The position numbers and the translations under genes are program-made. Shown here piece after piece: positions 1 to 64,000 of a DNA stretch of 64,000 bases. This stretch comes from Symbiodinium sp. CCMP2592 (lineage: Eukaryota > Sar > Dinophyceae > Suessiales > Symbiodiniaceae). The notes beneath the pieces are model-generated. The model had not been told where the DNA came from. It did no database searches and worked only from the letters and a program-made list of their open reading frames with translations. The stretch covers positions 1 to 64,000 of the forward strand of contig CAJNDT010005876.1 of NCBI GenBank assembly GCA_905221615.1, read 5' to 3'. Numbering within the stretch: position 1 is the first letter of the stretch; every line of letters begins with the position of its first letter.

Positions 1-3000
1 GAATAGATAGATAGATAGACAGGTAGATAGACAGATGGATATACGCAAACATGTATGAACATATTTCATACACGGAGGCATGATGTGCAGTAACTATCTA
101 ACCAAATCAGATGAAAACGCAAAGTTGCAGACACGATAACTGGAACGAAAGACACCTGGCTGCTGGATCCTCTGATATTCTGAGCTCTGACCTTCACCTC
201 GGCCTCCCAAGCGGGCCCACCACATTGCTTTCGCTAGGGTTTAAGGTTTAAAGCTCTGGATGACAGCGAAACTCCAAATCAAAACTGCCAAGTAGTAATC
301 CTTGTCCCTAAAGATATATATATATATACATATATACTAAACACTATATGTCAACTCGGAAGGCCTGGCCCCTTCTTCAAGCAGGAGTCCCGGCCAACAT
401 GCCTCCCAAGATCATGCCTCAGAGGGTGAGAATAAATTGCACGGTCGGGCCTGGGGCCCTCGTGTCTATCGGAGGGCTTTAGGGTTTAGGGTTTAGGGTT
501 TAGGGACCCTCGCAACAAAAACCCAACTACGAACCTACAGGCCAGGATAGCAAGGGTGCTCCTAAGCGGTTTAGGGTTTATAGGGTCTGAACTTGCAAAG
601 ATGGTGCCGGCGCAGCAGACTGCGTTCAGGTAGACTTTGCGCAGGCAGGGAACCTCCTTTCCAGTCCGCCACTGAACGAAAGCCTTCCGGAGCAAGGAAG
701 ACATAAAACATTACAGTGGTGCAATGTAGGCGCCTCAATAATTGTTGTCGCCTCTCTACCACAGCACAAAAAGAAGGCTTGTGTTTGTGATTCAGTGTGC
801 TGCGTGGTGTGTTTCCAGAATACGACTGGTGTATGAACGCAACATGACTATGAACGCAACATGACCCCGTGTATGGCTCTGGATTCAACGTGGCTGCCAA
901 CAGGATCCGTCAAATCGGTATGTAAGCCAGAACTTTCAAAGAAAGCAGGTTTTCCATCATTCCAAAACCCTGGGAATCCAGTCCAGGGTGACTTTAGCGC
1001 TATGCCAGCAGGCACAAAGCTTCGAGATTTGACGGTTTAGGGATCCTGCGGGAAGGACGGTGGGTTGAGAGCTTAGGGGCGTAAGGTAGCAGCGGATTTG
1101 GCCCCCCCATTTTGTATCCTTGTTACAAATCCGAAGCACCTTGGCCTTGAAACACTGAAAGCCTAAGCCCCGACACCCTCAGAGCTTAGAGGCTAAACGG
1201 CAGAACCATGCCTTCCTCGCAAAATCTCCTGTTTCTCAATCCTGCCTTTCCGAGGCTGATAGCTGCATCCGTCTGCCCGCCGGCAGTGTGGGTCGCCCTG
1301 ATGGCGTGGCTTCGCTCTTCGGTCTCTCTAGTTTCAGGAGGGAGGGGGCTCGAAACCTGCCTCTCAACCTGAACTCGAAACGCCAAACCACAACCCCTAA
1401 ACCCTAAACCCTAAACTCTAAACCCCAAGACCCAACCCTTAAACCCTAAACTCTAAACCCCAAACCTCAACACTTAAACCAAATGATTTGGATGCTCGTG
1501 GCATTCGTTGGAAGCCGCGGTTCTTCGATCCCGTGCCAGCCTTCCGCTAAGGCTACAGCCGCATACCAACGAAAGTGACCACGGGGATTTGGGGTAAGGG
1601 CTTAGGGGGTCTTCTGCAAGTTGCACTGAACGTATGTCGGCAAATGTACCTATATATATATATACATATATGTCATTATCTATCTATATATAACAGAATA
1701 TATCTTGAAATGCACGTACATGACATGACTCTCTTGAAGAAAGAGTGTTGCTTTGAGGCGTTGGCTGCACAAGCCTCATCGGCACAGCAGAAAAGCTCGT
1801 GGAGGTGGCATTCCTGGGCTTATGAGCAAACCCTGCAACCGCCGAAGGGCTGCGAAAGGATACTACATGATACTATTCAAGGGATTTGTCAACATCAGCT
1901 ATGTGCAGCAAGTAGCAACTTTTACACAATACATTGCCATACATGATATATCACAATGATTTGAACATCCACTGTAGTACGGGGGCCTGAGCTGGGGCAC
2001 GAGGGGTGCACCTTGTTCGCCTACGCCGACTCTGAAATCTCCCCGAATCTTGCGGAAGGTGCTGGAAATCCAGGTTAGTTACCAGTTGGGCTCGCGAATC
2101 CTAGACCCCACTGACCCCACATCCAACCCTTGGTCCTAGACCCGACCCTACCCTTCATTCAAACACAGCGATGGCAAAAGACTGACAGGGCTCTCGAGCA
2201 TCAAATTGGAGCAGAGTTGCAACTACAATTTTGAACCATAAGAAGTCCGAATATGAATATTTCAACAGAGTTTTGGGTTGTATGAACGGTTTATCTTAAT
2301 ATGCAAATGCAAGGACTTAAGCAGCCACCGGTCGCGGCATGGACAGGTAGCTCGCGAGCTTAGAATAAAACCTCGTGGATCTTGACGAAGCCAAACACCC
2401 TCACGGTGAGTCCAAAGTCCCAGAACCTGCACCTTGCCAGAACATCCCAAACTCAAAAACCCTCCGAACCTTCAACAAAAAACCTTCCCTGGAAGCCCTG
2501 CATGGTACAGCCCTCGAAACTCAGAACCCACCGGGTCACATCAAGCCCTGGGCCAACGCCCAGATTTGCATCGCGAAGGTCGGCCGGTTGTGCATCTTTC
2601 AGGCTTTCGAGCTTCAGGTTAGGACGTCTCTTTCCAAGCCGAGGGTTTTGGCACGGATTACATCTGAAGTGTCCTACGCCCTACGGCTTCTAGCCTCAAG
2701 CGTCTGAAAGACTGAGGCGAGAGCTGACGTGCACAAGGCACTCTGGACGGACTTAGTAGGACTCCCTTTTCGATGCCTTCTTCATGTAGGCTCCGATAGC
2801 GATCATGGCGGCTGAGAGGATCATGCCTGCAAGCCCGCAGCTTGAAATAGAAACATTATGCGTGTCATTATGTTATGCATCCCGGTGCAGACTTCCTACA
2901 TTCAATTGCTACTGGTCCTACCTCGCTTCTCCTGGCTCTTCGGTGAATACTGCATATTCTCCGTCGTCTACTTACTTTCGTCTTTCGCACCAGCAGCAGA

Positions 3001-3002
3001 AG
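1..3002. other. non-coding stretch with telomere-like motifs
   Basis: No convincing gene is seen. A GATA-type microsatellite opens the window, AT dinucleotide runs lie near 317-345 and 1650-1695, and short TTTAGGG/CCCTAAA clusters lie at 482-503 and 1391-1460. All open frames are short and unlike known proteins. Confidence 0.5.
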
Positions 3003-3179
3003 CAGAAGTGGAAGTGGAAGTAGAAGTAGAAGCAGGAGCAGAAGTGGAAGTGGAAGTGGTAGTAGTGGTAGTAGTGGTAGTAGTGGTAGTAGTGGTAGTA
3101 GTGGTAGTAGTGGTAGTAGTGGCAGTAGTGGTAGTGGTAGTGGTAGTAGTAGTTGTAGTAGTAGTAGTAGTAGTAGTAG

Positions 3180-3227
<48 letters not shown>

Positions 3228-3278
3228 TGGTAGTGGTAGTGGTAGTAGTAGTCGTAGTAGTAGTAGTAGTAGTAGTAG

Positions 3279-3320
<42 letters not shown>

Positions 3321-3365
3321 CAGCAGTAGTAGTAGCCGTCGTCGTCGCAGTAGCAGTAGTAGCAA
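3003..3365. repeat. imperfect (GTA)n/(GTG)n trinucleotide array
   Basis: About 360 bases of agt/ggt/agg triplets with few interruptions. It creates artificial open frames of poly-Val, poly-Thr, poly-Leu and poly-Tyr, none of which should be taken as protein. Confidence 0.95.
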
Positions 3366-4895
3366 CACCAACTATCATTTGTGTTATTATTGGGACTTCT
3401 TGGAAATGATGACGCAGAGCATGTTTGTTTTTGTTCGTAGCAAGTTTTGTCATTCATTATGATTGTACCATGATCTCACCTCAAGAACACCTAATCCCGA
3501 ATGCCTAGCCACTGAACCCTGATCCCTGGCCTGGCGAGGATCTTCCTTCGAAGACGTGGTCGCCGTCACAGCCGCTGGGCCAGATCCCTGCGAGGAGGCC
3601 TCTGCTTAACGTGGGCTGCAGCATCTCACTATGATACGGTTTCTTTTTCACCCTCGTGTCTTTTGGTGTCCGCAAGTCTGATGCGGTTTAAGGTTCAGGT
3701 TTAGGTTGAGGACCCCCTGGGCTTGCAGTTTTCGGGCTTTAGATTTAGGGTTTTAGGGCAAGTGGACTGGGGTATGTCATCATGACATTGAGTTTCACGC
3801 CGATGACGGCCTTGATGAAGGTATGACGGTATGATACGGTTCTTATCACCGTTTCTCTGGAAGCGCCTCACAACTAGGAACATGCAGAGACTGTCAGCAT
3901 TCTCGTGTTGATGCTGGGCAAACCGGCGCATGCACATTGTAGCAGTCGTCGTACTACTGTCTGTTGGTGAGCATCTCCGATCTGAAGACGACCCATGTGA
4001 CAGCATTCACGAGGTAGCAACAATCCCGCACCTCCACAGTAGAAGGATGCACACATCGCCAAGATCTTCGGAGCTTCCGCATTGCCCGTTGCGAAGAATC
4101 GACCTTCTGTAGAAATCGCCACAGCTGCTCACGACAGTGGCGAAGGTAGGTAGTAGGTTGGCTTAGTGGGTCGTCATTTTCGTCTGTCAGACTTACAGGG
4201 GTGTCCTTGAAGTAGAAACACGACACCGAAACTCCCCACTCTGACAACAGCTAAGAGCCCTGCAAACCCTGATAGCTGTGTCCACGCCTGAGTTCACCAT
4301 ACCGCCGGAGGTGTAGCCAACGGGCGTGCCGAGCTCCTGCACTGCCACACCTCGTTGCTGTCTCATGTCTCAGAACTAGCGAGTTTAGGGCTGTCGAAGG
4401 GCGATATGTGCCGGACGTCACCGGGATGCAGCCGGACAAACTCCGATGTTCGCATGACTCTTGCCGCATGAGCAACTTGTGCTTGCTTACATGTTCCCGA
4501 CTTCGCAGGATAAGCCGTGAGCCAGCGGGCTTGGGGCATGTGTCGGGGAGCTTCTGGCACCGCACCGATCCAAAAGAAATCAGAGCCCCAAACCCTAAAC
4601 CCTGAACTCCCACTGGGATGCGAACCGTTTAGGGCCCCGGAAATGATGCAGTAGAAGCCTCGCAGCTGTGGCACATGCAACGGTCGCACAAGCACAATAC
4701 TATCGACACTGCAAGGCCCACCTGCTGCACAACACCAGTTCCCCTGAATCCTAAATTCCTACTATGCTGCTGTTGATTAGGGCGGTGCTGGTGATGACGA
4801 CGATGGTGATGGTGGTACAGCTGATGACGAAGATGACACTGATGAGTGTGATAAGATTCTGACCGTCGTCATCGTGAGCATTGCTGCTATACATT
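3366..4895. other. no recognisable gene
   Basis: Single-copy-looking DNA with a few telomere-like heptamers (about 3685-3760, 4588-4602). Several overlapping frames on both strands are open, none recognisable. Confidence 0.4.
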
Positions 4896-4966
4896 TTATA
4901 TATATATATATAATATATATAGATATATATATATATAGATATATAGATATATATATATATATATAT
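4896..4966. repeat. AT-rich (TATA/GATA) microsatellite
   Basis: A run of alternating ta and gata units with a self-complementary core. Confidence 0.9.
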
Positions 4967-5624
4967 CCCCAAACCCTAAGCCCCAAATCCCTTCTCTGGC
5001 TCGTCCAAGCATGTCAGACATCGGCTATTGCCTGCCACGCACAAGATCTTGATGAAATCCGGCCGCTTGTCCAGCGGCGTGCGCTGATACGTTGGTGACG
5101 TCATGGCGACACGACACTCCAAGAACCGTGAGCGATAACAGCTGCGGTTGCAGAGCTGAAACTTTCAGGATATTCTCAGAATCAAGTTGTAACATGGGCC
5201 TAACACCTACAACAGAAATTTTCAACGAGTCGTAAGAGGCGTCAAAGCCCACATAGGCCGTCCACATCTACTGAAATTGAAGTTCAACTTCCCAGCAATC
5301 ATCAGGAATCGAGCAACAGGTAGCCTAGTCAGTGCCCACGCCGCATGTCGTTTGGCTTCTTCAGCTTCTTGCTTGCACAGCCGTAACTACAACTGAAACC
5401 TGCCTTGCACACCCGCAATGTTCGATCGGTGGACAGACATAGACTAAAACCCCAAGCATTGCATCCGACAACCCGGAACCGCAAAATCATAAACCAGAAA
5501 CAAGAGCCTGAACCTCAACACCAGAAGAAAACCCGTAACCCGACCGAAATGCAAGACTGCGAAACGACCTACCACCTAAAGTCGCTTCCTCCTACGAAGC
5601 TACAACCACCGCTGCCACTACTAA

Positions 5625-5823
5625 ACCTACTGCTACGATGACAACAACGACGACTACTACCACTACTGCCACGACCACCACTATTACCACCACCACCACT
5701 ACTACTACGACTACTACTACTACTACTACTACTACTGCCACTACTACTACTACTGCTACTACTACTACTACTACTGCCACTACTACTACTGCTGCTGCTA
5801 CTACTACTACTACTACTACTACA
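5625..5823. repeat. (ACT)n trinucleotide array
   Basis: About 200 bases of act/acc/gct triplets, the complementary sense of the array at 3003-3365. Open frames through it are poly-Thr, poly-Ser and poly-Val artefacts. Confidence 0.95.
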
Positions 5824-8756
5824 GCTTTTTGCATTTCGCATGTTACTGCCTCTATTTACCCTTTGAAACATCCCTGCTACTGGCTAGCACGACTGCACTT
5901 GCAGTGATACATCTTGTTACTGCTTTTGTTCTTTTTGAACTTTCAGGCCATCTCAAAGCAGCGAAAGTTCGGCTTACATCCAACTTTTCTCTGCTCTTGA
6001 AACCTGGAACTCTGAAGATAAAGTCGCGCCTGCAAGCGCCGAACGTTCTTCAACTTTCAGGAAGCCTGGCGACACTGGAGCGGTTCAACGTTGAGGGTGG
6101 AGAATTCTCTTTCTGTCACAAGCCATCGGACTGTCTGTCTCAAGCCATCAAAGAAACATGCCGGTCATGCCCATGCCACAGTGCAGCAGCTGCGGGTGAT
6201 TTTGTCAAAGACATAGTGCACAACCAAAGTGCTTAAATCATTTGTACATTGTACACTGTACACTGCAATCACTGCACCTTTATGCAGGAATCTGCTTTGA
6301 AGACAAGGGTTTGGGAATTGGGCGACATATTGTGCTACCAAACTGCTTTTGGCGTGTGAAAAATCTGGATCATCTGCAACATCGCAAGATGGGTAATCTG
6401 TACTCTGCCGTTGTTTCCGCCGCAACCAAGTGTCACAGTTGATGGAAAGTCCACGAAACAGCGGAATTCGATTGAGAATGAACCAGCCGCAACCGTGGTT
6501 GTGAAGAACCAAACCTAAAAGAGGGCTAGTTCGAACGTCTGCCAAACTCATTGTCCATTGCAAAGCTATTTCCGCAACTAATTACGCATGGGAGCAAAGT
6601 GAAAGAATCAAACTTCGTGTTCTTGCAAGCAGATTTCGGCAAGATGCACCCTCGTAAATTCAAAGAGCTACCTGCCCGCCAAACAAGCGAACAGAAAGCA
6701 ATGCAGAAGATTTTTGGATCGAGTGAAACTTGCATGCAAGTTTCAAGATACTGACTGGATGCACCATGCAGATGCAGCATAATGGACGTCTCCGGGGAAA
6801 AACGCGTGTCTGGTTGTGAACCTCGTAGAAACATTCCCCGAAGCGAAGCTGCTGCACAAACAGCTCTAGGATTTTGGCAGATCTCCGCCACCTTCAAGCA
6901 GGGCTTGACGAAAGGCTGCACGTACCTATACTCAAAAAGAAAAATCGCATCAACGGAACCCCAATTGGGGGGTTTCCGAAATTATGGGCACCTTATTGGG
7001 ATCATACTACAGGGATTAATTACAGTTCGCGTATTCCAGTAAACTCCCATTATTAAACAATTACATGGGGTTCATTTCATATAAGTTCAAAAGACGCGAA
7101 AAGCACTATCACGGCAATGTGGAAAAACCACGTGCAGGAGAAGAGTGACAGAGGCCTGGCCCAATCGATTGCTAATTAACAAACATTCTTGGAATGATCT
7201 TTGATCAAACTATTGTTATGACTAATTATATCACTGTCGATATTCGTATGAATGTAATATTACTGCTATTTACACTCATTTATTGAGACTCTTTCTGTTG
7301 TTATTGCTCTTATCAGTACAACTCGTATTACAATTTCTGGCATAATCATGAATAAGACTGTTACCATGAATATTGCTAAGATTCATATTACGATGAATAT
7401 TGGTATTAATGTTGACATAGATACTGATAACCATACTAATACTCACAATAATATGGGTACCATTTTCAACTTCAGTATTGTTACTCAATACTGCAATGTT
7501 ATCTTTTGATGATTACTACTTTGACAAAAAATGTTATTATCATTATCATTATTATTAACATTATCATTGCCAATGTTAGTAGTTTATCGTAATGTTCATA
7601 ATCTTGCTGACGCTAATATTTCTATTAAATATTAGTATTGTCATGAAATCAGTGTTCATATTGCCGTTGATCGAATTCTGAAAATCTCTGTTCACTCGAA
7701 GGGTGGGTGTCTGCTTCAAAATTTTGCACGCTATTTCGGAGCACAAACTGCAGCATCACGAAAAAGTCATTCTACAAACTCAACATGTGTGATGCACATG
7801 TCACTGGAAAACGAGTCGAGCAAAGATTTCAAACCAATGCTTTAAACTCAAGAACCTATTCCGTCAAAATCACCCCGCCGTGGACAAGCTGCGATGGTGG
7901 CTTATGCAGGTCGTGACATCAAGCCCGAAACGATGTTGCCATTGAGAGCATGTACGACGGCTCGAGAGGCTGTGCACTGTTGGTGAACATGGCAAGCTGC
8001 GCGACTGCAATTGCGGGGCTGGGAAAGTCCCGCCTTTCTGGCTTCGCCTTCTTTAGTGGGCTTCCTCCGTGCTGTCCGTTTCTTTCATATTGATTCAATG
8101 CTGCTACCGTCCATGAGAAAGCAAGACTGTGGAAATCGCAATCATGAAACATTTGTCTTTTAAAAGCTGGACGCTTTGTGTGCCAGTACGACGATGACGA
8201 GGCAGTCGGCAGTCAGAGACGTGTTGTGATGCAGACACAAGATTTAAAAAAAAACCGCACCCGTGCCTTGAATGCGTGGAAGGAAAGAAGAAAGTGCGTC
8301 CGTCAGGGCCCTCGGAAGCAAGAAGACCGACTCCAAGAAACTTTTTTTATACACTCTACACATTGAACGGCCGCGTGCACGTTATGTTTGCACTGCGGGC
8401 GTCTGCAGAGACCTGCTCCAAATCTCACATACGTTAACAATCGCAAAGTTAGTGTCACTCCCTGACTTGCACATTCACTCGCACGCTCACCCCACCACAT
8501 CTTGACTCCCGAATTCACTTACGCCCTCACTCCAACCGCACATCTCCCGCAGTCCCTTGCGGAATCCCTCCCATTGTGTGGTGCGCAGTGAAGACAACGG
8601 TCTCTTGGTATCACTTTGGGTGAAGACCGCTCAGACACACGTCTGATGCTTTCACTTCCGACTTCTATAAGCCTCGGAGCCCACATAAAAAAGTCTATTG
8701 GTATGATTACTGGGTGAGGACCACACAAAAGCACGTCTGATGATTTCACTTGCGGT
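5824..8756. other. no recognisable gene; AT-rich island
   Basis: No gene family is recognised. Around 6965-7010 the plus strand resembles the left end of element family E (gggtttccgaaattatggg), so a decayed copy may lie here. About 7150-7680 is clearly more AT-rich than the rest, with ATT/ATC-type low complexity. Confidence 0.4.
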
Positions 8757-9115
8757 TTGCAAGCTTCGGAGCCCGCCTACCGTATGTTGATGCAGGAACA
8801 TCAGCCAACGAATCGTGCAAGATCGTTGGAACTGTTTCACAACATCCTTAACTACAGGTTTGCTCACAACAAAGGAATTGCTGAGAACATTCTCGAATAT
8901 GAAAAACACATGGAGAAGAACGAGAAGGCGATAGGAGAAAAGGTACAAGAGAAATCCAAGGAATGAAACCTGATGTCAAAAGGCATCTGTTGCTGAACCT
9001 TGACGAGAAAACCAAGTACACAGCAGTTCTCCGGCTGCATGTTGCCGAAGAAACAGTCGCTCCGCTTCCAGATTGTGCGATTCCAAAAATGAGCTCGAAA
9101 GTGGTTTGTCAGCAC
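8757..9115 (+). pseudogene. decayed copia-like retrotransposon gag fragment
   Basis: Two overlapping frames, about 8757-8966 and 8963-9184, together resemble the conserved helical region of Ty1/copia-type gag polyproteins (the UBN2/gag family). The first has an ELFHNILNYRF segment followed by an ENILEYEKHM helix; the second has RHLLLNLDEKT, which corresponds to the next helix of the family. The frames overlap around 8963, which implies a one-base frameshift, and no zinc knuckle, integrase or reverse transcriptase is seen downstream. This is a fossil fragment. Similarity is by recall of the family pattern, so the call is moderate. Confidence 0.45.
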
Positions 9116-9184
9116 CAAAAATGCAGCTCCAAAATGCGACCGTTTTCTGAGCTCTTGGGAAATATGCCAATACTCAGGCACTAA

Positions 9185-10790
9185 AACGGATCCGAATTCC
9201 GGACCCATTTTTGAGCCCGCCTCTTACTCTTTTTTTTGAATTCTTAACTTTGTAAAAGTGATCACCGTTTCTCTTTGCTTACGCAGCATCCAAGAGCGCA
9301 GCTTGTTAAGCTGTTGCAGATTCATGGACAACAACAGCAACAATGTTCTGTGTTTCTTGCGTTTAAGCTTTCCAAAGCAATTTTGTGAACAAGTATTTTC
9401 TTCGCTTTTAAGCCTCTCAGGCAATTTCGTGTGGAATGTCCTCAGCCTCCATTGAGCTTTTAAGAGCCAGCCCCGAACGTTTCATGCAGCGAAATGGCTT
9501 CATTCTGAGAGTTCCAATCGGAAATGTTCGGGCAGGTTTTTTTTCTGCAAGCCTTCTTCCCGTGAAAGCCCAACAAAGATTACATTCCAATCATCCAGGG
9601 CAGTTAAAAGTTGTTCCAGATGTCAGCAACCTTCAAACGCACAACGCTTGCTGCGTTTCGCAAAAGCAGAGTCGCGCGGAGTGAGGCTGGTCCCCTCCCC
9701 CCCCGGGGTTTAACCCAGGTTTGAACCTGGGTTTGAACCTGCAACAGAGGCGCGGAAAACGCACGAGTCACTTATTTTCACACTTCTTTGAGCCTTGCAG
9801 TCGGTCACAAGTTGTTCTTTGCAAGTGCTGTCTTAAGCACATGAAAACAGGTTCCTGGGTTCTGGAAAAGTTTGAAACCCCCCTCAGATGATAGTCCTTC
9901 AAAGACAATCATCTGCTGCAAACTTTCGGAGCCAATGCCACTTTTTTTTTAAGTAGCCGACGTTACACGCCACTATGGTTCTCCAAAACAGAAGCCCAGC
10001 ACACTGCACACAAAGCTTAGAGCGCTCCACGACAAACTGTACATCAAATGTAGTTTAGCGGCTGCACTACTTTTGACAAGCGCTTCAGATGGTCAGGGAC
10101 CTTCTTGCGGGTCACAGCTTTTTCGACTAGCCTGACCAACGGTGCTTGTTACCGGGCTGTGCATTGGCATCTTGGGCCTTTCTTCTTCTAGAATGCACAT
10201 GTCCCTACACGGCTCAGTGTTCACTAAAAGAAAACTGCATGTTAACAGCTTCTGAACTGCATTGCAACATGCGATACACAACTGCGCGAACCTATCTACA
10301 CAAAGGTCCAAAAGCGACTTCTGCAGAAAACGTGTGTCTTCACTACACACACCTGCTGTACAAAACTGCGTTCGACTCAGGACCACACTGTCTGCACGGT
10401 TTCAGTCCAGCTGCCTCCGCCTGTCGTCGACTAAGCTCAAGAAGCTTGTGCGGCTCCACACGGCGTGCACGATCACCATTCCACAATGATAGCAGCTTCC
10501 ATGACCAATGCAACGGTGACGCCAGATGCATACCCAACGGGCGGTCCATCCTCCGTTGTTGCTCTCGTAGCTGGGGCTCCACTCGTTGTCGTAGCACCTG
10601 TGGTTGCCGAAGACGTAGACGAAGAAGAGGACGTAGCACCACCAGTCGCAGAACTCGTAGACGAAGTAGCGCCACCACCGGGGGCAACAATAGGTTGAGA
10701 GCTCGCGCTTTCCACCAAAGTGAACCCATGTAGTTGCTCATTACCTTCACGTTGGACTCGACCTTCACCATCAATCTCAATCGTGATGGT
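9185..10790. other. no recognisable gene
   Basis: Contains a short perfect hairpin around 9716-9740 (cccaggtttgaacctggg) after a C-rich run, and an acidic/Pro-rich repetitive frame near 10560-10690 built from gtagacgaag-like units. Nothing here matches a known family. Confidence 0.35.
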
Positions 10791-13571
10791 ACAGGGGAGG
10801 CCCTTCGAGGCTTCCTACGATTCTGTAGGAAAAAAGAGCTCCTGCAAGTGGAGCTTCCCAGCGCAAAAACAGCCCACGTGCAGCAAGCAATCGAAACAGT
10901 TGAAGCTACAAGCTGAGATTAACATCTGCCAGTAGATGCCGCAAAATCCTCGCATCAGCGTGCCAGCATTTAGCCCCAGCAAACTTATCAAGAGCATTAC
11001 CACAGGAGGGCGGCGAGCCTCATGTGCATCAGAGGTGAGCCTGTTTAACGTCTTTGGTCTCGATCCAAACTGCAGATAGCAGACGTGCTTTTTGCAGCCT
11101 TACTTCAAAGCAGCAAATCCAAATGCAGCGCAAGATGTGCGATGGAACTGGGCCACACCTGCAGCCACTGTCCTGAACATCTTCTTCAGTTCCACTCTTC
11201 TCTGAAACATAATGCGCGAGCTGGAGAAACCATGGGAACCCACATGTACCCCACAGGGAACCGAGCTGACACACTGCAAGAGCCAAGGGAGCCCGCCCAG
11301 ACCTTTGCGCAATATATGCTGGGAAAACCATGGGAACCCACTTGCAATGCTGCAAAAAGCAAGGAACCCACAGGGAACCCACCGTCGATGCTGTTAAACC
11401 ATGGGAACCCATTAAAAATGCTGCAAAAAACTAGGAAACCCACAGGGAACCCAGCTGACATGCTGCAAAAGCCAAAAGAGCCTATTGGAAACCATGGGAA
11501 CCCACTTCAAATGCTGCAAAAACCCGGGAACCAAACAGAGAACCCACCGTATCGACGGTGAAAAACCATGGGAGCCCACTTAAGAATGCTGCAAAAACTA
11601 GGGAACCCACAGGGAACCCACCGTCCATGCTGCAAAAACCATGGGAATCTACAAGACAGCTAAGTGAAGAACATACACAGACCACCCGAAATGCTGCAAA
11701 AAACAAGGGAACCCATATGTTGCCCACCTGAAGTGTTGCAAAAAACAAGGGAACCCACAGAGAATCCACCGTCGATATTGTTAAGAACCATGGGAACCCA
11801 ATTAAACATGCTGCAAAAACTAGGGAACCCACAGGGAACCCACCGTCCATGCTGCAAAAACCATGGGACTCTACAAGAAAGCTATCTGAAGAACATACAC
11901 AGACCCACCCGAAATGCTGCAAAAAACAAGGGAACCCATATGTAGCCCACCTGAAGTGCTGCAAAAAACAAGGGAACCCACAGGGAACCCACCCCATCTG
12001 CTGCAAAAACCAAGGGAACCCACTTACACACCCTTTGGGTAGTATAACACTATTAGAACGGTGGAAGGTCCCAGACATGCCGGAGTCAATCAAACTCAGT
12101 TGGCAGCTGAGTATTATACCACCGGCTTTGTCCTAAGGGTGAAATCATTTGCCCGCCACCTCTGGGCTCGTTCAGGTTCCCTCGTCTGTATCCTCACACC
12201 CTGCAGCATACAATCTCGAATCAAACTGCGGCGGATCAGTAGAGTCTGCCTGTCCTAGCTTTCTGCAAGCGGACAATTTCGGATCCAGATTTTCATGCTG
12301 CGCGTTGCTCTACGTAAAAGACTACGGCGCTCAGCAAACCTGCTAGATGTCAACAAAGAGTTTTGGCTGCCCACATGGACTACAGCAAGGCTCACTTACT
12401 CATCCTAAACCCTACACCGCAACGCAACCACGTTTTGTGGCCTTCAGAAAAAGAAGGCTGGGATTACGTCAAAGCAAGGCTTCGTCACTGACTAGCCGGA
12501 AAGTTTACCAGCTGCTCAGGCAACAGTTTGGGCAATGCTCATACATTCACTGGCTCAGATGGCAGACCTCATTGCCAGATGGCAAACCCCACTCCGCAGA
12601 GTCATCGCTTTTAGTGCCGGGCTCAAAGCCCGTAAAACATTCGTGCCCTGCCTCAGACAAGGCTTGCACACTGCTGAACCGCTCACGCTCAACCGAAGAC
12701 GAAGAAGTTACTAGCTGCCACGCAACAGTTCGGGTCACAGCCAAGCTCTCTCACCCACTGCTTCGGCAGGGCTCGCACCGCTGACCACTCTCAGCGCCGG
12801 GCTCAAAGCCGTAAACATTCATTCCCTTGGAAAAGAAAGAGCGAAGCTTGGTCACTGCTCACCCGACACCGAAGAAGAATTTACGCGCTGCAGGCAGCCG
12901 TTCGTCGCAGCAAAGCTCACTCATTCACACTCACTGACTCACGTACTAAAGCTGGCAGAGCTTAGTCACTGCTCAACAGATACTCGCTGCTGGGGCAACA
13001 GTTCAACACCAGAGAGGCGACAGCGAAGCTCACTGACCGCTGATCACTCTCAGTGCCGGGCTCAATGCGCGTTAAAACATTCGCGCCATCGTGTGAGAAA
13101 CGACAAGGGTTAATTACTGCGATTCAGAAAGCTGCCGTGCTACTGTTTTGGCCTGGGCAAGTTCAAACATCTACATTCGACGGGGCAGCAGACAGAACCA
13201 TGCCTTGCGAATTCGTTTTTGCTCTGCTTTCAGGATCTTAGCGACTCTGCGCGCTTCTACCTGCTTTGGACGAAAGACAATCAAGACATCTTGTAGACAC
13301 GCAGACAATACCACACCTTTGCATCCTGACGCTCCTGTCGCAGGCGGGCCAGACGGGCTGACAAAGTCTCCTAGCAACGGGCAGACGAGGAAGGACCATT
13401 TATTTACGAAGGACGTTCTACACTCCTGCGGCAACTCCACTCTTTGAGGGGGAGGAACAGGAGGTGCTTCCACGTCGGACATCGTTGCAACACATGGGCC
13501 AAAAGAACGCTCGAATTACGGAGCCAATTCCGGAAGCTGTTCTCTAGGATGCTTGGAAGGGCCTCCTCTGT
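10791..13571. mobile_element. 2.78 kb inverted-end element, copy 1
   Basis: This segment and 14064-16842 are almost identical over about 2.78 kb, with only scattered single-base differences. The left end begins acaggggaggcccttc and the right end, read on the minus strand, begins acagaggaggcccttc; similarity continues for roughly 26 bases with a few mismatches. Matching inverted ends on a unit present at two sites suggest a non-autonomous DNA transposon rather than a plain duplication. The ends begin CAG(G/A)GG, as in some hAT-type elements, but I could not find a convincing target duplication at either copy. No transposase is recognised inside; a minisatellite fills 11230-12030. Confidence 0.6.
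11230..12030. repeat. minisatellite of ggaaccca/ctgcaaaaa units
   Basis: Irregular alternation of gggaacccac and atgctgcaaaaa motifs, in units of roughly 25-60 bases. It gives repetitive frames on both strands (for example MLQK...GNP and VGSLVFA) and has no sign of real coding. A second copy lies at about 14500-15300 within the second element. Confidence 0.85.
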
Positions 13572-14063
13572 GTGAGAAAGTTCTGTTTGCAAGGTTCACA
13601 TGTTTGCGAGCGTTCCACTTGTTATTTTGAGTTTTGAAGGAACACCGGCAAAATGCAAAACAGAGCTGGCGAGGTTTATATACTGTTGCACGCAACGGCC
13701 AGCTGTGCACGCAGATGTGGCATCTGCTCGACGAAAAAACGGCATAACTGGGCCCCAGAAATGGCTCCCAAATCTGAGCTCTAATCTGGGGCCCCGAATT
13801 GCGTGAGCTTGTATGTCCAACGAAGAAAGCCAAAATCGGGAGCCCCGTTTCGGTGCCCGGACTAGAGCTGCTTTTTGGAACCCGTTTCAGCTGGAAAACT
13901 GCACGGAAAAACAAAATTCCTTCCGCATGCTGTTTGGATCAACGTCCAAGAAAGCCAACATGCTGTGAAATGTGAGATACTTTTGGAAAATTTGCCAAAC
14001 TTGCCATCGGCTGCCGTTTCAAGACAAGTGCTTCTGTTCTTGTTCGTACAAGATCTTTCCCGC
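13572..14063. other. spacer between the two 2.78 kb elements
   Basis: About 490 bases not repeated elsewhere in the window. It contains a short inverted repeat near 13749-13795 (gggccccaga / tctggggccc). No gene is recognised. Confidence 0.5.
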
Positions 14064-16842
14064 ACAGGGGAGGCCCTTCGAGGCTTCCTACGATTCTGTA
14101 GGAAAAAAGAGCTCCTGCAAGTGGAGCTTCCCAGCGCAAAAACAGCCCACGTACAGCAAGCAATCGAAACAGTTGAAGCTACAAGCTGAGATTAACATCT
14201 GCCAGTAGATGCCGCAAAATCCTCGCATCAGCGTGCCAGCATTTAGCCGCAGCAAACTTATCAAGAGCATTACCACAGGAGGGCGGCGAGCCTCATGTGC
14301 ATCAGAGGTGAGCCTGTTTAACGTCTTTGGTCTCGACCAAACTGCAGATAGCAGACGTGCTTTTTGCAGCCTTACTTCAAAGCAGCAAATCCAAATGCAG
14401 CGCAAGATGTGCGATGGAACTGGGCCACACCTGCAGCCACTGTCCTGAACATCTTCTTCAGTTCCACTCTTCTCTGAAACATAATGCGCGAGCTGGAGAA
14501 ACCATGGGAACCCACATGTACCCCACAGGGAACCGAGCTGACACACTGCAAGAGCCAAGGGAGCCCGCCCAGACCTTTGCGCAATATATGCTGGAAAACC
14601 ATGGGAACCCACTTGCAATGCTGCAAAAAGCAAGGAACCCACAGGAACCCACCGTCGATGCTGTTAAACCATGGGAACCCATTAAAAATGCTGCAAAAAA
14701 CTAGGAAACCCACAGGGAACCCAGCTGACATGCTGCAAAAGCCAAAAGAGCCTATTGGAAACCATGGGAACCCACTTCAAATGCTGCAAAAACCCGGGAA
14801 CCAAACAGAGAACCCACCGTATCGACGGTGAAAAACCATGGGAGCCCACTTAAAAATGCTGCAAAAACTAGGGAACCCACAGGGAACCCACCGTCCATGC
14901 TGCAAAAACCATGGGAATCTACAAGACAGCTAAGTGAAGAACATACACACACCACCCGAAATGCTGCAAAAAACAAGGGAACCCATATGTTGCCCACCTG
15001 AAGTGTTGCAAAAAACAAGGGAACCCACAGAGAATCCACCGTCGATATTGTTAAGAACCATGGGAACCCAATTAAACATGCTGCAAAAACTAGGGAACCC
15101 ACAGGGAACCCACCGTCCATGCTGCAAAAACCATGGGACTCTACAAGAAAGCTATCTGAAGAACATACACAGACCCACCCGAAATGCTGCAAAAAACAAG
15201 GGAACCCATATGTAGCCCACCTGAAGTGCTGCAAAAAACAAGGGAACCCACAGGGAACCCACCCCATCTGCTGCAAAAACCAAGGGAACCCACTTACACA
15301 CCCTTTGGGTAGTATAACACTATTAGAACGGTGGAAGGTCCCAGACATGCCGGAGTCAATCAAACTCAGTTGGCAGCTGAGTATTATACCACCGGCTTTG
15401 TCCTAAGGGTGAAATCATTTGCCCGCCACCTCTGGGCTCGTTCAGGTTCCCTCGTCTGTATCCTCACACCCTGCAGCATACAATCTCGAATCAAACTGCG
15501 GCGGATCAGTAGAGTCTGCCTGTCCTAGCTTTCTGCAAGCGGACAATTTCGGATCCAGATTTTCATGCTGCGCGTTGCTCTACGTAAAAGACTACGGCGC
15601 TCAGCAAACCTGCTAGATGTCAACAAAGAGTTTTGGCTGCCCACATGGACTACAGCAAGGCTCACTTACTCATCCTAAACCCTACACCGCAACGCAACCA
15701 CGTTTTGTGGCCTTCAGAAAAAGAAGGCTGGGATTACGTCAAAGCAAGGCTTCGTCACTGACTAGCCGGAAAGTTTACCAGCTGCTCAGGCAACAGTTTG
15801 GGCAATGCTCATACATTCACTGGCTCAGATGGCAGACCTCATTGCCAGATGGCAAACCCCACTCCGCAGAGTCATCGCTTTTAGTGCCGGGCTCAAAGCC
15901 CGTAAAACATTCGTGCCCTGCCTCAGACAAGGCTTGCACACTGCTGAACCGCTCACGCTCAACCGAAGACGAAGAAGTTACTAGCTGCCACGCAACAGTT
16001 CGGGTCACAGCCAAGCTCTCTCACCCACTGCTTCGGCAGGGCTCGCACCGCTGACCACTCTCAGCGCCGGGCTCAAAGCCGTAAACATTCATTCCCTTGG
16101 AAAAGAAAGAGCGAAGCTTGGTCACTGCTCACCCGACACCGAAGAAGAATTTACGCGCTGCAGGCAGCCGTTCGTCGCAGCAAAGCTCACTCATTCACAC
16201 TCACTGACTCACGTACTAGAAGCTGGCAGAGCTTAGTCACTGCTCAACAGATACTCGCTGCTGGGGCAACAGTTCAACACCAGAGAGGCGACAGCGAAGC
16301 TCACTGACCGCTGATCACTCTCAGTGCCGGGCTCAATGCGCGTTAAAACATTCGCGCCATCGTGTGAGAAACGACAAGGGTTAATTACTGCGATTCAGAA
16401 AGCTGCCGTGCTACTGTTTTGGCCTGGGCAAGTTCAAACATCTACATTCGACGGGGCAGCAGACAGAACCATGCCTTGCGAAGTCGTTTTTGCTCTGCTT
16501 TCAGGATCTTAGCGACTCTGCGCGCTTCTACCTGCTTTGGACGAAAGACAATCAAGACATCTTGTAGACACGCAGACAATACCACACCTTTGCATCCTGA
16601 CGCTCCTGTCGCAGGCGGGCCAGACGGGCTGACAAAGTCTCCTAGCAACGGGCAGACGAGGAAGGACCATTTATTTACGAAGGACGTTCTACACTCCTGC
16701 GGCAACTCCACTCTTTGAGGGGGTGGAACAGGAGGTGCTTCCACGTCGGACATCGTTGCAACACATGGGCCAAAAGAACGCTCGAATTACGGAGCCAATT
16801 CCGGAAGCTGTTCTCTAGGATGCTTGGAAGGGCCTCCTCTGT
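14064..16842. mobile_element. 2.78 kb inverted-end element, copy 2
   Basis: Nearly identical to 10791-13571, offset by 3270-3273 bases with small indels. Its right end joins directly to coding-like minus-strand sequence at 16843, so it may have landed in or beside an exon. The flanks differ from those of copy 1, which argues against simple tandem duplication. Confidence 0.6.
14500..15300. repeat. minisatellite, second copy
   Basis: The internal minisatellite of element copy 2, matching 11230-12030 with a few base differences and a one-base deletion near 14645. Confidence 0.85.
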
Positions 16843-16845
16843 ATA

Positions 16846-17105
16846 CTTCACCGCGTCCGCCTGGAAGAAAAGAGCCAGGAAGCACTTGTTCTCCTTGTTC
16901 ACGCACAACTTGTTGAAGTAGAAGACAATGTAGGTGAAGATGCCGACAATGAAGAATCCAATCATCACCATGACGAAGCTCGTGAGGAAGTGATCGCTGA
17001 ACTCCGCCGCGTTGTCATCCTTGATGTTCGCAGCATCCGCGGGGTCCGTTAAGAACATTGCCATCATCTGATCCCACAAGCTCTTGGTGTCCTTGTTTAC
17101 AAAGC
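16846..17105 (-). CDS. exon of an unrecognised membrane protein
   Basis: On the minus strand a pyrimidine-rich tract ending cttag precedes a clean reading frame of about 86 residues. It starts FVNKDTKSLWDQMM, passes an acidic loop (DPADAANIKDDNAAEFSDH), then one strong membrane segment (about SFVMVMIGFFIVGIFTYIVF) and a charged KLCVNKENK turn. Codon use and hydropathy look like real protein, but I do not recognise the family. Downstream on the minus strand the frame runs into the end of the 2.78 kb element at 16842, so the following exon may be lost or displaced. The reading frame upstream of the acceptor is probably intron. Confidence 0.5.
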
Positions 17106-17486
17106 CTAAGAGACCAAGTAGAAACTGTTGTCTCCTACGTGGATGAGCCTTGGTGCCAATGTCCGGTGGGCATGCTTTGGTTGTCATCACTTTCTCAATC
17201 ACACGTCCAAGCTGTGCTCGTAGGGGGCCGGCGAGTGCTCGTGAATTGCAAGCAAGCAGCTCGCGAGCTCCTGCACAGGGCGCTCGAAGAATTTTCAGGC
17301 TTATCCGCACCGAAAAGCAATTTATGTTGCATCTAGAGTCAGGGCCACATGGTCTCCTGGCTGCGCTGTGGCAGGTGGCGCAGGCTTGGAAGGCAGGACG
17401 GAACAAAGCCCCGCCGACGGTCACCTGTTCACTTCGGGTCGCCTTGATCAAAAGTCTGCTTGCGGAATGTGTCATCCGCCTTCGAC

Positions 17487-17705
17487 ATGATGACCAAGGA
17501 CGAGGCTACAATCAAAAAGATGGAGGCCCAGGGGTGGGTCTAAGTGCAGGGCGAGAAGAAGCTTCATTGGACATTTCAGCAGTGGAATGCGGAGAGCCGT
17601 CGATTGGAACTCGATGCCACCTGCCCACCAATCGGACACACTCAGATGGTGCAGATTCCGCACGACCTGCAGCTGGTGATGACAGGGAAGGAGTCTGTTC
17701 GGTGA
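17487..17705 (+). pseudogene. unrecognised coding segment with in-frame TAA
   Basis: From an ATG pair at 17487 the plus strand reads as a plausible charged protein (MMTKDEATIKKMEAQGW), hits TAA at 17541-17543, then continues in the same frame for about 53 codons (motifs KKLHWTFQQWNAESRRLELD and HDLQLVMTGKE) to TGA at 17703. Either the gene is broken by a nonsense change or a very short intron covers the stop. It lies just before the 1.05 kb tandem array and ends where the first unit begins. Family unknown. Confidence 0.4.
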
Positions 17706-20700
17706 CACTATCGGGCGGCTCAAACCACTTGCTGACTTGGCATCCGGGCATGCAGGCACGTGTGCCACAAAAGACGGCGGACAGTGAGGAAGACCAGGCG
17801 CCAAGTGTCGAGCTTCGGCTGTATAGGTTGCAGCTTGCGCAGTCACTAAAGAACCAGGGCAGCACACTTGGTTATCAATGATAGTTGATAATGTGATAAT
17901 GATCGAGATATTTTTGCGGATGCTGAGTCTCGGTTGCTTTCGAGGCCTCCGATGTCTCTGTGCCGTCGGATGGCCGTTCCAGCGATGATGGTCACGAAGC
18001 TGCAGCAACAGAGGCCAGAAACACTCATCGCATGTCTTGCTGCCTCAAAAGGCGTGCTGGCGTTCTGGATAGCTCGCACAACTGCCAGTTTGTTTTTTGG
18101 AGAGTGATGATGTTTGTGAGGCTGCATGTAGCTGAAGTGAATGCTGTAGCCATGAGTCGCGAGAAACAGTGATTTGTGGACAGCAAGTTTCTTGCGTCCG
18201 ATCAGGAGTGCGAGCCGTCAGCGCTGGCTGCTACAGCTGCCGTTGCTGAGGCATGCTCCCGTCTCTGCGTTGCGGTGTGATGAGGGAGTTCTTCAAAACG
18301 AGATAGGAATGGCCCCTGCGAGCCCAATCAAATTGATCTGCGGTCGTGCCCTTGCAGTCGTGGATTGCCTGGGTTTTGTGAGCCTTTTTGTGGCCAGGAG
18401 GGCGCGAAGATTGCTTCCGTGGAGGCCAGCGCGTCAATGGAGCGACCCAGAGTCACCGCACGATGATTTGCAGCCTAGGCCTAGGCATCACCTGTCCCGT
18501 GAAAGCGATGTTTCTTGGAGGAGCATCTATCACGCACGGCAGGAGATGCTGGCCGAGATCGACAACACCATGCTTGAGCAGGAGCAGCTTCGAGAACTCC
18601 CGCCCCGAGATGAGGCAACTGCCACATAACTGCATCGCGACTGGTTTCGTAGCTACTGGTACAGTATCTGCTGCCGGGCTCTAAAGCGAGGAGCACTTGT
18701 AGGCTTCGACAGCATGTACGTGCCACTGCGCCCTTTCGGCCGTTCGGTGATACTATCGGGGGCCTCGAACCACTATTGCTGACTTGGCATCTGGGCATGC
18801 AGGCACGTGTGCCACAAAAGACGGCGGACAGTGAGGAAGACCAGGCGCCAAGTGTCGAGCTTCGGCTGTATAGGTTGCAGCTTGCGCAATCACTAAAGAA
18901 CCAGGGCAGACAGCACACTTGGTTATCTATGATAGTCGATAATTTCGAAAATGATAATGATCGAGAATTTTTCGCCGATGCTGAGTCTTGGTTGCTTTCG
19001 AGGCCTCCGGCGTCCCTGTGCCGTCAGATGGCCGTTCCAGCGATGATGGTCACGAATTTGCAGCCGCAGAGGCCAGAAACACTCATCGCATGTCTTGCTG
19101 CCTCAAAAGGCGTGCTGTCGTTCTGGATAGCTCGCACAACTGAGAGTTTGTTTTTGGAGAGTGATGATGTTTGTGAGACTGCATGTTGCTGAAGTGAATG
19201 CCGTAGCCATGAGTCGCGAGAAACAGTGATTTGTGGACAGCAAGTTTCTTGCGTCCGATCAGGAGTGCGAGCCGTCAGCGCTGGCTGCTACAGCTGCCGT
19301 TGCTGAGGCATGCTCCCGTCTCTGCGTTGCGGTGTGATGAGGGAGTTCTTCAAAACGAGATAGGAATGGCCCCTGCGAGCCCAATCAAATTGATCTGCGG
19401 TCGTGCCCTTGCAGTCGTGGATTGCCTGGGTTTTGTGAGCCTTTTTGTGGCCAGGAGGGCGCGAAGATTGCTTCCGTGGAGGCCAGCGCGTCAATGGAGC
19501 GACCCAGAGTCACCGCACGATGATTCTAGCAACGGCATCTATCACGCACGGCAGGAGATGCTGGCCGAGATCGACAACACCATGCTTGAGCAGCAGCAGC
19601 TTCGAGAACTCTCGCCCCCAGATGAGGCAACTGTCACATAACTGCATCGCGACTGGTTTCGTAGCTGCTGGTACAGTATCTGCTGCCGGGATCTAGAGCG
19701 AGGAGCAATGGTGTGGCTTCGACAGTATATCCGTGCCACTGCGCCCTTTCGTCCGGTCGTCTGTTCGGTGACACTATCGGGCGCCTCAAACCACTTGCTG
19801 ACTTGGCATCCGGGCATGCAGGCACGTGTGCCACAAAAGACGGCGGACAGTGAGGAAGACCAGGCGTCAAGTGTCGAGCTTCGGCTGTATAGGTTGCAGC
19901 TTGCGCAGTCACTAAAGAACCAGGGCAGACAGCACACTTGGTTATCAATGATAGTTGATAATGTGATAATGATCGAGATGTTTTTGCGGATGCTGAGTCT
20001 CGGTTGCTTTCGAGGCCTCCGATGTCTCTGTGCCGTCGGATGGCCGTTCCAGCGATGATGGTCACGAAGCTGCAGCAACAGAGGCCAGAAACACTCATCG
20101 CATGTCTTGCTGCCTCAAAAGGCGTGCTGTCGTTCTGGATAGCTCGCACAACTGCCAGTTTGTTTTTGGAGAGTGATGATGTTTGTGAGGCTGCATGTAG
20201 CTGAAGTGAATGCTGTAGCCATGAGTCGCGAGAAACAGTTCTTTGTAGAAAGCAAGTTTCTTGCGTCCGATCAGGAGTGCGAACCGTCAGCGCCGGCTGC
20301 TGCAGCTGCCGTTGCTGAGGCATGCTCCCGTCTCTGCATTGTGGTGTGGTGAGGGCGTTCTTTCAAAACGAAGGAGGGAATGGCTCCTGCGAGCCCAATC
20401 AAATTGATCTGCGGTCGTGCCCTTGCAGTCGTGGATTGCCTGGATTTTGTGAGCCTTTTTGTGGCCACTAGGGCGCGAAGACTGCTTGCATGGAGGCCAG
20501 CGCGTCAATGGAGCGACCCAGAGTCACCGCACGATGATTCGCAGCCTAGGCCTAGGCATCACCTGTCAGGTGAAAGCCATGTTTCTAGCAGCGGCATCTA
20601 TCACGCACGGCAGGAGATGCTGGCCGAGATCGACAACACCATGCTTGAGCAGCAGCAGCTTCGAGAACTCTCGCCCCGAGATGAGGTAACTGCCACATAA

Positions 20701-21135
20701 CTGCATCGCGACTGGTTTCGTAGCTACTGGTACAGTATCTGCTGCCGGGCTCTAAAGCGAGGAGCAATGGTGTGGCTTCGACAGTATATCCGTGCCACTG
20801 CGCCCTTTCGGCCGTTCGGTGATACTATCGGGGGCCTCGAACCACTATTGCTGACTTGGCATCTGGGCATGCAGGCACGTGTGCCACAAAAGACGGCGGA
20901 CAGTGAGGAAGACCAGGCGCCAAGTGTCGAGCTTCGGCTGTATAGGTTGCAGCTTGCGCAGTCACTAAAGAACCAGGGCAGACAGCACACTTGGTTATCA
21001 ATGATAGTTGATAATGTGATAATGATCGAGATGTTTTTGCGGATGCTGAGTCTCGGTTGCTTTCGAGGCCTCCGATGTCTCTGTGCCGTCGGATGGCCGT
21101 TCCAGCGATGATGGTCGCGAAGCTGCAGCCGCAGA
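17702..21135 (+). repeat. tandem array of about 1.05 kb coding-like units
   Basis: Units begin at gtgacactatcgggc-like sequence at 17702, 18747, 19768 and 20819, giving periods of 1045, 1021 and 1051 bases and a last partial unit. Identity between units is high; unit 2 lacks a roughly 35-base segment with a cctaggcctagg palindrome present in units 1 and 3. Each unit has stretches that read as protein on the plus strand: a segment with QKTADSEEDQAPSVELRLYR, a segment with KFLASDQECEPSA, and one with IYHARQEMLAEIDNTMLEQ ending in a stop. They may be repeated exons of one gene or tandem gene copies, which is common in dinoflagellates. No family is recognised. Confidence 0.7.
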
Positions 21136-23866
21136 GGCCAGAAACACTAGTATCGCAATGTAGTGCTTCGTCACAGGGCTGGCTGCGTGCTGCTCCATCC
21201 AGTGGATGCTGGAATCATGAGTCATCAGGAGAACCCCGGAGACAAAGTTCTTGGTAGAAAGCACGTTTCTGTCAAGCCGAGCGTGTGCAAACACCGGCTG
21301 CTATCCCGTAGACCGGATGTCTTTGCAGATGCCTTTTGCTCCAAAAACCCTCACTGGTTCCGTGTCCGATCAGGAGTGCGAGCCGTCAGCGCCCGCTGCT
21401 ACAACTGCGGTTGCCGAGGCATGCTTCCGTCTCTGACGTGGGAGTTATTCCAAAACTTAAACGAGACAGGCCCCTGCGAGCCCAATCGACCTGCAATCAA
21501 CACTCGATCTGCGGTCGAGACCGCCCAACCTTCAGACGGTCTCGATATTGAGAGCGTGTTTCGGCCAGGAGGGCGCAGAGATTGCTTCCATGGAGGCCAG
21601 CGCTCAACGGAGAGTGTTCGGTGTGACCCAGAGTCACCCAGAACCTAGACCATACACCCCAAAACCTGAAAGACCCAAACGACCCCCTGATCCGCCCTGT
21701 TTGCGCTTGAGCCCCACCCAGAAGCAAAACCCTGCAGATCCCCACCTTCGAAGAGTTTCGGCGACAGAAGGCTCATCGCAAGAGTTTCGGGCTGAAATTC
21801 GGGATTCAGGGTCTGCGCCGTTAGGGCTTGTGGCCGTAAGCTTTGGGAATTTTAGCTACTCGAGCTTCAGGGCTGGGGTGCCTTCATCAGAGGTTGCCGC
21901 GTCAGTCGGCTTCAAGTTCGGATTTCTCTGGAGATCATAGCTCCTGGGCACTTGTTTCGGGTCCTCTTGAATATGAATCCTGTCATGTTGCATTCTATGC
22001 CCGGCGTACTTCCAAACTGCCGTACATCCCACAACTTGGTGCCTGCCCAAGGCCTAAGCGTGATACCTTAAAGCCACAGAGAGACAGAGAGACCGAGAGC
22101 GAGAGAGACACACCCTAGAGAGTTTGTGGGTGGCCCGAACATGAATATCCCTAAGCCTAGTGGTCTTGAAGTTTTTCGTGGTTTGTCATTGCTCTGCAGC
22201 CCTTCGGCTTGGCCTGACAAGGCAATGGGCATTCTGCGGGCCCCGCAGCTGTCTGCGGACGCTGAGGCGTGTGCCTCAGTGTTGGCTGCGTAGCTTGGCT
22301 CGTACACGCGACTGTTGCTTGATGGAGATATGGGATGATGGGATATGGGATGTTTTTGTCCCTTCCTTAGTCCAAACTGCGAAGCTTTCAATCTTAGATC
22401 AAAAAACGACGCGCAAAGGGACACCAGGCAAAGACCAGATCACGCACCAGCTTGAGCTCCGCCGGCAGGGTTCCGAGACAAATTCGTCTTCATGGTTAGA
22501 CCTTTCTTCCCGTGCAATCGCTTAGCCTTAACCCTACAGTGGCTGGGGTTGGTTGGGCAAAGAGGACGAGGCAAAGCCGAAGACAGAGGCAATGCAGGCG
22601 GCATTGCGTTGGGCTTCTGTTACCCACCTAAGAAGCCGCAAACAGGAACCGCACCTTTTAAACGCGTAACGTCCTAAACCCTTGTGAAATTTCCTTGTAT
22701 TTGTATTCTTCGCATGGCCTAATTGTTGATCTATTCGTGATTTGCGTCTTGATGTCATGCAGTTGAGACAACCCTATGTGCCGTAGGTACCGTGGGCTCA
22801 AAATGAAAAAGCGTGCTACTAAGCTGCGACCCTGTAAGCCGTCGTCTGTTCCAAAATCCTAAACTCCCTGACTGAGGCCGTTGCATGGCTAACTCAGGAA
22901 ATGCTGAAGGCCTCCGGTTAAGTTCTAGGCCTTGAGCTTGGACGGGATAACCGCTAAGGTTTCGGGGAGTTTGGGTTTAGGGTGCCGGCCCAAGACGTAG
23001 ACATGCAGACACCGATTGATGGTGTGTAGTTTGCGAAAGCTTGTAAACCATGTAGATCTGAAGCATTAGCCGCAAACGCGCAGGCCTAATTCCCAAGAAT
23101 CCAATGAAGCCGTGCCTGTGGCCGCAGGGGGGATCTCAAGAGGTGTGGAAGCTTTGGCGAACGACCATGGACAGCTTCGTCTGAGGCTCGATGCCATATG
23201 GGGCCCGCACGTAAAAGACAGTTTTCCGAGCTGATGCACAGACATGGTGCATAAACGTGCTAACTAAACAGTTATTGGATACCGCAGGCTCCGAGCTCGC
23301 AAACTCCAGGCTTCAGACGTCAGGCCCCGTTGCATAAGATATTCATTAAAAGCTTCGCTCTGCCACCCATAATCTATGGTTTGCGAGCGTTGGAACCGCG
23401 TCTCAGGCGTGTTAATGACAAACTGCAAAGCTGGGACATGAAATTCACGTTGCCGAGCAATTTCAAGGCATCCTGCGACGGCCAATAGATCCCCAAATTG
23501 TATCTTGACTCGCGAGCCGCTTCAGCATGACTAAACATATGATTTAGCCATGTTTGGCCTTGATGCAATGGTGCGAGCATCGAAGACTTAAGAACCCGTG
23601 CTTCGTAGTTTCAATCCGTGGATTCGGCCGGTGTTGGCTTGAGGCCGTAAGCTTTGGGGATATCCGCGAGTCGAGTCTTAAAGTGTATGCATGCGTGCAT
23701 GCATGGATGGATGTATGTGTGTGTATGTAGGTATGTATGTATGTCATTCCCGCAAATACACACGTATATCTCTTGATTTGTTTTCGCTCATGGGCGTGAT
23801 TGGTGTAGTCTGCAAAGAAGTAGTCCGTTTCCGAGTTTTTAGCAGTCTCGAAAAGCATCTTCTCAA
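21136..23866. other. diverged tail of the array, then no recognisable gene
   Basis: At 21360-21430 and 21540-21640 short pieces match the tandem unit (QECEPSA-like segment; cggccaggagggcgc), so a rearranged remnant extends beyond the array. Beyond it are an AG-rich tract at about 22075-22115, a few telomere-like heptamers (about 22970) and a TGTA/TGCA microsatellite at about 23688-23745. Confidence 0.4.
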
Positions 23867-24163
23867 GTGTGCGAGGAGCACCAAGCGACCTTTCGGTTTT
23901 CAGAAGAAGCTGCACAAGTGTTACAGAATGCATGGTCAGAGGGCGCATTATGTGGTAACAACAGTGCGTCCGAAGCCCAAGACTTTGTTCAGGCTATTCG
24001 AATTTTCGTTCAAAACTTTTGCCAGGTCGTGCCTTCTACTGGAGCCTGCCCGTGGCAATCGCGAGTGAGATTGTGGGAAAAGTTGGCTGTGCTGTTTGTT
24101 TTTGTAGGCCTGGGGTTAGTAGAAGGTTTGAAGGAAAATGCACAGTCTGCAGCCGAAATGTAG
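23867..24163 (+). CDS. uncharacterised coding-like open frame
   Basis: A frame of about 98 codons with balanced composition and two helix-like segments (EEAAQVLQNAWSEGALC and QDFVQAIRIFVQNFCQV), followed by a hydrophobic stretch (KLAVLFVFVGLGLVEGL) and a stop. No ATG heads this frame, so it would be an exon continued from upstream. I do not recognise it; a competing open frame covers part of the same DNA. Confidence 0.3.
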   Translation: MCEEHQATFRFSEEAAQVLQNAWSEGALCGNNSASEAQDFVQAIRIFVQNFCQVVPSTGACPWQSRVRLWEKLAVLFVFVGLGLVEGLKENAQSAAEM

Positions 24164-24169
24164 CTACAG

Positions 24170-26220
24170 CAAGCTCTCAGTGCCAGTAGGATGAATTCGC
24201 ATCTTTCATTCCCTTTGCACGTATCTTGGTTTTTTCACAGTTTTGGTGGGGCACCCCATAACACTGGACATAAAGCTTCATGCTGAAATCGTTCTGTTTA
24301 ATCTTGAGTCCTGCGTCTTAGAGTCATCTTCTCACGACGTCTGCATGTATCGGGCGACGGCTGAGTGTTTGACGTAGATCGAGAATTTCAAGTTGAGGTT
24401 TGGTTTCAGCTTGCGCGTCGTGGGTGACGGTTCGGCACCCGGTCTTTGTTGAGGTTATCGATAGCACCCCTTGCCGGAACGACTCCGGAATTTCATAAGG
24501 TTTTCGCAGTGACACAATAAACAAGGATGTGGGAAAGGTTGAGGCTTTAAGTCACCAGCTGAAGGCATGCATTTAGTGTGCCGCGTTTTCACAATTCCCC
24601 TTTGACACGTGTCGCCCCACAAATCTCCGAACCCAGCTTCTTGTCAGTTCGTGCAGGGGCCCCGAGACAGAAGAAGCGAACATGAACATATTTATCCCAT
24701 GTGCCTTTATCCGCAGTGGCTATGGATGGCTATGGGCTGTTTTTCGATAGCCGCTTGCATCTCGCAGGCAAAACAAGCACGTCCCTCCGCACAGAAGCAT
24801 GCAGCTCTCGTTTGACTGGAAGCCCGATGTACTGAAGTGGCCATGCGAATCACGACATGCAGGGAAGGCGAAAGAAGCCATATCAAGCCGGCGTGTTTGT
24901 CCAGCTTTTGAAGTCATTTTGCGAAGGGTCTTCGATGACCCCTACCCACAAAACATGGGGCCCATTCCAGAATATTCAGAACTGTGCCGCGAGCACGATG
25001 CTTGGAAGCGACAACGCAGGTGGCAGCCAAACGATCGCCGTGCCAAAATACAGGCCACATTGCATACGATCATAATTTACCAACTTGGAGCCACTCCACG
25101 AATTCCATCCGAACGCACTTCAAAGATGTCACTGGCCGAAGCACGATGCATTAAGTTGGGAAGCACAGAGACAGTGAACTTTTTCAACCATGACGTCTGC
25201 GTTTCGGTGGACACGGCTGGCGTGGGACAGTGGAGAGACTGCACGACTCAATATCCCAACAGCCCAGACCCTATAACTCATGACCCAGAGCTCGACACGA
25301 TAACGAATGTCCCGTCGTCGACATCCCGCAATCCCCCAAATCCTCTACATCCCTGACACGCGAATTCTGAAGCTTGAATAGGTTCTCAAGTCTGCATACG
25401 CCAACGCTCCCTTCTGAGCGGCTCGAGCTCTCACACTTTACATCAGAGCTTCCTTACAGTTGAGTGACATTGAATGGCTAGGTTCCCGTCGAATACATCA
25501 GATGGGTCGGCAGAGCTTGCTTGGTAACCCGCCGACGGCTTTCTGGCTTGCAGTCGGCATGCCCAATTCTAACAAACACCATGCACATGTTGTTGAACGA
25601 TTGCTTGCGACTACTGCTCCGGGAACAAAAATCATCGCCGATCTCCATGGCCATTTCCTAGTTCGCCTTGCCTGCTCGCACATGGACCCAAGACGGGAAC
25701 ACTTTGCTGAGTTTGTCCTGGCACGTGCGTGCCACATCCTCGCAGTTGAACAGCTTTGCACCGTCAGCGAAAGGCCTTGAAGGCAACCGGACGTGCACAA
25801 AATGGAGTGGTGTCATGTCGTGTAGGGCTTTACCTGCCCAGAGTGAGCCAATCTCAGAGTGCAAGTTCTAGGCATCAGAGTCTAGCCAAGGGTCCAGCTT
25901 GACGCGCGGTCGCAAATCCTTCACAGACACAGCTGCACTACTTTCCTGAGTTTTGGATCTGTCGCAGCTGAGACGGCCAGCTCGGGATAGAGGGTTGATC
26001 GAGCAACTAAGCCGCAAACGCCCAGCAGCGTCTTTGTTGCTTCTGTGCGTATTTCGTTGAAGGAAGTTCTTGAAGTGGTTTCAGTGGGATATGGCATCGT
26101 GACCCGAAGCCCGACTCCGCAACGTTGACGTCCGAGACCTTAAACCAAATCTTGAGCCAAATGCCGTATTCTGCCAAAACTACAGCCCTATCCTCAATCG
26201 AACATGGAAGCCATCAGGTA
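24170..26220. other. no recognisable gene
   Basis: A 185-codon plus-strand frame at 24799-25356 starts with ATG and is fairly rich in charged residues, but its C-terminal third is Pro/Asn/Thr-rich and resembles translated low complexity. A 106-codon frame lies at 25460-25780. Neither resembles a known family. No telomere-like repeats or A-O elements are seen here. Confidence 0.35.
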
Positions 26221-26221
26221 A

Positions 26222-26646
26222 ATGGTAAGGCGAACCAAATTCGTCAGTGCAACCACAGTCGCAGCAGAACTTCAGCGCATTGATCCTGAGACCTGCAACT
26301 TGCTTGCTGAAGTAAGTGCTCGTAACGCAAGCAATGCATACCCTGCACTACTGGCTGCATTACTGGGAGGTTCATGGGCAGTTATAAGTAGGGCTATAAG
26401 TCCCCTAATGGGTTATAGTTATCGTTACACTACTTATAACCCCCTTACAATCACTCATGAACCTCCAAGTAGTGTCGCGGGTGAAGGATACCTTCAGAAA
26501 GTCGCACATCAGGAGATCAAGCGTGGTGCATGTGTTGTACCCTGCAAACAAGCACGCGGCGTGTTTGGATGCTTTTATCGAACGGATCAAATTTCTAGAG
26601 AGTCATTGCTTTGTCGCCTATGTGTGCTAGCCACGAGACAACAACT
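26222..26646 (+). CDS. unrecognised gene fragment, two exons around a family A element
   Basis: The first exon reads from about 26222 to 26369 and includes RIDPETCNLLAEVSARNASN. A family A element follows. Removing 26370-26469 (gttcatggg...cctccaag, 100 bases) joins to 26470 in phase 1, and the new frame continues for about 58 codons with a protein-like tail (CLDAFIERIKFLESHCF) to TAG at 26644. Without splicing a different frame also stays open through the element, so the choice rests on protein-likeness and on the same pattern at other family A copies. Function unknown. Confidence 0.4.
26361..26471. mobile_element. family A inverted-repeat element (introner-like)
   Basis: The ends are tactgggaggttcatgggca and catgaacctccaagta, inverted copies with a self-complementary GTTATAAG...CTTATAAC interior. 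TA at both ends fits a TA target duplication. A GT 7-8 bases inside the left end and an AG at the right end make a 100-base potential intron. Confidence 0.75.
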
Positions 26647-27238
26647 GGTGGGTAATGCGTGGCCGCGGCATTTCACAGTCAAAGGCTACGTTCAAAAGCA
26701 CACTGTAGACTTGCCATATCTTGTCAGAGAGGCTAATTTACCAACGAGAACTGGAGTCCATCTTCAGTGCCGTAATGGATGCTTCTGTCTTCATGCATGC
26801 TTCTGTCGCTACATAGAAACCGCGAGATCCTTGCGAGCCTTCGGGATCCTAGGCTACCATCCTGGATGGTTGGATTACCAAGCCACGGTTTAAGTGCGTA
26901 GGCTGCGAGCACCCTATTTATTGGATTTCTTTAGGCTTACGAACTAAGAAGCTGGGTGCCAGAGATCTCCCTGCCCAAGTGGCTGAAGAGGAGAGTTTTG
27001 GGTTCCTGCAGAAGTGTCTTTGTCAAGAGTGATCAGATGCATTCTAACATGAGCTCAACTTCAGATTTTGCTGTGCATCAGATTGATCAGCATTGCTTCG
27101 TTTGTGCACGGCCATTCTGGCTCAGTTCTTGTTTGTGCTGTTTTGCCGGAAATACTGTGCTGGCATTGCACATGCAGAAACCTGTCTTTGAGCATGAAAG
27201 AGCCGTTGTGCAAAATGATGCATGTTCGCTTATGTGCC

Positions 27239-30200
27239 ATGGAAGCTTGTCGTCGAGCATGCGCCGCCCGGGGGGCTTCCACAGGTGCTGCTGCAGGTAT
27301 CACCGGAGGACGGCTTGTGGTTGAAAGCCTTGTGGCTGCCGATGTCCGCAAAGTCTTCGGCATTCCAGCCACGCACCTGGCTTCCATCTATCGCGTGCTG
27401 GAGGATCGGAAAGACATCCAGCACGTAACTATGCGACACGAGCAAGCTTGCGGCTTTGCTGCAGACGGCCATGCCCGGGCAACAGGAGATCTGGCGGTGG
27501 CTATGGCGACGACGGGTGTGGGGTTCACCAATGTGGTCACTCCGATGGCCGTTGCCCTGGCGGACTCCGTTCCCATGCTCGTTATAACTACAGAGGTGCC
27601 TCGGTTTTGGGCTGAGCGGCCTGGACGCCAGTTTAGCCATTTCGTTCCACATGTCAGCAAGATTGCTGCGTCGGTTGCAAAAGAGTGCTTTGAAGTTGGG
27701 AGCGTGGATGAAATCGGCACGACCGTCTCCTCGGCAGCGTCATTGGCGAGATCTGGCCGTCCTGGTCCCGTCCACATCAACATCCCAGTTGATATTCTGA
27801 ACGCAGTCAGTGCAGGGAAAGACACTTGGGCTACAAGGAAGGAGGCCACATCGGAAGCGTCCTTGGACCAGATGGCGAAGGCCACATTGAAGAGCTTCGC
27901 CAGCGACCTTGCTTTGTGTGAGCGACCGCTTATCCTTGCTGGCGGTGGCTCAGTCCACGCATCTTCTCAGCTTCTTGAGTTTGCCATGGCTTTGGGTGCC
28001 CCAGTCATAACAACGGTCGCAGGTAAGGGATGCATTGATGAGCGCCATGGTTTAGCAGTGGGTGCTCGACTGCACCTGCCCGCAGCAAGAGACTATTTGT
28101 TAGATCATGCGGATGGCTTGATCTTCCTTGGCACTCAGATCTCGCCGACCGACTTCTGGCATTACACATACTCTGCTGATGCTGGGCTCTTGTTAAGGGA
28201 TGTAGTTTAAGGTGCCATAAATAAAGAAACCATATTGTTTACTATAGATCCCCGTTATGGTACCTTAAATTAAGTTCCATAGCAAGAACCCCCAAACGCT
28301 AAACCCTAAAGCCCTAAACCCTTAACCCCAAAACCCTTAAACCCTACACCCCAAAACCCTAAACTCCAAACCCCAAAACCCCAAAACCCTAAATCCGTAA
28401 AGCAAAAAAGCCTAAAACCCCAAACCCAGGATGTGCCCCTGAACCCTAAACCCCAAAACCCTAAAACCCCAAACCCCAAACTGCAAAATCCTAAACCTTG
28501 AAACCCATACCAGGCTCTACCTACTAGGTATTCCGACTGTAGCAAGGAGGAAAAGGGCCCTCAAAAAAAAAAGAAGCCCAGGATGTGCCCCTATAAATCC
28601 CCCAAAACAAGAAAACCTAAAACCCCAAACCCAGGACTTAAAAAAAAACCCAGGATGTGCCTCTGGGGCTCGAGCGTTTCGGCTCTAAAGCTTTGCACGT
28701 GGATCTGGACCAGGCAAGTCTGGATCAGGGCGGAGTTGGTGCTGCTGGCAGAGTCTCGATCTTTTGGGAACTAGGGGTTTAGGGTTTAGGTTTAGGCTTT
28801 AGGGATACTTTGGGAACTTTTGGGAAATAGGGGTTTAGGGTTTAGGGGTTTAGGGAGGCTTTGGGAAGCTCTTCAATTTCTTTGACGGTTCCTACAGAGG
28901 TATCTGTTCATAAGTACTGTTAAGGGCCCCAAAACTACAGCCTAGGAGTCGTGAAAGCCGATGTGGCCGCTGCCTGCAAGTTCTTGGAAGGGCAGCTGGA
29001 ACGTCAGAGAGAAAGCTGGAATGGACAGCCAAAGGAAGCAGCTGCCCAAGCCAAGCAGCTTAGCGACGACAGCAGAGCCATGACAAAGGCCTTGTCGAAA
29101 TCCACGACTTCTAGACTCTAGACTACGCCCCTAAACATCCCAAAACCCTCAACAACACCCTAACCCCGAAATCCCTCAACCCTAAACCCCTAAATCCCCC
29201 GAAAAGCCCTTTACTCCAAACCCCACAAAAGCCCTTTCGCAGGCTTTGTCCTTAGACTTCGTCCCAGGGACCCCAATGAGCCCCGGGCAGCTGATGTGTC
29301 GCACCCTGGAGCATCTCCGCTCCGACCTGCCTCTCAAGGTCCTTGTCATGAAGGGAGTTTTCGAAAATTATCGGGTGCCTTAGGGTTCCTTTAAAGGGTT
29401 ACTGTAAGGGTACTATAAGGGTTCCTTTACAAAGCTCTCTAAGGGTTTGGAGTTTCCGAAAAATCAGGGGTAGCTTGTTTTGGGGTCCTGATAATAAGGA
29501 TCCTAGTACTCAGCGTGCCATATTGGGCTCCCCTATCTTCGGAAACCCCCTGAGGAGAAAAATCTACAAAACTTAGAAAAACAGTAGCAACAACAGCAAT
29601 AGTAATTGCCGTGGTATTAGCACTACTCCAATTATGAAAGGCCCTTATATTCCAGCACCCAACTATAGATCCCTTATCGACCTCCTTTTCAAGAACACTC
29701 AGGTGCCTCTCTTCGCTGACATTTGCCGTCTTGGGTATGCAGCTCTGTCCCTCTATCCTGCCTATAGGCCTCGTTCTTTCCTCTACCCTGTTGGCACGAC
29801 CTGCTTGGGCTATGCACTTCCAGCGGCCATCGGCGGCGCCATAGCAGAACGGGGCTCGCCTGTGGCAGTGCTTGTCGGTGACGGTGGCTTGCAGTTCAAC
29901 ATTCAGGAACTGGCCGTGGCCGCCGAAGAGCGTTTGCCAATCTTGACAATCTTGTGGAATGATAGTGGCTACGGGGAGATACGCAGCGTTTCCGGGGAGT
30001 TTGGGACGAGTTGGGTTTCGCCCAACTTTGCGCAGATTTGTGCAGGCTACGGCATAACGCATGTTCTGGTAAATGATATCACATCTCTGGACGAGGCCTT
30101 CGAATCTTCGGCAGTTAAAGCGGTGCTGGAGGGAGCTGGAGGTCCTGTCATGCTGGAAGTGGCGTGCCCTCCGGAGGCCAAGGAAGCGAAAGTCGAAGGA

Positions 30201-31211
30201 CAGGTTTCTTCTCGCACGGTCGCGCCTAAATTCATTTTGGGAACCATGACGCTGGGTTGGGACAAGGCATCGTCTTTCGTGGACGAGGCTGTTGCGGCTG
30301 AAATGATCAAGCACTTTCTGGCAGAAGGACATCATGAGATTGACACTGCTCGCATGTATTCTGAAGGCCGCGCCGAGCAAATGCTTGCTGGTTGCGTTGC
30401 GCAGCTGCCTCATGATCTTCGACGCAAGGTGCTGTTGGCCACCAAGGCAAACCCAGCAGCTGAAGCTGGAGACTTTGCTATCATGGGTGGTTTTCAAGAT
30501 CCAATGCTATCGTCGCAGTTTACCCGCAGCCTGGATGCTCTCAGCACAGACAACGTGGATTTGTTTTACTTGCACTGGCCCGATAGCACAGCCTCCATGG
30601 AGGAGACCCTGCAGCAAGTACAGCGGGCCTACATGGAGGGGAAATTTACTCGCTTTGGTATTTCGAATTATTGGCCCTCGGAGGTAGCTCGAATCCATCA
30701 GCACATGAAGGACCGGAATTGGATACTGCCCACTGTTTACCAAGGCATGTACAATGCTCTGACGAGAAATGTCGAGAAGGAACTCTTCCCACTGCTGCGC
30801 GACTTGGGAATGAGCTTCTATGCGTTTAATCCCCTTGCAGGCGGCCTCCTTACAGGCAAGCATTCGCTGGAGAAGCCTGCTTCCAGTGGCAGATTCCACC
30901 AAAACGCCGACTATCAGAAGCGATACTGGAAGCAAGAGTATTTCGAGGCCATGAAAATGGTCACTTCGCAAACAGAGGCTGCTGGTATCCCCATGTCAGA
31001 GGCAGCACTTCGGTGGCTGGTTCACCATTCAATGCTGCGAGGTGAATGCGGTGATGGGCTGATAGTTGGCTGCTCTTCGTTAAGCCAACTGAAAGAAAAT
31101 CTTTCTGTCTGTGGATCCGAGCCTCTCCCTGTGAACGTCGCAAGAGCATGGGAAGATGCTTGGGAGTGTGTTAAGCCAGTCTGCCCGCCATTTTCTCCGC
31201 AGATGCGTTGA
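27239..31211 (+). CDS. ThDP-dependent enzyme fused to AKR7-type aldo-keto reductase
   Basis: Predicted exons are 27239 to about 28180-28201, about 28675-28738, 28925-29088, 29243-29356 and 29694-31211; phases match at the last three junctions (donors GT, GC and GT; acceptors AG). The product would be about 935 residues. The N-terminal part is a thiamine-diphosphate enzyme of the acetolactate synthase/oxoacid decarboxylase superfamily: the cofactor-activating Glu lies in MRHEQACGF, the central domain has LILAGGG and ALHVDLD, and the cofactor-binding site GDGGLQFN...WNDSGYGEIR lies at about 29876-29970. After residue about 610 comes a complete AKR7-like reductase (aflatoxin-aldehyde reductase type), with tetrad Asp and Tyr in IDTARMYSEG, Lys in LLATKAN, His in FYLHWPD, and GKFTRFGISNY, VYQGMYNA and FYAFNPLAGGLLTGK. 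The start is the ATG in gccatgg at 27239; an in-frame ATG lies upstream at 27068. Substrate unknown; a decarboxylase or carboligase making an aldehyde that the reductase then uses is an inference. The exon 1 donor is unresolved. Confidence 0.85.
28180..28291. mobile_element. family C inverted-repeat element at an exon end
   Basis: The left end gctgggctcttgttaaggga and right end ttaagttccatagcaagaac match the family C ends seen at 39.3, 46.4 and 49.8 kb. It begins exactly where the conserved reading frame of the ThDP domain stops, so it forms the start of the first intron of that gene. Confidence 0.65.
28292..28660. repeat. telomere-like CCCTAAA array inside intron 1
   Basis: Degenerate aaccctaaa/accccaaa units fill most of the first intron of the ThDP-AKR gene. 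The short sequence cccaggatgtgcc occurs three times (about 28425, 28577, 28649); the last is directly before exon 2. Confidence 0.85.
29446..29550. mobile_element. family E inverted-repeat element in intron 4
   Basis: The left end ttggagtttccgaaaaatca and right end tatcttcggaaaccccc are inverted copies. It lies within the 337-base intron 29357-29693. The intron itself also starts with a diverged family E left end (gggagttttcgaaaattatc from 29353). Confidence 0.7.
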
Positions 31212-32874
31212 GGGTCACGTGCCAAAGAGCCGACTTGATCCTATGTAGCTGCCAGCAAGATCCCGGTAGGGTTAGTCACTGGCTTGTCATGCGGTTTGGA
31301 ACTGCATGCATCGAAAGGGCTGCTGATTTGATTGGATCTTCTTTTCTTGCGCGTCTGTACCCTGCCCTGGGTTAACGGTTCGTGGGGACTTAGAATACAG
31401 GCAGCTTTGGGAGTGAGGAGGCAAGGAGGTGGCTGTAGTAGTAATCGAGACTACGCACGAACCTTGGAGTAGGGGGGTTTAGGGTTTAGAGATAGTTTAC
31501 AGATGCTTTGAGGCTCTGTTGGCCTCACACTTCCGGTAGCTCCACGAGCTATTCGTGCATCGTGCGATGGTCGCCCGCTACTTCGGAAATGCTACGCATG
31601 GCACTGCAAAGACACGTGCACACGAAGTCGGACGCAGGCTGCTGCCCCCATGATGGTTCACAAGTCAGTCCCGAGCAGTTAAATCGTCGTTATGAATGCA
31701 GAGAACGGCAACATGCAGTGGTAATGTGAACACTATTGAGTTACAAAGAGAACACTTGCAAAATCATTGATGCGACACGAGCAGGCTGGTTTTCCAATTG
31801 TATTACTACTGCTACCGCTACCGCTACTTCGTATTAGTCGTAGTAATGGTAGTAGTAGTAGTAGTAGTAGCAGTAGTAGTCGTCGTAGTAGTACCACCAC
31901 CTACAGCGCAACACGGCAACTGATGCCATGGCTCGGTGTAGGCAGGTCTTCACTCCGCCCCTTCTGTGCCTTTGCCTGGTACATTCTGCTTTCGGCGCAG
32001 CATCGAGGCAGATTGTGACGAAACGCACCTCAACGGGTGTTGTCGAGCAAGATGTGTGGTTTTCCCACTGTACGGTGATCGCGGCTGTTAGCACAAGCTT
32101 GCGCTTTGCCGATGCACGTACCGCTCGGCGTTGGGTTCTGTGACGCATCTGTCAGCAGGATCTGGGTCTCAAAAGGCGTGATCCAGATCTCCGTTCGGGT
32201 TTGGCTAGTCGGAGGAGGAGTGTCAGGGTCGGAACCGCCACCAAACAAGTCCCAAGCTCTCAACTCCTTTGTCCAAGAATCCCCGCCTTCATATTGCTGC
32301 CTCCTTCAAGGGAAATCATGCCACAATAGCCACTCCCTGTGCTGTACTTTATTATGTTGCTTTGTCTTAGATACAAGGACATGGAGATGTTTGAACACGC
32401 AGCATGCTGTGTGTTCTGCTGTGAACCGTGCCAAGCCCAATCGGGGCCCTGGAAATCCAAAAATGCGCCCTCACCACGGTGCCGTTGTTTTGTGCAGCTC
32501 GTGCATTTGGCCTGGCATGGTCGGTGCAAACGCGCCACAGTGCCATGCGAAGTTTTGGGTGGACTTCGCGGGGTGCCGCAAGAATTTTGCACTTAGAATG
32601 GTTCTGCAATTAGGGGTCTACTAGACTACGCCGAAACCTTAAGCCCTAAGGTTTCGAGAAGTGGTTTATTGGTTTCAGAGTTTACCTTCTGGGCAGTGAG
32701 GGGAGCTTAATCATTGCGTTCCATTGGCTAATCCCAATTACTCACCGTTACCATGCTGTTTGTGGAATGATTGCAATGGCAGGGACGAAGGCAGTTGCTT
32801 GGCTCCAGCAGCCGCGCTCCAAGAGCTTGTGGATCTCAGAAAGTACAGGACTGACTGTCCTCAATGGTTTCATG
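31212..32874. other. downstream of ThDP-AKR gene; no recognisable gene
   Basis: A (GTA)n microsatellite lies at about 31800-31890. Overlapping open frames at 32106-32624 on both strands look like shadows. A plus-strand segment at about 32785-32870 (AAALQELVDLRKYRTDCPQW) is protein-like and ends at the family I element, so it may be an exon. Confidence 0.35.
31800..31890. repeat. (GTA)n/(GCTACC)n microsatellite
   Basis: Triplet repeat similar in type to those at 3.0, 5.6 and 44.1 kb. Confidence 0.9.
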
Positions 32875-32977
32875 TGGGTGGTTGTCAAAATTATGGTCCC
32901 TTTTCGGGTACCCTAAATATTGGGTGCGGTGTTACAATTAGGATCCAAAAAGGGACCCTAATATTGACAACCACCCA
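32875..32977. mobile_element. family I inverted-repeat element
   Basis: The ends tgggtggttgtcaaaattat and attgacaaccaccca are inverted copies. A second copy lies at 40889-40993. A GT lies near the left end; this copy lacks an AG at the right end. Confidence 0.75.
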
Positions 32978-33140
32978 TGTGTTTGCGATTTATGGTTTGG
33001 GGTCCGCGGCTGTTGGGCATGAGATTCGGATTTTCGGTTTTTGTTGACTTGTAATTATTTCCAGATTCGAAAGGCTGCCGGATCTACCATCGAGGAATGT
33101 CATCAGCAGTTTTGGGGTTTCGGAGCCTTCGGCCGTCGTC

Positions 33141-33425
33141 CCTAAACCCTAAACCCTAAACCTTAGACCCTAAACCCTAAACCCTGAACCCTCAACCCTA
33201 AACCCTAAACCCTCACATTGCGGGTTGGTGCATCTTGCATTCGACTCGCCGCAGCTTTGTCCGGAATTCTCAACCTTAGGATTCGGGGTTCAAGCAGAGA
33301 TAGGGTTTAGGGTTTAGGGCTTAGGGTCTAGGGTTCAGGGCTTAGGGTTTAGGGTTTAGGGTTTAGGGCTTAGGGCTTAGGGATTAGGGATTAGGGTTTA
33401 GGGCTTAGGTTTTACGGTTTAGGGA
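33141..33425. repeat. inverted telomere-like repeat blocks
   Basis: CCCTAAA units (33141-33210) face TTTAGGG units (33300-33425) across about 90 bases, a large imperfect palindrome. Confidence 0.9.
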
Positions 33426-33500
33426 GATTGAAGGCATGAGGGCCGGGAAGCAGGAATTTCTCAAGTTTGTTCAACCCGCTGCCGGGGTGTTCTTTTTCAG

Positions 33501-33784
33501 GAATTCGCAAGCCGTGCTTCGAGACATCGCCAAGGTCTCCCAGGCGGGAGTCCACAATCACCTACTTGGAGGTTGATGGGTAGCTATAAGTGGGGTTATA
33601 AGTCCCTTTTTAGGGGTTAGAATTATAATATAGTTACCCACCGATAACTCCACTTACTTGTATAACTATACCCATGAACCTCTAAGCAGACCTCATGTGT
33701 CGGTCTTGGAGCCTTTTCCGCTCTCTCTACCGATCCTGCCGCCACGGCAGAGTCACTTGCCAGCGTCTTCTGGGCTCGGCTTAG
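33501..33784 (+). CDS. unrecognised exon pair around a family A element
   Basis: After a good acceptor (ttctttttcag at 33490-33500) the plus strand reads NSQAVLRDIAKVSQAGVHNH to 33571. Removing 33572-33686 (gttgatggg...ctctaag, 115 bases) joins in phase 1 to a frame with DLMCRSWSLFRSLYRSCRHG that stays open to TAG at 33782. The upstream exon is protein-like; the downstream one is Arg/Cys-rich and less certain. No family is recognised. Confidence 0.35.
33563..33687. mobile_element. family A inverted-repeat element
   Basis: The ends tacttggaggttgatgggta and acccatgaacctctaag are inverted copies. The interior has GTGGGGTTATAAG matched by CTCCACTTA. It carries the GT and AG used in the exon pair above. 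Confidence 0.75.
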
Positions 33785-34490
33785 GGTTAAGGGCTGAGGG
33801 TTTAGGGTTCCGGGATTCCCCGTTTTGCCATTCGTATCAAACTGGTTGCCATGTTCTGGGCGAGGCATTCTTTTGTCGACGCTGCGTCAGATGGATTCCC
33901 GAAACCCCGCATCTATTCGGCCATGCACAGTGTTAGTGGAGCGCGGGCAGACTTGAAACTGAACTCGAGTTCGTTTATCTCAGGCCCTCTGCTCTTTGTT
34001 TGCCCCAAGCAGTGGGCTCGGAAACCCTTCATTGCCCTGGCAATGCTTGCATTTGGCCTCCTTTACGCCTCTTCAGGCGACGCTGCAGCTGGAGAGGAAG
34101 ATGAAGCTGCATTATGGCGTCCAGGATCCATCCGATGAGGCACAGTGGCTTTTCGCCATACTCTTGTGCCTCTTGGTGGTGGTAAAGCATCCATGCCAAG
34201 CACTGGAGCCCGTGGACGTGCCTCCCAGTCTTTTGTAGTGGCGAGCGCAACCCTCGACTCTATGGACCATTCCCCCATCCCTACTACCCTAAACCCTAAA
34301 CCCTAAAACCCTACTACCCTAGACCCTAAACCCCATTCCTCCATTCCCTACTAATCAAAGGTAAGAACCCCAAACCCCGAAACCCCCAAACTCGGACCCC
34401 ATCGGGAGCCCCAGAGGAGCCCTGAAGCGAACCCTTAAAGGGACCTGAATCTTAGAGTTACCTTTATAGGAACCCTACTTGGAGGAACCC
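33785..34490. other. possible exon fragments, low confidence
   Basis: A plus-strand frame near 33840-33936 has a CHVLGEAFFCRRC motif, reminiscent of the Cys-rich FCRKCG-type tail seen in many dinoflagellate proteins. A hydrophobic frame (FIALAMLAFGLLYASS) lies at 34026-34075. Telomere-like units follow at 34285-34340. Confidence 0.25.
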
Positions 34491-34605
34491 TACTTGGAGG
34501 TTCATGGGTAGTTGTACGTGGGGTTTTAAGTCCCTTAATATGGGTGAAAAATTATAGTTACCCTAGTTATAACCCCACTTGTAACTACCCATGAACCTCC
34601 AAGTA
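34491..34605. mobile_element. family A inverted-repeat element
   Basis: The ends tacttggaggttcatgggta and ctacccatgaacctccaagt match as inverted copies. An extra tacttggagg lies just upstream at 34477, suggesting a partial end duplication. Confidence 0.8.
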
Positions 34606-34724
34606 AAGCAGCCCTTAAAGGGACTTGCCACGCTGCCTGGAGCTCCCAAGCCAGGTGCCGCTTTGCCAAGAGACGCCCTTGCCGCGCCCGGGAAATCTGC
34701 ACAGTATCAAAAGCCACAACTACT

Positions 34725-34866
34725 ACGTAGGACCGGGATTGGGTTTGGGAACTACGTGGGACCGGGCTTGGGTTTGGGAACTACGTGGGACCGGGCTTGG
34801 GTTCGGGAACTACGTAGGACCTGGCTTGGGTTTGGGAACTACGTAGGACCGGGCTTGGGTTTGGGA
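34725..34866. repeat. minisatellite of about 28-30 base units
   Basis: About five units of acgtgggaccgggcttgggt-like sequence. Open frames through it are Gly/Leu/Trp-rich artefacts. Confidence 0.9.
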
Positions 34867-35505
34867 ATGGTTGATGGTTTAGGATTGAGGAATCGGGGTT
34901 AATGGTTTAGGATGTAGGGTTGAGGGTTTCGACATGAACCATTTGTGAAATTTTCTAACTCGAGCTCCAAGCCGTAAAACCTTCAAGCCCAAAACACCAA
35001 AAACGTGGCTCAGATCCCTTATACATCTTATACCCTAAACCCTAAACCCTAAACCCTAAACCTAAATACTTATAATCTTAAAAAGAGCCAGGAGCGATCC
35101 GGGAAGCGCATCCCCGATTGTCTTTGCCGGCAGTGCAGTCCATCGTGGCTTCGGAGCAGCTTGGTTCATGTCTAGAGTCTAGAGTTTAGGGTTCAGGGTT
35201 TAGGGTTTAGGGTTTAGGGTTCAGGGTTCAGGGTTCAGGGTTTAGGGTTCAGGTTCTAGGGTTTAGGCTTGAGGGTTCTAAGGGTTGGAGTTCAGGGTTT
35301 GGCAGTTTAGCGTTTCGAGTTTTGGGCTTAGAGTTGATGTTTTGTATTGGAAGTCGGGTGAGGCCAGTGCCAAGGCTTAAGGCCTGGGACCCTGCCACTG
35401 ATTTGCACGGAGAGTCTGGTTTCTTACAACGGAGTTCCGTGATTTTTGACAGGGATTGTGGTGCCATTTGTAACCTAAACTTAGAAACCCTTAAAGCCTA
35501 GACCC
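34867..35505. other. telomere-like repeats, no gene seen
   Basis: CCCTAAA units at 35031-35062 and TTTAGGG/TTCAGGG units at 35183-35300. Nothing coding is supported. Confidence 0.5.
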
Positions 35506-35600
35506 TACCTGTAGCCGAAAAGACCTACCTTTTTGGGGTTCCTTATTGTGGTCTCTATATATAGTTCCTTAAAAAGGTAGGTCTTTTCGGCTACAGGTAA
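35506..35600. mobile_element. family F inverted-repeat element
   Basis: Near-perfect inverted ends of about 28 bases: tacctgtagccgaaaagacc and ggtcttttcggctacaggta. Inside the ends sit GTAGCC on the left and GGCTACAG on the right, a possible GT-AG intron. Confidence 0.85.
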
Positions 35601-35668
35601 GCCCTAAACCCTGTTCTGCGCCTTCCTGCTTCAGACCGCCAACCTTAAGCTTAAAACGTATACATACC

Positions 35669-35775
35669 CAGAGGGTCCATAGACACTGCCATCCCGAATT
35701 AGGTCCGAAAAGGCCCCTTCTTTTTTGGTCTTGGGGACCTAATTCCATAATTGTTATCTATATGGACCTTCTGGG
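35669..35775. mobile_element. family H inverted-repeat element
   Basis: Imperfect inverted ends (cagagggtccatag and tatatggaccttctg) around a variable core. One copy seen. Confidence 0.5.
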
Positions 35776-36287
35776 ATACCGTCGACCCGACCTCAGCTGC
35801 CGAGGTGGTACCACCCAGGATTGACTGCCAAAGGTGTGCCTTGGATTATTCTGGATGAGTTGTAAGCTGTCTTCGCAATGTCGGGTTTGAGTTCTGGAGC
35901 TTGTTGAATATCATAGTCATATAGGCACAACTGCTCCCCTGCCTCCCAGAAACCAGCTGCTTAGTGCAAGTGTCGATGTTGACTTTTGTTTTGGAGTTTC
36001 AGACCACGGGAAACCCTAGGAACCTAGTATAGAACCCTACATGAATGTGCCCTTAGTTTCATCATCAGGAAAGCCAGAACAAGGATATAATAAGGTACCC
36101 TTGTTGTGTTAGCTGCGTGTCCGAATTTCCAGTGGCAAGTTCTGGAGAATTGGGCTTCGGGGCTTGGGGTGCGTTTTTTCCAACCACGGCACGGTACTTG
36201 AAGTGACAAGCATCTAAACCTTAAACTCTAAACCCCTCAAGCCTAAACCCTCGACCCTAAAGGCTTAGACCCCAAGCCTTACTGGAG
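35776..36287. other. no recognisable gene
   Basis: Short open frames only. Telomere-like units at 36211-36275 directly precede the exon starting near 36288. Confidence 0.4.
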
Positions 36288-36554
36288 GCTCCGGACAGCC
36301 AGAAGCAGTGGCAAAGTAGATCGTCAAGCGTCGTCATTTCAAGCCCGAGATGCTAAGATCCGTCATGCTTTCTGCCAGGACCCCGCCGCCTCTAGGGACC
36401 ATGAACCCTACTTGAAGGGTCGGGGGACTTAGTAACTGGTTATTTTAGGGACTTATAAGTACCATAACCCCAGTTAGGGTCCCTTTCAGGGTACTTATAA
36501 GTTACTACCTACTTACTAAGTCCCCCGACCCTCCAAGTACACCCTCAACTGGGA
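36288..36554 (+). CDS. unrecognised gene: exon, family B intron, 17-base exon
   Basis: After ctggag the plus strand reads as a basic protein segment (FQARDAKIRHAFCQDPAASR) to 36418 in phase 1. A family B element follows; removing 36419-36537 (119 bases, gtcggggg...cctccaag) continues the frame for 17 bases (36538-36554). That piece ends gga immediately before a family E element whose GT at 36555 is in phase 0, as at the ThDP-AKR intron 4 donor. The next exon is not identified. Confidence 0.4.
36409..36539. mobile_element. family B inverted-repeat element
   Basis: The ends tacttgaagggtcgggggac and gtcccccgaccctccaagta are inverted copies. Interior pairs include acttataagtacc with gtacttataagt. 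Family B shares the outer TACTTGGAGG with family A. Confidence 0.85.
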
Positions 36555-36651
36555 GTTTCCGAAAATAGGGGAGCCTGATATAGTACCCTAAATAGTAGGA
36601 TCCCTATTATAAGGACCCCAAAATAAGGTACCCCTTGTTTTCGGAAACTCT
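36551..36651. mobile_element. family E inverted-repeat element
   Basis: The ends gggagtttccgaaaataggg and ccttgttttcggaaactc are inverted copies, with inner aggatccctattataaggac symmetry. Confidence 0.8.
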
Positions 36652-36802
36652 CAACTCCTCAATCTCCAAAGCCTAAACCCACCGAAAATCGACAATCGAA
36701 AGCCCGAACCTTGCTGCGCACGTAGAGCCCCCTAAACCCTAAACCCCTAAACTCCTAAACTCCTAACCCCGCAACCCCAACACAGAACTCCTAAACCCCA
36801 AA

Positions 36803-36893
36803 CTTACCTTTGGTTAGTAGGGAATGGAAGAATGGTAGTAATAGTAGGTATAATTGTACCCCAGTCCTCCATTCCCTACTAACCAAAGGTAAG
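36803..36893. mobile_element. family G inverted-repeat element
   Basis: The inverted ends cttacctttggttagtaggg and ccctactaaccaaaggtaag match perfectly over 20 bases. GTTAGTAGGG at the left and CCCTACTAACCAAAG at the right give GT and AG boundaries. A related copy lies at 48549-48640, and a half copy near 34330-34370. Confidence 0.85.
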
Positions 36894-37059
36894 TAAACCC
36901 CTACATAAACCCTGGTACCTTATAGATCCCTTTAAAGGAACTCTTCTAGAACCCTTATAGATCCCTTTACAGGAACTCTTCTACAACCCTTATAGATCCC
37001 TTTAGAGGAACTCTTCTACAACCCTTATAGATCCCTTTAGAGGAACCCTCTAAACCCCA

Positions 37060-37490
37060 AGCCTTGGAGGTGTACACCCTACACCCTAAGCCGAGAACCC
37101 TAAACCCTAAGACCTAAACCCCAAACCCCTAAGCCCAAAACCCGTAAACCCAAAACCCCTAAACCCCTAAACCCCTGAAACCCTAAATCCCTAAACCCTT
37201 ATAAACTCTAAACCCTCCAAACCCCAAGCCACAAGGTCTGGTGTGTCGACAGTTGCTCCTCGGCCTTTTGCACCCTCCCGGAGGGAGGGCCGAAGCCCGC
37301 TTTAAGGTTTAGGGCCTTTCAGGGTTCTTTTTAGGGTTTAAGGTTTAGGGTTCCTTTTAGGGGTTTAGGGTTTAAGGTTTAGGGCCTTTTAGGGTTCCTT
37401 TTAGGGTTTGGGGGTTAGGGTTCTTTTTAGGGGTTTAGGGTTTAAGGTTTAGGGTCTTTAGGGTTTAGGGTATTATCCCAATACCCTGTG
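37060..37490. repeat. telomere-like repeats in both orientations
   Basis: CCCTAAA units (37075-37215) are followed by GGGTTTAGGG/GGGTTCCTTTTAGG units (37300-37470). Upstream at about 36910-37050 a roughly 40-base unit (ccttatagatccctttagag) is repeated four times. Confidence 0.85.
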
Positions 37491-37619
37491 TTCATGGACT
37501 TTTATATAGGGGTGCTTTGGAGTTTCAACCGCACTGATTTACTTCGGCGCCCCATAACCCTAGTATTTAGGATTTTGGGTCTCTACTAGGGTCCTTTACA
37601 GCCTAAGCCACAAAACTCA

Positions 37620-38264
37620 GATACCTCGAGAGCATTTGGTTTCTGGTGTCCGAGGCTCATGATGCCTTTAAGGCTTTGCGGAAGATTCAGTTACGCTACT
37701 TACTTGGAGGGTCTTTAGGTGACTTAGTAAGTAGGTGGTAAGTAGACTTATAAGTACCCTAAGAATGGACCCTAATTGGGGTTATCGTACTTACAAATCC
37801 CTAAGATAATCAGTTACCAAGTCCCCCGACCCTCCAAGTAGCCTTACAAGTTACATTAGTGTCTCAGAAGATGCAACGGGCACTCTCCGTAATCTCATGC
37901 TGAGCAGGCACGAACCCTCAACGCCAAGTCCTCAACATGGCAATCCTGCAGCAGCGGCCCGAAGCCCCGGAAATCCGGAGAACACCACGCCAAAGCTAAC
38001 AGCCATGTTAACATCCCGCAACCCCCAAACAATACACCCTGAACTTGAACCCAGAAAATGCGCATCCACAATTAACCTCAATTGCTTTCAACCGCAGGTG
38101 AGCTCCCTCTGGCGCAGCGCTTCAACGCACACTTTCCGGCCATCCAGCGGGAAGTCCAGCGTTTCTGGGACCATCCAGACCTGGAGGCCGTGCAGGTTTC
38201 AGTTTTGGGCGTCGAAATGCAGTGTTGGAAGGAAGCTGGGTTCCAGCCGCAGCGCAACTTGTGA
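37620..38264 (+). CDS. unrecognised three-exon gene with family B intron
   Basis: Exon 1 (after actcag at about 37619, to 37710) reads YLESIWFLVSEAHDAFKALR and continues. Intron 37711-37838 (128 bases) is a family B element with GT-AG ends and phase 2. Exon 2 (37839-37903) reads SYISVSEDATGTLRNLML. The second intron, 37904-38097, is GC-AG (ctgAgcaggc...accgcag). Exon 3 (38098-38264) reads ELPLAQRFNAHFP and AIQREVQRFWDHPDLEAVQV and ends in TGA. All phases agree. The result looks like the C-terminal part of a soluble helical protein that I cannot assign. Upstream exons are not identified. Confidence 0.6.
37701..37840. mobile_element. family B inverted-repeat element acting as intron
   Basis: The ends tacttggagggtcttt and gtcccccgaccctccaagta are inverted copies with an acttataagtacc interior. 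It interrupts a continuous reading frame. Confidence 0.85.
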
Positions 38265-39234
38265 AGACTCTAGTGTTGTAACATTGTTGCTGCTTGTTTG
38301 ACGACGGCGATGACTACAGCCACAACCACCATTGCGATTATCTACGACGACTAACTATTGCATACCAGTACTATGTTGTCATTGCCACTACTACGACGAA
38401 GCCGCCGACGATGCTGCACACATACGTACGTCCGTAGGTAGGTATGTGATGCTGAATATGCATGTGAATAAGAATATGCACAAATCTGTATGTACACATC
38501 TATAACTATATCTCTGTCTGTATCTATATCTGTATCTATATCTACATCTATATATCTTATCTTTCTGAAACAAGAGTCCTCGAGCAAGCGAGGCTATTTT
38601 CTGGCTATTCTCATGTTTCGCGACGTAAACCTCCTCGGTAGGTAGGGTCCTTTTTTCTGGATCCCGGGTTTGGGGCTTGGAGTTTGGGGCTGGACAGAGC
38701 AGCTGCAAAAAGAGTGGCTATTCGAAACCGATCGTTTCAATCATAATCACGACATGTAGGTTACGATGATGATGGAGGGGATAATGACGACGAGGATGAT
38801 GCTCAGTGCTTTAAGTTTGTGCGACCTCGAGGAGCATCTGAAGGGTGTGGGTACGCACACGACGCGCTTCTTGGCAGAAGATCCGTGCGCACATAATCCG
38901 GCGCAGGCATGCTTGCATCTGCAAGCAGAAGACGGTGCTACAGCCCTTGATGCCCAGTACCGTCCCTTGTCTTTCCCGACAAGCATAAGTGCATCAGTTC
39001 CCGTAGAGCCATGGCAGTGCGAAGAGAGTCTCTGTCGATATCCGGAGCTTCCGTTTTTTTCGTAGTCGTTTGCTATGGATCCATGGGTGTAAAGCAATGA
39101 ACTTTGCCCAGCTCGCCTTCCACGCACTTAGATCACAAGGGAGCAGGTCGTGACCTCTTCTCATTCGATGGGCAGACTTCCCACTTCCAGCCTAAACTCC
39201 AGACCCTAGACCCTCTTACACCGCAAAACCTTGA
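38265..39234. other. no recognisable gene; TATA/TCTATA microsatellite
   Basis: A tcTATATcTG-type microsatellite lies at about 38440-38562. Overlapping frames on both strands at 38747-39127 are open but unrecognised. Confidence 0.4.
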
Positions 39235-39465
39235 ACCGTGTGTCGCGCTTCTAGGCTTCGATCGCCTCATCGCCGGGAACGGAACTTGGGTGGACGTGAC
39301 TGGGTTCTTGTTAAGCATCTTCGTTTAAGTTGATTTAAGTTTGCAGTAACCGGGATGGCCATTATTGTGGTATCTCGGACACAGTTCCTAAACGAGAAGC
39401 CAGGTGAGGCTCTGGCGTGGTCGTGCCTTTAACAAGAAGCTCTGCGAGCGACACTTCAGGGTAGT
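39235..39465 (+). CDS. unrecognised gene fragment with 90-base family C intron
   Basis: The upstream exon reads LLGFDRLIAGNGTWVDVTG and ends tt at 39309 in phase 2. Removing 39310-39399 (gttaagc...gagaag) joins to a frame that reads VRLWRGRAFNKKLCERHF and reaches a GT donor at about 39463. Both sides are protein-like and the join keeps frame. The exon limits at the outer ends are estimates. Family unknown. Confidence 0.5.
39300..39406. mobile_element. family C element, diverged
   Basis: The left end ctgggttcttgttaag and right end cctaaacgagaagccagg match family C ends; the interior is diverged. Confidence 0.65.
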
Positions 39466-39490
39466 TTGCAGTGGCCCGGTCCGGTCTAGC

Positions 39491-39617
39491 AGCATGCTTT
39501 AGGTACTGCCCCCATACAGTAAGAGTCTATAATAGGGCTTCTATTAAGGTCCTAATATAGCCTTATTATGAATACTATTCAACTATTACTGGGTGGGGGC
39601 CGTACCCAAAGCATGCT
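39491..39617. mobile_element. family J inverted-repeat element
   Basis: The ends agcatgctttaggtactgcc and ggccgtacccaaagcatgct are inverted copies. GT and AG lie at the ends, but the frame upstream carries TAG at the boundary, so use as an intron is not supported here. Confidence 0.75.
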
Positions 39618-39860
39618 TTATGTTTTCAATTGCCTGCAAATTTCATGGTATCGAGGGATAGTAGGGTCAGCGCCAACAATGAGATTGACAAGTCATGTCT
39701 ACTATGGGAACACTACTCGTCGCCTGCCGCCGATCGAGTCGGTTCATCCTCGTCATCATCCTTCCCAAGGCTGCTCCCAGGTTTATCCTCCTTGCTCCTT
39801 CCACCGTAAACTCTCCACCCTACACCCCAAACCCCAAACTCTGAAACCCTAAGCTCGTGA

Positions 39861-39968
39861 CTTAATATGGGGGCCTTGATAACTACCTTTACTATTTTGG
39901 GGGCTCCTTATTAAAATTCTAGTATAACGGGCACTAGAACTCTATTCTAAATATTAAGGCCCCTACAG
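39861..39968. mobile_element. family K inverted-repeat element
   Basis: cttaatatgggggcctt is matched by atattaaggcccctacag. Similar ends (tatgggggcc, tattaaggccc) occur at about 48341-48432 and 52715-52780, so about three copies. Confidence 0.6.
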
Positions 39969-40888
39969 TAAACCCTACACCCAAAACCCTAAAACCCATT
40001 TCTGAGTTTGGGGTTTAGGGTTTAGGGTGTAGGGTGCAGAGCTTACGGTGGAAGAATCAAGCCTAAACCCTAAACCCAAAATCCTAAAACCCATTTCTGA
40101 GTGGGGAGGCCTTGTGGAGGCATCGCCTGAGATCTGGACGAACCCCTGGAGCCACGTCCTCTTAAGCGTGCTGCTGGGTTGCGGTTAAGGAAGTCATTAG
40201 TTTGAGTCACCAAGGGTTCTATAAAGGTTGCTTTAAGGGATCTGAAAGAGTTCTAGGTTTAGGGTTATTTCAGGTTACGACAATTTGAATATTGAGAAAA
40301 CAAGGTTTCTCTATGATATTAACTTAGTTTAAGATGCCGTAGTGGGGATATAGAGGAAAACGAGGTTTCCGTGTTGTTATACTAATTTAGTTTAAGTTTC
40401 GTAATTTAAGTTTCTTAATTTAAGCTTCTTAATTTAAGTTTCTTAATTCAAGTTTCTTAATTTAAGTTTCTTAACAGCTTCTTCAGGCTGGAGCCGGACA
40501 GCTGGGTGCCCTTTCATCAGGGTCACAGCAACGGTCAGCTGACGTACCATGTTCCGGTGTCGGAGATGCACCTCAAGAAGCTTCCCTAAGCCCGACTGAG
40601 GCCCCTTTAGTAACTATAAGGGGTTCCTTTAGGGTTCCTTTAAATGGATCTATAGGGATTCTATAAGGGTATAGGGTTTAGGGTTTAGAGTACTCTCACT
40701 CCAAGGGTAAAAGGAAGGACCCTTAATAAGGACCCTTATTAAGGACCCCTACGTATATACCCTTAATATAGCTCTTATATACCCATTATATGGTCCATTA
40801 TAGGGTAGAGGTCCCCATGAGGGGTCCCTCCTTTTCCCCTTTGATTCACTAAGCCCGACTCAGGCCCTTTTAGAACCCCGGCTAGACC
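39969..40888. other. telomere-like repeats and repeat debris
   Basis: No gene is seen. Telomere-like units at 39968-40090 and 40255-40270, and a degenerate family C region at about 40290-40475. An imperfect palindrome of about 160 bases spans 40695-40850 (ccaagggtaaaaggaaggac facing gtccctccttttcccctttg). Confidence 0.45.
40393..40475. repeat. six tandem copies of a 14-base unit
   Basis: The unit aagtttcttaattt is repeated about six times. It resembles the family C end (aagttccttaa), so it may have arisen by amplification of an element end. Confidence 0.85.
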
Positions 40889-40993
40889 CCTGGGTAGTTG
40901 TCAAAATTATGGCCCTTTTTTGGGGTACCCTAAATATTAGGTGCCGTATTAGAATGAGGACCCAAAAAGGGACCGTAATTTTGACAACCAGCC
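40889..40993. mobile_element. family I inverted-repeat element
   Basis: The ends gggtagttgtcaaaattatg and taattttgacaaccag are inverted copies, with gtagttgtc at the left and gacaaccag at the right giving GT-AG. Confidence 0.8.
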
Positions 40994-41087
40994 CCCTTGT
41001 CACCCCTGAAAGTCACCCTTTAACGGAACCCGATTCTAAAAAGCCTTGCTCCAGCTGGCGAGGTAACTTTGCCCTCGAATTCCGCAG

Positions 41088-41236
41088 CCGAGCTGGCAGT
41101 GGTTCCTCGGGGTGGTGCTCTCCCGGAGGATGACCACGACAGGCCCCTATCAAGAAGCTCCTTTCGAGCATTTTTTCAGCAAGAAACTCCGAGCTCAGCA
41201 AACCCCCAGACTCCAGACCTCTTTCTGCAAGCCACG
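41088..41236 (+). CDS. unrecognised exon ending at a family D element
   Basis: After aattccgcag the plus strand reads ELAVVPRGGALPEDDHDRPL and RSSFRAFFQQETP, and stays open to acg at 41236. It meets a family D element there in phase 0, with GTTGATG as candidate donor. The next exon is not found because telomere-like repeats follow. Confidence 0.4.
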
Positions 41237-41333
41237 GTTGATGATATAAATCCTGCATTACCCATAATAAGGAATATACCATAATTCCCATAGTTTAGGG
41301 TCCTTAAGGTAATGCAGGGTTTATATCATCAAC
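41237..41333. mobile_element. family D inverted-repeat element
   Basis: The ends gttgatgatataaatcctgc and gcagggtttatatcatcaac are inverted copies, with tgcattaccc and ggtaatgca pairing inside. Confidence 0.85.
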
Positions 41334-42347
41334 CCTAAACCCAACAACCCTATAGATGCCTTAAAGGAACCCCTTAAAGCCCATATAGATCCCTTTAAAG
41401 GAACCATCATCCACAGCATGTCCAGGATTCAATCTCATCCAGAAGAGCAGACCGCCACTCGGAGACGATTTAGATGACTTTGAAATGTTTAGGATGTAGT
41501 TGAAGGCTGGACTGTATGACCCGGTTTAGGGTTTTGGGGTTTAGGGTTGAGGGTTTGCCGGTAGTTGTACTAGGGTCGGGGCGATTGGAATGAATACTAG
41601 GATTGCCAGCACGAGAGTCAGCAGTAGTGCTAGAGTTTCCAGACGTGACCAGTGTTGCTAGCTGGCAAGTCTTTGATTTCGCATGGAATCGTACGTGATG
41701 TCCTTAATCCAGGAGCTGCGCGATCAGAAGCGTCAGCTTTGTGTGCACAGCTTGGTTGCTACGTACTCTTAACTCGTCCATCATGATGACGAGACTGCCT
41801 TTTTCGAAAACGATTAGTTTCTCACTCCATTTGGACACGTTGCAGTTGAACATCATCCCGACGATAATCGTCGCTTCCTCTATCCACGTGATTGCACTCG
41901 CGGCCATCGCATCCTTTCCATCACTGTTATCATTGCCCATGGTGGCCATCGCCAGCACCATGATTATTGTTGCTGCTGCCAGGATCCGCCAGTGTCGACA
42001 TCGTCTTTCTCAGAGTAGCTATCAGTAGTATTTTTGTGAGTTTCATCTAGACTAGCAATGTCCCGATCAGCGCTAGCCCTGTTCCGAGGATGGTTATCTT
42101 CGTAATTCGTCAACATAAGAAGATGTAGGTCGAAGTCCATGTGTAGGACAACTTGTGTGTTATAAGTGTGCTTTGGTGTTACTCGGACTGTTGTTTATCG
42201 CCTCCTCCAGTGATTGTTCAGCATGCTACTCATACCAGGGTGATGACTGCTAGCGCCTAGCAATTTCTACTAGCTGGCGCAATTGCTATTTGCAATTCGT
42301 ACTGCAATCCTTGTTATGGTCAGTATCAGGTTTCTTCGAATGACTTT
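41334..42347. other. no recognisable gene
   Basis: Telomere-like units at 41525-41555. Opposed open frames at 41704-42028 carry no known motif. Confidence 0.4.
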
Positions 42348-42447
42348 GGGAGTTTCCGAAAATAGGGGACCCTAATATGGGACCCTAAATAGTAGCATCC
42401 TTACTAAGAGGACCCCAAAATCAGGTACCCCTATTTTCGTAAACCCC
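42348..42447. mobile_element. family E inverted-repeat element
   Basis: The ends gggagtttccgaaaataggg and acccctattttcgtaaaccc are inverted copies. The preceding gga places the GT after the same triplet as in the other family E copies. Confidence 0.8.
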
Positions 42448-42560
42448 CTTGTAGTGAACACATGTTTTTTTGCATGGTAAGAAGGATCTTGGCCGGCTTT
42501 GCCTCCAGTTTTGGATTCTGCTATCAGTCATTGCAAGTATCGTTGGAGTTCTGGCAATTA

Positions 42561-42660
42561 CTAACCACTGATATTGGGGGAGCTAAGGAGCCAGGGATGA
42601 TGATCATCCCTATTACATAAGGAGCTAAAGAGCCAAGGGCACCCCAAAACCACTGGTTAG
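42561..42660. mobile_element. family O inverted-repeat element
   Basis: Imperfect inverted ends ctaaccactgatattggggg and ccccaaaaccactggttag, with ggagctaaggagcca repeated inside as ggagctaaagagcca. The right end ggttag is placed as the acceptor of the exon that follows. The left end has no GT. Confidence 0.55.
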
Positions 42661-42849
42661 ATTATCATGGCAAGGTGTCATGGAAGCCGGGTAAGACACT
42701 TGTCTTCGACGACTCCTTCTCCCATGCTGTGCGCTATCGTACCTTGGATGTGCACTTCAGCACACCCTCTCTTAAAACTGCTATTCGTATGGATATCTCA
42801 TCCTGGCCCAAGGAGGTGTCGATGTTTTTGAGAAGTTCGTTTACTTTAG
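42661..42849 (+). CDS. aspartyl/asparaginyl beta-hydroxylase-like exon
   Basis: The frame reads YHGKVSWKPGKTLVFDDSFS followed by HAVRY. The W-x-x-G-K-x-x-V-F-D-D-S-F-x-H signature is characteristic of the C-terminal half of the 2-oxoglutarate/Fe(II) aspartyl/asparaginyl beta-hydroxylase family, where this His is an iron ligand. The following AIRMDISSWP is in about the position of the family strand that carries the arginine binding 2-oxoglutarate. The exon carrying the first iron-binding His was not found upstream, so this is a partial gene. The exon appears to start right after the AG that ends family O, and a GT follows at 42850. Confidence 0.55.
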
Positions 42850-43186
42850 GTACGATTGTGATCATTATCAAGACAATTCTTGTGATGCTCCTGATGATGC
42901 TGATCAGTAGTGTGTGAGTCGGTGTTGCAGCAGCCGAAATCTTACACCTTTTTGAGTTCCGGGTTTTCTAGGGTTGAGGGTTGAGGCTTTAGGTGTTGAG
43001 CTGATGCCCTCTCACCAAGCGTGGGGACCCGCTATGTAATCACAAAATCTGCCGTAAGCTCTCGTCAGTGTTGTGAAACAGTCCGCAACCGTTACGCCTT
43101 AAACCTGTGACCCCTCCAAACTCTAAACTTCAAGCCGAAGCCCAAAACCTTTTGACGCTCCTAATTAAATCCCAAACTCTTAACCC
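42850..43186. other. no recognisable gene
   Basis: Probable intron or intergenic DNA after the hydroxylase-like exon. No clear exon is identified. Confidence 0.35.
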
Positions 43187-43299
43187 TACTTGGAGGTTCA
43201 TTGGTAGTTATAAGTGGGTTATAAGTCCCTTAATGGGGGTTTTAATCATAGTTAGCTTACTTACAACTCCACTTATAACTGCCCATGAACCTCCAAGTA
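43187..43299. mobile_element. family A inverted-repeat element
   Basis: The ends tacttggaggttcattggta and ctgcccatgaacctccaagta pair. A solo right end (tacccatgaacctccaa) lies at 43366-43382. Both flanks are telomere-like, so there is no coding test here. Confidence 0.8.
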
Positions 43300-43439
43300 G
43301 GCCTTGAACCCTTATAGAATCCTTATAGATCCCTTTAAAGGGACCCGTAAGGGAGCCCTTATACCTACCCATGAACCTCCAAGATAAGCTTGTGACTCAG
43401 ACCAGGAGGGTCCTTGTCGGGGGCAGGCCGGATCTCTCG

Positions 43440-43605
43440 AGCTCCGTCGCGGCTGCCTTAGGGTTCAAAGTTTGGGTTTTGGGTTCAGGGTTTAGGGTTA
43501 AGGGTCTTGGGTTTTAGGGTTTAGTATTTAGGGTTTAGGGATTAGTGTTTAGGGGTTTAGGGTGCAGGGTTTAGGGTTCAGGGTTAAAGTTTAAGGGTTC
43601 GAGGA
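43440..43605. repeat. TTTAGGG-type repeat cluster
   Basis: Degenerate gggtttagggt units in the plus orientation. Confidence 0.85.
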
Positions 43606-43734
43606 TGTGAAGTTTACGGTTGCTTGACGGGTCCTTTCAGGGTCCGATATTTTATTCAAACGGTTCATACAAACCCCAAACCCTAAACCCCAAACCCTTA
43701 AAAAAAAACCCAAACTCATGGCCTAGGCCGCCCA

Positions 43735-44047
43735 CCTTCGATGGTGGGCAGCGCTTGAGCCCCTCGATCGATGGCACAGGTCGATCCAGGACGCTCGCCT
43801 GCCGTCCCACAGCCAGGGGTACTGTAGCCTTGCCACGCGACCTTCTGGTCCAGTGGGCGGAGGCTGGGGTCGCGGGTTGACGCTGTCTCCCGTTTACCTT
43901 TTGCGTCCCTGTCCGCAGGTTCGCAACGTGCGCTGCACCAATGCTGCCTTGCGCAGCCGTCTGGTCGAGGTTTGGCGTCGTGTCGCCTCGCTCGAGAACC
44001 GCGAGGGCGCTTTTTTGTGGGAACTGGGCTGCCTCCGAGGCGCCTAG
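43735..44047 (+). CDS. unrecognised C-terminal coding segment
   Basis: One frame stays open from about 43735: LEPLDRWHRSIQDARLPS and a Gly-rich linker, then VRNVRCTNAALRSRLVEVW and ASLENREGAFLWELGCL, to TAG at 44045. A pyrimidine-rich tract ending ccgcag at 43910-43919 could be a splice acceptor, although the frame is open through it. Codon use looks coding. No family is recognised. A serine-rich triplet microsatellite follows directly. Confidence 0.4.
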
Positions 44048-44092
44048 TCTACCCAGTCTCGCGCAGCAAAACAAGCCGTCGCCGGCCAGTGC

Positions 44093-44154
44093 CCGTAGTA
44101 GTGGTGCTAGTAGTAGTACTGGTACTCGTCGTCATAGTAGTGGTAGCAGAAGTG

Positions 44155-44191
<37 letters not shown>

Positions 44192-44295
44192 CAGTAATAG
44201 TAGCAGTAATCGTAGTGGTGGTAGTAGTAGTAGTAGCAGTAGTAGTAGCAGAAATCGTAGTAGTGGTCGTGGTAGTAGTAGCACTACTAGTAGTT
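44093..44295. repeat. (AGT)n trinucleotide array
   Basis: About 200 bases of agt/ggt/cgt/aat triplets; poly-Ser and poly-Val frames are artefacts. Confidence 0.95.
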
Positions 44296-44467
44296 GCGCC
44301 TCTGCTCAGACGTGCTGCTTCGACTGCTGCATGTTTCGCAGACTTTGACCGGCTGGGCTTCGACGCTAGCTTGAGCTTCGTGCCACCGCCGTGTTGGCTT
44401 CTGCAGTCACTGCAGTGATCTAGATTTAGATTTTGCCTTGTTCGCTTCGCTCGCCGCTGCGCGTGCC

Positions 44468-45280
44468 ATGCCGTCTGTACATGTCCAAGAGGTCCAGCGA
44501 AGGTGCGGCCAGGAAGCCGCGGTCAACCAGTTTTTCTCGGATCTGGAGTCTTCAGAGTTTCCGGACGCGATCCTTCGCGAGCTCTACCTGGACCTTGTAG
44601 GGCATTGGGAGGTGGTCGGAAAGCTAAAGTCCGTCCCCTGGCAATGGGTTTGCTCCGTGGAGCTTTCCCTGGCAGGCTTTTTGGCGCCGACAGCTTGTCT
44701 TTACCCGGTGCAGAGCATTGCTATCTTTGCACTCACGTGGGCTTTCCTGCTACACCCCGGCAGCATGCAGACATCGGGTCTCTTGCGCTTGTACCAGGAC
44801 TGATTGTATGTGATCGAGCGAGCAGTCAACCTGGACCGCGAGGAGGCCGCCACGGAATGGCGTGCCAGCCACCCGAACCCAGGGCCGCAGGAGAAGAATC
44901 CTTATGAAGGCCGCGTGAATTTTTCTCTCGGCTCCGGGTCCTTGGAGGGAGAAGGCAAGGTTGCTTCTCAGACTTGCAATTTGGGAACAGCCTGTGCATT
45001 TCTGACCGAGGGAAAGCGCTGGTTTACCTGGCTCTCCGCCGAGGGCACCCTGAATGAAACGATCGTGACTGAGCTCTTCGAGCGCGCCAAGTGGCGGCGC
45101 GTGACGCTGGACGGCAGCCGCTCTTTCACGATCATGTTTCCTTTCTTTGCGCTCGGTGGCGACGTACACCTCCCGGACGTCGCCTTCATGTTCGCTGGCG
45201 ACGATCCTCGCGGCATTCGAAGGCCTGCGCGCTTCATGTACACGAGGCAGGTCGCTTTTGCTGTGGGTTTCCTTGCTTGA
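44468..45280 (+). CDS. unrecognised membrane-associated protein with in-frame TGA
   Basis: From ATG at 44468 a 111-codon frame reads VHVQEVQRRCGQEAAVNQFF, then a hydrophobic region (SIAIFALTWAFLLHPG), and ends at TGA 44801-44803. The same frame resumes at once (YVIERAVNLDREEAATEW) and stays open for about 158 codons to TGA 45278, with FFALGGDVHLPDVAFMFAGD near the end. The composition of both parts looks coding. The first TGA may be a nonsense mutation, a sequencing error or, less likely, a recoded codon. Family unknown. Confidence 0.45.
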
Positions 45281-46218
45281 CTGTCTCCGCTTTTGCATGC
45301 TGCTTTTGTCGGCTCTAGGGAAAGCTTCGGTCGGAGTTCCTGTCATGCCGCGTGTTTGCAAGCCTTTCTTGCCGTTCTCGCCGCAGCCATTTTTTGCCTC
45401 ATACCGCCCTCAATGCTATGGAAACCCCGTCCTGCCTGTTGCTTTCTCAAGCATATTTTCCGGGAGCAGAAGCTTGGCTGCAGAATTGTGTGGTTGTTGT
45501 GGACCTAACAGAGTTTAGGTCCTAAGCCCTAAAAGGTATAGGTTTGGGTAGTTTGCCGCCTCGGACGGCGTGGGGTGGGTGAGTTATGTGATGGCCCGTC
45601 ACAGTCGGGCCATGGCTGCGATTCGCAGGCAACAAAACCGCTAATAGATCTTACAATCCATGTTACACGGCCGCTACGCAATCTTGCAGCAAACCCTAAA
45701 CCCTAAACCTCAAACCCTAAATCCTAAAGTCCGATAACGGTTCCCCCGCTTTCGGGCGATTCGGGGTTAAGGGGTTCATGGCCAGAAGGTTTGGGAGTGG
45801 AGGGTCTTGGGGCTCAGGGTTCAGGGCTTGGGGAGCGATACTGCGGGTTTAGGGTTCAGGGTCATGCTGGCTGATCGGATGATGGCGGCTTTGCGATTTT
45901 GTTTAAAAAGTTTTTGGGGATGAGGATTGTGAAGTTGGAGTGTCGGTTTCGAGAGGTCGTGAAATACCCAAGGGGTGGTTGTGTCGAATCTTCGATGCCT
46001 GTGCAGAGGTCCTGCTTGATGGCGGTGTGTACCCAGGCCCATCACTGGAACCGAAAGTTGTCAAAAATGATCATGAAACCATGGCCACCTCCCTAACGAC
46101 GTGGATCCCCGTGAGAGTTTGCACTAGAGCCTCAGTAGTTAGAATAGGCTTGTGGGTGTTGCTTTTAGTGCCGGCATACACCGATTATAAGAGGGATACT
46201 AACATAATTCGTCATACG
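45281..46218. other. possible exon fragments; telomere-like repeats
   Basis: The frame of the preceding gene reopens at 45293-45508 with a hydrophobic segment. Telomere-like units lie at 45690-45725. A plus-strand frame at about 45950-46218 reads FDACAEVLLDGGVYPGPSLE and runs into family D at 46219, so it may be an exon. Confidence 0.3.
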
Positions 46219-46316
46219 GCTGATGGTATAAATCCGGCATTGGCCATAAGAAGGAATGCACCATTATTCCCATAGGTTCGGGTCCTTTAAGGTAATGCAT
46301 GATTTTTATCATCAGC
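46219..46316. mobile_element. family D inverted-repeat element
   Basis: The ends gctgatggtataaatccggc and tgatttttatcatcagc are inverted copies; cag follows the right end. The left GT is GC in this copy. Confidence 0.75.
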
Positions 46317-46358
46317 AGTACCCTTACCCTAAACCCTAAACCCTAAACCTTAACGAAG

Positions 46359-46897
46359 CCTGCGAAGATGAGCCGAAGCGGCCGCGGCTTCTGCTCCTGA
46401 CCCGCGCGTGGCATCCGGAGCCTGGGTTCTTGTTAAGGAATTGAATTCAAGTTACCATTTTAGGGATCTATAGTGAATAATGTGGCTTCTTTGTTATGGT
46501 AACTTACATTAAATCCCTTAACCCCTGAACCCTATGTTGAACCCTTATGGGTCCCTTAAAGGAACCTTAAAACTACTGTTGATGGACCAAAATCCTGCAT
46601 TACCCATTATGAGGAATATACCATAGTTCCCATAGTTTAGAGTCTTTACTTGGAGGGTTGGGGGACTTAGTAACTGGTTATTTGAGGGACTTATAAGTAC
46701 CATAACCCCAGTTAGGGTCCCTTGTAGGGTACTTATAAGTCTACCTACTACCTACTTACGAAGTCCCCCGACCCTCCAAGTAGGGTCATGCAGGATTTTG
46801 TCCATCAGCAGTATGGTAACTTAAACTAAGTTCCTTAAGAACCCAGGAGCTGGATGCGGAGGAGAGGTCTGCCCTCCGATCCTCGCTTGCACAGTCG
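46359..46897 (+). CDS. unrecognised exon pair around a nested 408-base intron
   Basis: The upstream exon (46359-46431) reads CEDEPKRPRLLLLTRAWHPE and ends tt in phase 2. The intron 46432-46839 starts gttaagg and ends ccttaag, the two ends of a family C element that holds families D and B inside. The downstream exon (46840-46897) continues in frame as TQELDAEERSALRSSLAQS and ends at tcg before gtgttttaggg. The joined product is charged and helical with no stop. Further coding-like pieces with good acceptors lie at about 47175-47250 (RKGGEERPEGYDARRTLDL) and 47325-47410 (PKPELFLPSDWFAVLAEEM), likely later exons of the same gene. No family is recognised. Confidence 0.5.
46578..46809. mobile_element. 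family D element split by a family B element
   Basis: The left part gttgatggaccaaaatcctg and right part caggattttgtccatcagc pair, with the family B copy inserted between them. Confidence 0.85.
46647..46782. mobile_element. family B element nested in family D
   Basis: The ends tacttggagggttgggggac and gtcccccgaccctccaagta pair. It is the youngest layer of the nest. Confidence 0.9.
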
Positions 46898-46904
46898 GTG
46901 TTTT

Positions 46905-47045
46905 AGGGTTTAGGGGGTTTCGAGGGTTTAGGGGGTGTAGGGGTTTAGGGTTTAGAGTTTAGGGGGCTTCGGGGTTTAGGGCTTAAAGTTTAGGGTTTAG
47001 GAGGTTTAGGGGTTCAGGGGTTTAGGGTTTAGGGGGTTTAAGGGT
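46905..47045. repeat. TTTAGGG-type repeat cluster
   Basis: Degenerate gggtttagggg units, directly after the donor at 46898. Confidence 0.85.
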
Positions 47046-47491
47046 TTTCGGATTTAGTGTTGAGGACTTCCAGTAAGATTCCCATGTTTTGTTGGGTACG
47101 TCCTACCGCTCGTCGTGGGTGAGAGCTTCGCATGTGCTGCGTCCCTTCGCGCACCATCTTCCGTTGCAGGCGAGTTCATTCGGAAGGGTGGCGAGGAACG
47201 GCCAGAAGGATATGACGCTCGTCGGACATTGGATCTTTGCGCAGCCATGAGCTTGCCGTGATCTCGCCAGAACTCCATGGAATTTTCACTGTGTGGAGGT
47301 TTGTCTGCTCCTTCAGATGGGCAATGCCTAAGCGATCCTAAGCCCGAACTCTTCTTGCCTTCCGACTGGTTCGCAGTCTTAGCCGAGGAGATGCTGCCAC
47401 TTCCTGCGACCCTGTGATTCCCGGGGAGCTCGTCCGGACGTGGCATCGTGTCTCCGCGAAGGAGGACTGAGAGGTCTCAGGCATTGGAACG

Positions 47492-47569
47492 GTTGATGAT
47501 AGAAATCCTGCATTACCCATGATAAGGAATATACCATAATTCCCATAGTTCGGGATGTATATCATCAAC
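47492..47569. mobile_element. family D element, shortened
   Basis: The ends gttgatgatagaaatcctgc and gggatgtatatcatcaac pair; the inner part of the right arm is deleted. AG follows the right end (caacag). Confidence 0.8.
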
Positions 47570-47594
47570 AGAGTGGAGGGTGTCTGTCAGTTGG

Positions 47595-47825
47595 GGACAA
47601 GACCCGAAACCCTAACCCAAAGCCCCGAACCCTAAGCCTTCAACCTTCAACCCCGAACCCTCAACCCTAATCCCCACGCCCTAAACCCTAAACCTAAGCC
47701 CTAAACCCTAAACCTAAACCCTAAACCCCTAAACCCTAAACCCTAACCCTAATCCCTACGCCCTAAACCCTAAACCCAAGCCCTAAACCCTAAACCCTCA
47801 ACCCTAAACCCCTAAACCCTAAACC
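47595..47825. repeat. CCCTAAA-type repeat cluster
   Basis: Longest near-regular CCCTAAA run in this part of the window, with ccctacg variants. It faces the opposite way to the cluster at 46905-47045. Confidence 0.9.
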
Positions 47826-48548
47826 CAGAGGCCTCGAGGGTATCTTCAGGCTTGCAGTCTTTCTGAGATCTGGGAGGCAAGGCCCAGCGAGTACGTGTCA
47901 GACTGCCGCAGCTTTGGTTCCATGGGAGAGGCAATATGGAGATCGGAACTAGGAATGCTATTTAGAGTATATCAGAAAGACGTGTAATATTGCTTATAGT
48001 ATATCAGAATGATTAGCAGGATTGCTTACAGATTACTGTAGTAACGTGCCCCAAACCCTATTTTCAATCATGAAGGCCCCGAAATAATACCTTGTCAGCA
48101 TGCCCTTGTCAAAGCTACCAAGCCATCATCTGGATTTCTACCGCTTCCAGCAGCTTCATTAAAGGTTTATTGCTGTTATCATCGTGATGCTTGCTACTGC
48201 TCTGGCATGTGTTTCGGTTGCCTCTGCACTCAATCAAAGGCCAAGAGGGTTCAAGGGTTTTTTCCGCTGGCGTTTGAACCGTAGAGACAGGTTAAGAGTG
48301 TCGCCGCAGCGAAGGGGATCAGGGATATAAAATTGCGGCCTAAACAGTTACTACTATTTTAAGGGTTCCTTATTTACTCACAGTATGGGGGCCCATTACC
48401 CTATTCCAAGTATTAAGGCCCTTAGATTACTGACCCAATTGCCCATGGCTGGCATTCGTCCATGGCTCTTGGAGCCTGGCGGTGCCTTCTTCTGAGGGCC
48501 ACAGGCCCCACCCGAGTGTTCGGGGCTTTGGCGCTTCTTTCCCTTTAG
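47826..48548. other. no firm gene; family K-like element
   Basis: Two copies of a roughly 33-base repeat (agtatatcagaaagacg / agtatatcagaatgatt) lie at 47968-48025. A family K-like element lies at 48341-48432. A coding-like frame at about 48490-48547 may be the exon that precedes the family G element. Confidence 0.35.
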
Positions 48549-48640
48549 TAGGGAATGGGGGAATGGATTATTGGGGATGTATTATTGGGGATTTTATAGG
48601 GGTACTAATTATAGGGGTCCATTCCACCATTCCCTACTAG
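48549..48640. mobile_element. family G inverted-repeat element
   Basis: The ends gtagggaatgggggaatgg and ccattccaccattccctac pair, with TAG at the right end just before a coding frame. Confidence 0.75.
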
Positions 48641-49207
48641 GCACATTTGGGGGATTTTTTGGCAAGAGTTTGGGGGTTACCGAAATTCGAGGGCTTGGTC
48701 CCTCAGCTCCGAATCCTGCAAACCCAGATGCCTGAACTCCGAAACTCTGCTCTCACCAAACGTCTGCTTGGAGGTTCATGGGTAGGAAAAACTGGAGTTA
48801 ACAGTTCCCTAATATGGGTTATAACTATAGCTACCCTACTTTTTTAATCAATTTGTAACTGCCCACGAACTTACGAGGGGTTTGGAATCTCCGAGTTTTC
48901 AAGAACCCAAGGATGCTTTTGCCAAACCACCAAGGCCCCCGTAAGCTAAAGTCCAATAAACCACAAACCTTATACTCCCGATCCTTGAAACTCCAAACCT
49001 TACTTGGAGGTGCATGGGTAGTTATACGTGGGGTTATAAGTAGGGTAACTATACTTATAACCCATATTAGGGGACTTATAGCCCTACTGATAGCTACCCA
49101 TGAACCTCCAAGTCGGGTGCTTCTGTCTCTCTCAGAGGTCACGGGCGCGTGGCAGTGCGCCGGCGCGTGGCCACGCAGGTAGTCGGAGCCGGGTCGTTGC
49201 TGCGTGA
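48641..49207 (+). CDS. unrecognised gene with two consecutive family A introns
   Basis: Exon 1 (48641-48773, after the AG of a family G element) reads GDFLARVWGLPKFEGL and QLRILQTQMPELRNSALTKR. Intron 48774-48877 (104 bases) is family A. Exon 2 (48878-49009) reads RVFKNPRMLLPNHQGPRKLK. Intron 49010-49112 (103 bases) is another family A copy, and exon 3 (49113-49207) is Arg/Gly-rich and ends in TGA. Both donors follow the same ctt-gga-g triplets in phase 1 and frame is kept through both joins. Exon 3 is the least certain. No family is recognised. Confidence 0.5.
48764..48878. mobile_element. family A inverted-repeat element, diverged
   Basis: The left end tgcttggaggttcatgggta and right end gcccacgaacttacgag pair imperfectly; the interior ggttataactatagctacc matches other copies. 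Confidence 0.7.
49001..49113. mobile_element. family A inverted-repeat element
   Basis: The ends tacttggaggtgcatgggta and ctacccatgaacctccaagt pair closely, with a symmetrical gttataagtagg core. Confidence 0.85.
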
Positions 49208-49269
49208 TGCCAGGTTTCTCAGGCGGGGGCAGGGGAGAGTTTTGGAGTCTGGTGTATGCGGGCTTTATG

Positions 49270-49356
49270 GGGGGTTTCCGAAAATTAGGGGTACCTTATT
49301 TTGGGGTCCTTATAATAAGGATCCTACTATGCAGGGTACTATATTAGGGTCCCCTA
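49270..49356. mobile_element. family E element with truncated right end
   Basis: The left end ggggtttccgaaaattaggg and body match the other family E copies, but the ttttcggaaac right end is missing after gggtcccct. Confidence 0.75.
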
Positions 49357-49607
49357 GGATAGCAGCGTGGTGTGGGCGGGTTGGAGTTGGGGGGTCGGAT
49401 TTCTTTTGGGAGTGTTGGGGTTTGGATTGTTTGGGAACCTGCCGCTCTTGTGGTGTTTTGTCCAAGCATGTGTGTCCGAGGCCCTGCAGCTTGAACCCAC
49501 TGAGGAGCCTGAATGTAATCAGAAAGCAATGCTGGTTCCTTGTTTCTGGCAATGGGACAAATGGGATGTTTTGTGGGGACGCCCGCACGAAAAGCATTAC
49601 TTAGGGC

Positions 49608-49789
49608 ATGTGGCTTGCATTGCAACACACCGTGCCAGTGCTTCCGCTTGTCAGGCTTCTGGAGCGAGTCGATGCGTGCCTTGGGCCGGATCTGGATCCG
49701 AGGGGCCCATCCAACATCGTGTGGAGATTGGGAACGCCTCGGGCTTCTGACGCCTTGATGTGGGATGCATCGAGAGCAGCTGGGTGCCT
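49608..49789 (+). CDS. unrecognised exon ending at a family C element
   Basis: The frame reads VPVLPLVRLLERVDACLG, then NIVWRLGTPRASDALMWDAS, and reaches a family C left end (ctgggtgcctgttaagg) in phase 2, the same phase as the other three family C copies. The downstream partner was not resolved because telomere-like repeats follow; a candidate coding piece starts at about 49896. A second frame at 49490-49620 (MLVPCFWQWDKWDVLWGRP) is also protein-like, so a frame change or small intron probably lies near 49620. Confidence 0.4.
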
Positions 49790-49875
49790 GTTAAGGAGTT
49801 TAGTTTTAAGTTGCCATGATACGAAAACAACATGATTGACTACAGATCCCGATTATGGTAGCTTAAGCTCCCAAC
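49781..49875. mobile_element. family C inverted-repeat element
   Basis: The left end tgggtgcctgttaaggagtt and right end attatggtagcttaagctcc pair imperfectly and match family C. Confidence 0.7.
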
Positions 49876-50265
49876 CCTAAACCCTAAACCCCCCAGGCAG
49901 ATGCATTGACTCGGATGGCAGAATCCAATGCCGTGTAGCTTGCCAGCACAGCCTGGGCCTCCGGCAACCTGCGTAGGATCCTTGGTTATAGTTGGGTAGG
50001 GTTTAGGGGTTTAGGGTTTAGGGTAGCATTTTACATTTTTATAGGTACTCAAACCCAAAGAAGGAATAAAAGTGTAAATTTTTGATCCCATCCCAACCAT
50101 GAACTAGGATCGATGGCGCCCTCTGGGGGATGACTTTCCGGTAAGGCCAGCAGATAGCAGCTGAGATGCATGCAGAGGACACATAAGTTGCAATAATGGG
50201 GACCTGCAGCAGTTGACAGTGTTTCCTTGTTGCGCTAACTGACCCTAAATTCTTAAAGCACTCAG

Positions 50266-50472
50266 CTCAGTTGCTTCGAACGAGGGGGTTTCCCTGGAGG
50301 AGCTAACCGCCATGGCATGGATCCGTGGCACCATCCAGCAAGCCGACCGTCGGCTCCCGTCCACCCTTGCCCACCAGTCGTGCGTCAACATCAGGGAGCT
50401 CGGCCACCGGGAGCTTTCAGGCATGGCCTGGGGAGTTGCTGCCTCGCAGTTCAAGGAGGCACCCATGCCAAA
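50266..50472 (+). CDS. helical-repeat-type exon (OPR/FASTK-like)
   Basis: After aagcactcag the frame reads VASNEGVSLEELTAMAWIRG, then QQADRRLPSTLAHQSCVNIR and HRELSGMAWGVAASQFKEAP. The repeated L-(T/S)-x-M-A-W pattern at about 40-residue spacing is typical of helical repeats in octotricopeptide/FASTK-like RNA-binding proteins of organelles, which are abundant in dinoflagellates and apicomplexans; that assignment is by pattern only. The frame then meets a telomere-like repeat block. Confidence 0.5.
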
Positions 50473-50585
50473 CCTAAACCCTAAACCCTGAACCCTAAAC
50501 GCTAAACCCAAAACCCAAAACCCTAAACCCTGAACCCTAAACCCAAAACCCAAAACCCTAAACCCTGAACCCTAAACTCCCTGAA
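50471..50585. repeat. telomere-like block with near-identical flanks
   Basis: About 115 bases of CCCTAAA/CCCAAAA units. Immediately before is aaggaggcacccatgccaaa (50453-50472); immediately after is aagaaggcaccgatgccaaa (50586-50605). Confidence 0.85.
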
Positions 50586-50764
50586 AAGAAGGCACCGATG
50601 CCAAAAGCGGCCGCGGCGGCCGCGTAGCAAAGCATCGGAACCTTCGGACCGCAGAGCCCTTGGAACGTGGGACGGACGATGGCGGCAGCCGAGCCTGGGG
50701 GTTCCTTTAAAGGGATCTATAGGGATTCTATAAGGGTATAGGGTTTGGGGTTTAGGGTTTAGAG

Positions 50765-50900
50765 TACTTGGAGTGTCGGGGGACTTAGTAAGTGGGTAGT
50801 AAGTAGACTTATAAGTACCCCAAAAGGGACCCTAATTGGGGTTATGGTACTTAAAAGTCCCTAAAATAACCAGTTACTAAGTCCCCCGACCCTCCAAGTA
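50765..50900. mobile_element. family B inverted-repeat element
   Basis: The ends tacttggagtgtcgggggac and gtcccccgaccctccaagta pair. The flanks are not clearly coding. Confidence 0.85.
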
Positions 50901-51547
50901 AGCTACGCTGATTGCTAGGGAAGCCTGGCATACATGATCTGTATCTGCATTTATACCTATATATTACAAACATATTATATGTATGTACATGCACAACTAT
51001 ACATACATATGCGTACACATACACGCTTTCGCTTTCGGAGGCACAAGGTCCAAGTCGGACGTAGCCTATAGCATGCACTAATTACACGACTGTGAGGGCA
51101 CCACAACCTGGAGCAGAAATCTCGTCCGAGTGTGCACTCAGGCAGGGCAACCGCACTGCAAACGGGCAGTTGGCGCACGGGGATACAACCGGCAGACCTT
51201 CGGCCCAAAAGCCGTCCCTGCTACAGGCTCCCTTAATCGGAAACCGAAACAGAATTAATCCGCCATAAAGTGCGATGCGAAGCAGGCCTACAAAATGCAG
51301 GATCGTTCCTCAAGGGTATGAATTGAGGCCATCCCTGCACAGCTACATCCCCTGGATGCCGAAACACCATCTTCGAGGTGATATAAGGACATCAGTACAG
51401 CACAGAGCTTGAGCCTTGTTCCTCATGGGGCAGAGAGGCAAACTACAAGCTTTATGCCCCGCATGGCGGATTCAAAAGGCCATGCCCTCCCAATCATGTA
51501 AACACCGTCGCACTAATGGTATGAGCAGCCAGCTTCCTCATGAGAAT
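50901..51547. other. no recognisable gene
   Basis: A TACATA/ACATAC-rich tract lies at about 50950-51030. Nothing coding is supported. Confidence 0.4.
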
Positions 51548-52190
51548 GTTGAACGCATAACCAAGCATCGAAGTCCGCAGGCTGCTGGGTCGTTGGCTGC
51601 CCTCTAGGCTCCGGTTGAACGCATAACCAAGCGTCGAAGTCCGCAGGCTGCTGGGTCGTTGGCTGCCCTCTAGGCCCCGGTTGAACGCATTACCAAGCGT
51701 CGAAGTCCGCAGGCTGCTGGGTCGTTGGCTGCCCTCTAGGCTCCGGTTGAACGCATAACTAAGCGTCAAAGTCCGCAGGCTGCTGGGTCGTTGGCTGCCC
51801 TCTAGGCTCCGGTTGAACGCATAACCAAGCGTCAAAGTCCGCAGGCTGCTGGGTCGTTGGCTGCCCTCTAGGCTCCGGTTGAACGCATTACCAAGCGTCG
51901 AAGTCCGCAGGCTGCTGGGTCGTTGGCTGCCCTCTAGGCTCCGGTTGAACGCATAACTAAGCGTCAAAGTCCGCAGGCTGCTGGGTCGTTGGCTGCCCTC
52001 TAGGCTCCGGTTGAACGCATAACCAAGCGTCAAAGTCCGCAGGCTGCTGGGTCGTTGGCTGCCCTCTAGGCTCCGGTTGAACGCATAACCAAGCGTCGAA
52101 GTCCGCAGGCTGCTGGGTCGTTGGCTGCCCTCTAGGCTCCGGTTGAACGCATAACCAAGCGTCAAAGTCCCCAGGCTTCGGTTGAACGCA
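51548..52190. repeat. 60-base minisatellite, about 10 units
   Basis: Units begin ggttgaacgcataaccaagc and are almost identical; variants at two positions (acc/act, cga/caa) alternate in a higher-order pattern. Because 60 is a multiple of three, the minus strand has an open frame (51494-52246) with a 20-residue repeat (AFNRSLEGSQRPSSLRT plus three residues). Coding is possible but unproven. Confidence 0.9.
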
Positions 52191-52317
52191 TCAGCGAACG
52201 ACAAACTGTGCGGGCCACCGGCTCCAAGACGAACCCCGTACCCCATAAGGCATCGAAGGGGGTTCTGGGGCTACAGTTTTCCTACCAGACCTCGCTGGTG
52301 AGGCGATCTGAGCCCTT

Positions 52318-52323
52318 GTACAC

Positions 52324-52360
<37 letters not shown>

Positions 52361-52590
52361 TGCACGTACATGTACACGTACGCATGCGCATACACTTACG
52401 CACACACACACACACACATGCACATATACATGTACTCACGCACACACACACACACATATACATACACATATACATACGTACATACATACCTACCTACGTA
52501 CGCACCTACCTACGTACATACATACATGCATACATACATACGTACATACATACATACATACATGCATCGTACATGCATACATACGTATAC
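52318..52590. repeat. CATACA/CACACA/TACG microsatellite
   Basis: Compound microsatellite with several self-complementary tacgta steps. Confidence 0.95.
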
Positions 52591-53843
52591 TTACTCACAG
52601 AATCGGCGGTGTTTGTCTACTTCATAAGTTATGTGTACATAGATGTCGTAAGTGACACGGTACCTGGGAGCTCTATGGAAGTGTCTTCAGAAGAGCCCAG
52701 GAGCGGTTTAATTTGGTATTATGGGGGCCTGAATCATTAGAATAGGCCCATTAGACTGTAATTACAGTAACCCCCAACATTTTTACAGGTGATGAAGCCC
52801 GCTATTATGTGAGAATCACGAGCCCCAAGGAGTGGCTGAATTTACCTCCCACGGCTGCTCCGGTCCCGGCTTTCGCGCGGCGCCGGGCAGGGCCTTCGCC
52901 CCAGGGCCTCAGCAACGCAGCGCGAGGTGGGTGGGTGAGAGACGGAAGGGAGCTTTGGGTTTGAGGTCTCGGTGTTTGGGGTTTTGGGAAGCTTAGAGTT
53001 TATGATTTCGGTTTTGGGTTTAGGGTTTTGGGGCTATAAGGTTTCGGTGTCCGAAGCTTGAGCGATCAGGGTCAAGCGTTTCGGGATCCAGGAGTTAATA
53101 GAGTTTCGGGAAGTATAGTCCTGCAGGAAGCAGCCCAGACTCCGCTTGTGGATGTGTCGGGGTCTTCTATTCCAGTCTGTCCTTGAAGGCTCCGCCACGC
53201 CTGCGTTGCGTGATGTCGCCCTTCTGGAGACGCCTCTCGGTGGTGTAATGTGTAATGTGCGGGCCTGACAAATCAGCAATATCGACAGTACCCCAACTGA
53301 CTGTTCCAATTATTACCCTGGCTCCTTGACGCTTTCGGGCTCTTCTTGCTTGGAGGTTAGCCTCCTGCACTGGACTGACTGACAGCCGTGGTCCACAATA
53401 TGAATCAAAATATTACTTGAGGCAGAGCAGCTGTAGCGACTTCCTTGTGTGGGGACCACAAAGACTTGATAGCAGATAGTAGGATCCTTTTGAATTGTAT
53501 CTTGAATGCATTACTGTATGTGTTAACTTCGGTAACATTACCCTAAGCCTAAACCCTAAATCCAAAACCCAATACATTATATCAGTTCTGTTACATTCTA
53601 AAGCATTTCATGCCGTTTCGAAGGGACCCAACTTCCGAACCTCACTCTTGGAGCCTGAGCCCGAACCTTCCCGAAGAAGAAACAAGCCTCCAATACACCT
53701 CAAGCCTAAACCCCTAAACACTAAACCGTTAGCAAGCTTATCCCTAGTTTAGTTTAGCAGGAATCATCCGCTATCATGCCCCTTCTCTGATCGTGTAGGT
53801 CCCCATACTTTAAACCCCAACCCCCAAAAGAAGATCCTAAAGC
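52591..53843. other. no recognisable gene; family K-like fragment
   Basis: A family K-like element lies at about 52715-52780. A minus-strand frame at 53034-53309 is open but unrecognised. Scattered telomere-like heptamers lie at 53018-53035 and 53540-53560. Confidence 0.35.
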
Positions 53844-53995
53844 CTTGTTGATACCCATCGGCCCCATAGTTCCTTTTTGGGATTCATATATAGAATAATC
53901 CCTTCCCCCTAACATTAAATGGTCGGGCCCCCCCCCCGCCCTAAATAAAAATTCGAGAATGTTTTTATAATTAGGGGGCTGTTGTTATCTCAACT
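53844..53995. mobile_element. family L element
   Basis: cttgttgatacccatcggcc and atgtttttataattaggggg resemble, in the opposite arrangement, the family L copy at 60178-60299. Confidence 0.45.
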
Positions 53996-54052
53996 GCCAG
54001 AAACACAGGTTCTACAAGTAATTAAATAGAAAAAGCGATAAATAAATGAGCA

Positions 54053-54179
54053 CATGTGGTGAATGCCAGAAGCTTGGAAATATGTGAAAGACTTAATTAT
54101 CATTAATGATTAATTAATGATAATTAAATATGATAAGAACTAATTAATGATGTTCCAAGCTTCTAGCATTCGCTACAAG
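54053..54179. mobile_element. family M inverted-repeat element, AT-rich
   Basis: tgaatgccagaagcttgga is matched by tccaagcttctagcattcg; the interior is a taattaatgataatta palindrome. GTGGTGAATGCC at the left and CTACAAG at the right give GT-AG boundaries. Confidence 0.75.
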
Positions 54180-54313
54180 TGCTTTGCTTCTGAGAGGGTG
54201 TGTTGAGTTCTGTCAGCAATCTGCCCGCTCCGCCACAGACAGGCAGCCTCAAAGGAGGCCTTTGTGCCTTGGGGCACGAAGGCCCGAGCCACAGGCTGTC
54301 AAACAGACACTCA

Positions 54314-54527
<214 letters not shown>

Positions 54528-54765
54528 CAAGTGCTGTGAGACCCACCGGAGCACTCAAACACAGACACTCACTCACACTCACTTCTTAGGCAGACAGGAC
54601 CGAGTGAGTGCTTCGCTTGCCATGGGCGGCGAGGAAGCGCTTGAGAAGGCCGGATCTTTCTAATTTGCAGCCTCGGTCCTCCCAATTAATTATTGCTCTC
54701 TCAGCCATCCTGCAACATGTGCATTGGTGCTCAGAGTAATTAATCCTTCAGGCGCATAATGATAT

Positions 54766-54830
54766 GCAGGGGAATCGAGCCCCGGCACTTCCCACTCAGG
54801 GTGTAGCACTATCGCCTCGGCTATCCTGAA
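54766..54830 (-). ncRNA. tRNA-like fragment, probably SINE-derived
   Basis: The minus strand has a box B-like ggctcgattcc inside a paired gggg...cccc arm and, about 35 bases upstream, a box A-like tagccgaggcg. The acceptor stem does not pair, so it is not a working tRNA. Box A-like sequences also lie on the plus strand at about 54997 (tggcgcagtgg) and 55103 (tggtctagtgg). Confidence 0.3.
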
Positions 54831-55229
54831 GTGTGTGAAGGTGGTGCAATTCTTGTCCATAGGAGATTATCACGAGCAATACACAATTTTTCTCTAGGAG
54901 ATGCAGAGGGCAAAAGTGATTCGCCAGATAGAAGAAGGCAAAGCACGATTCGCGGGTGCAACTGCAAATGCAGTAATTACTGACAGCAAAATCAAATTTT
55001 GGCGCAGTGGTTAACGATTTGCCCCGATTCCCAGAAAGTCTGAGAATTACGATGAGTTAAGATCAACGCAAACCGTCAAAAACAGAAAGGCAGGGTTTTC
55101 ATGGTCTAGTGGTTAACGTCGTGGCTGACAGGAGCTGGAAGGCTGCCCGACAGATCCTGGGCAGCAGGGACGAGCGACAAGGGCATCTTCAAAAATTCAT
55201 GCCGCCCAGCCCACCACGGGCGAGAATAC

Positions 55230-56500
55230 AAGTAGCACAAGGTCAGCACTGGAAGTGTCTCCTGTCCGATGCTGGCTGGATGGTGCTGCGTTGTAGTACA
55301 AGCTGAGAACTGGAAGTGCCTCGTTTCGGATGGTGATGCATTGTAGTTAATTCTCAGTACTGGAAGTGTCTCCTGTCCGATGCTGGCTGGATGGTGCTCA
55401 ATTGTAGTACAAGCTTAGTACTGGAAGTGCCTCGTTTCGGATGCTGTCTGGATGATGCTGCATTGTAATTTATTGGTACAAGCTCAGTGCTGGAAGTGTC
55501 TCCTGTCCGATGCTGGCTGGATGGTGCTCAATTGTAGTACAAGCTTAGTACTGGAAGTGCCTCGTTTCGGATGCTGTCTGGATGATGCTGCATTGTAATT
55601 TATTGGTACAAGCTCAGTGCTGGAAGTGTCTCCTGTCCGATGCTGGCTGGATGGTGCTCAATTGTAGTACAAGCTTAGTACTGGAAGTGTCTCGGATGCT
55701 GTCCGGAAGTGTCTCCTGTCCGATGCTGGCTGGATGGTGCTCAATTGTAGTACAAGCTTAGTACTGGAAGTGCCTCTTTTCGGATGCTGTTTGGATGATG
55801 TCAGTGCTGGAAGTGTCTCCTGTCCGATGCTGGCTGGATGGTGCTCAATTGTAGTACAAGCTTAGTACTGGAAGTGCCTCGTTTCGGATGCTGTCTGGAT
55901 GATGCTGCATTGTAATTTATTGGTATAAGTTTAGTGCTGGAAGTGTCTCCTGTCCGATGCTGGCTGGATGGTGCTCAGTTGTAGTACAAGCTTAGTACTG
56001 GAAGTGCCTCTTTTCGGATGCTGTTTGGATGATGTCAGTGCTGGAAGTGTCTCCTGTCCGATGCTGGCTGGATGGTGCCCAATTGTAGTACAAGCTTAGT
56101 GCTGGAAGTGCCTTGTTTCGGATGCTGTTTGGATGATGTCAGTGCTGGAAGTGTCTCCTGTCCGATGCTGGCTGAATGGTGCTCAATTGTAGTACAAGCT
56201 TAGTACTGGAAGTGCCTCGTTTCGGATGCTGTCTGGATGATGCTGCATTGTAATTTATTGGTCCAAGCTCAGTGCTGGAAGTGTCTCCTGTCCGATGCTG
56301 GCTGGATGGTGCTCAATTGTAGTACAAGCTTAGTACTGGAAGTGCCTCGTTTCGGATGCTGTCTGGATGATGCTGCATTGTAATTTATTGGTATAAGTTT
56401 AGCGCTGGAAGTGTCTCCTGTCCGATGCTGGCTGGATGGTGCTCAATTGTAGTACAAGCTTAGTACTGGAAGTGCCTCGTTTCGGATGCTGTCTGGGAGG
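55230..56500. repeat. dimeric satellite, about 10 units of 110-130 bases
   Basis: Two related half-units alternate: one containing ctggaagtgtctcctgtccg and caattgtagtacaagctta, the other containing ctggaagtgcctcgtttcgg and gcattgtaatttattggta. Some second halves are shortened. The array ends about 50 bases before the first exon of the gene at 56547, so it may sit inside an intron. Confidence 0.95.
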
Positions 56501-56546
56501 TGCTGGCATGTTTCTTCTGATTGTTTCTTTTTTTCCAAACGTGCAG

Positions 56547-59412
56547 GCCAAGCTGCGAGCCGCTTTGGAGAATGCTTTGGCCGAGCTAGACAAGGTGCAG
56601 GGGTGCTGATGCATGAACTGACCGAATTGCTCTAAACATCAGGACGACGAGAGGGAAGCCAAAAGAAGGAAGACAGCCAAGACAGTAGAGGTAGTTGACT
56701 TGATCACGGAAGAACCACAGGCAGTGGTTTGCAGGCAGAGCAGCCAAGACAGCCTAGACAGCAGCCAGACAGCTAGAGGAGTGAAGAGGCAGGCTAGCTT
56801 TCACACACCTTCGCCGAAGAAGCGTCTGTTCAGTCCTGACAGCAAGGGTAGAGACAGCCAGAGCCCAGGCAGCCAGAGCCCGGGCAGCCAGAGCCCAAGC
56901 AGCCAGAGCCCAGACAGCAACCCTGTGCAAAAGAGAAAGATAGAACAGCTCAAAAAGACCTTAGGCCAAGGCAGTCCAGTCTACTACAGGCTAGACTACC
57001 TTTGGGGCAAGGCAGCAGAGGCAGAGGCTAAGCCCGGCCTTTCGCCAGACACAGCTAGTGACAGACAGAAACAGCAGCAAGCGGAGAACCTGCAAAACCT
57101 GCAGCAGAAAGCCAGCCAAGCAGAGGAAAAGCTCGGACTGGAGCCAGCTGTTGGAGTTCTTACAAAGAGACAGGGAGGCAGACCGCTAGGCAGTAAGCAG
57201 AAGACGAAACGGGTGCCGCATCTTCGCAAGAAGCGACGTGATGTGACAGCCAGAACCAAGTTTTCCATGATGGAAGACTTAGACAGAGCAGCCGTAGAGC
57301 AGAAAAGTCGCCGTGCAGCCAGGCAGCATGTCATGAGGCTGTATGGCGTGAGCGAGTCTTTTTGCTTCAACCTGCAAAAAGACTATCACAGAAAGAAAGT
57401 CAGAAACTTTCTCGCCAGCACGGGGCGAGGACAGAGTGCCAGACAGGCAGGCAGCCATTTGGGTCTCGTGCACCTCGTCAGCAAGTCAACAGGCAGGAGA
57501 CTGCCTGACCCAGGCAAAGCGCTGGGTAGGCCAGACTTTCTCCAGCCAGTCTGGTCTGAGACCCGTGCTTGGGCCTTGACTGAGGAAGCCATCCAGCACG
57601 TCCTGACGAGCACAGACGTGCTGATGGACTTCGAAGAGAGGCTCGACAAAGCCATTGCAGTCAGGCAGGCAGAACAGGAAAAGGGTCTTCTTGACCAGAC
57701 AGGTGAGAAGGAGCTGGCAGCCATGGTGCAAAAGAAAGCCTCGCTAGCCAGCAAGCCAAAGCAGAGGAGCAAGTACCAGATCCAGCTCCTCGCAAAGTGC
57801 GGTCTTCGCAGCAGATCCCGCCAACAGACAGCCAACCTGACCCAGGAGGAAGAGAAAGCCAGGCTAGACTTCTCCTGGCGACTTTGGGACGGAGTTTCGG
57901 GTTTAGGGTTTCCTTAAACCCTAAACCCAAAAGCCAAACCCTAAACCTTCATGCACCTTCATGCTTTCGAAGCCAACCGAGGCACCGAGGCTGGCATGTG
58001 CTGCTCGAGCCCCAGGTGTGGCAGCAAGGTGGCGAATCAGCTTGGTAGCTAGACAGGCAGTGCAGAACTTCTTTGCGCCAGACAGACAGCCAGTCGGTGT
58101 CGTTATGCCCACGATACTCGTCACATACGGCAAACACTGCAGACTTGAAAACATCAGCCAGGAAGGCACGTGGATCAAGTCCGAGTGCTTCCAGGTAGGC
58201 AGCAAGACAGTCAGGAGAAGGGCAGGCCAGCGAGTGCTAGGACAGGTCATGCGCACTTGGCGCAAGCTGCGAGCCACCCAGCCACACCTGTTTGCTGATG
58301 GCAGTGTCAGGGTGTGGTGCCAGCCAGCCGCAGTGGTAGACAGCGTCATTTACAGATGGCAGCTAGAGCTCGAGTCAGAAGAGCACAGCCAGGCAGTGCA
58401 GCTCGTCGATATGTTCGGCGGAGCATGGACGACGGAGTCCATGCACGCCGCTGCACTCCTGCAGCGAGCTCAGACAGGCATTGCAGCCGGGTGCACCGGC
58501 TTGAGCCAGGTGACAGACATCGGGTTCGCCCAGCCAGCCAAGGCAGCTCTCCGGAGGTGGCAGGAAGACCTGAAGCAGCGCATGAGAGAGAAAGCCAGAC
58601 AGCAAAAGGTGCATTGCACCTATAAGACAGGCCCGGCAGACATTCTGGAGGCAGCTAGACAGATGCACGCCAGGATGGTGCAGTTGAATGAGACAGAGAA
58701 GACAGTCGTTCGCTGCATGCGGCAGGGAGACTGGTTCCACTTCCGTCCAGACAGTGAAGGCAGGCTTCAGGACTGTGGCAGCCAGAAATGGTGTCTGGAC
58801 TTCCCTGAAGGCAATGCCAAGCTAGGCGGCGACCACCTCAGAGACAGGTCTCGTTGGGTGGACAAGACAGGCAAGGTGCTTCCGTGGACAGAGGCAGACA
58901 GCAAGACATTTGATGAATCCAAGGCATTCGAACCCGAGGCTACGTACCTGCTTGGCCAGACAGGCATACACTTGAGCTTCCGAGCGAAGCCCAATCTCCT
59001 TGCTCAGTCAGAAAGAGAGCTCAGAGAGGTCATTCTGAGACAGGTCCACCCGAACCAGAGGAGACGGCTTTTCCAGGAACAGGTGGACCAGACAACAAGC
59101 CAGACAAAGACTGAGAAGCAGCAGAAAAAGGAAAAAAGGCTCAAGAACGCGAAGCAAGACAGAAAAAGGCGCAAACTCTTGAAAGAATGGAGACAGCAGC
59201 AAGCCAACAAGACAAAGAAGCAGGCTCTGCTGTCTGTCGTGCCCAAAGTGGGCCAGAAAAAGGCCAAGAAGAAGGCCTCCAAAGGCGACAAGAAGCCCAG
59301 CGAGGTGAAGAAGCAGCAGAAGAAAGACCAGGCGAAAGAAGGCTCAAAGACGGGCAGCCGAGCCAGGCAGCGAGGGACACTTGCATGGCAAGCAAGCTCG
59401 AGTGATCGGTGA
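56547..59412 (+). CDS. DDE-transposase-like gene with short introns
   Basis: Predicted exons are 56547-56594 (KLRAALENALAELDK), 56643-57893 and 57973-59412, with GT-AG introns of 48 and 79 bases, all phase 0. That gives about 910 residues before TGA; the start lies upstream and was not found. The N-terminal part is Ser/Gln-rich and then basic, with a possible helix-turn-helix (RRAARQHVMRLYGVSESFCF). The region after 57973 has LVDMFGGAW and, 36 residues on, QVTDIGFAQPAKAALRRW. These match the second and third acidic motifs of pogo/Tc1-type DDE domains (DD35 spacing). I could not find a convincing first Asp, so the enzyme may be inactive or co-opted. The C-terminal 100 residues are very Lys-rich. 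At 59381-59646 another frame continues (QTLLGKIVVCGKQTDSQVLI), so a frameshift or further exon is likely. The whole gene is saturated with cagacag/agccag motifs. Confidence 0.5.
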
Positions 59413-60177
59413 CCTGGCTCCGCAGACGCTGCTGGGCAAGATCGTGGTGTGTGGAAAGCAGACAGACAGCCAAGTCCTGATCAATGCTGATGGATTTCAT
59501 GAATGGGTCAGCCACACAGACATTACGCTGGACGTCAGAGACAGACAGTTTCCGCTGGTTTTGGATTTTGAGTCTTTCCCCAATGCTGCAGCCAGTGCTT
59601 CAACGAGGATGTCTCACGCCACGTCAGCCAGGCAGACAGCCTGCTAGGCAGATGGCAGGTGCGCAGGGCGGCCATGCTTGCTCGCTGCAGACAATCAGGG
59701 CCGCCATTTAGCTGGGTGGCCCTGATTTTTCGGCAGCTAGACAGACAGCCAGGCAAGGATCACTTTTGCTGCCTTAATTAAGGCCTTAAACCCCTAAAAC
59801 CCTAAACCCTAAAGACCCGCTGAGACAAACAGGCAGCCGACGATCCTTTTCAGGCTTTTTGCCTCTACAAACTCAGCCAGACAGCCAGTCAAGGTCGCTA
59901 CAACTTAAGGCCCTAAAACCCTGCACCCTTAAACCTAAACCCTGAGCCCTAGTTAGGCAGACAGACAGCACCAGACTGGCAGCCGATCTTCTTTTGCTGT
60001 TTGGCTGTATAACAGCGAGACAGGCTCGGACAGCCAGACTCGCAGACAGCACAGCTGCAGACCGACCGCAGCAGCCGAAAAAAGACAAAGAACTAGAAAA
60101 GCCACCACCCCAAACCCTCAATCTATAGACCCTAAACCTCCCCCCTAATTCAAATTAGGGTTTAAAGGGCGGTGCTA
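59413..60177. other. 3' continuation and telomere-like repeats
   Basis: The alternative frame of the preceding gene runs to TAG at 59645. Beyond it the cagacag bias persists in apparently non-coding DNA (59740-60060), mixed with CCCTAAA units (59785-59815, 59905-59945). Confidence 0.4.
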
Positions 60178-60299
60178 CTTCCGGGTGGATCGGGGGAAAA
60201 GTGTTTTTATAATTAGGGGTCTGTTTATTGTTTGGGGGAAGCGATTACTGAGGTAATCCCAAAAAGGAACTACTTTGGGGCCTATGGGTAAACCTCAAG
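60178..60299. mobile_element. family L element with AG right end
   Basis: The left end cttccgggtggatcggggga and right end ggggcctatgggtaaacctc are loosely inverted. The terminal caag supplies the AG before the coding frame at 60300. Confidence 0.5.
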
Positions 60300-60583
60300 A
60301 TGGAAATCTGCTAACTCACAAGACATACTTGGAGGTTCATGGGTAGTTACTCGTGGGCTTACACTTCCTCTAATGTGGGGAATATTTATAGTTACCATGC
60401 CTATAAATCCACTGAGAACTGCCCATGAACCTCCAAGTAGCCATCCAAAAAAGCACTCCCCGAAAGCCAACTCAGGATTTCAAAGACGTGCCTGGCAGTT
60501 CTCTCGGAGCTTACGTCACAGGCATCCCCCAGCACGCCGCCCTTTGCGATCGAGTTCGAGATGTGTGTAGGAGATATAGTTAG
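60300..60583 (+). CDS. unrecognised terminal exons with family A intron
   Basis: The small exon 60300-60334 reads WKSANSQDILG. Removing 60335-60437 (103 bases, gttcatggg...cctccaag) continues as QKSTPRKPTQDFKDVPGSSL then GIPQHAALCDRVRDVCRRYS and ends in TAG at 60581. The joined frame is clearly protein-like and neither side is open for long in the alternative frames. This looks like the C-terminus of an unassigned protein. Confidence 0.55.
60326..60439. mobile_element. family A inverted-repeat element acting as intron
   Basis: The ends tacttggaggttcatgggta and ctgcccatgaacctccaagt pair; TA at both ends. Confidence 0.85.
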
Positions 60584-62084
60584 GTCTCTCCGGGGTTCGG
60601 TTTGCTTGGTGTGGCTTCAAAGAAATGATGACCCTAAGTAAACCCTGAACAGAGAGTTGGTGCATGGTTTGCTGGGATCTGCTGCAGGCTCTCTCCATTC
60701 CGGGCTTGGTGTAAGTTGGCCTACGACTGCAGAGTCCTTACATACAGTAATCATCCCTGGTCCCTAAACCCTAAACCAAAAACCAAAAAAGTGTGGAAAA
60801 AAAGGTCAGAATTTTAAACCGCAGCCGCAGCTGGTAAAAGTCCCCAACTCCTAAACGCTAATTTGGCCGACATTCTAGGGAGAAAATCGCGATTGCTTTC
60901 TCCAAGGTCTGCCTCTAAGCCGACAAGACGCACCAAATCCCAATGGAAACCCCAAGATAGGACCAACAGGCGTTTGCCTACAAGTCGCCGGCAACAAGCC
61001 GCCAGCATCACCAAAAGTCTGGGAAGTGGAGTTGAGGGGATGGGAAGAAACTAAACCTTGACCTTAAAGGCCCTAAACCCTGAACTAAAAAAAGCCGGAA
61101 AAGGGCTTTCAAGAAAAAGAACCAACAAAACCGTAAACCCCAACCGAAAAACCCTAAACCCTGCACCGCCGAAGCTCCGCGCTGAAGCAGAGCAGACAGG
61201 CTTCGGCGAACACCGCTTAGAGACGCGCCACGGCCTGGTTCCAGGGTGCCGCCCCGCTGGCTGCTGCTAAACAGCGAAGCAAAGGGCTTCAGTCTGCGGC
61301 GCAGGAGATCGGGTTGGTGTTTAGGGTTTGGGGTTTAGACTCTAGGGTTTAGGGGTTTCGGGGTTCAGGGGTTTGGGGTTTAGGGTTTAGGGATTTAGGG
61401 TTTGATTTGGGGTTTAGGGAAGGCAGTTTGGGTGAGGGCAATCAACGAAACGGTGTGGGATTCTCGAGGGTCGGCCCACTTTGGCCGAACGAGTTTTGAA
61501 GGCTTCGTGAAGGTGTTCGTGTAAGACTACACATGTATCGCAGACCATAAACCCTAGTTTCCAAATCAACCCTCTCGACGTCCTTGCTAGCGGAGCCACT
61601 GAAATTGAACCAGATTCGCCTTATTTCAGCCTTGAATAACGGAGAGTGAACGGGGAGGCACAGTACCTAGGTTTCGTGCTTGGGGTTCCGAAATCCGTCA
61701 AGATTCAGGCTTTTGCATCGTAAAACGGCATGCGCGCCAGACCTCTTGAGCGGATGCGGGCTCGACCCCTGAACCAAAGCTGATTGGACCTTGCCTTTTG
61801 AGCCGAGAGCCGCCGGGATTTCTGGAAAGCCGAGCGAAAAGCCAAACTCCAGTTCTCCAGGAGCCGTCGAACCTTGTCCGAGCTCTTGGTGTGTTGCAGA
61901 CGCGCCTCAGCATCCTAAACCCGGGCTTAGGGTTTAGGGTTTAGGAGATAATTTTTTGGATGTTCTTTCCGTCTGCTCGACTGAGAAATACCACCGTCGT
62001 CCTCGTCGTCGTCTTTGTGGCCGTTGTGGTGTTGGCTGTTGCGAGGCATGTTGTTATCATCTTCGTTGCTCATGGTCATCATCA
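60584..62084. other. no recognisable gene; telomere-like repeats
   Basis: Short open frames only. TTTAGGG/TTCGGGG units lie at 61315-61420 and CCCTAAA units at 61145-61165. Confidence 0.4.
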
Positions 62085-62250
62085 TCACCGACATGATGAT
62101 GACGATGATGTTGATGATGACAATGATGATGGTAATGATGATGATGATAAGGATGAGGATGATGGTGATGACGATGATGGTCATGATGATGTTGAAGCTG
62201 CTGCTGAAGATGACGACGATGAAGATGAGCATCATCATGACCATCCTAGT
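62085..62250. repeat. (GAT)n microsatellite
   Basis: About 165 bases of gat/gac/aag triplets, with mirrored ATC/CTT triplets at 62255-62320. Poly-Asp and poly-Met frames are artefacts. Confidence 0.95.
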
Positions 62251-62869
62251 CTTTATCTTCATCGTTGTCTCCGTCATCATCTTTCTATTCTTCATCCTCA
62301 TCCTCATCCTCATTCCGTTTTCCTGTTCATCGCCAGCAGCGTCATCGTCATGGCCATTGGTATGCCAGCTGTCAGTAGTTCCGGCTATTGCAACTATGGT
62401 TGGTTATATCCTAACAATGACCACTGCTGTTCCTGCTATGCTACATCTCATATATTCAACGGCTGCGACTCTCTTTTTCTGCGACTGCTTCGCTGAGCCG
62501 TAAAGAATCTAGTGATCAGTTCAGGCGGAGGATCGGCAATCCGCCGAAGACTTGGTTTTCGGGTTCTTTCAGGGTTTAGAGTTTCGGGATGTTGGGAATC
62601 CCCGCATCACAGTTTGCGGCAGGTTTATGGTACGCTCAGAAGCCACTGCAAGCAGCTAAGAGTGCTCTGGGACAGGCCGAGGCCCGAATTCAATCTCGCT
62701 GCTACAGTCCTAGTTACGGAGACCCCTTAAAGGGTTCCCTTCTTCATGCTTCCTTAGAAGGGACCAAAGTGAGAGGGTCTATATCCCAAGGGCCCCACTA
62801 ATCCAAACTCCTGTGCAGGCAGGCCCCTAAACCCTAAAAGCCCCTAGACCCTAAGAGCGCGCCTGTAAC
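62251..62869. other. no recognisable gene
   Basis: A hydrophobic frame follows the microsatellite to about 62500. A palindromic stretch lies at about 62730-62800. No family is recognised. Confidence 0.35.
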
Positions 62870-62945
62870 CTGGAGGACTGCCCCTACGGAGATGCCCATC
62901 GCATCCAGCTCGCAGCTCGATTCAAAAGCTGTGGAGGGGGGCGGT
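62870..62945 (+). CDS. short coding-like exon before a family N element
   Basis: The frame EDCPYGDAHRIQLAARFKSC stays open from about 62870 to TAG near 62946. A GT donor at 62945 would splice before that stop. The CPYGDAH segment is loosely like a CCCH zinc-finger piece, but too short to assign. Confidence 0.3.
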
Positions 62946-62955
62946 AGCTGGCAGG

Positions 62956-63069
62956 TACCCGGAGGCTCCAATATCCCTTGGTTGAGGAATGTGCCTTATT
63001 TCTATAGTAGGATCCTCAGTATGATGTAAAGTATATTGCTTAATTAAGGGATATTGGAGTCTCCGGGTA
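62956..63069. mobile_element. family N inverted-repeat element
   Basis: The ends gtacccggaggctccaatat and atattggagtctccgggta pair closely. GT sits at the left end and TAG at the right end. Confidence 0.85.
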
Positions 63070-63124
63070 GCAAATAGTTGTTTTCAGGATGTGGACATGT
63101 ACGCGTGAAAGCCACGTCGAAGAG

Positions 63125-63320
63125 TATCCTACACCTCGGAGCCCTAAAGCCCAAAGCCTTAAATCCCTCAACCCCTAAACCCTAAACCCTAAACCCCAAA
63201 GCCCTAAACCCTAAACCCCTAAACCCTTAAACCCTGAACCCCTAAACCCTGAACCCTAAACCCTAAACCCCTAAACCCTAAATTCCTAAAGCCCTAACCC
63301 CGAAACCCTTTACCCTGAAC
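63125..63320. repeat. CCCTAAA-type repeat cluster
   Basis: Near-regular telomere-like units. Plus-orientation units and fragments of family A (gtagttataagtggggtt, 63538-63557; tataagtcccctcatctggg, 63739-63758) follow to the window end. Confidence 0.9.
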
Positions 63321-64000
63321 CCTCCTAAAGGTTAGAACCCCACAGCCTTGCTGAGGGGGTCCACTGCGCAGCAGCTCGCAAGTGCCGTTTGGGACTTTAG
63401 CGAATCGACGGCTCCTCCCGAGCCTCCTTGGGAGGTTCCTTTGAGGGATAGTTATAAGTCGGGGTTCCTTTAAGGGATCCATAGGGTCTAGCGTTTAGGG
63501 TTCAGGGTTGAGGGTTTAGTAGGATTATGGGGTGCCGGGGTAGTTATAAGTGGGGTTCCTTCAAGGGATCTATATTGTTTAGGGTTGAGGGTTTAGTAGG
63601 ATCATGGGGTGTAGGCGTAATTAGAAGTGGGGTTCCTTTAAGGGTTCTATGGGGTTTAGGATATAGTAGGATTTTGGGGTTTAGGGGTAGTTTTCGTGGC
63701 GTTCGTGTAAGGGTGGCAAAGGATTTAGGGATTAGCGTATAAGTCCCCTCATCTGGGTTATAACTTACGTTACCCTACTTACAATCGCACTTGTAACTAT
63801 TCCAAGCCTTAAACCCCAAACCCCATAACCTCGTCACTGAGTACCCGATTCGGTCGTCCGTCATCTGAGAGATGCCTAAGGTTTCCGAAGATTGATTACC
63901 TCCTCAGGTAATCTGCCCGCCCAAAGGGGCTTTTAGGACGCTTCGTGCAGACTGAAAAAGGGCCCTTAAAACAAAAAAACCTATACCTAGTCCTAAACCT
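63321..64000. other. no gene; degenerate family A fragments
   Basis: Several gttataagt(c/g)ggggttcctt units are repeated at 63451, 63542 and 63617 in a roughly 80-90 base tandem pattern with telomere-like pieces. No coding is supported. Confidence 0.4.

Follow-up and report, generated by a model that had tools for sequence, protein, structure and literature searches.

In a window of 64,000 nucleotides from the dinoflagellate Symbiodinium sp. CCMP2592 (contig CAJNDT010005876.1), one introner family, family C, appears to be present among ordinary MITEs. With a probability that we put at about 0.9, C makes introns by inserting into exons at four-base targets that begin with G. As the sequence is read here, family C would be a non-autonomous DNA transposon, moved by a transposase encoded elsewhere, which inserts into an exon at such a target and duplicates it. 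The left copy of the duplication would give the 5' splice site as GT, GC or GA, all three of which occur among the introns of this genome, and the AG closing the element would give the 3' splice site. Splicing would then take out one target copy together with the element, and the exon would be restored exactly. Being almost a palindrome, the element should be able to work in either orientation. The elements of groups A, B, D, E, F, G, H, I and K are more probably MITE-like insertions into introns or intergenic DNA; the target duplication of A and B is mostly TA, so that they would provide no 5' splice site and no seamless intron.

The evidence rests on two genes of the forward strand, whose structures were established by comparison with orthologous proteins that are themselves predicted (P0001 and P0121). 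Gene 1 (27215..31211), identified by Pfam matches and by its ortholog P0001 from Symbiodinium sp. CCMP2456, encodes a fusion of a TPP (thiamine-pyrophosphate) enzyme and an aldo-keto reductase. Its five exons (27215-28177, 28654-28750, 28946-29088, 29243-29338, and 29703-31211), joined at the inferred sites, give 935 residues that are colinear with the 933 residues of this reference. Gene 2 (31928..47417) has about 21 exons and encodes an aspartyl/asparaginyl beta-hydroxylase; the joined protein follows P0121 and other dinoflagellate relatives, and matches PF05118 with 70.6 bits over profile positions 2-157. Residues 51-96 of P0121 are absent from the gene 2 model; residues 76-91 match positions 33094-33141 within intron H2, and this stretch was omitted, as it is in other relatives. 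The borders of introns H1, H8, H12, and H16 are those of the best match to P0121, which is not unique, and those of H17 are not settled. A genome search for a hydroxylase gene lacking introns found none; outside the window, it gave a single match, a paralog with 30% identity on C150.

In total, 23 introns were fixed in the two genes, and their 5' splice sites are GC in 11, GA in seven, and GT in five. The start of the intron and the downstream exon share at least four bases in six of the 23 introns and in nine of 506 mismatched pairs (Fisher p = 1.3e-5), a comparison that may favour repeats, because direct repeats were viewed while choosing among possible borders.

Four of the 23 introns, all on the forward strand, contain a family C element that reaches an intron end, and each opens with a 4-bp target duplication. 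Intron H11 (39296..39403, GT-AG, repeat GTGA) consists entirely of one target copy and a C element (39300-39403). Intron H18 (46418..46846, GA-AG, repeat GAGC) carries a C element at 46422-46846, and intron T1 (28178..28653, GA-AG, repeat GATG) starts with a C element at 28182-28291, which is followed by other repeat sequence as far as the 3' splice site. The fourth, intron H13 (40170..40486, GC-AG, repeat GCTG), contains a diverged C element (40174-40486) that was recognised only once the intron ends were known. The positions of the elements and the target duplications can be read directly. In all four introns the first two bases of the duplication are the homology-inferred 5' splice site (GA, GT or GC), and in H11, H13, and H18 the 3' splice site falls on the terminal AG of the element, so that C reaches both ends in three introns; the 3' site of T1 is not C's own right end. 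A preliminary description of this DNA had proposed introns at the C elements at 39.3 and 46.4 kb, and homology confirms both (39296-39403 and 46418-46846). It had, however, placed the 5' splice site at a GT inside the element instead of in the duplication, and its second interval, 46432-46839, falls within the real intron, short of the true ends.

The resemblance to family C was also scored at the intron ends. The left ends of T1, H11, H13, and H18 score 35, 44, 25, and 49, respectively, where the 99th percentile of random 40-mers is 20. At the right end, H11 (27), H13 (32), and H18 (44) exceed the 99th percentile, and T1 (17) lies below it, about equal to T4 (18) and H5 (16). When the two ends of each intron are compared with one another for complementarity, only H11 and H18 stand out. 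Among the elements lying in introns of the two genes, all four C elements reach an intron end, against none of the 17 elements of other groups, every one of which keeps a distance of 20 bases or more from the intron ends; if H13, recognised from its borders, is omitted, the contrast is three of three against none of 17, or 1 in 1140 as calculated by hand. Stop codons occur in all three frames of each of the four C introns, and from this and the colinearity of the proteins we infer that C is spliced out of the mRNA. A candidate fifth copy (49780..49896, forward strand), with GCAG on both sides, comes from reading the sequence, and its flanks are without homology support: a homolog search with the flanking frame at E 0.1 gave none, with 7996 candidates scored.

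Families A and B measure about 107-136 bp in the window and have long inverted repeats with a common tip, CTTGGAGG; their exact end sequences occur by the thousands in the genome. TA is found on both sides in 39 of 59 and 23 of 46 copies of A (two samples) and in 13 of 17 copies of B, other identical flanking pairs being CA, TG, AA, and CT. In these respects they are TA-duplicating MITEs, and their closest known counterparts are those of the Tc1/mariner type. Six A and B copies lie in introns of the two genes, and none of them reaches an intron end. Among them are A copies in intron H3 (33565..33686 within 33544-34076, 21 bases from the 5' splice site), in intron H4 (34493..34603 within 34140-34654, with TA on both sides), and in intron H17 (43189..43297), and B copies in intron H7 (36411..36537 within 35836-37235, 575 and 698 bases from the ends) and in intron H8 (37703..37838 within 37255-38097, 448 and 259 bases from the ends). 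The A copy at 33.6 kb and the B copies at 36.4 and 37.7 kb had been described as introns in their own right, the last as 37711-37838; all three sit inside larger introns, at least 20 bases from the ends.

The other A copies lie upstream of gene 1 (26363..26469), downstream of gene 2 (48767-48877 and 49003-49112, spanning 48767..49112), and, flanked by TA left and right, outside both genes (60328..60437). An intron predicted at 60335-60437 is likewise in neither gene, and no joined frame at 60.3 kb exceeded the length threshold. The frames flanking the copy at 26.4 kb have no homolog and no Pfam match; this copy was also considered as a true exon insertion with a protein-like joined frame, which is without a homolog and does not appear among those segments whose score exceeds 8. 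At E 0.1, with 7996 candidates scored, no homolog was found for the frames beside the A copies at 26.4, 48.8, and 49.0 kb or for the frame at 50.3 kb. A second search, with the peptides from A at 26.4 kb, C at 49.8 kb, and the 50.3 kb frame (those at 48.8 and 49.0 kb were not included), gave 25 matches, all bearing PF05118, and the frame tested beside the copies at 48.8 and 49.0 kb has no Pfam match.

Continuity of the reading frame, in combination with the dinucleotides, had been offered as the evidence for A, B, and C. After GT-to-AG removal, 57 of 120 A junction-strands are open, against 2237 of 6000 random junctions, 52 of 120 when the element plus TA is removed, and 48 of 120 when the element alone is removed; for A and B there is no excess over chance. 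In the genome samples (60 A loci, of which 46 were usable, and 20 B loci, of which 17 were usable), in-frame coding flanks under GT-AG removal were found in none of the 46 A copies and none of the 17 B copies. Copies without a boundary match, which had been named beforehand as the observation that would count against introners, are what A and B present, both in the two genes (none of six at an intron end) and in the genome samples.

In other genes, some of these families might act as introners by a different splice mode, for example one that adds codons, but we think this unlikely. Around one A copy (L024) there is a coding-like open frame, which excision of the element does not close, and another (L086) passes the flank test weakly, but a Pfam search of both frames gave no match. 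The genome copies of D, E, and F were chance finds in small samples, with coding flanks in none of seven, none of six, and none of 25, respectively, and for G, H, I, and K the evidence consists of window copies; there is no excess of coding flanks for A, B, D, E, or F, and none of the 11 copies of D, E, F, G, H, I, and K in introns of the two genes reaches an intron end.

Across the genome, family C is a MITE-like family of about 111 bp, with the terminal inverted repeats CTGGGTTCTTGTTAAGG...CCTTAACAAGAACCCAG and a 4-bp target duplication that is exact in 30 of 59 end pairs, the inverted repeat being present by construction of the search. A sample of 40 places, taken in contig order and mainly with one exact end, yielded 26 usable copies; ten places had no end pair, and the remainder were dropped on mismatch or flank limits. 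The places for C, A, and B were hand-picked from the matches listed, and most places with both ends exact were skipped. In this sample, in-frame coding-like DNA is observed on both flanks of nine of the 26 C copies, compared with one of 46 for A and none of 17 for B (C against A, Fisher p = 2.8e-4), according to a coding score trained on the two genes only. Ten of 52 junction-strands are coding-like in frame, against four and four in the frame-shifted controls, and the coding-strand junction starts with G in eight of ten coding-flanked cases and in 11 of 42 others (p = 0.003). One sampled copy (L093, repeat GAAA) lies inside a proteasome beta-2 gene, and its joined peptide aligns across the junction to solved beta-2 chains. 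Family C is therefore found in several unrelated genes: the two in the window and proteasome beta-2, to which further coding-flanked copies are added. An exact four-base repeat beginning with G on the coding strand is present in only four of the nine coding-flanked copies (L093, L098, L111, and L116); the repeat of L128 starts with T, those of the others are not exact, and L096 was counted on both strands. Near-identical C copies gave one coding-like junction-strand in 64. A separate, earlier flank score gave two of 64 for C, two of 16 for B (both from L026), and none of 106 for A, with a control of 2.8%, and a stricter flank score left no coding-flanked copies in any family.

Most of the best-preserved C copies are found at AT-rich targets and lack coding flanks, which indicates that C is a general mobile element. 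It might then be argued that C is simply a MITE landing in introns and that its four intron-end positions are a coincidence. We consider this highly improbable, because the duplication, the element end, and both exon borders coincide exactly in three introns, and the left border in the fourth, and because of the proteasome beta-2 case and the in-frame coding flanks of the sampled copies.

Short, almost palindromic families do occur at the positions given in the preliminary description, and the pattern of dinucleotides on which it was based is also real. In a catalogue of 32 window elements, whose ends were set by hand and whose letters match the earlier ones by position for A, B, and C but may not for the others, GT occurs within the first 12 bases of 28, AG between the last two bases and four bases past the right end of 26, and both in 23; the corresponding fractions in slid controls are 0.47, 0.31, and 0.14, and the members of one family do not count as independent cases. 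Whenever an inverted repeat begins with CT, it necessarily ends with AG. The pattern holds in most copies of six of the 12 labelled groups (A, B, C, D, G, and H). That some ten unrelated families, each with GT near the left end and AG at the right, are all introners is scarcely credible in spite of this excess, since none of the 17 non-C elements touches an intron end, coding flanks are lacking in the samples of A (under GT-AG removal), B, D, E, and F, and GT starts only five of the 23 introns. Of that broader claim, the part concerning C stands, and for A and B it fails, their copies lying clear of intron ends and having coding flanks in at most one of 46 and none of 17.

The mechanism proposed for family C is not new here, as it is already published for Symbiodinium microadriaticum. 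In the portion of that report drawn on here (Gozashti et al. 2022, PMC9860276), introner family 1 has a 4-bp target duplication and terminal inverted repeats, the element carries the 3' splice site, and the duplication supplies the 5' splice site. Family C is like it in all these features, a likeness drawn from the published description, and also in length, the published example, at LSRX01000224.1:86725-86839, spanning 115 positions and H11 108 bp. For Polarella glacialis and other dinoflagellates, Roy et al. 2023 (Curr Biol), as summarised in part of PMC11453091, reported 15 families, each of which accounts for at least 100 introns; the common feature is the making of many introns in a dinoflagellate by several element families, whereas one family is supported in our window. 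The introner elements of Amoebophrya, in the passages used from PMC7789003, have inverted repeats and short direct repeats at the intron borders, with many non-canonical sites and repeats of 3-5 nt in varying positions; the C introns differ in having G(A/C/T)-AG sites and a 4-base repeat exactly at the splice sites.

These observations support the mechanism by which, according to published work, introns are gained in Symbiodiniaceae. They suggest that a MITE may need no more than relaxed 5' splice sites and a 4-bp target duplication to become an intron-maker. They also separate intron-makers from look-alike elements in the same introns of one genome by a simple test, the position of the target duplication relative to the splice border, and caution that GT and AG close to the element ends, even with an open frame, are weak evidence. 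A more speculative extension, which we hold as a tentative idea somewhat short of even odds, is that a DNA transposon of any kind would be an automatic introner at targets beginning with G, provided that it duplicates 4 bp and its inverted repeat begins with CT, because the 5' splice site needs little beyond G followed by A, C or T. If so, introner status would be a by-product of duplication length and of the tip of the inverted repeat, and not an adaptation; C (4 bp, CT...AG) would qualify, and A and B, which are also CT...AG but duplicate TA, could not. Introns made in this way would later grow by nested MITEs, as in 46418-46846, where a D element (46574-46811, ends set by hand) lies within C, and a B element (46649-46780) lies within D.

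Two gene models, derived from orthologs, served as an independent yardstick; the preliminary description, which had proposed many unrelated inverted-repeat families with GT...AG ends as introners, had none. By its Pfam hits, gene 1 (27215-31211) is a fusion of a thiamine-pyrophosphate enzyme and an aldo-keto reductase; P0001 is its ortholog in Symbiodinium sp. CCMP2456. The frame with the last exon of gene 1 has a CCMP2456 protein as its best match (87% identity), the alignment to P0001 gives four introns (T1-T4), and the joined exons yield 935 residues that are colinear with P0001 (933). Gene 2 (31928-47417), an aspartyl/asparaginyl beta-hydroxylase, was found by a peptide search near the elements and modelled on its ortholog P0121 and relatives, which match about 20 exons; the joined protein matches PF05118 (70.6 bits) from position 2 to position 157 of the 157-position profile. 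Residues 51-96 of P0121 (46 residues), which partly match 33094-33141 within intron H2, are missing from this model; they were left out, and the relatives P0130 and P0140 also lack them. A distant paralog of the hydroxylase (30% identity) is found in a 348-residue open frame (G000:C150:290553-291068).

Nineteen introns of gene 2 entered the count, the junction from 42740 to 46367 (H17) being left out, and the borders of H1, H8, H12, and H16 are best matches for which other placements are possible. Among the 23 introns of both genes, for which only GC/GA/GT...AG borders were considered, the 3' end is always AG, and the 5' dinucleotide is GC in 11, GA in 7, and GT in just 5, so that a GT-based search had to miss most of them. 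Within the large intron H17 lies a GC-rich coding-like stretch (43727-45277, forward strand), perhaps a nested gene or a retrocopy; a Pfam search of its frames 44435-44749 and 44804-45277 gave no match.

When the 32 catalogued elements were placed against these introns, 11 fell outside them. All four family C copies within introns of the two genes start exactly four bases past the intron start, and three of the four end exactly at the intron end; the copy in H13 was identified only once the intron ends were known. The first four bases of these introns (GATG in T1, GTGA in H11, GCTG in H13, and GAGC in H18) are each repeated at the start of the downstream exon. Sharing of at least four bases between intron start and downstream exon was seen in 6 of the 23 introns, a count possibly somewhat favoured by the inspection of direct repeats during border choice, versus 9 of 506 mismatched pairs; the further two introns are T2 (GAGTC) and H10 (GCTTC). 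A C-like left end above the 99th percentile occurs, among the 23, only in T1, H11, H13, and H18. The right end exceeds that percentile in H11, H13, and H18, and T1 (17) is not above T4 (18) and about equal to H5 (16). On these models, three predicted introns have both exon borders at a C element and a fourth (T1) its left border, with target duplications in all four. A 4-base duplication starting with G would supply the 5' splice site and restore the exon sequence exactly, and either orientation of C could work because the element is nearly palindromic. The C introns are presumably removed from the RNA, and a transposase encoded elsewhere would move the element.

This arrangement is exactly that given by Gozashti et al. 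(2022, PMC9860276) for the introners of S. microadriaticum, with a 4-bp duplication, terminal inverted repeats, a 3' splice site carried by the element, and a 5' site from the duplication; the authors also report genic enrichment of introners for 161 of 175 genomes. Sections of a review (PMC11453091, citing Roy et al. 2023) mention recently active introners in four of five dinoflagellates studied and 15 large introner families in Polarella, and a section of Shah et al. (PMC11114475) places introner elements in 3-5% of genes in Symbiodiniaceae groups. Judged by description, family C may be the very family published for S. microadriaticum. In the literature searches, the titles and beginnings of abstracts that were listed revealed no paper on these particular families.

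In T1, the motif CCCAGGATGTGCC, comprising the 3' splice site and the exon start, occurs three times (28425-28437, 28577-28589, and 28649-28661); only the last copy agrees with the ortholog, and the copies look like a multiplied 3' splice site. Direct repeats also lie at the borders, or close to them, of four C-free introns, namely 28751-28945 (GAGTC), 29089-29242 (GCCTTGTC/GCTTTGTC), 38187-38831 (GACCTGGAGG/GACCTCGAGG), and 38866-39254 (GCTTC), which are possibly relics of other introners.

For the 17 non-C elements within introns (lettered here as A, B, D, E, F, G, H, I, and K; two of them in H17), the distance to the intron start is 20 to 3477 bases, and that to the intron end is at least 35. 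Because they stay clear of intron ends, the elements at 33.6, 36.4, and 37.7 kb, formerly taken for introners, are interior to larger introns. At 46.4 kb an intron had rightly been recognized, but its borders differ (46418-46846), and here D is nested in C and B in D. As far as the predicted structures indicate, A and B have no intron borders at their ends.

The target duplication of family C is exactly four bases long in 21 of 31 copies, with an exact 4-base repeat in 30 of 59 pairs of the combined set. TA stands on both sides of A in 39 of 59 copies (23 of 46 in a second set) and of B in 13 of 17; other identical pairs flanking A and B (CA, TG, AA, CT) point to a 2-base duplication. A TA duplication cannot supply a 5' splice site with exact restoration.

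In the genome searched (1.098 Gb, 5383 contigs), exact end sequences of family A number 6146, those of B 7722, those of C 616, and those of D 8170, with reversed controls of 0. The dinoflagellate spliced-leader sequence has 429 exact copies (217 + 212; reversed control 0), which together with the 87% match of gene 1 marks the source as a dinoflagellate resembling Symbiodinium. Places were sampled in contig order, mostly with one exact end only, and flanks were scored by a codon model with genes 1 and 2 as its training set. With the 4-base copy and the element removed, 9 of the 26 usable C copies (from 40 loci) had in-frame coding-like flanks on both sides. The corresponding figures are 1 of 46 for A (60 loci; removal with TA), 0 of 17 for B (20 loci), and, for copies met in passing only, 0/7 for D, 0/6 for E, and 0/25 for F. 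The GT inside A, proposed as a 5' splice site, would leave a 9-base scar, and excision from GT to AG was supported in 0 of the 46 sampled copies. The frame signal of C is present, though noisy: frame-shifted controls give 4 and 4 of 52 junction-strands versus 10 in frame.

A G start on the coding strand characterizes 8 of the 10 coding-flanked C junctions versus 11 of the 42 others (Fisher p 0.003); an exact 4-base repeat beginning with G on that strand is present in only four of the nine coding-flanked copies (L093, L098, L111, and L116). Near-identical C copies (32 in 29 loci) have mostly AT-rich duplications and coding flanks in 1 of 64 junction-strands; C is therefore a general mobile element, and we infer that the copies persisting in exons are mainly those with a G-starting target. 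An earlier separate-flank score, on the loci fetched by then, gave 2/64 for C, 2/16 for B (both strands of one locus, L026), 0/106 for A, 0/12 for D, and 0/32 for F, with 2.8% for random junctions; a stricter flank score gave no coding-flanked copies of A, B, or C. One A copy (locus L024, 1503-1612, reverse strand) lies in a coding-like open frame, still open after removal of the element, and might sit in an exon.

Locus L093 is a clear case of family C outside the window. Its 101-base predicted intron in a proteasome beta-2 gene opens with GAAA, continues as C up to a terminal CCCAG, and is followed by another GAAA. In the joined peptide the junction falls near residue 36, and residues 9-73, which span it, align to beta-2 chains of solved structure (best E 1.9e-17). 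The portion beyond the junction matches the Pfam C-terminal domain, and reading through the element meets stop codons in every frame. A Pfam search of six other joined C peptides (L098, L111, L116, L127, L128, and L095) gave no match; L096 has a weak nucleoporin-repeat match, under the cut-off and in a frame other than the counted one, and the TMEM144 match of L091 lies almost entirely on one side of the junction.

Telomere-like CCCTAAA/TTTAGGG arrays are interspersed in introns and intergenic DNA at many places between 28.3 and 63.5 kb. Two long open frames rich in the motif CAGACAG (56622-59412) score partly coding-like and gave no match in a Pfam search. Very similar tandem arrays at 11325-12023 and 14588-15293, spaced about 3.27 kb apart, look like a segmental duplication, and a large complex array at 55243-56496 has periods that include 61, 104, and 338 bp. 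On the reverse strand, an open frame with FNIP repeats (51494-52270) runs over a 66-bp tandem repeat of 9.5 copies with 96% matches.
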